Origin: Chloroflexota bacterium
GTDB taxonomy: Bacteria; Chloroflexota; Anaerolineae; Anaerolineales; Anaerolineaceae
Direction: 5' to 3'
NCBI GenBank assembly: GCA_012522475.1
Contig: JAAYKH010000005.1
Location: 1-45,354, forward strand
DNA: 45,354 nucleotides
The notes under the pieces were generated by a model. That model was not told the DNA's origin and did not search any database. It saw only the letters and a list, made by a program, of their open reading frames with translations. Made by a program: the position numbers and the translations under genes. This document shows positions 1-45,354 of the stretch, one piece after another; position 1 is the stretch's first letter; the number at the start of each line of letters is the position of its first letter.

Positions 1-639
1 AACGGCGTTTTCAGTGTCGGTGAGGGTTGGCGCGAGACCCGCGCCCGGGCGATTGCCTGGTGTGTTGAAAACGGGGCCATACCGATGAACCACTTTTATG
101 AACACCCTTTTCTAAGCCAGATTTCAGTATCTGAAATTCAATATCAGCTGGAAGAAAACGACAGATTGATTCGTGAAGCCCTGGCATCCATTGACAGGGA
201 AGACCTGATTACCAAATTGCCCAATATCCTTGCCCTGCCATACGTGGTTTGGCCTGAAACAGAGGATGGTAAGCAGGTGTTGTACAATTACATTAATCCT
301 GAAGGCGCCCCGGTGAGGGCCATTATTGAAGGTGACGGTGCTGGCGGCGCAAAATTTGTCCAGGCGCCGTTTGCCGAGACGTTCTCACGCTGGCACGTCC
401 CGCGCATTTCTATCTCTTCCAACGCCATCACGGCTATTGTCAATAATAGCGATGAGATACCCGCTGCTGCCACGTGCGATCTGGGAGAATACTTGGTCAC
501 ACCACAGACGTTGCCAGAGGTTATTTCAGCAGTAATCTTTGAGCGGGTGAAAGATGGTACGTGCCCCGATGGTTATTATGTTGTTGACCAATGGATTTTT
601 TTCGTTCAAGAGAGCGAGATCGTTCAATATATGCCCTGA
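1..639 (+). CDS. Unknown protein, 5' end cut by window edge
   Basis: The reading frame is open from the first base of the window, so the ATG at 85 need not be the real start; the gene probably begins upstream. The visible 212 codons end with TGA at 637-639. I do not recognise a family. The visible part is acidic and soluble, with no membrane segment and no obvious catalytic motif. The first 28 visible codons have ordinary composition (for example GEGWRETRARAIAW), which supports translation across the window edge. The next gene starts 55 bp downstream on the same strand. Confidence 0.6.
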   Translation, partial: NGVFSVGEGWRETRARAIAWCVENGAIPMNHFYEHPFLSQISVSEIQYQLEENDRLIREALASIDREDLITKLPNILALPYVVWPETEDGKQVLYNYINPEGAPVRAIIEGDGAGGAKFVQAPFAETFSRWHVPRISISSNAITAIVNNSDEIPAAATCDLGEYLVTPQTLPEVISAVIFERVKDGTCPDGYYVVDQWIFFVQESEIVQYMP

Positions 640-694
640 AATCGCGAGCCCCACTTTTTCAATACTTTACCACGCTTATTAAGGAAGGTCGTGT

Positions 695-1489
695 ATGTTT
701 GTTTATCTCAGCAAATTGCTGCCGCTCTTTTTTTATCCTCTGGGGGTTGTGTCTCTGACCGTGATCCTGGCGTTGGTCTTCAAGCAACGAGAACGACTTC
801 AGCGCTGGTTGTTGAGGATCGGACTGATTATCTTGTGGCTGGCTGGTAATCGCTGGGTCAGCTACGGTTTTGCACGCTCGCTCGAATGGCGCCATTTACC
901 CTCGGAGAACATCCCCACGGCTGAGGTGATCGTCCTGTTGGGCGGGGGGACAGAGCCTGGCGATACGCCGCGACCTATGGTCGAGGTAAATGCCGCTGGA
1001 GACCGGGTGCTGTATGCGGCTTATCTTTATCAACAGAGCGCTGCCCCCGTGATTCTGGTAAGCGGTGGTAATGTTGAGTTCTCTTCTGACAGGACTTCCA
1101 CCCCCGCTGCGGAAATGACCGAACTACTCCTGTTGCTGGGCGTGCCAGCCAGCGCCATCTGGCAGCAGCCCAACTCCCAGAACACCTACGAAGATGGCTT
1201 TTATTCAGTTGAGATCTTGGCTGAAAAGGAAATCGATACGGTCATCCTCGTCACTTCAGCGATGCACATGCCTCGCTCAAGAGCGGTTTTTGAGAAACTG
1301 GGGGTGACAGTTATCCCGGCGCCAACGGATTTTACGATCACCGAGCATAATTGGCACACCACATTTCATCCGCGCCTGGGCGAATTTGTGATCCGTGTTT
1401 TCCCCAGTGCCAGCGCTCTGAATTTGACCACCAATGTGCTTAAAGAATATCTTGGCATGCTGATTTACAGCCTGCGTGGTTGGATGTAA
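695..1489 (+). CDS. YdcF/ElyC/SanA-family membrane protein (DUF218)
   Basis: A 264-residue protein with two hydrophobic segments near the N-terminus (about residues 5-30 and 37-55) followed by a DUF218 domain. Visible family marks are the strand and glycine turn AEVIVLLGGG, the VNAAGDRVLYAAYLY helix, VILVSGG, and a late VILVTSAMHMPRS segment. Family members such as E. coli ElyC and SanA act at the cytoplasmic membrane and affect envelope integrity and lipid-carrier use; the exact reaction is not established. AAGGAAGG about 7 bases before the ATG is a good ribosome site. It ends two bases from the stop of the convergent degV-family gene. Family assignment is firm, function open. Confidence 0.85.
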   Translation: MFVYLSKLLPLFFYPLGVVSLTVILALVFKQRERLQRWLLRIGLIILWLAGNRWVSYGFARSLEWRHLPSENIPTAEVIVLLGGGTEPGDTPRPMVEVNAAGDRVLYAAYLYQQSAAPVILVSGGNVEFSSDRTSTPAAEMTELLLLLGVPASAIWQQPNSQNTYEDGFYSVEILAEKEIDTVILVTSAMHMPRSRAVFEKLGVTVIPAPTDFTITEHNWHTTFHPRLGEFVIRVFPSASALNLTTNVLKEYLGMLIYSLRGWM

Positions 1490-1491
1490 CC

Positions 1492-2337
1492 CTATTCCAT
1501 CTGGTAGGCGATGCTCACTGTTCCTGGGCCGGTGTGCGTGCCAATGACCGGGCTGACAAACGTTGTAACCGTCTCAATCGGGTTAAAACGCGCCGTAGCT
1601 TCTGCCAGGAGGGCCTGAGCTTCCTCTTCTGCCGCGGCATGAAAACTGGCAATCCGCACACCCGGGTTCCCGGCAATATCCTCCTCGACCATATCGAGCA
1701 TCCGAGCCAGTGCTTTTTTTCGTGTGCGCACGGATTCCACCAGTTCAATCTTCCCATTCCTGAGCTCCATGATCGGTTTGATATCCAGCGCTGAACCCAT
1801 CAGACGCTTGGCTGTATTGATGCGGCCGCCCATGTGGAGGTATTTAAGGTCATTAACCATGAAATACACCCCAATTTTCGGGTAAACGGCTTTAGCCAGA
1901 GCCAGGCATTCCTCCAGGCTGGCGCCTGCTTGTGCGGCCCGGGCTGCCTTCATCACCATGAAACCCATGGGCATTGCAACCAGCTGGGAATCGAAGACAG
2001 CAATTGGCGCATCGGGAAAAGCCTTCTGGGCTTGCATGGCGGAATCAACAGTGCCTGAAATCCCACTCGAGATCAATATCGCTAAAATGGCATAATCTTC
2101 TGCTAATAAGCGTGAAAACAACTGGGTAAATTCGCCCACCGAAGTCTGGCTGGTGGTGGGAATGATGTTTGCTTTAGCCAGGCGTTCATAAAATTCTTCA
2201 GCACGAATATCCTCGCCGTCGCGGTAAGTATCTTCACCCCAATGAAGGGTCAGCGGAACCACATGAATTCCTAATTCTTTAATCAAATAATCCGGTAAAT
2301 AAGCGGTGCTGTCTGTGATAATTGCAACCTTTTTCAT
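1492..2337 (-). CDS. DegV-family fatty-acid-binding protein
   Basis: A 281-residue DegV protein. The N-terminus (KKVAIITDSTAYLP) and the ISSGISGTVDSA segment match the DegV fold, where conserved Thr/Ser residues hold the carboxylate of a bound fatty acid. In Firmicutes the FakB members present fatty acid to the kinase FakA; no FakA-like gene is in this window, so the partner is unknown. I start at the ATG at 2337 because AAAGGAG lies 6 bases upstream; an in-frame ATG at 2376 would add 13 hydrophobic residues without a ribosome site. The length is normal for the family. The C-terminal GTHTGPGTV segment is also typical. Confidence 0.88.
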   Translation of the reverse strand: MKKVAIITDSTAYLPDYLIKELGIHVVPLTLHWGEDTYRDGEDIRAEEFYERLAKANIIPTTSQTSVGEFTQLFSRLLAEDYAILAILISSGISGTVDSAMQAQKAFPDAPIAVFDSQLVAMPMGFMVMKAARAAQAGASLEECLALAKAVYPKIGVYFMVNDLKYLHMGGRINTAKRLMGSALDIKPIMELRNGKIELVESVRTRKKALARMLDMVEEDIAGNPGVRIASFHAAAEEEAQALLAEATARFNPIETVTTFVSPVIGTHTGPGTVSIAYQME

Positions 2338-2393
2338 TGAAACTCCTTTATAAATTGAATAAAAAAATAAAACCATTCAGCTTAGCTAACGTA

Positions 2394-2399
2394 ATTATA
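2394..2399 (-). promoter_or_regulatory. Possible -10 box for the degV-family gene
   Basis: TATAAT on the minus strand, 57 bp before the start codon, in an AT-rich gap between the beta-glucosidase gene and the degV-family gene. No good -35 box is visible at 16-18 bp. Confidence 0.3.
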
Positions 2400-2487
2400 A
2401 CTGAAATGCATCTGAGGGCGTTAAAAGGAAGAAACCCTGTCCTTAAACCTAAACAAAGCCGGCATGGCCCACCTTCGCGGAACCCAT

Positions 2488-3810
2488 CTAGGGAAAGAGC
2501 GTTGCTAAGGCCTCGGGGGCATATTTTCCCGTTATCGCGGAAGAGATCCCATTTAAACGGCAAATTTCCGCGTACATGTCAGCGCTGGGGCGTCGTACCC
2601 GCACCTGCGTTTCTGGGTCCAGCTCCCACAGACCAAAGCGCTGGGTCCAGCCGCGTTCCCACTCAAAATTATCTACCAGCGTCCAATGGAAATACCCTTC
2701 AACCGGGTAATTATCGTTGATTGCTTTCCACAGGGCATGTAAATGCTCTAAAATATAACGCGGTCGCAGCAGGTCTTCCGAATCATCCACGCCGTTTTCA
2801 GTGATCATCATGGGTACCCCAAATTGATGGCCCCATTTCACGCAATCGATTAGCCCCTGCGGATCATGCGAGATGAACTCAGATTCACTCAACAAGGCAT
2901 CCCCGGGGAAAAAACGGTGCGCAAAAAACTGGCCGGGGGTCAGGGGGTTAAACCGCACGTGATCGCAGGTGTAATAGTTCAAACCTAAAAAGTCCTGCGT
3001 GCCGGCCGCCTGCGGCAAAGCTTGTTTTTTTGTTAACACTTTAAACTCACCTGTGTGCAGGGCCTGAACGAACAGATCGTTGAACAAGTGATGGTGGAGT
3101 TTTGCCATCCAGTGGTCGGCGGGCAGCCAGCTGGCAGGTTTGAAGCCCCGGTAATTGATCGCGGTTCCAACCTTCGCTTCGGGTTGCAATTCGTGGATCA
3201 CATGATAAGCACGTGCATGGGCCAGAACCATATGCTGCAGCACGCTCAGGGCAGCTTTTATATCCTTCTTTCCCGGCGGGAAAACCCCATCGATATACGC
3301 GTTAAAAGCAAAGACGTTGGGTTCATTAATCGTTACCCAGAGATGACAGTAGGGCATCAAGGCAGTTACCGATTTTTTAACAAACGTCGCAAACAGATCG
3401 ATGATGGCTTCATTTTCCCACCCGCCCATTTCCGCCACCCACAAGGGCTCGCTAAAATGATGCAAAGTCACCATGGGCGTCATCTTACGGTTTTGCAAGC
3501 CGATCAACATCTCACGGTAGCGATCGAGGGCGTTTTCATCCCATCGATCAGGTGCAGGCTGAATGCGGCTCCATTCGATTGACAGCCGGTGGGCATTCTG
3601 GCCGCTGGCTTGGGCTCGGTCGAAATCTTCGCGCCAACGCCCGCTCCACCAATCGCAAGCTAACCCGGATTGGTGATTGTTGATGATACGGCCGGTTTCT
3701 TTCTCCCAGGCAGACCAGGTATTGAGGTCATTCAAGCCTTCGACCTGCGGGGCTGCTGTTGCTGTGCCCCACATAAAGCCTTTTGTGAAATAATAAGTAC
3801 CCTTTGGCAT
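2488..3810 (-). CDS. Glycoside hydrolase family 1 beta-glucosidase
   Basis: A 440-residue GH1 enzyme with a complete (beta/alpha)8 barrel and the usual family length. The acid/base Glu163 lies in TINEPN and the nucleophile Glu338 in ITENG; the substrate-binding region NYYTCDH and the late WTLVDNFEWERGW motif are also present. Family members hydrolyse beta-linked glucosides, galactosides or related sugars with retention of configuration. There is no signal peptide, so it should act in the cytoplasm on imported disaccharides. GAGGTGAG lies about 5 bases before the ATG. No sugar transporter is adjacent, so the substrate cannot be fixed from context. Confidence 0.93.
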   Translation of the reverse strand: MPKGTYYFTKGFMWGTATAAPQVEGLNDLNTWSAWEKETGRIINNHQSGLACDWWSGRWREDFDRAQASGQNAHRLSIEWSRIQPAPDRWDENALDRYREMLIGLQNRKMTPMVTLHHFSEPLWVAEMGGWENEAIIDLFATFVKKSVTALMPYCHLWVTINEPNVFAFNAYIDGVFPPGKKDIKAALSVLQHMVLAHARAYHVIHELQPEAKVGTAINYRGFKPASWLPADHWMAKLHHHLFNDLFVQALHTGEFKVLTKKQALPQAAGTQDFLGLNYYTCDHVRFNPLTPGQFFAHRFFPGDALLSESEFISHDPQGLIDCVKWGHQFGVPMMITENGVDDSEDLLRPRYILEHLHALWKAINDNYPVEGYFHWTLVDNFEWERGWTQRFGLWELDPETQVRVRRPSADMYAEICRLNGISSAITGKYAPEALATLFP

Positions 3811-3839
3811 GTTTCTCTCACCTCAAAAAAACTGTTTAA

Positions 3840-3871
3840 GATCATGATCGTTTTTATACAATGTCATTATA
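3840..3871 (-). promoter_or_regulatory. Possible promoter and operator of the beta-glucosidase gene
   Basis: On the minus strand TATAAT (3866-3871) lies 55 bp before the start codon. Between it and the gene is the perfect 10-bp palindrome GATCATGATC (3840-3849), placed where a repressor could block transcription. No strong -35 box is seen, and the palindrome is short enough to be chance. Confidence 0.3.
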
Positions 3872-3928
3872 CGCAATTTTACCTCTCAGCCTGGAAAACT
3901 GCTGAAAACATTTTTTTCATCTGAATCA

Positions 3929-5434
3929 TCAAGAAACACCTCTGTATACGAATTTGTCAAGGAAGAAAAGCGGTGTTTGATGTAAATCAAAAGGCGGGTT
4001 GAAGCCATCCGCACCAACGAGGATGATATACTGCCCGATGGGCGGGTTCCAGGCTGGGATGGGCTGGTGGGTGAGGGTATAGAAGCGGCCGCGTGGGTCC
4101 ATTAATGCGGTTGGTTTTAAAGGATCGGGCGCTTCATTATATTTGAGACGCCGGTTAGAATCTACGCTGGCCAGGACGAGGCGCTGGTTGGCTGTGCCAT
4201 GTTTCATCAACTTGCGAATTTCTTCCAGGGTGGTCAGCCCGTGATCTCTGTAGGGAGACGATTCGACGTCTGTGGATAAAGTTTGAATATGGGTAAAGAA
4301 CTCCCCGGTCGCTGTGGATAAGGCCTGGAGTGTTTGACCGGAATCTTCGATGAAGACGGCACGAAAGTAGAGATCGGGTCTGGCGTTAGCCTCTACGCTG
4401 GGGGTAAGGAACTTCCAAGCGTTGGGAGAATAGCGCTTGGCGTTTAAATCTGGTTGAGAAAAAGATATATGCTCATCTGTTTTCATGAGGATGTAATTGG
4501 TTGCATTGGAAGCTGACCCCATTAATCCGACCCAATAGGAGACCGCATCTGTGAAGGAAGTCGTCCCCGGAAAGGTGAACTTAATCCAATTGTAAGTGTA
4601 GTTAGAGAGGGTACTGGCATCAACACTGGCAGATGTTTCAAGCGTGGCATCGGGATTACCTGAACTATATGAATATAATCGGGCTTGAAGGTTGTAGGCG
4701 GGTGCCCCGACACTACGAAGACGAAAATAAACATGTTTGAGTCGGGGTATATTCGTGCCGAAGTAACGAAAACGCTGGGCAACGGCAGTGGTGGTGCCAT
4801 CACAGACAGCCTGGATGCCTGGGCCGGGGCCATGATTAGCCCAATAGCCATTGAGATTTTGACAGAAACGCCAGCCCAGGGTGTGGAACCAACCTTTAGC
4901 GGTGAGGTGGATACGAGGAGGGTCTGTCAGGTTGTGCGGATTAAGCATGGCATGAGGCTTAGAGCATTGGTGCAGGAAGGTATCGCGTAAGGCGAGGGCG
5001 TAATCATCATCGATGCCCTGGCGAAAGAGAACGCGTTCTTTGATGCCATATTCTGTTTGAGATAAGGTCGCGTGGGTAAACGGCGTTTCTGAAAGAGCGG
5101 CTGAGGGATGGTTGTTGGGTGAGAGCATGGAATAGACCACTTTAACCTTGTTGAAGAGGTTCTCGAGGGACAGGGTGAACTTTACCTGCTGGAAAAAGAC
5201 TTCGATCGTGCTGATATAGCCCCACCAAACGGGATTGGAAAAACAATCGGAAATAATGATGGGAAAACGCAGGATGGAAAGTAAATTAAACAAGTGCTGG
5301 GGGGATGTGTGGGTGATGATCAGCGCTTCATCTGGTCCGCCTTCGATGGACCAGGAGAGTTTTTTCACCTGGTGGACGCCGGGGAGCGGGGGCTGGGCAG
5401 AAAAATTGCGGGAAAAGAAGGTGAGGTTGAACAT
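3929..5434 (-). CDS. Phage tail/adhesin-like protein with a choice-of-anchor-type C-terminal region
   Basis: A 501-residue protein, last in the phage-like run. Residues 1-105 (starting MFNLTFFSRNF, with a VWWGYISTIEV segment) resemble the start of a tail or baseplate component. The middle (YGIKERVLFRQGIDDDYA, then a DTFLHQC segment) is also of the kind seen in phage structural proteins. Residues about 200-350 form a beta-rich region (AQRFRYFGTNIPRLKHVYFRL, YNWIKFTF, SYWVGLMG) resembling choice-of-anchor or carbohydrate-binding jelly-rolls. No signal peptide is seen. Its ATG shares one base with the TAA of the preceding frame, so translation is probably coupled. These similarities are by eye; the role as a binding tip is inferred. 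Confidence 0.6.
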   Translation of the reverse strand: MFNLTFFSRNFSAQPPLPGVHQVKKLSWSIEGGPDEALIITHTSPQHLFNLLSILRFPIIISDCFSNPVWWGYISTIEVFFQQVKFTLSLENLFNKVKVVYSMLSPNNHPSAALSETPFTHATLSQTEYGIKERVLFRQGIDDDYALALRDTFLHQCSKPHAMLNPHNLTDPPRIHLTAKGWFHTLGWRFCQNLNGYWANHGPGPGIQAVCDGTTTAVAQRFRYFGTNIPRLKHVYFRLRSVGAPAYNLQARLYSYSSGNPDATLETSASVDASTLSNYTYNWIKFTFPGTTSFTDAVSYWVGLMGSASNATNYILMKTDEHISFSQPDLNAKRYSPNAWKFLTPSVEANARPDLYFRAVFIEDSGQTLQALSTATGEFFTHIQTLSTDVESSPYRDHGLTTLEEIRKLMKHGTANQRLVLASVDSNRRLKYNEAPDPLKPTALMDPRGRFYTLTHQPIPAWNPPIGQYIILVGADGFNPPFDLHQTPLFFLDKFVYRGVS

Positions 5435-5970
5435 TATAGGAGCCTGTGGCGGGGGTAGTAGAAGACCTGAAGGTTGGCAATGTAACCAGGATAAATGACA
5501 TTGAGGTTGCCGGAAACATAAGTGAAAAGGCGGGCATTGTGCTGTGGTGGAATAAGCAGGGGTGGACCGATGCGTGCATGTGCGATCGATTCGCCAGCGG
5601 CGGCGGTGGTACGGAAATTGTGGCGCAGGCGCGAGGAATCGTCAATCAGGATCATATCCTTGCCGATGAAGAAATAGCCCAAGAAGGAAACAAAAGAAGA
5701 CGCGGGAAACAGGGTGATGCAATCGGTTTCGATGGTGGTGCTGGCACCTGATTCACGGAGGGCATAGATTTTAAAGCCCAGGGTGGGGGGCGCAACCTCG
5801 TTCAGCAGGATATTGGGCGGAAGTTCCACGGGCGGGAGGATTACATAACCGCAGCCGGGTGGGGCATGGATGGGATCAGTGGTAACTAATTTGGTGCCGA
5901 GGTAATTCACTTCAGCCCGCATGTAAAGATCGGTATGGTTGTGGTTGGAAAACAGGCGCAGGATAGGGCG
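5434..5970 (-). pseudogene. Downstream part of a phage structural protein, out of frame with the portal gene
   Basis: In this frame the translation from about 5970 down to 5434 looks like real protein (ILRLFSNHNHTDLYMRAEV, then SGASTTIETDC, ending VFYYPRHRLL). The same frame farther upstream (6177-5975) is a Pro/Ser/Thr-rich stretch typical of an off-frame read. In the portal frame the reverse is true: sequence is natural through LLSGFTYSP and then ends after 17 odd residues at the stop at 5912. Joining the frames near 5965 gives one continuous beta-rich protein. A one-base insertion or two-base deletion, or a sequencing error, would explain this. An ATG at 5922, overlapping the portal-frame stop, could restart translation. 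No classical slippery heptamer is visible. Confidence 0.55.
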
Positions 5971-7531
5971 AATAGGTAAAGCCGCTGAGCAGCGAGAGGG
6001 TATTTGGTGGGAGGGCAATGTCGAAAAGACCCTGCCAGGCAACCCCGCTCCAGGTGTAACGACGGAAATTGCCGCCAATGGCGGTGACGTTGGCATGCTG
6101 AGTGCCGCCATTGATGGCGTTGTAATGGTAGAAAAAGGGTGTGTCAGGGGTGGTGGAGGGGTGGCAGTAGAGCCCAAAGTAGAAGTTTCGGTAAGCTACG
6201 GCTGCGTTGGTGGTGGGGGTGTATTCGACGCGCAGGGGGCAGGCAGGACGGTAGGCGGCGCGCAGGACTTCGCGGGAAGCGATCAGCCCCATGTCGTAAA
6301 GCCTTTCTAAAGCGTTGAGGATGTTGACGGTGGCGATGGAATGAGCGACGTTATCGCGCGCGGAAATATCGGCGCCGGAAACAGAGATTTGGGGATGGGC
6401 GGGAATTGAAAAATCGACCTGGGCGCGGCGCTGCACCACAATTTGGAGCAAGTCGGTTAACAGCCAGGTGAAAAATTGCTGGCGTTGTTCAAACCGGCGA
6501 AAGGTGGGGCCCCCGGCGCTTTCGGCGGTGGTGCGGGTGGCGCCTTCGGGCTCGGCTAAAAAATGCATGGGGAGGCCGACCCCGGCCGCGATCAGCTTTT
6601 TTAATGCCAAGCCATCTTCGCGGGCATCAAGCGCTTCCAGTTTGGGAGAAATGACAGACCAGGTTTCGCTGCTGTCGGTGACCTGCACGGAACCAGGGGC
6701 GGGAGGGTGGGCGGCGATTTGCTGCTGGCGTGCCAGGCGGGCTTCTTCGGATATAAAGGACCCGGAGACCACATATAAAAAGGCGTTGCGGAAGCGGTTG
6801 AGCCTGACGCGATCTTCGAGCCAGGCTGAGTAGCGGCGCAGCCAGGGGAGCAGGGGGGAAAGGTCGGGCTCGCCCCACTGGGCGCCCGCGGGACGGTTGA
6901 TGGCGTAGTGGACCAGGACAGTTGGAAATTCACCGTTGGCGCCCCGGGCTGTATCATTGAGGGGATTGTAGGCGGTGTAGGTGAAGGTTTCCAGTCCCTC
7001 GTTGACTTTGGTGGTGAAGGCCAGGGGTTGTTCGATGTCGTTGGGTGAAGAAATGATGCGGTCGATATCGACAGCCGGTATGGCGCGGATAAAGCTCATG
7101 CCGGTTTTATCGGTTGAGAGCAAGATAAAAAGGTTGCCCGTTCTGGTTAGCTCGTCGCACAGCTCGACGATACGGGCGGGCATGCGGTTGAGGCGGTGAT
7201 GCCAGAATTGATCGACAAATTTGGCGGTGTGTGCATCTTTGCATTTGATATCGAAACCATTACCAACCACATACTGTGAAGTCAGTTCGACAATGCGGCG
7301 GGCCAGCGGGGAATCGCGCCAGGCTTCGAAACATTCTTGCAGGACGGTTTGGCGGTTGTATTCCAGACGGTCGCGGTCGGTTTCATCGTATCTGCGGGCG
7401 CCAATAAAAAAGGTGTTGTCGTTTTCAGCGGCTGAAAGCTGAGCGTGACCGGTCCCCCGGCCCCCTTGCGGCTGAACGGGGGAAGCCTTGGGGAGGATAC
7501 GAGAGATCAGGCGAGAGACGGCATTGGGCAT
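5912..7531 (-). CDS. Phage portal protein, C-terminus fused into a structural-protein segment
   Basis: 539 codons from the ATG at 7531, chosen because GGAGG lies 5-9 bases upstream and upstream sequence in this frame is low-complexity. Residues about 45-430 carry portal features: RRYDETDRDRLEYNRQ, LARRIVELTSQYVVGNGF, DELTRTGNLFILL, IPAVDIDRI, and the clip/stem-like region GVGLPMHFLAEPEGATRTTAESAG. Portals form the dodecameric ring at one capsid vertex through which terminase pumps DNA. From about residue 445 (AYRNFYFGLYC onward) the sequence changes to beta-rich tail-like protein that continues in another frame after about 5965. So either two genes have fused or a frameshift broke one gene. 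Upstream is the GH25 gene, 14 bp away. Confidence 0.75.
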   Translation of the reverse strand: MPNAVSRLISRILPKASPVQPQGGRGTGHAQLSAAENDNTFFIGARRYDETDRDRLEYNRQTVLQECFEAWRDSPLARRIVELTSQYVVGNGFDIKCKDAHTAKFVDQFWHHRLNRMPARIVELCDELTRTGNLFILLSTDKTGMSFIRAIPAVDIDRIISSPNDIEQPLAFTTKVNEGLETFTYTAYNPLNDTARGANGEFPTVLVHYAINRPAGAQWGEPDLSPLLPWLRRYSAWLEDRVRLNRFRNAFLYVVSGSFISEEARLARQQQIAAHPPAPGSVQVTDSSETWSVISPKLEALDAREDGLALKKLIAAGVGLPMHFLAEPEGATRTTAESAGGPTFRRFEQRQQFFTWLLTDLLQIVVQRRAQVDFSIPAHPQISVSGADISARDNVAHSIATVNILNALERLYDMGLIASREVLRAAYRPACPLRVEYTPTTNAAVAYRNFYFGLYCHPSTTPDTPFFYHYNAINGGTQHANVTAIGGNFRRYTWSGVAWQGLFDIALPPNTLSLLSGFTYSPYPAPVFQPQPYRSLHAG

Positions 7532-7545
7532 GGTTAACCTCCGGG

Positions 7546-8424
7546 TTATTGGGCGCTTGGAGCTGACGGGTGTTGTGACGCGGTTTTGCCGGCTGCGCAG
7601 GGGACGCCATCGAGCGGGCAGGAGACAGGGGTTTGTGCGCTTGCAGCGCCGGCGAAGGCTGCGAGCGCGGCCTGGGTACCATTGAAACGGTTGTGATCCA
7701 TATAATGCATGGCGGAGGCGCCGATGGAACGGCCGCGCTGTGTGGTTTGATGGAATAACCACGTGTAAACGCCCGCGGGCAGGGCCGGGGGGCTGGGGTA
7801 TTCGGGCGTATACAGGGGGTACGGCAGGCTGAAGCGGTATTGAGCAAGCCACCAGTGAACCGGGGGAAGCGAGGGCACGCTGAGAAACTGGTTGACCCAC
7901 TGGGCGCGGGAGTAGATGATGGGGATGCGCCCGGTGCGCTGGGTGATGGTGTTGACGGCGTTGAGGGTGGTGTGTGTGATGGTTTTGATGGAACAGCCGT
8001 GATCAAGTTCGAGGTCGAGCACCAGGGGTGTGCTTTTAAAGTTGATCTCACCCAGGATGCGAAAGAAATTATCCATCTGGCGGGTGGCGTTTTCGCCCGG
8101 GTAGAGGACGTGGTAGGGCATGGGGATGCGCTGGATGCGCAGGGTTTCGGTGAAGTAGTAACTGAACCAGGGGTCCTGATAGCCCCAGGAGATACCGGCG
8201 CGCATGGCGATGAAAGCCACGTTGGGCTGGTGGGCGGCAATTGTGTTGAAGTTGACCTGTTTTTTGCCATCGGCGGAGGTGTTCCATTTGGATAGGTCGA
8301 TGCCGAAGGGGAATTGCGCATTGGGCGAAACATCAGCATCAGCCTCCGGGGATGAGGACGTTGTTGGGCTTGCGGGTGGAACCTGAGCGGGCGTGGGGTG
8401 ATTAGCAGCGGTAATGGGCAGCAT
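7546..8424 (-). CDS. GH25 muramidase (phage-type lysozyme)
   Basis: A 292-residue protein with a GH25 fold. GIDLSKWN (residues 41-48) carries Asp43, and LVLDLELDHG carries the Asp137-x-Glu139 pair expected at the active site. VAFIAMRAG, IIYSRAQW and WWLAQY are further family segments, and the late MDHNRFNGT matches the terminal strand. GH25 enzymes cleave the MurNAc-GlcNAc bond of peptidoglycan. Residues 1-36 are Pro/Ser-rich with no clear signal peptide, so export would need a holin or other route; a holin-like gene lies two genes upstream. It starts 4 bp after the terminase stop codon. Catalytic residues look intact, which argues against simple decay. Confidence 0.88.
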   Translation of the reverse strand: MLPITAANHPTPAQVPPASPTTSSSPEADADVSPNAQFPFGIDLSKWNTSADGKKQVNFNTIAAHQPNVAFIAMRAGISWGYQDPWFSYYFTETLRIQRIPMPYHVLYPGENATRQMDNFFRILGEINFKSTPLVLDLELDHGCSIKTITHTTLNAVNTITQRTGRIPIIYSRAQWVNQFLSVPSLPPVHWWLAQYRFSLPYPLYTPEYPSPPALPAGVYTWLFHQTTQRGRSIGASAMHYMDHNRFNGTQAALAAFAGAASAQTPVSCPLDGVPCAAGKTASQHPSAPSAQ

Positions 8425-8428
8425 TTTT

Positions 8429-9973
8429 TTAGTAACCTTTCATATCATCTAAGGGGTCTGGCGCGTGGATGATGGCGGCGGCCCCGGGCAGCGACCAGGC
8501 CTGGCGGTCTAACACGCCCAACAGCGCGGCCGAGATAACCAGGTCGTCGTGCACCAGTTGGCCGGTTTCCTGGTTGCGGGTGCCATCGGGGACGCCCCAG
8601 CGGATGCGCTTTTCGGGGCCGGGTTGAATTTCGTAGTGGCAGTGCGCTAACTGGTTAAAAAACAGCGCGTGCAGTTCATTCAGTTCGGCGGAACAGGGGG
8701 CTGCTGCTGGCGCGTGATCTTTCAGGCGGCCGCTGTCGACCAGCGCCAGGAAGGCCCAGCCCAGGTCGGACTTGGTGGCCCGGTTGAACACAAAGGGGAG
8801 CACCCGCGGCCCCAGGGCCTGGGCAAGAAACGAGGTCAGACCCGCGCCCACGCCGGTAGCGTCGCACACCAGGTAGCGGGCGCCCCAGTGCGCGGCCAGG
8901 CGGGTGATCTCGCCGAACAGCCCGCTGTGCTTCACACCCACCCACAAATAACGGTGGACGATCCGGTAGGTGGGCCGCTGGCAGCCCTGCGCATCGGGCG
9001 AGGCCAGGTCTGCCCGGGCTATCGTCAACGCGGTGGCATCGCGCTGGCCGGCTTTTCGCAGGGGCTCGCCCAGTCCGCCGCCTTCATCCTCCCCGGCGAC
9101 ATCCAGCGCCATCACATAAATGCAGCCCGCCTGGGGCGCCTGCTGGGACGGATGGCTCCCTCGTATCAGTGCCAGCCGCTGGGGAGAAAACAACCCGCCC
9201 GCCGCATCGAGATCTTCAGAGAAATACTGGGTGCGTACCATGGGATGATTGCGTCCCAAACGTCCCACCTGCTCGGCTACAAACGCGCCATAGGCGGGCA
9301 CCTCGCGAGCCACTGCCTGGCAATCCAACCGCCATACCCGCCGGATGCCATCCTGCCGCTGCAGGCTCAGCGCGGCGGCCTCTTCGCGGGCCAGCAGCGT
9401 GTTTGCCGTCCAGGCGGTGCCCCACAAAACCCGGGTGGCGTGGGTTGAGGCTGCCATCGGGGCGATCTCTTTATCGAATTTTTCGGTCTGGATCTCTTGG
9501 GCTTCGTCGATCGAGAGCAGCAAGCTGGCGGTGGCGCCGACGATATTGGACGTGGGCGAGCCCGAGAGGAAGGTTAACCGGGCTTTGCCCACCTGGTAGA
9601 CATGCCCGTGGTGTTTTTCCCAGCGCCGCCTGAGCAGCAGGTTGCCATTGAGCACCGCCTCCAGCCGCGCCATGGCGTTGTCGGCCTGGGGCTTCCAGGT
9701 GGGGCACACCTGCACCATCTCGGCCCGTTGACCGGAAAACAGCATCAGCAGGTAAGCTTGCAGCTGGGCCTGGAGCTCGTTCTTGCCTGATTGGCGCGGA
9801 AAGATGACCACAAAGGTGTGCCCCAGGCCGAGGGTGACCGAGCGCACTACGGCCTGGGCGACATCCTCCTGGTAGCGGCGCAGGTGCAGCCCGCTGGCAC
9901 AGCGCACAAAGGGAACCACGTCCCGGGCTACAAGCTGCAAAAGGGCTTCCAGTTTGCGCACGTTAACCGCCAA
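8429..9973 (-). CDS. Phage terminase large subunit (TerL)
   Basis: A full-length 514-residue packaging motor. The ATPase part has the deviant Walker A FPRQSGKN (residues 58-65, Lys64) and Walker B LLLSIDEAQ (Asp156-Glu157). The C-terminal RNase H-fold nuclease keeps its three acidic positions: ALDVAG (Asp291), CDATGVG (Asp371) and HDDLVIS (Asp476/Asp477). Family members cut concatemeric phage DNA and drive it through the portal. All key residues are present, so both activities may be intact. Its ATG lies inside the last codons of the preceding small gene (11-bp overlap). No recognisable small terminase subunit is present, unless one of the two upstream small proteins has that job. Confidence 0.92.
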   Translation of the reverse strand: MAVNVRKLEALLQLVARDVVPFVRCASGLHLRRYQEDVAQAVVRSVTLGLGHTFVVIFPRQSGKNELQAQLQAYLLMLFSGQRAEMVQVCPTWKPQADNAMARLEAVLNGNLLLRRRWEKHHGHVYQVGKARLTFLSGSPTSNIVGATASLLLSIDEAQEIQTEKFDKEIAPMAASTHATRVLWGTAWTANTLLAREEAAALSLQRQDGIRRVWRLDCQAVAREVPAYGAFVAEQVGRLGRNHPMVRTQYFSEDLDAAGGLFSPQRLALIRGSHPSQQAPQAGCIYVMALDVAGEDEGGGLGEPLRKAGQRDATALTIARADLASPDAQGCQRPTYRIVHRYLWVGVKHSGLFGEITRLAAHWGARYLVCDATGVGAGLTSFLAQALGPRVLPFVFNRATKSDLGWAFLALVDSGRLKDHAPAAAPCSAELNELHALFFNQLAHCHYEIQPGPEKRIRWGVPDGTRNQETGQLVHDDLVISAALLGVLDRQAWSLPGAAAIIHAPDPLDDMKGY

Positions 9974-10241
9974 AAAACGCCTTCAACAGCGCCACCAGCG
10001 ACATCAAACCCGAGCCGCCCGAGGCCAGCCCGGAAAAAATTTTAAACTGCGCCACACCCTCGGCCGCGGCCCGCAGGCGGGTTTCGTGGTCGCGGATTTG
10101 TTCTTCCAGCAGCGTCAGGCGCTGATGGATCAGTGCGGTCTGGTGCACCACCCGGGCTTCCAACGAGCCGATTTGGGTTGAGATCAGCTGGGTGGCATGG
10201 CGCATTTGCGCGGTGAGCAGCGCACCGGTCTTATCCTCCAT
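9963..10241 (-). CDS. Small coiled-coil protein with C-terminal hydrophobic segment (holin/XhlA-like)
   Basis: A 92-residue protein. Residues 1-65 form a heptad-rich helix (SLEARVVHQTALIHQRLTLLEEQI), and the last 25 residues are hydrophobic and glycine-rich (FSGLASGGSGLMSLVALLKAF), long enough for one membrane pass. This layout resembles XhlA-type hemolysins and small holin accessory proteins next to phage lysins; the GH25 gene is two genes downstream. It overlaps both neighbours by 11 bp, so translation is coupled. It could instead be a structural coiled-coil protein of the packaging machine. I am sure it is a gene, less sure of its role. Confidence 0.6.
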   Translation of the reverse strand: MEDKTGALLTAQMRHATQLISTQIGSLEARVVHQTALIHQRLTLLEEQIRDHETRLRAAAEGVAQFKIFSGLASGGSGLMSLVALLKAFFGG

Positions 10242-10599
10242 GATGCCCCCGATCGGTGCCCGTGGCGCCGCGCAGTTCTTCTAAAACGGCGGCCATGCTG
10301 TGGGTGAGGGCCTCGCCCAGTTCATCGGCGCCGCCGGACTGCAGTTGGCGCTCGGCCTGGATAACCCGCGCCAGACGGGTTACGCTTAACCCCAGAGCGC
10401 GCAGGGCCTCGGCCAGGGCTTTGCAATCGTCGGCCTCCTGGCTTACACGCTCAAAAAAGCGGCGCATCACCGTGCGCAGCATGCTGATTTCGCCGCGCAG
10501 CGAATCGCCCAGGGCGCGGTCCAGGTCGTCCAGCTCGGCGCGGGTGAAGTGCCCGCTGTAAAAACCGGACGGGTTGTGGGATGGTGTTTGGGTCATCAT
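10231..10599 (-). CDS. Coiled-coil protein of unknown function, first gene of the phage-like run
   Basis: A 122-residue, mostly helical protein. A short N-terminal tail rich in Ser/Pro is followed by two amphipathic helices (ELDDLDRALGDSLRGEISML and RTVMRRFFERVSQEADDCKAL) and a third (ALGLSVTRLARVIQAERQL). I do not recognise the family. Its place directly before the holin-like and terminase genes, with an 11-bp overlap, suggests a packaging or regulatory partner such as a small terminase-like protein, but no DNA-binding motif is clear. GGAGG lies about 11 bases before the first of two adjacent ATG codons. It is the first gene after the SOS-box promoter at 10.71-10.76 kb. Confidence 0.6.
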   Translation of the reverse strand: MMTQTPSHNPSGFYSGHFTRAELDDLDRALGDSLRGEISMLRTVMRRFFERVSQEADDCKALAEALRALGLSVTRLARVIQAERQLQSGGADELGEALTHSMAAVLEELRGATGTDRGHHGG

Positions 10600-10708
10600 C
10601 CAGTAAAAAACCTCCTGCTTTCAAAATAAGGAAACGGACCGGGCGCCTCGCAAAGCGTCATTAAGAAAGGGTGTCAGGGCTTGGGTCACCCGGGCCGTTT
10701 GTGAAAAT

Positions 10709-10722
10709 AGAACGTATGTTCT
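10709..10722. promoter_or_regulatory. SOS-box-like operator (LexA-type palindrome)
   Basis: AGAACGTATGTTCT, a 14-bp inverted repeat built around GAAC-GTAT-GTTC. It fits the GAAC-N4-GTTC form of the Gram-positive LexA box, including the purine/pyrimidine preference in the spacer. It lies 110 bp upstream of the first gene of the phage-like run and 10 bp downstream of a candidate minus-strand -10 box. The identical 14 bp recur at 26027-26040. Confidence 0.65.
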
Positions 10723-10732
10723 GATTGATTGT

Positions 10733-10761
10733 ATGATAGCAGGGAATGGGGGCAGATACAA
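10733..10761 (-). promoter_or_regulatory. Candidate promoter of the phage-like run
   Basis: On the minus strand TTGTAT (10756-10761) and TATCAT (10733-10738) are 17 bp apart. Transcription would start near or within the SOS-box palindrome, so a bound LexA would block it. The -35 box is a weak match. Confidence 0.5.
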
Positions 10762-10835
10762 TCCGTCAAAAGCGGCGGGTTTGGGGGCAAAACTTGCCGC
10801 TTGCGGCATAAAACACGCAAAAGCGCCCTGCCCCC

Positions 10836-11186
10836 TGTCATCGCGCGTACAACCCCTTGTCATCGCGAGTTTACGAAGCGATCTCCGGTGCCACCTCTTG
10901 TCATCGCGAGTTTGCGAAGCGATCCCCACTTTCACGTTACAGAGATTGCTTCACTTCGTTCGCAATGACAACGGCGCAAGCCTGTCATCGCGAGTTTGCG
11001 AAGCGATCTCTACTTTCACGTTACAGAGATTGCTTCACTTCGTTCGCAATGACAACGGCGCAAGCCTGTCATCGCGAGTTTACGAAGCGATCTCTACTTC
11101 CACGCTGCTGAGATTGCTTCACTTCGTTCGCAATGACAACAGCGTAAGCCTGTCATAGCGACTCCCCAAGGGGACGACGCGATCTC
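10836..11186. repeat. Palindromic 72-bp repeats, left array, first block
   Basis: Three full units (10899-10970, 10983-11054, 11067-11138) plus partial units at 10836, 10858 and 11151. Each unit starts TGTCATCGCGAG and ends TTCGCAATGACA, and the halves are an imperfect inverted repeat (GAAGCGATCTC against GAGATTGCTTC). The 12-bp linkers are nearly identical (acggcgcaagcc type), giving an 84-bp period. The block lies directly upstream of the SOS-box promoter. Confidence 0.9.
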
Positions 11187-11640
11187 CAGCCGTAGGGTGC
11201 GGTCTGTTTGTGACCGCACCAGAATAAAACGCCGGTCGACGCGCCCTTCGTGACCCACCCCCTTGCCCCCTCCCTGAAGGAAGGGGGAATATCGATCGAA
11301 ATCTTGAAAACTTGCCCTACAAAAGAAGACCGTAGGGTGTGGTCTGGTTGCGGCCACACCACCATAAAAATGGTGGGTTCAAATGCGGAACCCACCCTAC
11401 AAAAAAGGCACACCAAACGGATCGATACATATAAAAGACTGCCATCGATTCACCCTCTGCACCCACTGTGCTTTGCTCCGCGGCCCTGCGGGAGGAAGGG
11501 GGAATGTCGTTCGAAATTTTGAAAAACCGCTTCCCCTTTCGCACAACGTAAAGCCCTCCCTTTAGGGAGGGTTGGGGTGGGTCTAATCGTGAACACCTGA
11601 AGAGCCGCACCCCGCGGCCTGGTTGCAACCGCACCAGAAT
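11187..11640. repeat. Mixed short palindromic repeats, no gene
   Basis: This stretch separates the two blocks of the left array. It holds several other hairpin-forming repeats: a GGTGCGGTC...GACCGCACC type (11199-11221, and a degenerate copy near 11600-11632), a GGTGTGGTC...GCCACACC copy (11335-11360), GGTGGGTTC...GAACCCACC (11371-11397), and a CCTCCCT...AGGGAGG hairpin (11555-11571). Two GGAAGGGGGAAT segments (from 11278 and 11495) are also similar. I see no gene; short open frames here are made by the repeats. Confidence 0.7.
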
Positions 11641-11707
11641 AAAACGAATCAACGCGTACTTTACGAAGAAAAGATCGTCAACGATTTCCCCTCTCTGCCT
11701 ATGCCCC

Positions 11708-12597
11708 TGTCATCGCGAGCTTACGACGCGATCTCCAGTGCCACCTTTTGTCATCGCGAGCTTGCGAAGCGATCTCCACTTCCACGCCGCAGAGATTGCT
11801 TCACTTCGTTCGCAATGACAACGGCGCAAGCCTGTCATCGCGAGTTTACGAAGCGATCTCTACTTCCACGCCGTAGAGATTGCTTCACTTTGTTCGCAAT
11901 GACAACGCGTTCCACCTGTCATCATGAGCTTGCGAAGCGATCTCTACTCCCACACCACAGAGATTGCTTCACTTTGTTCGCAATGACAACAGCGTAAGCC
12001 TGTCATCGCGAGTTTACGAAGCGATCCCCACTTTCACGTTACAGAGATTGCTTCACTTCGTTCGCAATGACAGCGGCGAATGTGTCATCACGAGCTTGCG
12101 AAGTGATCTCCAGTATCACGCTCTTGAGATTGCTTCACTTCGTTCGCAATGACAACGGCAAATATGTCATCGCGAGTTTACGAAGCGATCTCTACTTCCA
12201 CACCGCTGAGATTGCTTCACTTCGTTCGCAATGACAACGGCGTAAGCCTGGCATCATGAGCTTACGACGCGATCTCTACTTCCACGCTACAGAGATTGCT
12301 TCACTTCGTTCGCAATGACAAGGGCGTAAGCCTGTCATCGCGAGCTTGCGAAGTGATCTCCACTTCCACGCCACAGAGATTGCTTCACTTCGTGCGCAAT
12401 GACAAGGGCGTATGTGTCATCGCGAGTTTACGAAGCGATCTCCACTTTCACGCCACAGAGATTGCTTCACTTCGTTCGCAATGACAACGGCGTAAGCCTG
12501 TCATCGCGAGTTTACGAAGCGATCTCTACTTTCACGCTGCTGAGATTGCTTCACTTCGTTCGCAATGACAGCACGTTTCATTTGTCATCGCGAGACG
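11708..12597. repeat. Palindromic 72-bp repeats, left array, second block
   Basis: Ten full 72-bp units: 11749-11820, 11833-11904, 11917-11988, 12001-12072, 12083-12154, 12165-12236, 12249-12320, 12333-12404, 12415-12486 and 12499-12570, with partial units at 11708 and about 12583. The period is 82 or 84 bp. The same unit forms the array at 18.53 kb. Because 84 is a multiple of three, long open frames with repeated peptides such as CHREFAKRS and IASLRSQ arise here; they are not genes. Confidence 0.93.
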
Positions 12598-12613
12598 CAG
12601 CAACGCTCAGCCC

Positions 12614-12644
12614 TTGCCAAACAACCCCTCGCGCATGATATAAT
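12614..12644 (+). promoter_or_regulatory. Candidate hsdR promoter
   Basis: TTGCCA (12614-12619) and a perfect TATAAT (12639-12644), 19 bp apart, immediately after the last repeat fragment. The start codon of hsdR is 35 bp downstream of the -10 box. Confidence 0.5.
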
Positions 12645-12678
12645 TAATTTGATATTTAACACAAGGGGCAAAGCCGCC

Positions 12679-15195
12679 ATGACTGAAGCAACCGCACGCA
12701 TAAAAATTAACTGGATGCTGGAAAAAGCCGGCTGGCGCTTTTTCGATTCACCTGAAGGCCCTGCTAACATCATCTTAGAAGGCAAGGCGTCTCTTAAAAA
12801 GGCTGATCTGGACACCCTGGGCGAAAATTTTGAGAAAACCGCGGTGGGGTATATCGACTTCCTTTTGCTCGATGAACATGGCTTCCCTTTTATCGTGCTG
12901 GAGGCCAAACGCGAGGAAAAATCCCCCCTGGACGGTAAAGAGCAGGCGCGCGCCTATGCCCGCTCGCAAAATGTGCGCTTTGTGATCCTTTCCAACGGCA
13001 ACCTGCACTATTTTTGGGACCTTGAGCGCGGCAACCCCGAGGTGATTACCGAATTTCCCCGGATCGATTCCGTCAAACACCGCACCCGGTTCAAGCCCAG
13101 CCCCAAAGCACTGGCACGTGAACCGGTGGGCGAAGATTATGTCGCCCAGTCGCAGTTGCCGGGGTTTGAAAAGGATCCCCGCTGGATGGACCAAAATCAG
13201 CGCCCGCAATTTATTGCCGACCAGGGCCTGCGTGTTCTGCGCAAATACCAGCTGGCAGCGGTCCACGCCCTGCAAAGAAGCGCCGGGGCGGATAACGACC
13301 GCTTTCTGTTTGAAATGGCCACCGGTACCGGGAAAACCCTGATAGCAGCTGCGGTCATCAAGCTGTTTTTACGCACCGGCAATGCCCGGCGGGTTCTTTT
13401 TTTGGTCGACCGCATCGAACTGGAAAACCAGGCTTATAAGAATTTTGACCAGCTGCTTAAAAAAGACTACCAGACCGTCATCTACAAGGAAAACCGGCAG
13501 GACTGGCGCAAAGCGGAGATTGTAGTTACCACCGTGCAATCTCTCGAGTTTGATAACAAGTACATGCGCCTGTTCTCGCCCACCGATTTTGACCTGATTA
13601 TCTCTGATGAGGCCCACCGCTCGATCAACGGCAACAGCCGGGCGGTGTTTGAGTACTTTGTGGGCTATAAATTGGGGCTGACTGCCACACCCAAGGACTA
13701 TATTAAAAACATCGACCCCGCCACCCTCAGCCAGCGCGACCCGCGCGCCTGGGAGCGCCGCCAACTGCTGGATACCTACAAGACCTTCGGCTGTGAGCAG
13801 GGCGAGCCCACCTTCCGCTACTCCCTGGTGGATGGCGTCCGCGATGGCTACCTGGTGAACCCCGTGGTGGTCGATGCCCGCACCGAGATCACCACCCAGC
13901 TCCTTTCCGAACAGGGCTATGCCGTTATGGTGCCTAACGAGGAGGGCGAAGAAGAAGAGCAGGTCTTCTATCAGCGCAATTTTGAGCGCACCTTTTTCTC
14001 GGATTTGACCAACCTGCAATTATGCCGGACCTTCCTGGCCCACGCCCTGCGCGACCCCTTCAGCGGGGAAATCGGCAAGTCGATTGTGTTTTGCGTCAGC
14101 CAGGACCATGCCTCTCGGGTGACGCAGCTCTTGAACGAGCTGGCCGATAAGCACTTCCCGGGCCGGTACAGCTCGGACTTTGCCGTGCAGGTGACCTCTA
14201 ATATTCCCGGCGCACAGGGCTACAGCATCAGTTTTGCCAACAACAACCTGAACGGGCATACCCGCTTTTTGGATGGCTATAAAACCAGCAAAACGCGCGT
14301 GTGCGTTACCGTGGGGATGATGACCACCGGCTATGATTGCCAGGATATCCTCAACCTGGCGATGATGCGCCCGATCTTCTCGCCCACGGATTTTATTCAG
14401 ATTAAAGGGCGCGGTACCCGCCGCTGGACTTTTAAATATCAGTACAGGGGCGCCAACCGGTTGGAAGAAGAACGGGTAGAAAAAGAGAACTTCAAGCTGT
14501 TCGACTTTTTTGCCAATTACGAGTACTTCGAAGAGAAATTTAACTACGATGAGGTGCTTAAACTGCCCTTGCAGTACGCGGGCAGCCCCGGCGCTGAAAG
14601 CGAACCCGGCGTTCACGATACCGTTTCGGTTGACGACTACGACCCTGAAAAGTCGGTAAGGCACATCCTCATCGGGCGGGACGGCATGAAGATTGACCGC
14701 AAGCTGTTTGAACGTTTCTCTAAACCCGTTTTGGATGACCACGCCTTAAGGCGCGCCGTGGAAAACCAGCAGTGGGACCTTGCCGTGCAGATGCTGCGGG
14801 AAAATTACGCCAATCGGCCTGAAGATTACGTTACGATTGAGAAGTTGATTCAATCTGAAGGGCTGGATCGGCGGCTGACCTGGAAGGAAGTGCTCATGCG
14901 CATTTTCGGCCTGATTGACCGTTTTAAGACTCGCGATGAGCTGCTCGATGAGGAATTTCAGAAATTCGTCGCCATCAACAAGCCCGACCCGGAACAGGCG
15001 CTGCGCATTAAAAACTTCATGCACGCATACCTGACCGATGATGAAATCCGGCAGATCATCGATGCCGGCAACTACCCCGCACTGGCCAGCAACCCCAAGC
15101 TTTCGCTGAGCGACCTGCAAGCCCTGGGCGAGTGGTTGGCCCGTGTGCCGGTGTATATCAAGGATTATATTTCTATCAACACCTATTTAACCTGA
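12679..15195 (+). CDS. hsdR: Type I restriction enzyme, R subunit
   Basis: 838 residues. The N-terminal nuclease has the PD-(D/E)xK pattern with Asp60 in GYIDF and Glu75-x-Lys77 in VLEAK. The SF2 translocase follows: Walker A ATGTGKT (about residues 214-220), DEAH (about 310), motif III GLTATP and the late QIKGRGTRR. The C-terminal region with LDEEFQKFVA is of the EcoEI type. Type I R subunits pull DNA towards the complex and cut at distant sites when foreign DNA lacks methylation. I start at 12679; the longer frame back to 12565 reads through a repeat unit. A 15-bp gap leads to the modification gene. All catalytic motifs look intact. Confidence 0.93.
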   Translation: MTEATARIKINWMLEKAGWRFFDSPEGPANIILEGKASLKKADLDTLGENFEKTAVGYIDFLLLDEHGFPFIVLEAKREEKSPLDGKEQARAYARSQNVRFVILSNGNLHYFWDLERGNPEVITEFPRIDSVKHRTRFKPSPKALAREPVGEDYVAQSQLPGFEKDPRWMDQNQRPQFIADQGLRVLRKYQLAAVHALQRSAGADNDRFLFEMATGTGKTLIAAAVIKLFLRTGNARRVLFLVDRIELENQAYKNFDQLLKKDYQTVIYKENRQDWRKAEIVVTTVQSLEFDNKYMRLFSPTDFDLIISDEAHRSINGNSRAVFEYFVGYKLGLTATPKDYIKNIDPATLSQRDPRAWERRQLLDTYKTFGCEQGEPTFRYSLVDGVRDGYLVNPVVVDARTEITTQLLSEQGYAVMVPNEEGEEEEQVFYQRNFERTFFSDLTNLQLCRTFLAHALRDPFSGEIGKSIVFCVSQDHASRVTQLLNELADKHFPGRYSSDFAVQVTSNIPGAQGYSISFANNNLNGHTRFLDGYKTSKTRVCVTVGMMTTGYDCQDILNLAMMRPIFSPTDFIQIKGRGTRRWTFKYQYRGANRLEEERVEKENFKLFDFFANYEYFEEKFNYDEVLKLPLQYAGSPGAESEPGVHDTVSVDDYDPEKSVRHILIGRDGMKIDRKLFERFSKPVLDDHALRRAVENQQWDLAVQMLRENYANRPEDYVTIEKLIQSEGLDRRLTWKEVLMRIFGLIDRFKTRDELLDEEFQKFVAINKPDPEQALRIKNFMHAYLTDDEIRQIIDAGNYPALASNPKLSLSDLQALGEWLARVPVYIKDYISINTYLT

Positions 15196-15210
15196 CGTAT
15201 AAGGATTTCC

Positions 15211-17634
15211 ATGCTCAACGCTGACACCAAACGCCGTATCGACAACGCCCGCGATATCCTGGTTGGCAAGGTGCCCGACCCTAAAACCCAGGTGGAACAG
15301 ATCACCTTTGCCATGATCTACAAGTTTATGGACGATATGGACCAGCTTTCGCTGCGCCTGGGCGGCAAGGCCTCTTTTTTCAATAATGGCTACGAGGGCT
15401 TTGCCTGGTCGAAACTGATGGATATAAAGCTCTCTGGCATCCAACGACTGGATTTGTACGTGCGGGCGCTGGAGGGCATGTCGAACAACCCCTTCATCCC
15501 CCAGCTGTTCCGCGATGTGTTCAAGGGCGCCTTTTTGCCCTACCGCGACAGCGAAACCCTGAACCTGTTCCTGAAGGAGATGGACGGCTTTACCTACGAT
15601 CACAGCGAAGCCCTGGGCGACGCCTACGAGTACCTGCTTTCCATCTTCGCCACCCAGGGCAAAGCCGGGCAGTTTCGCACGCCGCGCCACATCATCGACT
15701 TCATCGTTGACTGCGTAGACCCCGGCCTGCACGACAGCGTGCTGGACCCGGCCTGCGGCACGGCCGGCTTTTTAATCTCGGCTTATAAGCATATAACCGA
15801 GAAATACCGCGATAACCCGCTGACCCCCGACCAGAAGCAAGGGTTGACGGAAAACTTCGTGGGCTATGACATCTCGCCCGATATGGTGCGCCTGTCGCGC
15901 GTCAATATGTATTTGCACCAGTTCCCCAACCCCACCATCCACGAATACGACACGCTTACCACCGAAGACCGCTGGGACGAGACCTTCGACGTGATTTTGG
16001 CCAACCCGCCCTTCATGACGCCCAAGGGCGGCATCCGCCCGCACAAACGTTTTGCCGTGCGCGCCAACCGCTCGGAGGTGCTGTTTGTGGATTACATCGC
16101 CGAGCACCTGAACGTGGGCGGCCGGGCGGGGGTGATCGTGCCGGAGGGGATTATCTTCCAGTCGAGCAACGCCTACAAAGCCCTGCGCAAAATGCTGGTG
16201 GAGGAGGGCTACCTGTACGCAGTGATCTCGCTGCCGGCGGGGGTGTTCAACCCCTACAGCGGCGTGAAGACCAGTATTTTACTGCTGGATAAAGACCTGG
16301 CGCGCCGGGCAGAGCGTATTTTGTTTGTGAAGGTGGAACAGGACGGCTACGACCTGGGCGCCCAGCGGCGGGAAATTGAGCAGGACGACCTGCCCGAAGC
16401 GCTGGCGGCGATTAAAGCCTTTCAGGCCGAGCCAGCCGCAGAGCCGGAAAACAGCGCGCGGGCCTGGACGGTTGAAAAGACGCGCCTGGGCGAGGACGGC
16501 GACTACAACCTGAGCGGGGAGCGCTACCGCCAAGTGGTGTTGGTGAGCCAAAAATGGCCAATGGTGAAATTAGGGGATGTTACTAACATGTATCAACCAA
16601 AAACAATTACCTCAAGGGAAATACAGAAGTCAGGCCCTTATAAAGTATTTGGTGCTAATGGTGTAATCGGATTTTTTAATGATTATAACCATGAAGATGA
16701 GGAGGTTCTAATTACATGTAGGGGAGCTACTTGTGGAAAAATAAATATGTCGGAACCTAAATCATGGATTACTGGAAATGCGATGGTGGTAACACCAAAA
16801 GATAAAAACACGTTGTTAAAAAACTTTCTGTATTTTTTACTACAATTCTCCAATTTACATTTAATGATATCTGGTTCTGCACAACCACAAATAACCAGGA
16901 AATCTCTTAATGCTTTTGTTATTCCTCTTCCACCTTTAGATGTCCAGCAAGAGATCGTGGACGAGATCGAGGGCTACCAGAAGGTCATCGACGGGGCGCG
17001 CCAGGTGGTCGAAAACTACAAGCCCGTCATCCCCATCGACCCGGACTGGCCGCTGGTCAAGCTGGGGGAGGTGTGTGAGGTAAAAGGTGGAAAAAGAGTT
17101 CCAAAGGGCATGTCATTTAGTCAAGAGAAAACAAAATACCCTTATTTGCGGGTTACTGACTTTAAAAATTTTGGGGTGGATACAACTAATTTAAGGTTTG
17201 TAGATGAGAAAGTATTCGAAAAAATAAAGCAATATACCATATCATCTGAAGATGTTTTTATTTCAATAGCAGGCACAATTGGTATAGTTGGTACAATTGA
17301 TCCTGAATTAGATGGCGCAAATCTTACAGAAAATGCTGCAAAAATTGTTATTGAGAATAAAAAGGAAATTGACAAGCATTTCTTGGTTTATTGTTTAGCA
17401 TCCACATTTGTGCAACAACAGATTATTAAATTTACGCATGCAGTCGGAGTGCCAAAGCTAGCTTTATTTCGAATTAAAGATTTAATAATACCACTGGCAT
17501 CAGTTGAAGATCAAAAACTAATTGTTGATGGAATAAGCAAAGAAAATCAGATAATTAATTGCAATCAGTTACTTATAGAACGCTTTGAAGCCAAAATTGC
17601 CGCCCGCATCCAATCTGTGTGGGGGGCGGGGTAG
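15211..17634 (+). CDS. Type I HsdM-HsdS fusion (adenine methyltransferase plus specificity subunit)
   Basis: 807 residues. Residues 1-440 are an N6-adenine methyltransferase: HsdM-type N-terminal helices, SAM site DPACGTAGF (from Asp179) and catalytic NPPF (from Asn265). From about residue 450 comes an HsdS with two target-recognition domains, each opening WP-V-KLG-V, and a central spacer helix (QQEIVDEIEGYQKVIDGARQ). M and S are normally separate proteins; here one chain carries both. The methyltransferase and spacer DNA are GC-rich, while both recognition domains (16560-16940 and 17080-17590) are AT-rich, as expected after domain exchange. AAGGATT lies before the ATG. With hsdR it forms a complete system; the target sequence cannot be read from the protein. 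Confidence 0.92.
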   Translation: MLNADTKRRIDNARDILVGKVPDPKTQVEQITFAMIYKFMDDMDQLSLRLGGKASFFNNGYEGFAWSKLMDIKLSGIQRLDLYVRALEGMSNNPFIPQLFRDVFKGAFLPYRDSETLNLFLKEMDGFTYDHSEALGDAYEYLLSIFATQGKAGQFRTPRHIIDFIVDCVDPGLHDSVLDPACGTAGFLISAYKHITEKYRDNPLTPDQKQGLTENFVGYDISPDMVRLSRVNMYLHQFPNPTIHEYDTLTTEDRWDETFDVILANPPFMTPKGGIRPHKRFAVRANRSEVLFVDYIAEHLNVGGRAGVIVPEGIIFQSSNAYKALRKMLVEEGYLYAVISLPAGVFNPYSGVKTSILLLDKDLARRAERILFVKVEQDGYDLGAQRREIEQDDLPEALAAIKAFQAEPAAEPENSARAWTVEKTRLGEDGDYNLSGERYRQVVLVSQKWPMVKLGDVTNMYQPKTITSREIQKSGPYKVFGANGVIGFFNDYNHEDEEVLITCRGATCGKINMSEPKSWITGNAMVVTPKDKNTLLKNFLYFLLQFSNLHLMISGSAQPQITRKSLNAFVIPLPPLDVQQEIVDEIEGYQKVIDGARQVVENYKPVIPIDPDWPLVKLGEVCEVKGGKRVPKGMSFSQEKTKYPYLRVTDFKNFGVDTTNLRFVDEKVFEKIKQYTISSEDVFISIAGTIGIVGTIDPELDGANLTENAAKIVIENKKEIDKHFLVYCLASTFVQQQIIKFTHAVGVPKLALFRIKDLIIPLASVEDQKLIVDGISKENQIINCNQLLIERFEAKIAARIQSVWGAG

Positions 17635-17642
17635 GGTATCGA

Positions 17643-18245
17643 ATGTTGAATGATAGATTTGGCTTTGAAAACGCTATACCGCAAAATCTCCGTGAAAGTT
17701 TTATGTGGCTATGTCAAGACCTTGCTGATTTAGTAACAACTTGGGATTTTTATAAAGACTTATTTGAAAACAAACAAGATAGGGATCTCCTTGAAAAATA
17801 TCTACTCTTCTCAGTCTTTATCATTGAAGAAGCTTTAATGGTTTCAATCACTATGGCAATTTGCCGTTTAAACGACCCTGAAGAACAACAGAAAAATCGG
17901 AATTTATCTTTCGAAGTGCTTGTTAAAGAATGTCCCGATATTCAAGGTCTGGATGATCTTTACAAAAACTTTAAAAACGCGTGTGAACCTTTTAGTCTTC
18001 ATCGTAACAAACGCTTTGGACACCGCGATAGGAAAACAATACTGGGCGACACAGATGAAACCTTGCCAAATATTAGAAAAAAAGAAATAGAAGAAGTCAT
18101 TGATTTGGCAACCCAGATATTAAATTTAGTAGGCTCATATTTTTCTGAATATGAGTGGTGTTTTGTTTCCTCCTCATGTGGCGGTGCAAAAACTCTTTTG
18201 TACTGGTTCAAAAAGGGGTTGGAGAGTCGGCATTTAATTAATTGA
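17643..18245 (+). CDS. HEPN/AbiU2-like protein, possible abortive-infection RNase
   Basis: About 200 residues, all-helical and AT-rich. The segment SLHRNKRFGHRDRKTI holds Arg121-x5-His127, which fits the R-x4-6-H motif of HEPN ribonucleases, and the HRD-K pattern resembles the AbiU2 group. HEPN proteins of defence islands cleave RNA when triggered. I start at the ATG at 17643, just after the hsdMS stop (8 bp), with a weak AGGG site 8 bases upstream; a GTG at 17619 would overlap hsdMS. Base composition matches the AT-rich recognition domains rather than hsdR. No antitoxin is visible beside it. The HEPN call is from the motif and helices only. Confidence 0.55.
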   Translation: MLNDRFGFENAIPQNLRESFMWLCQDLADLVTTWDFYKDLFENKQDRDLLEKYLLFSVFIIEEALMVSITMAICRLNDPEEQQKNRNLSFEVLVKECPDIQGLDDLYKNFKNACEPFSLHRNKRFGHRDRKTILGDTDETLPNIRKKEIEEVIDLATQILNLVGSYFSEYEWCFVSSSCGGAKTLLYWFKKGLESRHLIN

Positions 18246-18530
18246 CATAATTTTCAACGCTGCATATTACGCATGACCACATTGTGACTTGCGTGATAAA
18301 CACCGTTTGCCATATTTGTGCCTTTGTACAGCCCCGTCCAATTCACCGGTAGGGACGGACCTCCGTGTCCGCCCAGGGCAATCCTCTGTGGTTGCCCATA
18401 CGAATGACCAAAAAACAATTGCAATAGTAATTTCTCCATGAACGCGACCAACCGGCCCCTGTGCAACCGCAAAAACCCGCGTCTACCCGGGTTTGATTAT
18501 GCCCAACCCGGGGCGATGGGAATGGGAATG
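18246..18530. other. Intergenic stretch with a GGACGGA-type hairpin, no gene
   Basis: Between the HEPN-like gene and the right repeat array. A hairpin GGACGGACC...TCCGTGTCC lies at 18353-18375, of the dispersed-repeat kind, and a weak inverted repeat lies near 18266-18297. I see no convincing coding sequence. Confidence 0.5.
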
Positions 18531-18880
18531 TGTCATCGCGAGTCCCCGAAGGGGACGAAGCGATCCCCACTTCCACACTGTAGAGATTGCTTCACTTCGT
18601 TCGCAATGACAAGGGCGTCTGTCATCGCGAGCTCCATAGGGACGAAGCGATCTCTAGTGCCACCTCTTGTCATCGCGAGCCTGCGAAGCGATCCCCACTT
18701 CCACGCTGTAGAGATTGCTTCACTTTGTTCGCAATGACAACGCGTTCCACCTGTCATCGTGAGCCCCGAAGGGGACGAAGCGATCCCCATTTCCACGCTG
18801 TAGAGATTGCTTCACTTCGTTCGCAATGACAAGGGCGACTGTGTCATCGCGGGTCCCCAAAGGGGACGAAGCGATCACAT
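18531..18880. repeat. Palindromic repeats, right array
   Basis: Three full units of the same family as the left array, in the same orientation: 18531-18611, 18668-18739 and 18752-18831, with partial units at 18620 and 18842. Two full units and the last partial one carry an extra inner hairpin (CCCCGAAGGGG or a variant) that lengthens them to about 80 bp. The array closes the stretch that contains the restriction system and the HEPN-like gene. Confidence 0.9.
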
Positions 18881-18942
18881 ATTTCCACCAGGGGTTGCTT
18901 CTCTCCGCTGCGCCCGGTTGCAATAACCGGTAACCGAATCAC

Positions 18943-18975
18943 AAACCGCCGTTGATTAAAAACGGCGGTTTTGTT
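18943..18975. terminator. Rho-independent terminator
   Basis: An 11-bp perfect stem AAACCGCCGTT / AACGGCGGTTT (18943-18953 and 18961-18971), 7-base loop, followed by TTTGTT. The A-run on the other side could let it act on both strands. Confidence 0.7.
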
Positions 18976-19001
18976 ACGGGTGTTTTATAACGCGATCGGG
19001 G

Positions 19002-19043
19002 CAAAAAGTGCGCCCCAAACCGCACAGGTGCGCTCACTTTTTG
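19002..19043 (-). terminator. Terminator of the small minus-strand gene
   Basis: An inverted repeat with CAAAAAGT and GCGC in the left arm and GCGC and ACTTTTTG in the right arm, with a small bulge. On the minus strand it follows and partly overlaps the stop codon at 19034 and ends in a T-run. Confidence 0.5.
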
Positions 19044-19252
19044 TTGATTTCGGCGAGCACGTTCAGCAGCATCTCCTCGGTCAGCCCGGCCTGCTTGGCC
19101 TGGGGCACGTCCAGGATGGCTTTGAGCGTCATACCCTTGGCCAGCGCGATCATCGGGTTTTTGGTGATGCCCGGAACATATTTTTCAACGATTTCCACCG
19201 CGCGCTTATCTTTAAGCAGTTCACCAACCTTGCTCAGCAATGAATAGTCCAT
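19034..19252 (-). CDS. Small conserved protein of unknown function
   Basis: A 72-residue, probably all-helical protein (MDYSLLSKVGELLKDKRAVE...). AGGAGACGTT directly before the ATG is a strong ribosome site. The pattern of a short helix, KYVPGI-KNPMI-LAKGMTL and a C-terminal helix LTEEMLLNVLAEI is one I associate with small stand-alone domains found also as tails of larger enzymes, but I cannot name the family. It stands alone between a bidirectional terminator and the ECF sigma gene, on the opposite strand to both neighbours. Confidence 0.75.
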   Translation of the reverse strand: MDYSLLSKVGELLKDKRAVEIVEKYVPGITKNPMIALAKGMTLKAILDVPQAKQAGLTEEMLLNVLAEINKK

Positions 19253-19356
19253 AACGTCTCCTTAGTTAATCAGTATCCGGTTTTTTAAAAGTCTTGGGTT
19301 ATTATAGCCCATCCCCGGGGGTCTGAAAAGCACGGCGCGCCTCCGCCGGGGGTTGA

Positions 19357-19384
19357 TTGCAATCTGTGCAAAACCTAAGATAAT
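19357..19384 (+). promoter_or_regulatory. Candidate promoter of the ECF sigma gene
   Basis: TTGCAA (19357-19362) and GATAAT (19379-19384), 16 bp apart, 93 bp before the start codon. Confidence 0.4.
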
Positions 19385-19477
19385 TAAGCTAACCCGGCGC
19401 CGCAGGCAAGGGTGTTAATCTTAAAACCGTCATGTTTGGGCAGGTTTTACGTTATACAGGTTAGAAGAGGATGCTTT

Positions 19478-20005
19478 ATGGATGTTCAAAGCCAGGCACC
19501 ACACATTTTTGATGAGGAAACTTTGATTGCTTTATATGATGATCACAGCGATTCAATCTATCGGTACGCCTTCCGCTCTTTGGGCGAAGCAAACCTGGCG
19601 GAAGATTGTGTTGCCGATGTGTTCACCCGCTTTTTGGAACGGGTGGCCACGGGTAAAGCGCTGACCGGCAATCTCAGGGCTTACCTTTATCGGGTTGCGC
19701 ACAACTGGATTGTGGATTATTACCGCCAGGAAAAACCAGAAGCAGACCTGGAAGCCCAGCCCCTGCCGGCGCGCAATGCGAACCCTGAAAAACACCTCTC
19801 TGAAAAGGAAAACCAGGCCCACCTGCGCCAGGCCCTGCTGGCATTGCCGGAAGACCAGCGGTTGGTGATTGAGCTACGGGTGATGGAAAAATGGCCTTAC
19901 GAAGCGGTGGCCGATGTTTTGGGTAAATCGGTTGAAGCCAGCCGGGCTTTACAATACCGCGCCCTTAAAAAATTACGACAATCCTTTAACCTCCAATGGA
20001 TGTGA
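19478..20005 (+). CDS. ECF-type sigma-70 factor
   Basis: 175 residues from the ATG at 19478, where AGAGGATG gives a ribosome site; an upstream in-frame ATG at 19412 lacks one. Region 2 is seen in YRYAFRSLGEANLAEDCVADVF and LRAYLYRVAHNWIVDYYR, and region 4 in LLALPEDQRLVIELR and EAVADVLGKSVEASRALQYRALKKLR. There is no sigma region 1 or 3, as expected for an ECF factor. It ends three bases before the next gene, a membrane protein that probably controls it. ECF factors direct RNA polymerase to a small regulon after an envelope or stress signal. Confidence 0.92.
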   Translation: MDVQSQAPHIFDEETLIALYDDHSDSIYRYAFRSLGEANLAEDCVADVFTRFLERVATGKALTGNLRAYLYRVAHNWIVDYYRQEKPEADLEAQPLPARNANPEKHLSEKENQAHLRQALLALPEDQRLVIELRVMEKWPYEAVADVLGKSVEASRALQYRALKKLRQSFNLQWM

Positions 20006-20008
20006 ACC

Positions 20009-21721
20009 ATGTATAAAAAGAACGACCACCCGATGACCGATGCCGAGCTGGAAGGCCTGCTGGCTGAACTAAGCCAGGTGCCGCAGCGCAATCCGGATAA
20101 CGCTGCCCGGACGAAAGCCCGGTATTTAATCGCTGTGGGGAAAAGCCTGCAGGCGAGTACAACCGAACAAACAATAAAAACGAGACGAAAAAAGGAGTTC
20201 AGGGAAATGAAACCCTTCTTTAAGAAATTTTCACTGGCTTTTACGCTGGCCGCTGTTTTACTGGTCTTCCTGCTGGGCGGGCTGGGGGTAACCGCGGCCG
20301 CCGCCTCGAGCGCGCTGCCCGGCGACCCATTGTACGGGGTAAAAACCGGGTGGGAGCAAACGCGGCTTCAACTGACCAGGCAGGACTTCAAAAAGGTAGA
20401 GCTTAACCTGGCCTATGCCCAGAACCGACTGGATGAAATTGAAACGTTAATCGCGGCAGAGCGTCTGGGCGATTTAGAAGCCTCCGTGCAGGCCTATGAA
20501 ACCTATATCTTGGAAGCGCTGGCCGGGCTGGAAGCCATTCGCAGCAACAGCATGGCGGTCGATTCCCAGCTGGATCGTGCCATAACGGCCTCCCTGGGAA
20601 AATACACCGCCGACCTGGAGACTCTCTCCAATCGTGTGCAGACCCAGCGAAGGACGCGGTTCGATGAAGCGATTCTGTTTTCAAAATCGGCCGGCGCCTA
20701 TCATGGGAAGATTGAATTCGTCGGCACGGTTAACGCGATCAACCCGGACCTGTGGGTCGTTTCCGGGCTTGAGGTGATCATCACCGCGTCAACGGAAATT
20801 GAAATGGGGATTGATGTTGGTCAACAGGTGGAAGTCGAAGGTTGGGTGGACGCCCTGGGCAGTATTTACGCCCGGGAGATTGAACACGAAGCGGATGGAC
20901 GGGCTTTCAGCCTGAACGGGAAGGGCGAATTTTTGGGCATCGTCAACGAAATCCAACCCGATTACTGGGTGGTCAACGGCATTCGTTTCGAAGTCTCAGC
21001 CACGGCCAGGATTGAACCCGGCATCAGGGTGGGCGATTTCGTTGAGGTTGAATTTGTGCGCAACGATAAGGATGAATATATCTTGCGGGAAGCAGAATTC
21101 GCGTTTGATGACGATGAATATGTTGGCAGCGTCGACGAAATCCACACCGAATACTGGGTGATTGACGGCCTGCGTTTCGAGCTTTTGCCAAAATCGAGGA
21201 TTGAAAAGGGCATCAAGGTCGGCGACTTTGTTGAGGTGGAATTTGTGCGCAACGCGTCCGGCGAAAACTATTTGCTGGAGGTTGAATTTGCCGACAGCGA
21301 AATCTACGGCGTGGCTGACGAAATCAACACCGATCACTGGATCGTCAACGGTATCCGCTGTGAAGTGCTGCCAAATACAAAGAGTGAACCCGGCATCAAG
21401 GTCGGCGATTACGTCGAGGTGGAATTTGTGCGCAACCAGGCTGGTGAGTACATCCTGCTGGATGTTGAACACGAAGATGCTTACAATAGCTCTGATGCTG
21501 GCTACGGCCATCATCGACACGGCGGCGATGATGATGAAATGGTTGGCTTTGTGGACGAAATCCATTCCGATTACTGGGTTATTAATGGTATTCGCTTCAA
21601 CCTCCTGCCGAAATCTGAAATAGAGTGGGGGCTTAAAGTGGGTGATTTTGTTGAGGTTGAATTTTTCAAAAACAGCGCCGGGGCATATTTCTTGCTGGAG
21701 GTTGAACACGAAGATGATTGA
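20009..21721 (+). CDS. Membrane-anchored DUF5667-type protein with five DUF5666-like repeats
   Basis: 570 residues. Residues 1-65 are polar and should lie in the cytoplasm. One membrane helix follows (about 70-95, LAFTLAAVLLVFLLGGLG), then an AAAASSALPGDPLYGVK junction and helical region typical of DUF5667. From about residue 230 there are five tandem repeats of 60-65 residues, each with the core G-V-EI--DYWV-NGIRFE-----IE-GI-VGDFVEVEF, resembling DUF5666. Position three bases after the sigma gene, with a short cytoplasmic tail, suggests an anti-sigma or sensor role, but no zinc-binding anti-sigma motif is present. The linker before the last repeat is His/Asp-rich (GHHRHGGDDDE) and could bind metal. 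Confidence 0.82.
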   Translation: MYKKNDHPMTDAELEGLLAELSQVPQRNPDNAARTKARYLIAVGKSLQASTTEQTIKTRRKKEFREMKPFFKKFSLAFTLAAVLLVFLLGGLGVTAAAASSALPGDPLYGVKTGWEQTRLQLTRQDFKKVELNLAYAQNRLDEIETLIAAERLGDLEASVQAYETYILEALAGLEAIRSNSMAVDSQLDRAITASLGKYTADLETLSNRVQTQRRTRFDEAILFSKSAGAYHGKIEFVGTVNAINPDLWVVSGLEVIITASTEIEMGIDVGQQVEVEGWVDALGSIYAREIEHEADGRAFSLNGKGEFLGIVNEIQPDYWVVNGIRFEVSATARIEPGIRVGDFVEVEFVRNDKDEYILREAEFAFDDDEYVGSVDEIHTEYWVIDGLRFELLPKSRIEKGIKVGDFVEVEFVRNASGENYLLEVEFADSEIYGVADEINTDHWIVNGIRCEVLPNTKSEPGIKVGDYVEVEFVRNQAGEYILLDVEHEDAYNSSDAGYGHHRHGGDDDEMVGFVDEIHSDYWVINGIRFNLLPKSEIEWGLKVGDFVEVEFFKNSAGAYFLLEVEHEDD

Positions 21722-21815
21722 CCCCCGCCGTGCGAATGGCGCTGATTAGACATCCCTTGTCGAATTTAGCTTTATCAGCGCCGTAGACGTAAGCGGCTAA
21801 CCCAGCATTAAACTA

Positions 21816-21842
21816 AAAACCCACCTCAAAGGTGGGTTTTTT
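21816..21842 (+). terminator. Rho-independent terminator of the sigma operon
   Basis: Stem ACCCACCT / AGGTGGGT with a 3-base loop, flanked by AAAA and followed by six T. Confidence 0.85.
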
Positions 21843-21886
21843 GATGTCGGTCAAGGGGGCTGTTTTCAGACCAGTGATCGTCGCCT

Positions 21887-23392
21887 TCAAGCTGGCTCAG
21901 CGGGCAGGCTGGCCATCTCCTGAAGATAGGCGATATAAAAGCTGACCATCCTGGCGGAATTTTCGAAAGAAAGGCGCTCGTTGACAGCGTGCACGCGCTG
22001 GATATCGGTTGGATCGTAAACAATCGGCGAAAAGCGGAAGGCGTTTTCGGTCACCGGGGCGTAGTGGCGGGCATCGGTACCGCCCACCACCAGGTAAGGC
22101 GCCGTCAGCGCCCCGGGGAACGCCTCTTGCACGAGCCGGGCCAGCCCGATGAAATAGGGCGATTCAGCATCGGCCACAGGCGAAGGATCCCAGCCCGACG
22201 TACCTTCCAGCAGATCGCCCTCAAAGGGCAACACGCTGACGCGGTCATCGTTGATGCGTTCCTGCACCATTTGATACACCGAGGCCATGTCATCCCCGGG
22301 CAGCAGGCGGAAGTTGACCACGGCTTCTGCACGGGCGGGCAAGACGTTATCCTTGACGCCGGCGTTAATCATGGTTGGTGCGGTGGTGGTACGCAAGCTG
22401 GCGTTCATCACGTTCGATTGGGCCAATTGCTTCTTAACGATTCCGCCGAATAACCAGGTGTTGGCCAGGGCCATCCTCTGGATGAAGGGCAGCGCCGACC
22501 CGAGATAGCTCATCATAAACTCAACCACTTCAAGGCGCGCGGGCAGTGGGCGGGCTTCCAGCCTGGCAATCGCCCTGGAAAGGATACCGATGGCCGTTTC
22601 TGGCGCCGGTATGGACGAGTGCCCGCCATCCTGATTCACGGTTAACCGCAGGCTCAGGTAGCCTTTTTCCGAGATGCCAATCAATCCTAAGGGTGCGTCA
22701 ATGCCTGCTAAAACCCCTTCGTAAACGGCCCCGCCTTCATCCAGCAAGCAGCCAACCTGGACGCCGCGGCTTTTCAGCAGGTCGGCAATTGCCGCCGCGC
22801 CGTGTTGGCCGCTGATTTCCTCATCGTGGCCAAAGCCCAGAAAAACCGTCCGCTCGGGTTGAAAACCCTCTTTGAGCAGGTGCTCAACCGCTTCAAAAAT
22901 GCCGATCACGGCGCTTTTCATGTCCAGTGCGCCCCGCCCCCACACGAAGCCATCGGCCAGTTCGCCGCTGAAGGGCGGATACTCCCAGGCCGGGTCGTCC
23001 TCATCTGCCGGGACGACGTCCAAATGCCCGATGAGCATGACGGGCTCCAGGTCGGGGTCGGTTCCCGCCCAGGTGTACAACAGGCTGTAGTCGTTAATCG
23101 TTTCGTATTTCAACTGCTTGTGCACCGCGGGGTAAAGCGTCTGAAACAGTCGATGCAGTCCCAAAAAGGCAGACCCATCAATTTTTTTCGGGTCATTGTC
23201 CGAAATGGTCTTGTACTGAATGGCCAAACCCAGCCGCTCGGCAATAGACTTTCTGTCCACCAACAAAAATTCACGCGGCGTAACGTTCTTTTGCGGCGGT
23301 GAAAACAGGGCTGTTTTTAGAATAACAAAGCCAGCCAGGAATAAAACCAGCGCCAGTAAACCAATTCCTATTGATATAAAAAGCGTTCCCAT
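21887..23392 (-). CDS. M20-family metallopeptidase (carboxypeptidase S type)
   Basis: 501 residues from the ATG at 23392, preceded by GAGGAG; an upstream in-frame ATG at 23446 is not supported. One N-terminal membrane helix (about residues 3-27) anchors the enzyme. The two-zinc site is visible: LIGHLDVVP (His, Asp), GRGALDMKS (bridging Asp), GFGHDEEISG (catalytic Glu-Glu), LLDEGG and the late GGTDARHYAP (His). Length and the membrane anchor fit the yeast Cps1-like group, which removes C-terminal residues from peptides or hydrolyses N-acyl amino acids. The catalytic domain should face outwards. It stands alone, so the substrate is unknown. Confidence 0.9.
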   Translation of the reverse strand: MGTLFISIGIGLLALVLFLAGFVILKTALFSPPQKNVTPREFLLVDRKSIAERLGLAIQYKTISDNDPKKIDGSAFLGLHRLFQTLYPAVHKQLKYETINDYSLLYTWAGTDPDLEPVMLIGHLDVVPADEDDPAWEYPPFSGELADGFVWGRGALDMKSAVIGIFEAVEHLLKEGFQPERTVFLGFGHDEEISGQHGAAAIADLLKSRGVQVGCLLDEGGAVYEGVLAGIDAPLGLIGISEKGYLSLRLTVNQDGGHSSIPAPETAIGILSRAIARLEARPLPARLEVVEFMMSYLGSALPFIQRMALANTWLFGGIVKKQLAQSNVMNASLRTTTAPTMINAGVKDNVLPARAEAVVNFRLLPGDDMASVYQMVQERINDDRVSVLPFEGDLLEGTSGWDPSPVADAESPYFIGLARLVQEAFPGALTAPYLVVGGTDARHYAPVTENAFRFSPIVYDPTDIQRVHAVNERLSFENSARMVSFYIAYLQEMASLPAEPA

Positions 23393-23528
23393 GTAGATTT
23401 TGCTCCTCTCGATACAACGGCAGGGGGTTGTCAGGCACATTTTCATCAGGGTTGCCGTGCGTCTGTGTGGATTGCAGGCCGTCTGAAAATGATTTTGACG
23501 TCAAAGACAGTGAATGAATTTGAATAAA

Positions 23529-23534
23529 ATTATA
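23529..23534 (-). promoter_or_regulatory. Possible -10 box of the M20 peptidase gene
   Basis: TATAAT on the minus strand in an AT-rich stretch, 137 bp before the start codon; no strong -35 box. Confidence 0.3.
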
Positions 23535-23582
23535 TCACCAGGCGCATCATTTTACAGATTGTGTTTTGGCTGACTGATGGGC

Positions 23583-23610
23583 TTGAAAAGCATTCGAAGT
23601 ATGGGATAAT
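23583..23610 (+). promoter_or_regulatory. Candidate promoter of the DUF4261-like gene
   Basis: TTGAAA (23583-23588) and GATAAT (23605-23610), 16 bp apart, about 30 bp before the ATG. Confidence 0.5.
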
Positions 23611-23640
23611 CAAAGCAACCACGACCTTTGGACCCTATCC

Positions 23641-24462
23641 ATGACGGAGACCCTCATTCACCCCCCCAGCAGGCGCCCTATTGTACACCTGATTTACGCC
23701 CAAGATCGGTTGCCCGCCCCCAACAAAACGGCCTTGCAGCGCTGCCTTGGCAACAGCGGCGCTGAAAACGGGTCGCCGGGCGGCGTGGATTGGGCGCAAC
23801 AGGATCCCCAGAAACACGTCGGCAGGGTCACCTTTGCAGGTCACCAGTTGCACATTGCCGGTCTGCCCATCCCCCTGCCGTGTGAAATCATCGATCACAC
23901 CGTGATGGTTTCACCCTGGTCGGGGCAGATCAAAGCTGCCATGCGCCAGCACCGGGCCCACATCAGCCTGGTTTACGCTCAGGGCAGCCCGAACCCCATC
24001 GAGCAGATGGTCGCCCTTTACAGCCTGGCCTGCGCTTTTTCGAATGAAGACCTGTTGGGGGTTGTCAACGCCAATGCCTGGACCGCCCATCCCCCGGCTG
24101 ATTTTCTGGAACCCGCCCAGATTGCCAGTTATCGCCGCGACATCCCTTTCAACCTGTGGTTTGGGTATGTGCGTTTTTTCACCGATGCACAAACTTTCTG
24201 GCTGGCGACCAAGGGGCACCACATCTTCGATGTTCCCGACCTGGCCTACCAGGTTGACCCGGACGAAGACCCGGATGAGGTCATCCGCCTGTTTATGAAT
24301 GTCTTTCATTATTTATATGAACAGGATGTATTTGTGACTGCCGGGGATACGCTCGAGATCAGCGGTACAGGGCAAACCCTGGTCTTTGCAGAAGTAACTG
24401 AACTGGAAGATGTATTGATGGGCCCTTCCGGCACCCTGGTTTTAAAGAAGGCCGTTACTTAA
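23641..24462 (+). CDS. DUF4261-like protein of unknown function
   Basis: 273 residues, soluble. The first part (IVHLIYAQDRLPAP) is followed by a core with AHISLVYAQGSPNPIEQMVA and LLGVVNANAWT, then a C-terminal strand region (FWLATKGHHIFDVPDLAYQ) and an acidic stretch. This order resembles DUF4261 proteins, whose role is not known. No catalytic motif is visible. The ribosome site is weak (GGA). Its stop codon overlaps by 4 bp the end of the convergent phosphatase gene. Confidence 0.65.
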   Translation: MTETLIHPPSRRPIVHLIYAQDRLPAPNKTALQRCLGNSGAENGSPGGVDWAQQDPQKHVGRVTFAGHQLHIAGLPIPLPCEIIDHTVMVSPWSGQIKAAMRQHRAHISLVYAQGSPNPIEQMVALYSLACAFSNEDLLGVVNANAWTAHPPADFLEPAQIASYRRDIPFNLWFGYVRFFTDAQTFWLATKGHHIFDVPDLAYQVDPDEDPDEVIRLFMNVFHYLYEQDVFVTAGDTLEISGTGQTLVFAEVTELEDVLMGPSGTLVLKKAVT

Positions 24463-24971
24463 TTTCCAACCCTGTTGAAATCGAGTACGAATTGATACTG
24501 CAGTCCATTTTCAACCGCGGTGGGGATGAATTGACGCACCCAGGCAATTGCATCTTCCGCGGCAAGCTTAAAAACCACGCTCGCCAGGCTGGCGGTTAGA
24601 ATCCCGGTGCGGCCGATGCCGGCATGGCAGTGAATCGCGACGGTCTGTCCCGCCCGGGCGGCTGCCAGGGTCCCCTCCAGCGCGGCTTGCAACACCTCGG
24701 GCTGGAACACGCCAAAATCGGGCGCGGGCGCATGGATGACCGCATAGCCAAGCTGACGGTAATGGGCAAGCAGATCCTGCCCGGTCAACCTATACAACTC
24801 CTCGGTTTCATTCAACACGACAATGGTATCTACACCGTGCCGGGCAAAGGCCGGCAAAATTTGCCCCCGCGGGTCAAACATGGGGCTGAAGGGCAGGGGA
24901 CTGCGGTAGATCCTTCCTGCCAGGTTGTAGGGGAGTTCAATCAACCCCGGGTGAATCATCGGTGTCTTCAA
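24459..24971 (-). CDS. Dual-specificity/tyrosine phosphatase-like protein
   Basis: 170 residues with the phosphatase signature HCHAGIGRTG (His114, catalytic Cys115, Arg121). Asp85 in APAPDFG is well placed as the general acid. The small size and the DTIVVLNET strand fit the dual-specificity or cyclin-phosphatase fold. The start is TTG at 24971, supported by GAGGT 7 bases upstream; an ATG at 24959 is too far from that site. Substrates could be phosphoproteins, phosphoinositides or nucleotides; the sequence does not decide. Confidence 0.85.
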   Translation of the reverse strand: MKTPMIHPGLIELPYNLAGRIYRSPLPFSPMFDPRGQILPAFARHGVDTIVVLNETEELYRLTGQDLLAHYRQLGYAVIHAPAPDFGVFQPEVLQAALEGTLAAARAGQTVAIHCHAGIGRTGILTASLASVVFKLAAEDAIAWVRQFIPTAVENGLQYQFVLDFNRVGN

Positions 24972-25122
24972 GGTTTACCTCATCGGCAATCATCTAAAAC
25001 CAGAGCGCGGTTGGCTCCAGGTGCAATCAACTTGCTCAGAACATATTATACGCGCTGCAACACCAAGTAGAGGGCTTTTCACCGGTGGCTATCAACTGTG
25101 TCAACAGCGCCGTTAGCGCTTG

Positions 25123-25139
25123 TGTTTATTAAATAAACA
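25123..25139. promoter_or_regulatory. Palindromic candidate operator before the ferredoxin gene
   Basis: A perfect 17-bp palindrome, TGTTTATT-A-AATAAACA, just upstream of the -35 region of the ferredoxin promoter. A second short inverted repeat, AGCGC-cgtta-GCGCT, precedes it (25106-25120). The 7-1-7 layout is like that of Fur-family sites, but the bases are not the Fur consensus. Confidence 0.4.
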
Positions 25140-25161
25140 TACTGGTTATTAAATCAGCTTG

Positions 25162-25170
25162 TGGTATAAT
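25162..25170 (+). promoter_or_regulatory. Extended -10 promoter of the ferredoxin gene
   Basis: TGGTATAAT, an extended -10 box with a perfect TATAAT (25165-25170). The -35 region is poor, as is common with extended -10 promoters. The untranslated leader would be about 85 bases. Confidence 0.6.
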
Positions 25171-25261
25171 TTCGCTGGATTAAATCCGAGTGTACTTTAC
25201 AAACGGGGTTGAAAGCACGCCCGTTAAAAATAAAAACTAACCATTTATTAGGAGATAACCG

Positions 25262-25456
25262 ATGAGAGTTAAAGTAGATCCAGATCTGTGCTTAGGCTGC
25301 GGTATTTGTGAAGGGATCGTTCCCGAGGTCTTCAGTATGGCCAATGAGCCTTACGCTGAGGTTCTGCTCGACCCCGTTCCGGAAGAGTATCAGGACGCCG
25401 TCCGGGAAGCAGTGGAAGAATGCCCGGAAGAAGCTATTATCATCATTGAAGAGTAG
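25262..25456 (+). CDS. Single-cluster [4Fe-4S] ferredoxin
   Basis: 64 residues. Cys10, Cys13 and Cys16 (CLGCGIC) and Cys54 (ECPEEAI) bind one [4Fe-4S] cluster; the second cluster motif of clostridial ferredoxins is missing. The very acidic surface is typical of a soluble one-electron carrier. TAGGAG lies 8 bases before the ATG. It is a single-gene unit with its own promoter and terminator, so its redox partners are elsewhere. Confidence 0.93.
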   Translation: MRVKVDPDLCLGCGICEGIVPEVFSMANEPYAEVLLDPVPEEYQDAVREAVEECPEEAIIIIEE

Positions 25457-25481
25457 TTAAACAACCCAGCATGAATAAGCC

Positions 25482-25517
25482 AGAGGCTGCACCACCGGTG
25501 ACAGCCTCTTTGGTTTT
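25482..25517 (+). terminator. Terminator of the ferredoxin gene
   Basis: Stem AGAGGCTG / CAGCCTCT (25482-25489 and 25502-25509) with a 12-base loop, followed by TTGGTTTT. Confidence 0.75.
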
Positions 25518-25596
25518 AATTCAGGCCATTGTCACAGGTGCTTTGAACCTGCTGCGCCTGAAAAACCACACGATGGGCAGCTTACGATCTACTGTT

Positions 25597-26001
25597 TCAT
25601 AATTCAGGTCTGAACAGGCCCAAAGCCACAGCCCGGGCCACCAGCTGCTGGATATTGTGCGCATCCAGACGAGCTTTCATGCTCGCGACATAGCCGCGCA
25701 CCGTGCGCGGCCGCAAACCCAATCGCAGCGCGATCTCGGCGGTGGTAAGCCCGTCCCCCAGGAGGACCAGCACCTGGTATTCACGCCGGCTAAGTTTGGG
25801 CAGCTCGTCTTCCGGCGGCGGCGCAGACTGGGTTACAACCACCACCTCGCCCTGCTGCCGAGCGAATAAAGGCCCCGTTTCATTGGGGAGGTAAGCCTCC
25901 CACTGCCCACGGTTGATCGCGCTGATTATGCGCTCAGCCGGCGCATCCACCTCCAGCACGCCAAAGGTGTCCGGCGCTTTAATGATTAAAACTCTCGTCA
26001 T
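25597..26001 (-). CDS. LuxR-type HTH regulator without a receiver domain
   Basis: 134 residues. Residues about 70-130 are a LuxR/NarL DNA-binding domain (LSRREYQVLVLLGDGLTTAEIA, LRPRTVRGYVASMKARL). The first 65 residues are a small alpha/beta region that is neither a receiver nor an autoinducer domain. AGGAGG lies 8 bases before the ATG. Its promoter is excellent and holds a SOS-box-like palindrome between the -10 box and the gene, identical to the one before the phage-like run at 10.7 kb. That suggests DNA-damage control, or that this protein binds the palindrome itself. Function as a DNA-binding regulator is likely; its targets are inferred. Confidence 0.88.
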   Translation of the reverse strand: MTRVLIIKAPDTFGVLEVDAPAERIISAINRGQWEAYLPNETGPLFARQQGEVVVVTQSAPPPEDELPKLSRREYQVLVLLGDGLTTAEIALRLGLRPRTVRGYVASMKARLDAHNIQQLVARAVALGLFRPEL

Positions 26002-26025
26002 CCAGGCATCCTCCTACGCTAAAAA

Positions 26026-26071
26026 TAGAACGTATGTTCTAATTCTACGCAATTAAGAGGCGCACTGTCAA
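26026..26071 (-). promoter_or_regulatory. Promoter with overlapping SOS-box palindrome
   Basis: On the minus strand TTGACA (26066-26071), an 18-bp spacer, and TAGAAT (26042-26047). Directly after the -10 box comes TAGAACATACGTTCTA (26026-26041), a perfect 16-bp palindrome of the GAAC-N4-GTTC type covering the expected transcription start. A repressor bound here would shut off the LuxR-type gene. Confidence 0.75.
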
Positions 26072-26082
26072 GGGAGGAAAGC

Positions 26083-27300
26083 TTAAGAAATGGTGAAATT
26101 TTCTCCGGCCTGGTGCCGATTCAGGCGCCGGAAGGCCAGCACCGCCAGGGCGCCAATCAGCACGCCGCCCCACCAGGGCGCCCGCGGGCCGATCTGGTCG
26201 CTGATCAATCCTCCCAGCACCGGGCTGATCCCGGAGGCTACATTCCAGGTCAGGCCGTACAGGCTCATGTAGCGCCCGCGTTTATCAATGGGCGCCAGGT
26301 TGGCGGCATAGGCACTGGAGCGCGGCACCACCACCAGCTCCCCGACGGTCATGATGACCATGCCCAGCCAGAACCCCCAGAATCCATTTGAAAGCGCAAT
26401 CACCAGGGGTGCAAAGATGTAAAAACACGCGCCCCAGGTCATCACCTGCACTGATGAATAGGGTTTTGTAAAGCGGGTCACCAACACCTGAAACAAGACT
26501 ACCATCAAGGCGTTGGTCGTTGGCAGCCAGCCATACAACTGCTCACTGACCCCAAATTGCGTCTTCAGGTAAACCGACAGCAGCACCCACACCAGGGAAG
26601 CCGTCATGTGCACCAGGGTGAAGGCGCCCACCAAACCCATAAAAGGCCGGTCTTGCAGGGCATCCCAATAGCCGCGCAGCTGGTCCAACGGGTGCGCTTT
26701 TACGGTCACAGCTTCCTGAGGCAGCGTCTCACGAGCAAAGGCCAGCAGCGCCAGGCCATAGAGGATCAGTCCGGCTGCTGCGCCATACATTCCATAGCGA
26801 TACGTGCGTGCGAGCACAAACCCGCCCAGCGCCGGACCGACAGCCACACCAACGTTGTGCGCCATGCGTAAGAGGGCGTAGGCATCGGCCCGTTTAGCCG
26901 AGGGGAACAGGTCTGCCAGCATTGCATCGGAGCCGACGTTGTATAAAGGCGAAAACACACCGCTGGCCCCCAGGATCAGCGCGAAGGCCGCGTAACTGTT
27001 GGCCCGACTGAGGAGAATATAGCCCACCCCGGCGCCGAGCAAGCCCACCACCATGGCCCCCTTGCGCCCCATGCGGTCGATCACCGGCCCGGCCAGGATT
27101 GATGATACCAGGCCCGTACTGGCGCTGATTGTCATCAAACTGGCCACCGTCGCCAGGGGCAAAGCCAGGGTTTCGCTGGCGTAAATCATCAGGAACGGCC
27201 AAATCATCGTCGTTCCGATGGTGGAGAACATCTTTCCAAAAAACATCAACCAGAACTGCCCGGGGGTATTGACGTAATCGCGGCGCAAACGGGTGAGCAT
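26083..27300 (-). CDS. MFS transporter, drug/proton antiporter-like
   Basis: 405 residues with about 12 membrane helices. The loop 2-3 signature appears as GPVIDRMGRKGAMVVG and its repeat is seen in the second half around APIDKRGRYMSLYG. The central cytoplasmic loop follows helix 6 (AFARETLPQEAV). These features fit the DHA type of the major facilitator superfamily, which exports small molecules using the proton gradient. The substrate cannot be told. The start at 27300 gives a short N-terminal tail (MLTRLRRDYVNTPGQ) before helix 1. It is transcribed divergently from yvcK. Confidence 0.88.
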   Translation of the reverse strand: MLTRLRRDYVNTPGQFWLMFFGKMFSTIGTTMIWPFLMIYASETLALPLATVASLMTISASTGLVSSILAGPVIDRMGRKGAMVVGLLGAGVGYILLSRANSYAAFALILGASGVFSPLYNVGSDAMLADLFPSAKRADAYALLRMAHNVGVAVGPALGGFVLARTYRYGMYGAAAGLILYGLALLAFARETLPQEAVTVKAHPLDQLRGYWDALQDRPFMGLVGAFTLVHMTASLVWVLLSVYLKTQFGVSEQLYGWLPTTNALMVVLFQVLVTRFTKPYSSVQVMTWGACFYIFAPLVIALSNGFWGFWLGMVIMTVGELVVVPRSSAYAANLAPIDKRGRYMSLYGLTWNVASGISPVLGGLISDQIGPRAPWWGGVLIGALAVLAFRRLNRHQAGENFTIS

Positions 27301-27438
27301 GCGGGCTATTATAACCGCTTCTACGCGTCATTCATCGGTGAAAGGTGACCCTGTTCACGATTTTATTGATGCCCACGCACTGCATGCATAGCACAAGTTG
27401 CGTTTTATCCACCCCGGATTCTTACGCTTTTCTTCTTA

Positions 27439-27467
27439 TTGACGCCCCAATCATTACCTGCTATTAT
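27439..27467 (+). promoter_or_regulatory. yvcK promoter, predicting a leaderless mRNA
   Basis: TTGACG (27439-27444), a 17-bp spacer, and TATTAT (27462-27467). The ATG of the gene begins at 27477, only 9 bases after the -10 box, so transcription should start at or within about 3 bases of the start codon. No Shine-Dalgarno sequence precedes the ATG. Confidence 0.65.
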
Positions 27468-27476
27468 CTTATTGTT

Positions 27477-28805
27477 ATGCAAGAACGAAAACAAAGTATT
27501 TTTACCCGCTTCTGGGCCTATTTGCGGCGAGAAGCGCAATGGTTTCGGCCCGGGCTGGGTTACAAGCGCTGGTTGCTGCTCGTGTTGCTGGGGACGACCC
27601 TGTTAGGGTTGGGGTTGGCGCTGATCATCCTGGACATCTATCACCATGCGCCTGACAACTGGTTAATCCCCATCCTGGCGTGGCTTTCGCTGCGCTTTTT
27701 AGATCGCCCAATACGGGTGATTGTTTTTGGCGGCATTGGCGTGATCATGGTATTAATCGGTGTTTGGGGCGCTAATCAATCCTTGTTAAAGCCCTTTGTT
27801 CAGCCCGGTAAATCGTTGATTGATACGCTGGACTCCTTCAGGCGCCGCGACCGCGGGCCGCGGGTTGTGGTGCTGGGCGGCGGGCACGGCCTGGCGTCGC
27901 TTTTGCGGGGGCTTAAAGCTCACACACGCAACATCACGGCGATTGTCACCGTGGCCGATGATGGCGGGTCCTCCGGGGAGCTGCGCCGGAACGTTGGCAT
28001 CCTTCCACCGGGCGATATCCGGCACTGCCTGGCGGCGTTGAGCGATGATGAGGACTTGTTAACGCAGGTGTTCCAATATCGCTTTGCCACAGGGGCGGGG
28101 CTGGAGGGGCATTCCCTGGGCAATCTGTTCATCACGGCATTGACCGAGATCACCGGCAGCTTTGAATCTGCGGTGGCAGAATCCGGACGGGTTTTGGCTG
28201 TGCACGGTCAGGTGCTGCCCTCCACGCTAACCGACATTCGCTTGCTGGCCGATATTGTGGACGATGAAGGAAATACCCGCAACGTCTCCGGGGAAACCCA
28301 GATACGGGAAACACAGGGGGCGATCAAACGCCTGTGGCTGGACCCAACCAACACGCCAGCATTTCCACCGGCAATTTCAGCGGTGCTCAGTGCCGATCTG
28401 ATCATTATTGGTCCGGGCAGCCTGTTCACCAGTTTGCTGCCAAACCTCCTGGTGCGAGACCTGGCAGAAGCTGTGCGCGTCAGCCATGCACTGAAGTTCT
28501 TCATCTGCAATGTGGCCACAGAACGCGGCGAGACTGATGAATTCAACTGCCTGGATCATGTGCAGACGCTGGAAAAGCACGTTGGCGCAAATTTGTTCGA
28601 CCTGGTGATCTGCAACAACCATTTCGAGGGTGATTTGGGGGAAAATGTCCAATGGGTCAGGGTCAATGATGAATTGCTTGAGCACACCTCGGTGTATTGC
28701 GCCGATTTGATTGACCCGGAATACCCCTGGCGGCACAACTCAAAACGCCTTTCCAAAACAGTGATGAACCTGTTCTACGAGCGGACCGGGCCCTTACCCG
28801 GCTGA
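27477..28805 (+). CDS. yvcK: YvcK/CofD-like protein with N-terminal membrane segment
   Basis: 442 residues from the ATG at 27477. Residues about 20-100 hold two or three hydrophobic helices (LLLVLLGTTLLGLGLALIIL, VIVFGGIGVIMVLIGVWG). The rest is a CofD-fold nucleotide-sugar-binding domain: VVVLGGGHGLASLLRGL, TVADDGGSSGELR, LPPGDIRHCLAAL, GHSLGNLF and GPGSLFTSLLPNLL. B. subtilis YvcK is needed for growth on gluconeogenic carbon and normal cell-wall synthesis and binds UDP-sugars; its enzyme activity is not settled. The membrane part is absent from the B. subtilis protein. It is followed by gap and pgk, which fits a link to central carbon metabolism. Confidence 0.88.
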   Translation: MQERKQSIFTRFWAYLRREAQWFRPGLGYKRWLLLVLLGTTLLGLGLALIILDIYHHAPDNWLIPILAWLSLRFLDRPIRVIVFGGIGVIMVLIGVWGANQSLLKPFVQPGKSLIDTLDSFRRRDRGPRVVVLGGGHGLASLLRGLKAHTRNITAIVTVADDGGSSGELRRNVGILPPGDIRHCLAALSDDEDLLTQVFQYRFATGAGLEGHSLGNLFITALTEITGSFESAVAESGRVLAVHGQVLPSTLTDIRLLADIVDDEGNTRNVSGETQIRETQGAIKRLWLDPTNTPAFPPAISAVLSADLIIIGPGSLFTSLLPNLLVRDLAEAVRVSHALKFFICNVATERGETDEFNCLDHVQTLEKHVGANLFDLVICNNHFEGDLGENVQWVRVNDELLEHTSVYCADLIDPEYPWRHNSKRLSKTVMNLFYERTGPLPG

Positions 28806-28830
28806 ACAGGGGCCGACTTTCTCGTTTCAA

Positions 28831-28859
28831 TTGTAAATCCCTGTACATCGGGGTAAAAT
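28831..28859 (+). promoter_or_regulatory. gap promoter
   Basis: TTGTAA (28831-28836), a 17-bp spacer, and TAAAAT (28854-28859), 38 bp before the start codon of gap. Confidence 0.65.
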
Positions 28860-28897
28860 AAGCAAGATAAAAAACCTATTCTAAGGAGGCTAGAATT

Positions 28898-29929
28898 ATG
28901 GCAACACGTGTTGGTATTAACGGTTTCGGTCGCATCGGCCGTCAGGTCTTGAAGGCTATTCGTGAACGTCATCCCGATGAACTTGAAGTGGTAGCAATTA
29001 ACGACCTGTTCGATGCGAAAACAAATGCGCATCTGTTTAAATATGACTCGAACTATGGTATTTATGATGGTACCGTTGAGGTTAAAGATGGTAACCTGGT
29101 CGTTGATGGCGATGTCATCAAGGTTATGGCGGAAAGAAATCCTTACGACCTCCCCTGGTCGGACCTGAAAGTGGATATTGTGATTGACGGCACCGGCATT
29201 TTCCGCGATGGAAAAGGCACCCCGGAGAAGCCCGGCGCGAACGCCCATATTGATGGCGGCGGCGCCAAAAAAGTGATCATCACTGCCCCGGCTTCGAATG
29301 AAGATCTGACCGTTGTTCTGGGTGTGAATGGCGATTGGTACGACACTGAAAAGCACCACATCGTTTCAAACGCGTCCTGCACCACCAACTGCCTGGCTCC
29401 CGCAGCCAAGGTTGTGCATGAGAATTTCACCATCAAACGTGGCCTGATGACCACCATCCACGCCTACACCAATGACCAGCGCATCCTGGATGTGGCGCAC
29501 AGCGACCCGCGACGTGCGCGTGCAGCAGCGCTGAACATCATCCCGACCACCACCGGCGCAGCCCGGGCACTCGCCCTGGTGATCCCCGACCTGAAGGGTA
29601 AATTTGATGGCTATTCACTGCGCGTGCCGACCCCCACGGTCTCAGTGGTTGACTTCGTGGCCGAGGTTGAAAAACCCACGACCGCTGAAGAACTTAACGG
29701 GCTGTTCAAAGAAGCTGCAGCCGGCGAACTGAAGGGCATTTTAGACTTTTCAATGGAGCCCCTGGTTTCTGTGGATTTGAAGGGCAATCCTTTTTCCTCG
29801 ATCATCGATGGGCAGATGACCGTTGTTTTAGATGACACCTTCGTTAAGGTCGTCGCCTGGTATGACAACGAATGGGGTTACTCCTGCCGGACGGCAGACC
29901 TGGCTGCCTACATGGCGAAGACGCTGTAA
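28898..29929 (+). CDS. gap: Glyceraldehyde-3-phosphate dehydrogenase
   Basis: 343 residues. The NAD-binding start [16 protein letters not shown], the catalytic Cys in [11 protein letters not shown] and the late [11 protein letters not shown] are all present, as is the [11 protein letters not shown] segment. The enzyme oxidises glyceraldehyde 3-phosphate to 1,3-bisphosphoglycerate with NAD(P) and phosphate. AAGGAGG lies 8 bases before the ATG. pgk, for the next reaction, follows after an 89-bp gap that holds a terminator-like hairpin. Length and motifs are normal. Confidence 0.97.
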
Positions 29930-29964
29930 TCCTCAATGTTAACGGATTAAAACATAAAATGCTT

Positions 29965-29999
29965 AATGCGTGCTAAATCAGCCCATTACGCATTTTTTT
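29965..29999 (+). terminator. Terminator-like hairpin between gap and pgk
   Basis: A 7-bp stem AATGCGT / ACGCATT (29965-29971 and 29988-29994) with a 16-base loop, followed by a T-run to 29999, directly before the pgk ribosome site. The stem is weak enough to allow read-through. Confidence 0.5.
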
Positions 30000-30018
30000 G
30001 AAAGGAGAATGACCGCAG

Positions 30019-31191
30019 ATGTTTAACAAAAAAATGGTGACAGACCTGGACGTCCAGGGTAAAAAAGTGCTCGTGCGGGTGGATTTTAACGTTCCTTTAG
30101 CAGAAGGAAAAGTGGCCGACGATTCCCGTATTCGGGCAGCTTTGCCAACCATTCAATACCTGCTCGATCACGGCGCTGCTGTAATCCTGTGTTCGCACCT
30201 GGGACGTCCCAAGGGCGTGGACCCGGTCTTCAGCCTGCGGCCGGTGGCCGAGTATCTGGGGACATTAATTGACGCACCGGTGGCTTTCGCCGAGGATTGC
30301 ATAGGGGAGCCCGCGGCCAGCGCGGCGGCTGTCCTGCAGCCAGGCCAGGTGCTGGTGCTGGAAAACACCCGCTTCCATGACGGTGAAAAGAAAAACGACC
30401 CCGAAATGGCCAAACAGCTGGCGGCCCTGGCTGACCTGTATGTGAACGACGCTTTTGGTTCGGCGCACCGCGCCCATGCTTCAACCGCCGGTGTAGCTGA
30501 TTACCTGCCAGCCGCGGCGGGCTTCTTGCTGGAAAAAGAGATTAAATACCTGGGCAATGCCATCGCAGACCCTGCACGACCTTTCGTTACCATCCTGGGC
30601 GGCGCAAAAGTCAGCGATAAGATCGGTGTCATCGAAAACCTGCTGGATAAATCGGATCGCATCCTGATTGGCGGCGGTATGGCCAACACCTTCTTCAAAG
30701 CCCAGGGCTATGCGATGGCTGATTCCTTGGTGGAAGAAGATGCTGTGGATACGGCCAGGGCGCTGTTGAAAAAGGCCGGCGAGAAACTGATTTTGCCGGT
30801 GGATATGGTGATTGCCGATGCTTTTTCCGCTGATGCAGCCGACAGGACTGTGGACGCAGGCCCTGTACCCGAGGGCTGGCGGGCGCTGGATATCGGCCCG
30901 CGTACCGTGGATGCCTTTGGCACGGTCATCGCCGGCGCTGGCACTGTGGTCTGGAACGGGCCCATGGGTGTGTTTGAGTTTGATAAATTTTCCAAAGGCA
31001 CCTTTGCCATCGCCAAAGCGGTGGCCAAAAGCGGCGCCACCAGCATCATCGGTGGCGGTGATTCGATTGCCGCGATTAATAAATCGGGCCTGGAAGATAG
31101 GATTACCCATATTTCCACGGGCGGCGGCGCCTCGCTGGAAATGCTCGAGGGGAAGGTGCTGCCCGGCCTGGCTGCGCTTGATGAGCGTTAG
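30019..31191 (+). CDS. pgk: Phosphoglycerate kinase
   Basis: 390 residues. RVDFNVPL near the N-terminus, [24 protein letters not shown] and the hinge region leading to [12 protein letters not shown] are characteristic; the nucleotide loop GGGDSIAAI and the terminal [12 protein letters not shown] are present. It transfers phosphate from 1,3-bisphosphoglycerate to ADP. AAAGGAG lies 11 bases before the ATG at 30019. An ATG at 30009 out of frame encodes only five codons (MTADV) and is probably not used. It ends before a strong terminator. Confidence 0.97.
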
Positions 31192-31214
31192 GATGGGTTA
31201 ATAGTAGGAAGTAA

Positions 31215-31266
31215 GGAGTGGGAAAGCGGCATTTGGAGAATGCTGAATTGTCCCACTCCATTTTGT
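31215..31266 (+). terminator. Terminator after pgk
   Basis: A 9-bp perfect stem GGAGTGGGA / TCCCACTCC (31215-31223 and 31251-31259) closing a loop with an inner GCATT/AATGC hairpin, then ATTTTGTTT. The following 250 bp up to the beta-helix promoter hold no gene that I can support. Confidence 0.75.
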
Positions 31267-31511
31267 TTCGGGGGTTTTATGACTGGCGACCTGCGCGACA
31301 AATTTTATTTCACCTGTGCGCGTAATTCATCCCCGTGTTAAGGGGTTGTGCAGCGTCTGAAACGAATGGGGGCCATCGGCCAGGGCTTTTTTGAGCACTA
31401 TGGGCGCGCGTGGTGACAGCCCGACCCGGACGCCCGGTAATGATCAGCAATGGGCGAGGGGGCGTAGAAACTGGGGAAAAGCGTCCTCAGCCTCAGAATG
31501 GGTGATATCAC

Positions 31512-31540
31512 TTGAAAATTATTCAATTATTTTGTATATT
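31512..31540 (+). promoter_or_regulatory. Promoter of the beta-helix protein gene
   Basis: TTGAAA (31512-31517), a 17-bp spacer, and TATATT (31535-31540), 39 bp before the start codon. Confidence 0.65.
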
Positions 31541-31579
31541 AGAAGAGTAATCAACATGATTTACCCAAGGAGATTGAAA

Positions 31580-32860
31580 ATGAACAAAAAATGGTTGCTG
31601 TTTTTGTGCATTGGCTCGCTGATTTTATCGTTATTCGTGTTGAAGACCGATGTTATCGCATCGGGGAACAAAATATTCGTCAGTCCAACCGGCATCGGGG
31701 CAATTTGCTCACAAGATTTTCCCTGCAGACCTGCGGCTGGGTTGAATAAAGCCGTTGATGGCGACACGCTTTATTTTCAGCAAGGGACGTATACTGGAAT
31801 CTCAGACCCCATTTTGAATGTTACTAAAGGCGTGTCTTTAATTGGCGGATGGAATGGGTGGTCAACGGGAATGGTAATTATTAATCCCTTCAAATATGAG
31901 ACCATTATCGACGGGGGAGATCAACGCCAACTGGCTTCAATTGCTACTGACAGTGATGAGACGGTTTTCATTACAGGGTTCACATTTAAGAATGGAAAGT
32001 CTGGCTCATATGGTGGGGCGATACATGTAGAACAAGGAGGGGTAATTATTGAATCCAATCGCTTTGAAAACAACAGCGCTGGAACTTCTGGCGGCGGAAT
32101 TCATGTGCATTATGCAGGGACTGATGATATATTAACGATCAAAAACAACCTGTTTAAGGAAAACTCTGCTAAAAATGGCGGTGGCGGGATTTGCATCATC
32201 CGCCATGAAGCTGCCCCTGCCGCGCGGGTTGAGCGGAATGAGTTTATTGAAAATACTGCAAACCATGGCGGCGCCATTGACGTCCAAAAATCCGCTGTCA
32301 TCATCAATGCTAATCTGATTGCAAATACTAAAGCTTCTTCTGCCATCCTGGTGACCAATAAGCAAGAGGCGCAAATTACCAACAATATTATTTACTGGGA
32401 CGACCGGCCCAGTGACGATTCTAGCGCAATCAATGGTTATTATGAAGAACGAACTATTGAGGTAATTAATAATACAATTGTGAACGCTTATGTGGGAATT
32501 AAAAAATTACAGAATGCAACAATGAATGTCGCCAACAATATTTTATATGGCTGCCGTGAGAGTATTAGAGGTGATGGCAATCCTAACTTGACCGGCACCC
32601 ATAACCTGTTCTACAACAATACAAACGATCCCCTCAAGCTGGACAATCCGGTCACGGACAAAGATCCATTGTTTGTGGATGCCGAGAACGGCGACTATCA
32701 TATCCAGGAGGACTCGCCAGCGGTGGATGCGGGTGAAGTCGTTGCCCTGACGGTGGACTTTGACGGCGACAAACGACCTATGGGCGCTGGATATGATATC
32801 GGTGCGGATGAGTTCAGGCCATCAGACTTTCTTCTGTTCCTCCCGTTGATTCTGCGCTGA
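31580..32860 (+). CDS. Secreted right-handed beta-helix protein
   Basis: 426 residues from the ATG at 31580 (AAGGAG 8 bases upstream). Residues 1-27 are a signal peptide (KKWLLFLCIGSLILSLFVL). The body is a parallel beta-helix with repeated turns such as SYGGAIHVEQGGVIIESNRFENN and HGGAIDVQKSAVIINANLI, then DSPAVDAGE and IGADEF at its end, as in polymorphic membrane protein and choice-of-anchor Q-type proteins. It ends in the hydrophobic tail FLLFLPLILR, which may be a sorting signal. No pectate-lyase active site is obvious. The gene is more AT-rich than pgk and tpiA on either side, has its own promoter and parts the triose-phosphate genes, so it may be an insertion. Confidence 0.85.
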   Translation: MNKKWLLFLCIGSLILSLFVLKTDVIASGNKIFVSPTGIGAICSQDFPCRPAAGLNKAVDGDTLYFQQGTYTGISDPILNVTKGVSLIGGWNGWSTGMVIINPFKYETIIDGGDQRQLASIATDSDETVFITGFTFKNGKSGSYGGAIHVEQGGVIIESNRFENNSAGTSGGGIHVHYAGTDDILTIKNNLFKENSAKNGGGGICIIRHEAAPAARVERNEFIENTANHGGAIDVQKSAVIINANLIANTKASSAILVTNKQEAQITNNIIYWDDRPSDDSSAINGYYEERTIEVINNTIVNAYVGIKKLQNATMNVANNILYGCRESIRGDGNPNLTGTHNLFYNNTNDPLKLDNPVTDKDPLFVDAENGDYHIQEDSPAVDAGEVVALTVDFDGDKRPMGAGYDIGADEFRPSDFLLFLPLILR

Positions 32861-32912
32861 GACGAACCCCGGAACTTGTTAACGATCATCCCCTGTCGAA
32901 GGCCTGAATCGC

Positions 32913-32921
32913 TGGTAAAAT
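32913..32921 (+). promoter_or_regulatory. Extended -10 promoter of tpiA
   Basis: TGGTAAAAT (32913-32921), an extended -10 box 37 bp before the tpiA start codon; -35 box poor. Confidence 0.45.
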
Positions 32922-32958
32922 CAGTCTGAAAACTTTACTAAAAGAAACGGGAGACATC

Positions 32959-33744
32959 ATGCGAAGATTTTTTGTAGCTGGCAACTGGAAGATGAACAAG
33001 ACCATCGCCGAGGCGCGGGACTTGATGAATGCTATGCTGCCTCTGCTGGCAGGGATTGATAACGTGGATATTGCTATAACGCCTGTGTACCTGGCAGTAC
33101 CCGCCATGGTCGAGCAGTGCCGGAGCACCGGGGTCAAAGTTGGTGCGCAGAACCTGTTCTGGGAAGCCTCCGGCGCCTACACCGGCGAAGTGGCCGCGGC
33201 TATGGTGGCTGAGGTTTGTGATTTCGTGATCGTCGGCCATTCCGAACGACGTAAATATTTTGGCGAGACCGATGAAACCGTCAACCGCCGCCTGAAGGCC
33301 GCGCTGGAGGTCGGGTTGGAGGTGATTGTCTGCATCGGTGAGACGCTGGAGGAAAATGAAGCCGGATTAACCGCCGCCGTGGTCACCCGGCAGTTGACGG
33401 AAGGCCTGGCAGGGATCACAGAGGCGCAGGCAGCTGCCGTCACAATCGCCTACGAACCTGTGTGGGCCATCGGCACCGGTCGGGCGGCCACACCGGAGGA
33501 CGCCAATCGGGTGCACAGGGATGTGATCCGCCCGCTGCTGGTGGCGCAGTTTGGCGAAGCACGCGCCGAGCAGATGCGCATCCAGTATGGCGGCTCGGTC
33601 ACCGCGGAAAACGCACATGAACTATTTTCCATGTCGGATATCGACGGTGCCCTGGTAGGCGGCGCCAGCCTGAAAGCTGATTCCTTTGCGGGCATCGTCA
33701 AGGCGGCTTCACTGGTTGCTATCGCTGACCGCAGAGCGTCATAA
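32959..33744 (+). CDS. tpiA: Triosephosphate isomerase
   Basis: 261 residues, a complete TIM barrel. AGNWKMNK gives the substrate-binding Asn and Lys, VGHSERRKYFGE the catalytic His, and AYEPVWAIGTGRAATPE the catalytic Glu with the closing loop 6; IQYGGSV and GALVGGASL bind phosphate. It interconverts dihydroxyacetone phosphate and glyceraldehyde 3-phosphate. GGGAG lies before the ATG. Its distance from pgk is due to the beta-helix gene. A strong terminator follows. Confidence 0.97.
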   Translation: MRRFFVAGNWKMNKTIAEARDLMNAMLPLLAGIDNVDIAITPVYLAVPAMVEQCRSTGVKVGAQNLFWEASGAYTGEVAAAMVAEVCDFVIVGHSERRKYFGETDETVNRRLKAALEVGLEVIVCIGETLEENEAGLTAAVVTRQLTEGLAGITEAQAAAVTIAYEPVWAIGTGRAATPEDANRVHRDVIRPLLVAQFGEARAEQMRIQYGGSVTAENAHELFSMSDIDGALVGGASLKADSFAGIVKAASLVAIADRRAS

Positions 33745-33766
33745 CCCGGCTTAACGGCTGATTAAC

Positions 33767-33805
33767 AAACAGGGTTCACCCATCCGGGTGAACCCTGTTT
33801 TTGGT
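33767..33805. terminator. Strong bidirectional terminator between tpiA and upp
   Basis: A 15-bp perfect stem AAACAGGGTTCACCC / GGGTGAACCCTGTTT (33767-33781 and 33786-33800) with a 4-base loop, then TT. It serves both convergent genes. Confidence 0.9.
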
Positions 33806-33819
33806 TCTGAGGGGATGGG

Positions 33820-34443
33820 TTAGGTTCCAAACAGTCGATCGCCTGCGTCACCCAATCCGGGGAGGATGTAGCCGTTTTCGTCCAGGCGCTCGTCAAGCGC
33901 CGCAAGGTAGATGGGTACGTCCGGGTGAACCGAGTGCAGGCGCTGGATGCCCTCGGGCGCGGCGATCAGACCGATGTATTTAATTTTGTTTACCCCCCAC
34001 GCTTTAAGAATATCCACGCAAGCCACCGCGGAACCGCCTGTGGCCAGCATTGGGTCAAGGATCAGGCAAACCCCTACAGTGGGCTGCACGGGCAGCTTGT
34101 TGTAGTAGGCGACGGGCCTTAGTGTGTGCTCGTCGCGGTACATGCCGATATGCCAGACTTCAGCCGAAGGCATCAGCTCCCAGACACCTTCGACCATCCC
34201 CAGCCCGGCACGCAGGATCGGGATTAGGCCAATCTTCTCGGCCAGGTTCTCTCCCTGGGTTACGGCCAGTGGGGTTTGCACCCGCACGGGGTCGGTAGCC
34301 AGGTCGGTGGTGGCCTCGTAGATCAACAGTGCGGCCAGCTCGCGCGCCAGCTCGCGAAATTTCTTGGGCTCGGTACGTTGATCGCGCAGTTTGGCCAGCT
34401 TGTGCCTGACCAGGGGGTGTGCAGAGGGGAATACGTTGTGCAT
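33820..34443 (-). CDS. upp: Uracil phosphoribosyltransferase
   Basis: 207 residues from the ATG at 34443, with GAGG 5 bases upstream; a TTG at 34455 is less likely. [14 protein letters not shown], the PRPP loop [13 protein letters not shown] and the uracil-binding end [20 protein letters not shown] are all diagnostic. It makes UMP from uracil and PRPP in pyrimidine salvage. No uracil permease or regulator is adjacent. Confidence 0.96.
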
Positions 34444-34660
34444 GACGCCTCGCAAAAGAAAAGGGTGACAGAATTGGCATAAGTATACACGAATCGGGGG
34501 CTGTGCGGTGAAAAGAGGGGCTGAAAACCAGGATTACCCATCGATGGAAGATAAGTCGGGGTGCTCTGACTGAACGATTAAAAAATGATTCAGTTTCTTT
34601 GATGTGCTGCACTTTCCCTGAACCCACCCGGCTGATTTAAAAGAGGTGTGCAGACTTTGC

Positions 34661-35065
34661 TTAGCGCTGCTTACCGCGCTTGGCTGAAGACGCGTGACGG
34701 CTGTAAATGAAAACCAGCAACCAGACGGCCCATAACAGGGTAGTGAGGATAATCAGGCGGTGAAAGGGGGGCAGATCGCGGCGCAAACGCAGGAACATCG
34801 CCCAGGTAAAACTGGCCCACGAGGCGCCCTGCAAGAGCATGGCTGCCCAAAACCCGGTGCGACTGCCCTGGGGCGCCATTTGCAGCCAGCGCACCCCCGC
34901 CAGGGGCAGCAACGTGACGGCCGCGGTCAGCACGATGGCAAAACTCATCAGCCACAGGGAAAGCTCGGCGCCGTTTTCAAGATGGGTCAGGGAGCTTCCC
35001 ACCAGGTATAGCAAGAAAAAAAAACCGTACAGGATTTCTGCGCTGTGGACTGGGTAACGTTTCAT
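34661..35065 (-). CDS. Small membrane protein, unknown function
   Basis: 134 residues with four predicted membrane helices (about residues 10-26, 37-56, 70-90 and 104-124) and a basic C-terminus (SSAKRGKQR). I recognise no family. AGGAGG lies 10 bases before the ATG, and the gene starts 5 bp after the stop of the methyltransferase, so the two are cotranscribed. Confidence 0.7.
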   Translation of the reverse strand: MKRYPVHSAEILYGFFFLLYLVGSSLTHLENGAELSLWLMSFAIVLTAAVTLLPLAGVRWLQMAPQGSRTGFWAAMLLQGASWASFTWAMFLRLRRDLPPFHRLIILTTLLWAVWLLVFIYSRHASSAKRGKQR

Positions 35066-35070
35066 GATGA

Positions 35071-35838
35071 TCAGACCTCCTTGCGGGCGATGACCAGGAA
35101 GCGGTGGGCGGTGGTGGTGAGGGCGCCGTGCGCTTCGATAAAATTGTGCAGGCGGGCAAGCTGTGCCTGATAACGCTCGATGTTAAAATCTGGCACCTGC
35201 CAGGGGATTGCCCTGAGGTAATAGACCAGTGCGCCGATGTCGTTAAATTCCGTTTTGAGGGCGGCGCTTTCCGCGCGCTCGACTGTAAAACCGGCGTCCT
35301 CCAGGTCGGTGACGGTGCTCACCAGGCCCCACTGTTTAAACGGAAAAGACAGTGTCGCCTCCAGCGCCTGGTTAATTTCCAGGTTGTCCAGCCCGCCTAT
35401 CTGCTGGGTGATGAAGGCCCCGCCGGGTGTGAGCACCCGGTAAACTTCGACCTGGTTATAACTCTCGTGGCGGTTGATGACCAGGTCGAAAGAATTGTCC
35501 TCAAAAGGCAGAGGGGCGTCTTCGCTGATGGGATGAACCCGGATACCCAGTGGTACCAATCGGGCTGCAGCGATGGACTGGTTGGGCGGATAGGCCTCGG
35601 TGGCATGGGTATCTGCTGGAAAGGGCGCCAGAGAGGCTAAGAACTCCCCGCCGCCGGTGCCCATATCGAGCAGGCTGTTGATGCCGCACAGATGCCTCCG
35701 CACCAGGTGCTCATAATCCCAGGGTGGGCTTTCCTCGCTCATGCGGCCGGAAAGCCAGCTAAAATCCCAGCCAGAGAAAATGGATTGGCTTGCCGCTTCG
35801 ATCAACGCCTGGAAGCCTTGGGGGTTGATGAGCTTCAT
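35071..35838 (-). CDS. SAM-dependent methyltransferase
   Basis: 255 residues, class I fold. Motif I is SLLDMGTGGGEFL (about residues 56-68), the acidic residue after strand 2 is in ATEAYP, and the later strand is FDLVINRHESYNQVEVYRVL; GGAFITQQIGG is also typical. The substrate cannot be deduced; the group includes enzymes acting on RNA, quinones and small molecules. Its ATG shares one base with the TGA of the upstream frame, so translation is coupled. A small membrane protein gene follows. Confidence 0.85.
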   Translation of the reverse strand: MKLINPQGFQALIEAASQSIFSGWDFSWLSGRMSEESPPWDYEHLVRRHLCGINSLLDMGTGGGEFLASLAPFPADTHATEAYPPNQSIAAARLVPLGIRVHPISEDAPLPFEDNSFDLVINRHESYNQVEVYRVLTPGGAFITQQIGGLDNLEINQALEATLSFPFKQWGLVSTVTDLEDAGFTVERAESAALKTEFNDIGALVYYLRAIPWQVPDFNIERYQAQLARLHNFIEAHGALTTTAHRFLVIARKEV

Positions 35839-36147
35839 CAGGGCTTAATTCCTTTCTGCATTTTCATCCAGCCCACCGGCTTAGACTCGGCCATGGTCTC
35901 CGTTTGACCGTTGATCATCACCTGGTAGGCCTTGCCGTTATACCGATTGGCAGCAGAATATACCACCAGCCGAGACGTCATAAGCCGTGTTGGCGCCGCA
36001 ATTCGGGCAGGCGTAACGGTACGCTGGGTTAATTTCAGTTGTTTCCGGTTCTGGCGCATACACCGTCACCCTGGGCACCATCGATTTAACCTGCTGGCAG
36101 CCTGCCTGGGGTGCAAAAGAAGCGTCTGGGCTTTGTTTTACGGTCAC
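35838..36147 (-). pseudogene. Small zinc-ribbon-like gene, probably split by a frameshift
   Basis: From a GTG at 36147 (AAGGAA upstream) one frame reads into YACPNCGANTAYDVSAGGIFCC and stops at 35938. In another frame the sequence continues as NRYNGKAYQVMINGQTE and ends MKMQKGIKP at 35838, overlapping the methyltransferase start. The two join naturally near 35955 if one base is removed, giving a protein of about 103 residues with a CPNC and CC pair suited to zinc. Either a real frameshift or a sequence error would explain this. Function unknown; it is the first cistron of the methyltransferase operon. Confidence 0.5.
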
Positions 36148-36256
36148 CGGTGCGTTTCCTTGCCATCCATGCCTGCTTGCCTTCTATTTTAACGCAAAGC
36201 TGGGCAGATCGGCAACCTGGGTTGAAGCCACCGAGCCCGGGCCTTTACAGATGCGA

Positions 36257-36262
36257 TAGAAT
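36257..36262 (+). promoter_or_regulatory. Possible -10 box of the NYN-nuclease gene
   Basis: TAGAAT only 6 bases before the ATG at 36269. If used, translation would start without a leader or at the ATG at 36275. No -35 box is seen at the right distance. Confidence 0.25.
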
Positions 36263-36268
36263 AAGGCT

Positions 36269-36748
36269 ATGGAGATGGTCATTGATGGGCATAACCTGAT
36301 CCCGCACATGCCCGGGATAAACCTTTCAGACGTGGATGATGAACTGCGCTTGATTGAACAACTACAGGTTTATTGCCGGCTAACGCGTCATACGGTCACG
36401 GTCTTTTTTGATCGAGCGCCCGTCTGGCAGGCACGCACTCAGCAATTTGGGCGCGTAAGGGCACATTTTGTCCGTGTGGGAATGGAGGCGGATGCGGCTA
36501 TCATTGCTTATCTAAAGAAACTGGGCAAGCAGGCAAAAAACGTCATTGTGGTCAGCTCAGACCGGCAGATTGGGGTAGCAGCCCGCGCCTTGCATGCACG
36601 TGTGATGCTTTCAGCAGCCTTTGCGGAGGGGTGGCGCAACATGATTGCCAATGAACCTGAAACCGACCCGTGTGATCAGCCGTTAAGTGAGGAAGAAGTC
36701 CGGTATTGGGAGGATATCTTCAACAGGGGGAACCTGCCTGAGAATTAA
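36269..36748 (+). CDS. YacP-like NYN-domain ribonuclease
   Basis: 159 residues. MVIDGHNLIP gives the first conserved Asp and Asn, TVFFDRAP the second acidic position, GMEADAAIIAYL and VIVVSSDRQIGVAAR the others, as in the PIN-like NYN fold of YacP/Rae1. Rae1 of B. subtilis cleaves mRNA on the ribosome; the same role here is an inference. The C-terminus has an EEEVRYWEDIFNRG helix like other members. The start may be 36275, as AAGG lies 8 bases before that ATG. Confidence 0.82.
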   Translation: MEMVIDGHNLIPHMPGINLSDVDDELRLIEQLQVYCRLTRHTVTVFFDRAPVWQARTQQFGRVRAHFVRVGMEADAAIIAYLKKLGKQAKNVIVVSSDRQIGVAARALHARVMLSAAFAEGWRNMIANEPETDPCDQPLSEEEVRYWEDIFNRGNLPEN

Positions 36749-37098
36749 TATTCTTACAAATCAGATCAACTTTGTAAACTCTAATTTATTCTTAATGCAG
36801 CTAAACGACAGATTCAGTATAGTAGTAGCAAAGACACGACTTTTAATGGTATCTGATGTGTCTTCCACCAAGACTGTGCGGCATCTGCTGTAAGTCGATA
36901 AGGTGGTTTCCTCCCTGAGATTGCCTGGCATGCTCCCCCATGCCAGGCAAATCCGTTTAAAAACAGGTATACCAACAGAATCCCGATGGTTAAAGCTGGT
37001 TACCAATAAAGACACAAGTTGTACCGTGAATCACATTATGCGGTGCTGACGGAGTAAGATGATATCCATAAAAATAAAAGATGTTCGAGGTGATTAAT
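36749..37098 (+). other. Intergenic stretch with a strong hairpin, no supported gene
   Basis: AT-rich gap of 350 bp. It holds a 12-bp perfect inverted repeat TTGCCTGGCATG / CATGCCAGGCAA (36921-36932 and 36939-36950) with a 6-base loop; a T-rich but broken tail follows, so it could be a terminator or part of a small RNA. The minus-strand open frame at 36761-37015 has no ribosome site and poor codon quality. Confidence 0.5.
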
Positions 37099-37965
37099 AT
37101 GGAACCCATTCCTGAAAACCCAAAAAAAACCTTGCTGAGTGTTCTGGCACATCCGGACGACGAAACTTTTGGCATGGGCGGGTCTTTAGCGTTATACGCG
37201 CGTCAAGGTGTGGAGATTCACCTGATCTGTGCCACACGGGGCGAGCAAGGGGAGATTGACCCGGAATATAAAGCGCGCATCCATAGCGCCGCATGCCTGC
37301 GCACACAAGAACTGCGCTGCGCCGCCGAAATTCTGGGCATCCAACAACTGCATTTTCTAAACTACCGCGATTCCGGTATGCCCGGTTCACCGGCCAACCA
37401 GCACCCCCAGGCGCTGGCAGCCCAGCCGATTGAGAAGGTGGCCGAACAGGTTGCTCACCTGATCCGTAAAATTAAACCCGCGATGGTGATTACCTTTGAC
37501 CCAATTGGTGGTCACCGCCATCCGGATCACATCGCCATACACCAAGCCACGGTGCAGGCCTTTGCTCTGGCTGGCGCGGCTGACTTTGTTGCTCCGGAGG
37601 CTTTACCGCCGTTTACACCCCAGAAATTATATTTTCACACCATCAACCACAATTTCATCAAGGCCGCGGTATGGGTTTTGCGCCTGATTGGACAGGACCC
37701 GCATCACTTTGGGCGCAACAAGGATATCGACCTGGTTTCGATGGCTGACGTTGACTTTCCCACCCACGTGAAAATTAATTATCGGAAAGTTAAGGATGTG
37801 CGCAAAGCAGCCGCAGCCTGTCATGCCAGTCAGGGCGGCGCCAGCATGAACCGGGGGTTCAGGGGGTTGATCGCCTGGTTGTTTGGCGGGCATCATGACA
37901 CTTTTATGCAGGCTTATCCCGAACCGAACGCCGGGCAGAAGGTTAAACACGATTTATTTGCTTAA
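37099..37965 (+). CDS. PIG-L/LmbE-family deacetylase
   Basis: 288 residues from the ATG at 37099, with GAGGTGA 6 bases upstream. AHPDDE (from Ala17) carries the catalytic Asp and zinc ligands, and GHRHPDHIAIH the third ligand. Family members remove N-acetyl groups from N-acetylglucosamine conjugates, for example in mycothiol and bacillithiol synthesis. No partner ligase or glycosyltransferase is nearby, so the substrate is unknown. The C-terminal region with a basic hydrophobic patch (GFRGLIAWLFGG) is seen in other members too. Confidence 0.92.
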   Translation: MEPIPENPKKTLLSVLAHPDDETFGMGGSLALYARQGVEIHLICATRGEQGEIDPEYKARIHSAACLRTQELRCAAEILGIQQLHFLNYRDSGMPGSPANQHPQALAAQPIEKVAEQVAHLIRKIKPAMVITFDPIGGHRHPDHIAIHQATVQAFALAGAADFVAPEALPPFTPQKLYFHTINHNFIKAAVWVLRLIGQDPHHFGRNKDIDLVSMADVDFPTHVKINYRKVKDVRKAAAACHASQGGASMNRGFRGLIAWLFGGHHDTFMQAYPEPNAGQKVKHDLFA

Positions 37966-38054
37966 CTTATTTGTCAATTGCCGTTGTCGCGGGGGTCTTA
38001 GGTTGGGTGATGATTTGGGCTAAATTGTGAAAAGAAATAAGTTTTGTTAATTCA

Positions 38055-38090
38055 GACCCCCGGGGTTGTGTAAATTGAACCTCGGGGGTC
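38055..38090. terminator. Convergent terminator between the PIG-L gene and clpB
   Basis: A 13-bp stem GACCCCCGGGGTT / AACCTCGGGGGTC (38055-38067 and 38078-38090) with one G-U pair and a 10-base loop. The tails are T-rich but interrupted. Confidence 0.6.
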
Positions 38091-38106
38091 GTTATTCATC
38101 ATTTGT

Positions 38107-40719
38107 TTATGATGCTGGGCTATTCGCCAGCCGATCAACCGCAAACACGAGTCCATCCGGGCCGCGGGAAACCCGGATCGTGTCGCCTTCGCCCACCTCG
38201 CCGCCGACGACCTTCAATGCCAAGGGGTCCTGCAACTCGCGCTGGATGGCGCGTTTGAGAGGGCGGGCGCCGAAGTCCGGGTCGTAACCGACCTCGGCCA
38301 GGTATTGGCGGGCTTCAGGGTCAACCTGCAGGGTCAAACCGCGCTGTGCCATCAATTGAGCCACCCGCTCAAGCTGGATGTCGACGATCTGCACCAGGTT
38401 GTCCTTCGAAAGGGGGTGGAAGACGATGATCTCGTCCACCCGGTTGAGAAATTCAGGCCGGAAGTGAGCCTGCAGCAGGCGGTTGACCTGCTCGCGGGTG
38501 ACCTTTTTGGCACCGCCTTCGCTGTTGGCGGTACCTATCCACAGCTCGCTGCCCAGGTTGCTGGTCATGATCACAACGGTATTGCGAAAGTCCACGGTGC
38601 GCCCCTGTCCGTCGGTCAGGCGGCCGTCCTCTAAAAGCTGCAGCAGGGCGTTGAAGACTTCACTGTGAGCTTTTTCGATCTCATCAAACAGCACCACACT
38701 GTAGGGGCGGCGGCGCACAGCTTCGGTGAGCTGCCCACCCTCTTCAAAGCCCACATAACCCGGAGGCGCCCCAAAGAGCCGGCTGACGGTGTGTTTTTCC
38801 TGGTATTCGCTCATGTCAATGCGCACCATGGCGTCCTCGTCGTTGAACAGGAACTCCGCCAACGCGCGGGCCAGTTCGGTTTTCCCCACGCCGGTCGGCC
38901 CCAGGAAGATAAAGGACCCGATCGGTCGCTGGGGGTCTTGTAAGCCTGCCCGGGCGCGCCGGACGGCGTTGGAGACCACCTCAACAGCCTCATCCTGACC
39001 GATGACGCGCTGGTGCAAGCGTTCTTCCATGCGCATCAGTTTTTGCATCTCGCCCTCCAACAAGCGTGAAACAGGAATGCCCGTCCATTTCGCCACGATC
39101 TGGGCGATCTCTTCGGCATCGACCTCCTCTTTCAGGAGGACAGAATCTTTTTGCAGCTCCTTTAGACGTGCTTCGGCTGCAGACAGGCGCGCTTCTAACT
39201 CATTCATGGTGCCATAGCGCAGGCGTGCGGCTTTCTCTAATTCCGCGTTGCGCTCAGCCCGATCGATCTCGATTTCGGTTTGGTCCATCTGTTCCTTGAT
39301 ATCCCGAATCTCCTGGATGGCCTGTTTCTCGGTCTCCCAGCGGGCGTGCAGCTGACTGGCTTGCTCGTGCAGGTCGGCCAGTTCTTTCTCAAGGTTGGTC
39401 AGGCGTTCTTTAGAGGCTTTGTCCTTTTCAATTTGTAAGGCCTGCCGTTCAATCTCTAATTGCATGATTGACCGGTCAACCTCGTCCAGGGCTTGCGGCT
39501 TAGAGTCAATCTCTGTGCGCAGGCGTGCCGCGGCTTCGTCGATCAGGTCGATAGCCTTATCGGGCAGGAATCGATCGGCAATATAACGATGTGAAAGGGT
39601 GGCCGCGGCGATCACGGCTGGATCGGTAATGCGTACGCCGTGATGGACCTCGTAGCGCTGCTTGAGGCCGCGCAGGATGCTGATGGTATCTTCCACGGAG
39701 GGCTCGCTGAGAAATACGGGCTGAAAGCGGCGTTCCAGGGCTGCATCTTTCTCCACATACTTGCGGTATTCGTCCAGGGTGGTGGCACCGATCATGTGCA
39801 GTTCACCGCGCGCCAGTAAGGGCTTGAGCATATTGCCTGCGTCCATGGCGCCCTCTGCCGCGCCTGCGCCCACCACGGTATGCATCTCGTCAACGAACAG
39901 CAGGATCTCGCCGGCTGAGTCGGTAATCTCCTTTAACACGGCCTTCAATCGTTCTTCAAACTCCCCCCGATATTTGGCACCTGCGATCAACGCACCCATA
40001 TCTAATGCGAAGATCTTTTTATTCTTTAAGCCGTCGGGCACATCGCCATTGACGATGCGCTGTGCCAGACCTTCGACGACGGCGGTCTTGCCCACACCAG
40101 GCTCGCCGATTAACGCCGGATTGTTTTTGGTGCGGCGCGAGAGGATTTGTACAATACGACGGATTTCTTCATCGCGACCAATGACAGGATCCAGCTTGCC
40201 GGTACGCGCCAGGGCAGTCAGATCACGACCATACTTTTCCAAAGCCTCGTAGGTCGACTCCGGCGTTTGGGAGGTGATGCGCTGTGAGCCGCGCACTTCT
40301 TTAAGCGCTTTAAGGATAATATCCTTGGTGATGCCATAACTTGAGAGCCGCTTGCTCTCTGTGCTCTCCGTTAATCCCAACAGCAGGTGCTCGGTGGAGA
40401 CATATTCATCCGACATGCCTTTGGCATAGCGTTCGGCGGCACTTGTGACCTCGCTGGTTGATCGGGTTAAAGCGGGTTGACCACCGCCAGCGCCATAAAC
40501 TTTGGGGCGCTTTTCCAGATCTGCCTGCAGATCTTCCCGCAAGGCCAGCGGGCTGCCTGCGATTTTCGTGATAATTGCCGGAACCACGCCATCTGCTTGC
40601 ACCAGAAGCGCCACCAGCAAGTGGGCCGGCTCAATGTTCTGATGATTTAAATCTACAGCCAAACGCTGTGCTGCAATCAGAGCCTCCTGTGCTTTTTGTG
40701 TATACTTGTTTAAGTCCAT
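38107..40719 (-). CDS. clpB: ClpB disaggregase
   Basis: 870 residues from the ATG at 40719 (GGAG 8 bases upstream); an in-frame ATG at 40782 is not supported. The N-domain ([14 protein letters not shown]) is followed by the first AAA+ module with Walker A GEPGVGKT (205-212), a long M-domain coiled coil with several heptads (about 400-525), and the second AAA+ module with GPTGVGKT near 600 and the GYVGFEEGG pore loop. ClpB works with DnaK to pull apart aggregated proteins. I see no CIRCE or HspR-type site in the 250 bp upstream. Confidence 0.97.
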
Positions 40720-40911
40720 TGTTCTTCTCCAAAACCCAAAACCTACCCGCCAAAATTTTCCTTTTAAAAAAGGAAAAGACAAACCGGGTGATTGTGTATT
40801 CTTTTTATTCTGATATCCATTTTAAGGTTGTCATATTTGAGAAACGTTAATGTGCTATTAGAATTTTACTAACAAGAGATTTCATAAAACAAAATGAAAT
40901 GCAAAAACCAT

Positions 40912-40940
40912 TTGACAGCAACCCAAATAAACATTAAACT
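40912..40940 (+). promoter_or_regulatory. Promoter of the FHA-protein gene
   Basis: TTGACA (40912-40917), a 17-bp spacer, and TAAACT (40935-40940), 71 bp before the start codon. Confidence 0.65.
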
Positions 40941-41011
40941 AAGACTGTAAGAAATAATTGATCAAATAGCGTCATGAAAAACTATTACCTATAAGCGATT
41001 GAGGAGGTTCA

Positions 41012-41668
41012 ATGGCCACTACTAAATTTCAACTCATTATGCGTTCAGGCCCTGTTCCTGGTCAGGCAGTGCTTTTAGAGAAGGAAGAAACTTTCCTGGG
41101 TCGCGACCTCGGAAATGATTTTCCCATCAGCGATCCTGAAATCTCCCGTCGGCACGCCCGTTTTTTTATTCAGGATGAGAATGTCTTTATCGAAGACTTG
41201 GGGTCAACCAACGGCACATTCCTGAATGGTGAGCGTATCGCCAGCCCTCAGCAGCTGCGTAAAGGCGATTTAATCACCTTTGGTGAGAGTGTGGTACTGG
41301 TCTTCGATAAACTGACAGAGACGACTGACCCAACTGTCGTGAAGCCCTTCGTCGAAGCTGCTCCCCCGCCGGTTTACGCGCCGCCAGCGCCCCAGCCCCA
41401 ATACGAGCCTCAAGATGAGGTTGGCTCTCACGAAGCATGGCAATATCAGCAGCCGGCTTATGAACCGCCTCTCCGCAAGAGTGTTGATGATGAACTGCCG
41501 CCAAAAAAGAAGAAGAGAGCCAAAGCAGGCTTGCCGACCGGGATAGTCATCCTGCTGGTTGCTATTGCTGTTTTAGCGTGTGTCATTGCGGTTACGATGT
41601 ATTTTATGCCTGCATCCTGGTGGTGTGCGATCACCTTTGATATGCTGGCGGGCTGCCCAGTGCCTTAA
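41012..41668 (+). CDS. FHA-domain protein with C-terminal membrane anchor
   Basis: 218 residues. The FHA fold (about 1-100) keeps the phosphothreonine-binding residues: FLGRDLGNDF, ISRRHARF and LGSTNGTFLNGERI. A Pro-rich linker (APPPVYAPPAPQPQ) is followed by a basic patch (KKKKRAK) and one membrane helix (about 173-195) near the end, so the FHA domain faces the cytoplasm. FHA domains bind phosphothreonine, so the partner is probably a Ser/Thr kinase or its substrate; none is in the window. GAGGAGG lies before the ATG. Confidence 0.9.
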   Translation: MATTKFQLIMRSGPVPGQAVLLEKEETFLGRDLGNDFPISDPEISRRHARFFIQDENVFIEDLGSTNGTFLNGERIASPQQLRKGDLITFGESVVLVFDKLTETTDPTVVKPFVEAAPPPVYAPPAPQPQYEPQDEVGSHEAWQYQQPAYEPPLRKSVDDELPPKKKKRAKAGLPTGIVILLVAIAVLACVIAVTMYFMPASWWCAITFDMLAGCPVP

Positions 41669-41690
41669 AAATTTGTTTCGTTTAGAAGAT

Positions 41691-41719
41691 CCCGGCCAAT
41701 TTTTCAGCCGGGGTTTTTT
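41691..41719 (+). terminator. Terminator of the FHA-protein gene
   Basis: Stem CCCGGC / GCCGGG (41691-41696 and 41707-41712) with a 10-base loop, followed by GTTTTTT. Confidence 0.8.
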
Positions 41720-41758
41720 AATTTAAACCGCACATGGATTTTTACCGCTTGAGCTGTG

Positions 41759-41767
41759 TGCTATAAT
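41759..41767 (+). promoter_or_regulatory. Extended -10 promoter of secA
   Basis: TGCTATAAT with a perfect TATAAT (41762-41767), 44 bp before the start codon; -35 region weak. Confidence 0.6.
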
Positions 41768-41811
41768 GAAAATTTGCGATAGTAAACAAACTAATTTTTA
41801 GGTGAATGGCT

Positions 41812-45354
<3,543 letters not shown>

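Follow-up and report, generated by a model that had tools for sequence, protein, structure and literature searches.

A putative LexA operator shared by a phage-derived gene cluster and a LuxR-type regulator gene in the Anaerolineaceae

The SOS box of Bacillus subtilis and other Gram-positive bacteria has the form GAAC-N4-GTTC (PMC4234289). Links between the SOS response and gene transfer agents (GTAs) are also on record: in Rhodobacter capsulatus the link acts through cckA and CtrA, and in Dinoroseobacter shibae a putative LexA site has been located in silico in the GTA cluster promoter (PMC6473078). The Caulobacter GTA activators are GafY and GafZ (PMC11150451). The criteria proposed for GTAs, as viriforms, are tailed-phage-like head and packaging genes, vertical inheritance with host co-diversification, no self-propagation, particles packaging mostly random host DNA and delivery to other cells (PMC9662315). 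The lux box of Vibrio fischeri LuxR is ACCTGTAGGATCGTACAGGT (PMC4444344). This LuxR has a GerE-type helix-turn-helix, and a lux box overlapping the −35 element is in an activating position. Our search of the open-access literature (titles only, no preprints) found no description of a Chloroflexota SOS regulon or of a Chloroflexota gene transfer agent.

The DNA analysed here, referred to below as the window, is a stretch of 45,354 nucleotides from a genome of the Anaerolineaceae (GCA_012522475.1, contig JAAYKH010000005.1). A preliminary description of the window had claimed that an identical 14-bp palindrome occurs at two loci about 15 kb apart, the first preceding a phage-like run of genes and the second preceded directly by the promoter TTGACA-18-TAGAAT. 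All of this held: the palindrome, AGAACGTATGTTCT, is exact at both sites, the run consists of phage-derived packaging and structural genes, and the promoter lies on the minus strand with one base between it and the palindrome. The extent given for the shared block held only in part; the block is slightly longer, at 19 bp (AAAATAGAACGTATGTTCT, 10704-10722 and 26022-26040). Both palindromes serve minus-strand genes, so that the gene-strand reading is AGAACATACGTTCT at each. The elements concerned are as follows.

10709-10722, minus strand: putative LexA operator of the phage-derived cluster (site 1; exact match, matrix score, conservation in relatives)
10733-10761, minus strand: cluster promoter TTGTAT-17-TATCAT with a weak −35 (from the sequence; relatives alike by eye)
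10759-10776, minus strand: GCCGCTTTTGACGGATTG, a conserved element belonging to the family’s lux-box-like dyad (motif discovery)
25597-26001, minus strand: LuxR-type (GerE) regulator of 134 aa, the proposed activator of the cluster (PF00196)
26027-26040, minus strand: putative LexA operator of the LuxR-type gene, the same 14-mer (exact match, orthologues)
26042-26071, minus strand: promoter of the LuxR-type gene, TTGACA-18-TAGAAT (from the sequence and aligned orthologue promoters)

That the two copies reflect coincidence or a dispersed repeat is all but excluded. In favour of this reading, the bare core is hardly enriched across the genome (23 sites for GAAC-N4-GTTC and 19 for the reversed pattern) and the looser RAAC-N4-GTTY shows no useful enrichment (178 against 223 reversed controls). 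The bare-core count alone is therefore uninformative, and the case rests on promoter placement and conservation. Against it, a scan of the whole genome (2,255,161 bases, 98.6% complete) gave exact copies at these two sites only, both at promoters, and the sites are conserved independently with differing N4 letters. Allowing up to two mismatches, the window contains four matches, namely both sites on both strands, against an average of 0.09 in 100 shuffles. Repeated 19-mers not confined to 10.78-12.6 kb number 84, and the 40 inspected all belong either to the AAAATAGAACGTATGTTCT block or to fragments of a family of 84-bp repeats.

The palindrome is likely to be a LexA operator of the Gram-positive type, GAAC-N4-GTTC; binding by LexA is inferred, with no binding data to hand. 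The genome encodes a true LexA (TIGR00498 above cut-off), whose gene carries GAACAGATGTTC between the −35 and −10 of its promoter, within TTGACA-N17-TATTAT. The recA promoter carries GAACATATGTGC, with one mismatch, between TTGACC and TAAAAT. Absence from the lexA and recA promoters would have counted against the proposal, and this test failed to refute it. The box is present within one mismatch at all 30 of the lexA loci read in relatives, 28 of them exact, out of 48 genomes with a lexA match. Scored with a matrix trained on lexA promoters only, for which 8 or above was taken as a pass, site 1 reaches 20.7. Upstream regions of the cluster in relatives pass in 35 of 40 cases, against 7.7% of 975 control stretches (locus L110, with no upstream sequence, was left out), and a second set gave 35 of 45 against 7.4% of 779 controls; the 80 loci of that set also include 29 repeating earlier genomes and six with fewer than 1100 bases upstream. 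The box falls under the threshold in 5/40 and 10/45 clusters, including all three from family f14, and is mostly absent from relatives in viral collections, where 12 of the 46 loci scored (out of 80) pass against a control of 7.6%. Where the box is kept, its N4 letters differ among relatives. At the LuxR-type gene it is found within one mismatch in all 11 full-length same-genus orthologues, this genome counted, and 14 of 18 more distant homologues score 8 or above (no matched control). Presence of the operator in the promoter, the same operator at lexA and recA, and conservation at orthologous promoters, the marks of SOS-regulon membership, are thus all met, and the preliminary suggestion that both loci may answer to LexA is supported by the lexA and recA boxes and by conservation in relatives. 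As a side observation, the passing box in genome G057 is a GC-rich palindrome and may be due to chance.

The preliminary description had also offered an alternative, in which it is the LuxR-type protein that recognises the palindrome and controls the phage-like run. The first half, taken for both loci, is very unlikely. It has in its favour that the same 14-mer occurs at both loci and that in 10 of 24 genomes a single contig carries both the LuxR-type gene and terL, in every case no more than 28 kb apart. Against it, the core is also present in the lexA and recA promoters, and in every one of the lexA promoters read; moreover, the cluster promoter contains a different dyad, whilst inspection of the LuxR promoters by eye revealed none. 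The second half, control of the run by the LuxR-type protein, is probably right, though by inference and through that different dyad at 10759-10776. The 134-aa protein has a GerE helix-turn-helix (PF00196, E 1.9e-13, 50.2 bits against a cut-off of 23.5), and its top PHROG match is phrog_3282, annotated ‘sigma factor’ (E 1.2e-13). No autoinducer-binding domain was recognised in it.

The dyad is a conserved second element of the cluster promoter, and we propose it as the site of the LuxR-type activator, for which there are no binding data. GCCGCTTTTGACGGATTG lies 36 bp upstream of the LexA box, its end overlapping the weak cluster −35, and has no other match within two mismatches in the genome. 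Cluster promoters share a lux-box-like dyad that sits over a weak −35, 31-41 bp before the LexA box in 31 of 34. Motif discovery in these 34 promoters (L122 and five further loci scoring below 8 were left out) recovered the element at 16.5 bits, against 7.5-8.1 in shuffled sets, but the real set had more restarts than the shuffles, and no thinning of close relatives was applied. A run with one promoter per genus (n = 17) corrects both faults. It gave 13.9 bits, compared with 10.1 for sequence further upstream and 8.8-9.2 in shuffles; in both runs the shuffles preserve single-base content only. A control stretch within terL exceeded the promoters in this second run, at 17.6 bits, as expected of a conserved coding region. 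Dyads with at least eight of ten lux-box matches occur in 12/34 promoters and in 1.4% of 16,603 control slots. The element in the present genome matches only seven of the ten consensus positions, a level reached by 9% of control slots. Its genus form is found once in this genome, the reversed control is absent from 12 genomes, and 18 of 23 occurrences of the genus form are located 35-38 bp before a LexA box. Solitary promoter pieces are scattered in relatives. The possibility that site 1 serves the plus-strand genes after 12.5 kb, which start with a type I restriction system, was dropped, since the adjoining promoter-like elements face the minus strand.

Site 1 sits in the promoter of a run that extends on the minus strand from 10599 to 3929 and comprises the following genes.

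10231-10599, minus strand: first gene of the cluster, 122 aa, small-terminase-like (TerS-like), a label inferred from position and relatives
9963-10241, minus strand: coiled-coil-like protein of 92 aa with a hydrophobic C-terminus, conserved in the cluster
8429-9973, minus strand: large terminase, TerL (PF17289 above cut-off; PHROG terminase families)
7546-8424, minus strand: GH25 lysozyme-like endolysin (PF01183, E 2e-16; PHROG endolysin)
5966-7531, minus strand: portal fused by deletion to the mid-part of a later structural gene (portal PHROG, E 2.4e-34)
5437-5970, minus strand: remainder of the structural gene in another frame, a frameshift (homology)
3929-5434, minus strand: tail/baseplate-like protein of 501 aa with an inserted beta-sandwich domain (structure model, pLDDT 90.3)

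The 122-aa protein matches no Pfam or PHROG family, and an alignment of 49 sequences includes relatives with a GNTNALKHGFYS-type N-terminus; its structure model is all-helical and, at pLDDT 63, of too low a confidence for use. Over its whole length the 501-aa model resembles tail and baseplate proteins (8v3w_H, Z 14.6, rmsd 3.8, 224 residues aligned; 3cdd_A, Z 13.0, rmsd 3.8, 215 aligned), and residues 196-364 match 9euj_G (Z 16.8, rmsd 2.4, 151 aligned). Foldseek matches of this protein to insecticidal toxins (TM-scores below 0.2) and to a lectin-like domain (below 0.31) were set aside, as they stem from the common beta-sandwich of the insert. Apart from a weak PHROG tape-measure match of the 92-aa protein (E 0.012), family scans of two clusters recognised no tape-measure or tail-tube gene, which is not proof of absence.

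The copy in the window has decayed. Homology to the portal covers positions 7441-6242, and the same reading frame then continues over 6241-5966 with homology to structural-protein residues 179-269. In relatives, capsid, holin-like and connector-like genes lie between the two; these are missing here, and no capsid homologue was found anywhere in this genome. With the capsid deleted and one structural gene frameshifted, this locus should make no particle, though the switch remains. The capsid is also missing from the cluster neighbourhood in G005, G031, G061 and G077, and in G005 and G031 it is present elsewhere in the genome.

TerL was found in 66 of 91 family genomes, leaving 25 without a match, and in 70 of the 151 genomes searched overall. 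At least three of the 66 matches are fragments or split (G023, G079, G083). TerL, portal and capsid occur together in 36 of 41 neighbourhoods. In trees of these three proteins the genus labels are monophyletic, and 12 splits are held in common with RpoB, against at most three in 500 permutations. Congruence with RpoB is partial (r 0.67 for TerL, 0.41 for portal, 0.34 for capsid), and the comparison with LexA covers 14 shared genomes only. Where computable, dN/dS in the three genes is 0.06-0.25. Inheritance is thus mostly vertical, with host congruence partial, and the genes are under purifying selection. In Leptolinea tardivitalis, the one genome inspected, and on the upstream flank only, no integrase or replication gene was recognised among five flanking proteins; some relatives in viral collections are mobile, with an integrase in L322 and a primase in L307.

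It remains possible, though not likely, that LexA controls both loci but that the cluster is a functionless, decaying prophage remnant, its operator left from prophage induction and the LuxR-type gene serving something else. The broken copy described here, the capsid missing from 5/41 neighbourhoods, the fragments in some relatives, the scattered promoter pieces and the existence of related mobile elements all favour this, as does G014, which retains the LuxR-type gene and its box yet shows no terL. Against it stand the low dN/dS, the lack of internal stops in any listed TerL match, the joint retention of TerL, portal and capsid, genus-level monophyly, and an operator and second element kept across genera. 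A further reading is also unlikely, namely that the particle made by intact clusters does something other than move DNA, for instance killing relatives or serving as an empty shell. In its favour, the cluster is short, at about 10 kb, with no tape measure or tube recognised in it, and the tail/baseplate-like protein carries an extra lectin-like domain. However, relatives keep TerL, the TerS-like protein, the portal and a protease-capsid fusion, with TerL, portal and capsid under purifying selection, and an empty killing particle needs no packaging motor.

We return to the reading we prefer, a damage-triggered feed-forward in which both loci stand under LexA repression and the LuxR-type protein turns the cluster on. 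This is likely overall; LexA and LuxR binding, activation, particle formation and DNA transfer are all inferred, there being no binding, expression or particle data. In undamaged cells, LexA would hold down the promoters of a phage-derived cluster inherited within the Anaerolineaceae and of the small LuxR-type regulator. DNA damage would lead to LexA cleavage and to expression of the LuxR-type gene from its near-consensus promoter, and the product would bind the conserved inverted repeat over the weak −35 of the cluster promoter, LexA being simultaneously gone. The cluster would fire only with both conditions met, a coherent feed-forward. In relatives with the intact set (capsid, packaging motor, portal, tail-tip proteins, holin and lysozyme), the products may form a GTA-like particle set free by lysis. 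A bolder reading, that the Anaerolineaceae harbour another independently domesticated, minimal GTA lineage fired by damage through the LexA and LuxR-type circuit, damaged cells lysing and sharing DNA, we regard as tentative and somewhat more doubtful than credible.

The genomes of Leptolinea tardivitalis YMTK-2, Levilinea saccharolytica KIBI-1 and Longilinea arvoryzae KOME-1 carry TerL, portal and capsid together, so the switch can be tested in culture. Should intact relatives make particles, a single repressor and a single activator would couple gene exchange in a widespread group of anaerobes directly to DNA damage, beyond the three GTA groups that PMC9662315 evaluated. Inherited host clusters would, if the proposal is true, account for some of the short ‘viral’ contigs in IMG/VR. 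Even with a dead particle, there is a predicted SOS regulon conserved across several Chloroflexota genera.

How, then, does this locus compare with known systems? It shares with the Gram-positive SOS box the core, the spacing, a box in the lexA promoter and recA in the regulon, but in these Chloroflexota the box also stands upstream of a LuxR-type gene and of a phage-derived cluster that is passed on by inheritance. By analogy, the cluster is like a GTA in the genes it holds, in being inherited mostly vertically and in being under purifying selection, with no particle shown; the head and packaging gene criterion is met in relatives and unmet by the window’s own copy, which has no capsid. Like RcGTA, BaGTA and BhGTA (PMC9662315), the cluster is endogenous, with phage-derived packaging and head genes largely inherited with the host; it differs in phylum, in its size of about 10 kb, in having no recognised tape measure or tube, in its regulators and in that no particle or transfer has been shown. 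The resemblance to V. fischeri LuxR and its lux box lies in the GerE-type helix-turn-helix and the ACCTG-N10-CAGGT-like dyad over the −35, whereas the 134-aa protein has no recognised autoinducer-binding domain and the dyad has diverged (7/10 here). As with GafY and GafZ, the cluster would have a dedicated activator, although the one proposed here is a small GerE-type protein with a LexA operator of its own. Finally, R. capsulatus and D. shibae tie the SOS response to a GTA, as is proposed here for a GTA-like cluster, but in contrast to R. capsulatus the putative operator lies here at the cluster itself and at the LuxR-type gene.

A palindrome of 14 bp had been described at two positions in the window, 10709-10722 and 26027-26040, and a check of the sequence confirmed both; the shared block is an identical stretch of 19 bp, AAAATAGAACGTATGTTCT. 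These are the only exact copies of the 14-mer in this genome (2.26 Mb, 89 contigs scanned). The first lies ~110 bp upstream of the ATG at 10599 and the second ~25 bp upstream of the ATG at 26001, both genes being on the minus strand. One clear LexA is encoded (TIGR00498 at 164.4 bits, cut-off 110.95; also PF00717), and when the promoters of lexA (TTGACA-ccGAACAGATGTTCggg-TATTAT) and recA (TTGACC-agagtGAACATATGTGC-TAAAAT) were checked for the palindrome, the box was present in both, in recA with one mismatch. Boxes are found at three further promoters in this genome (locus and contig handles are ours):

L406:2795-3637, contig C84: gene for an FtsK-like ATPase of 281 aa, tandem LexA boxes upstream, Pfam match below cut-off
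L405:2762-3505, contig C56: gene for a 248-aa membrane protein, LexA box within the promoter
L029:870-1484, contig C10: SLT transglycosylase gene, two LexA-box cores in the promoter, the first exact and the other at 1 mismatch

Because boxes occur at the promoters of lexA, recA and these further genes, the palindrome is best regarded as an ordinary Gram-positive-type SOS operator, the consensus of which is quoted in PMC4234289. The suggestion that both loci may answer to LexA is supported: LexA very likely controls the two, although its binding is inferred. Among five genomes searched, boxes also precede the FtsK-like gene in G010, G011 and G012; the membrane-protein gene, whose product matched no Pfam family, retains its box in G011, G012 and G013. 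The FtsK-like gene is a conserved SOS gene, its role unknown, and could belong to the cluster/LuxR system discussed below. A box core, GAACGATTGTTC, also lies at L022:1501 (contig C3 of this genome), just past an integrase-like gene, in what is likely to be mobile DNA.

The first site precedes a phage-derived cluster (10599-3929, minus strand) coding for a TerS-like protein (small terminase), a 92-aa coiled coil, TerL (large terminase), a GH25 lysozyme, a portal and tail proteins. A search of 151 genomes recovered TerL from 70, comprising 66/91 from the same family (handle numbers G000-G090) and 4/60 others, with no internal stop in any listed match. Sixty-four of the 66 same-family genomes have a single TerL locus; G022 has two full copies and G062 one copy plus a fragment. 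TerL is fragmentary in G023 and G079 and split over two frames in G083. Across 40 cluster neighbourhoods the genes usually run TerS-like, coiled coil, TerL, GH25, portal, protease-capsid fusion, holin-like, connector-like and two tail-like genes. By tblastn, with the window counted, TerL, portal and capsid occur together in 36/41 neighbourhoods, GH25 in 24/41 and the family of the 501-aa tail protein in 20/41. The capsid matches PF25209 above cut-off and resembles NCBI prohead protease/capsid fusion models, but below their cut-offs. Among the named cluster loci are those of Leptolinea tardivitalis, Levilinea saccharolytica, Ornatilinea apprima, Longilinea arvoryzae, Pelolinea submarina and Brevefilum sp., and these put the host in or near Anaerolineaceae. 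At the P. submarina locus (L224) TerL is retained along with a LexA-box-like site, but the neighbourhood in the matching genome, G061, yielded neither portal nor capsid. A contig labelled Syntrophobacterales Delta_01 (L277) encodes a TerL 50% identical, with a LexA box upstream, and is possibly mis-binned Chloroflexota DNA.

The cluster in this genome is a broken member of the inherited set. At 6241/6242 its portal homology joins directly onto the mid-part of a structural gene that comes later in the set, and the capsid, holin-like and connector-like genes are therefore missing; the structural gene itself shifts frame near 5966-5970. No capsid homologue was found elsewhere in this genome. Operator, promoter and second element (described below) appear intact. 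Between the cluster promoter and neighbouring restriction genes lies an 84-bp repeat (TGTCATCGCGAGTTTGCGAAGCGATCTC...) in ~3 + 10 tandem copies (10899-12570), which recurs near 18582-18830. The type I restriction system (12565-18245) comprises:

12565-15195: HsdR-like gene
15211-17634: gene for a fused methylase and specificity protein
immediately after the fused gene, within 12565-18245: AbiU2/HEPN-like gene

Genus and family labels with at least two members form clades in the TerL (10/10, one at support 0.21), portal (9/9) and capsid (8/8) trees. TerL and RpoB share 12 splits over 28 genomes, where label permutations (n=500) reach at most 3. Distances correlate with those of RpoB at 0.67 for TerL, 0.41 for portal and 0.34 for capsid, and inheritance is therefore mostly, not strictly, vertical; the value for LexA is 0.84, over 14 genomes. 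Of 29 comparisons, those with a computable dS give dN/dS values of 0.06-0.25, many dS values exceeding 1, and the two without one give a pN/pS of 0.26. Against 50,697 phage records, TerL matches one phage only (two records, 31.5% identity) and the capsid 61 records (best 25.9% over 93%). An inherited, domesticated cluster likely exists in the family. Several viral-collection sequences fall within known genera once added to the tree and are probably host fragments; two viral-collection contigs that were checked appear mobile (L322, with an integrase, and L307, with a primase). In the TerL tree, a number of 4-9 kb contigs catalogued as 'viral' in IMG/VR (L295-L298 and others) nest within the genus of the window and look like host clusters.

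The operator is conserved at cluster promoters. With a scoring matrix built solely from 19 distinct lexA boxes, scores of >=8 were found upstream of 35/40 clusters versus 7.7% of 975 controls, and of >=12 upstream of 26/40 versus 1.4%. A second set of new loci gave 35/45 versus 7.4% of 779 controls and 24/45 versus 1.8%, respectively. The three genomes of family f14 have no box at threshold within the stretch scored; in one of them, G140, an exact box lies beyond it, at -1362. Twelve of 46 viral-collection loci pass the matrix threshold, against 7.6% of controls.

The second site precedes a gene whose 134-aa LuxR-type product carries a GerE domain. Full-length orthologues (69-100% identity) are present in 11 of 16 genus genomes, all 11 with the box within one mismatch and 10 exactly; G006 has only a contig-end fragment, and no close orthologue was found in G001, G002, G008 or G015. 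More distant homologues score >=8 in 14/18 cases, mostly right after a TATAAT-like -10. The gene shares a contig with terL in 10/24 genomes, 5.6-28 kb apart. A LuxR-type gene with its own LexA-type operator, often near the cluster, is shown.

Promoters of the LuxR-type gene have a consensus TTGACA, and by eye the second element was not seen in them. Those of the cluster mostly have a weak -35 (TTGNNN) overlapped by this conserved dyad, which is GCCGCTTTTGACGGATTG in the genus and in the wider family approaches AACCTGCC-N4-GGCAGGTT; G032 and G052 match all ten positions of ACCTG-N10-CAGGT. It ends 31-41 bp upstream of the box in 31/34 promoters. Taking one promoter per genus (n=17), the element holds 13.9 bits, compared with 10.1 for a region lying 290-400 bp upstream and 8.8-9.2 after shuffling. 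With <=2 mismatches allowed, this genome has a single copy of the genus form, and 11/12 genus genomes contain the form, whilst its reversed control has zero occurrences in the 12. Of the 23 occurrences, 18 are followed 35-38 bp later by a LexA box; the remaining five are all 2-mismatch matches. Ten of the 18 box-paired elements lie outside the main clusters as solitary promoters, two of which lead into a TerS-like frame (G005:C39 and G007:C42). The solitary copies (loci L424, L408, L419, L413, L421, L427, L409, L422, L423 and L428) are scattered over G003, G005, G007, G012, G013 and G014, one of them close to a mutL-like gene.

The two LexA-type operators, their conservation and a second dyad at an activator-like position are shown. 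In the switch we propose, LexA cleavage would free both promoters and the LuxR-type protein would then activate the cluster. The preliminary description had raised control of the phage-like run by this protein; we lean modestly towards that reading, with the protein as activator, its binding and activation both being inferred. That intact relatives have a working gene transfer agent (GTA) we consider somewhat less probable than the reverse. A putative LexA site at the GTA cluster promoter has already been predicted in Dinoroseobacter shibae (PMC6473078). In R. capsulatus GTA regulation runs through cckA, to which the proposed switch would be similar but not identical.
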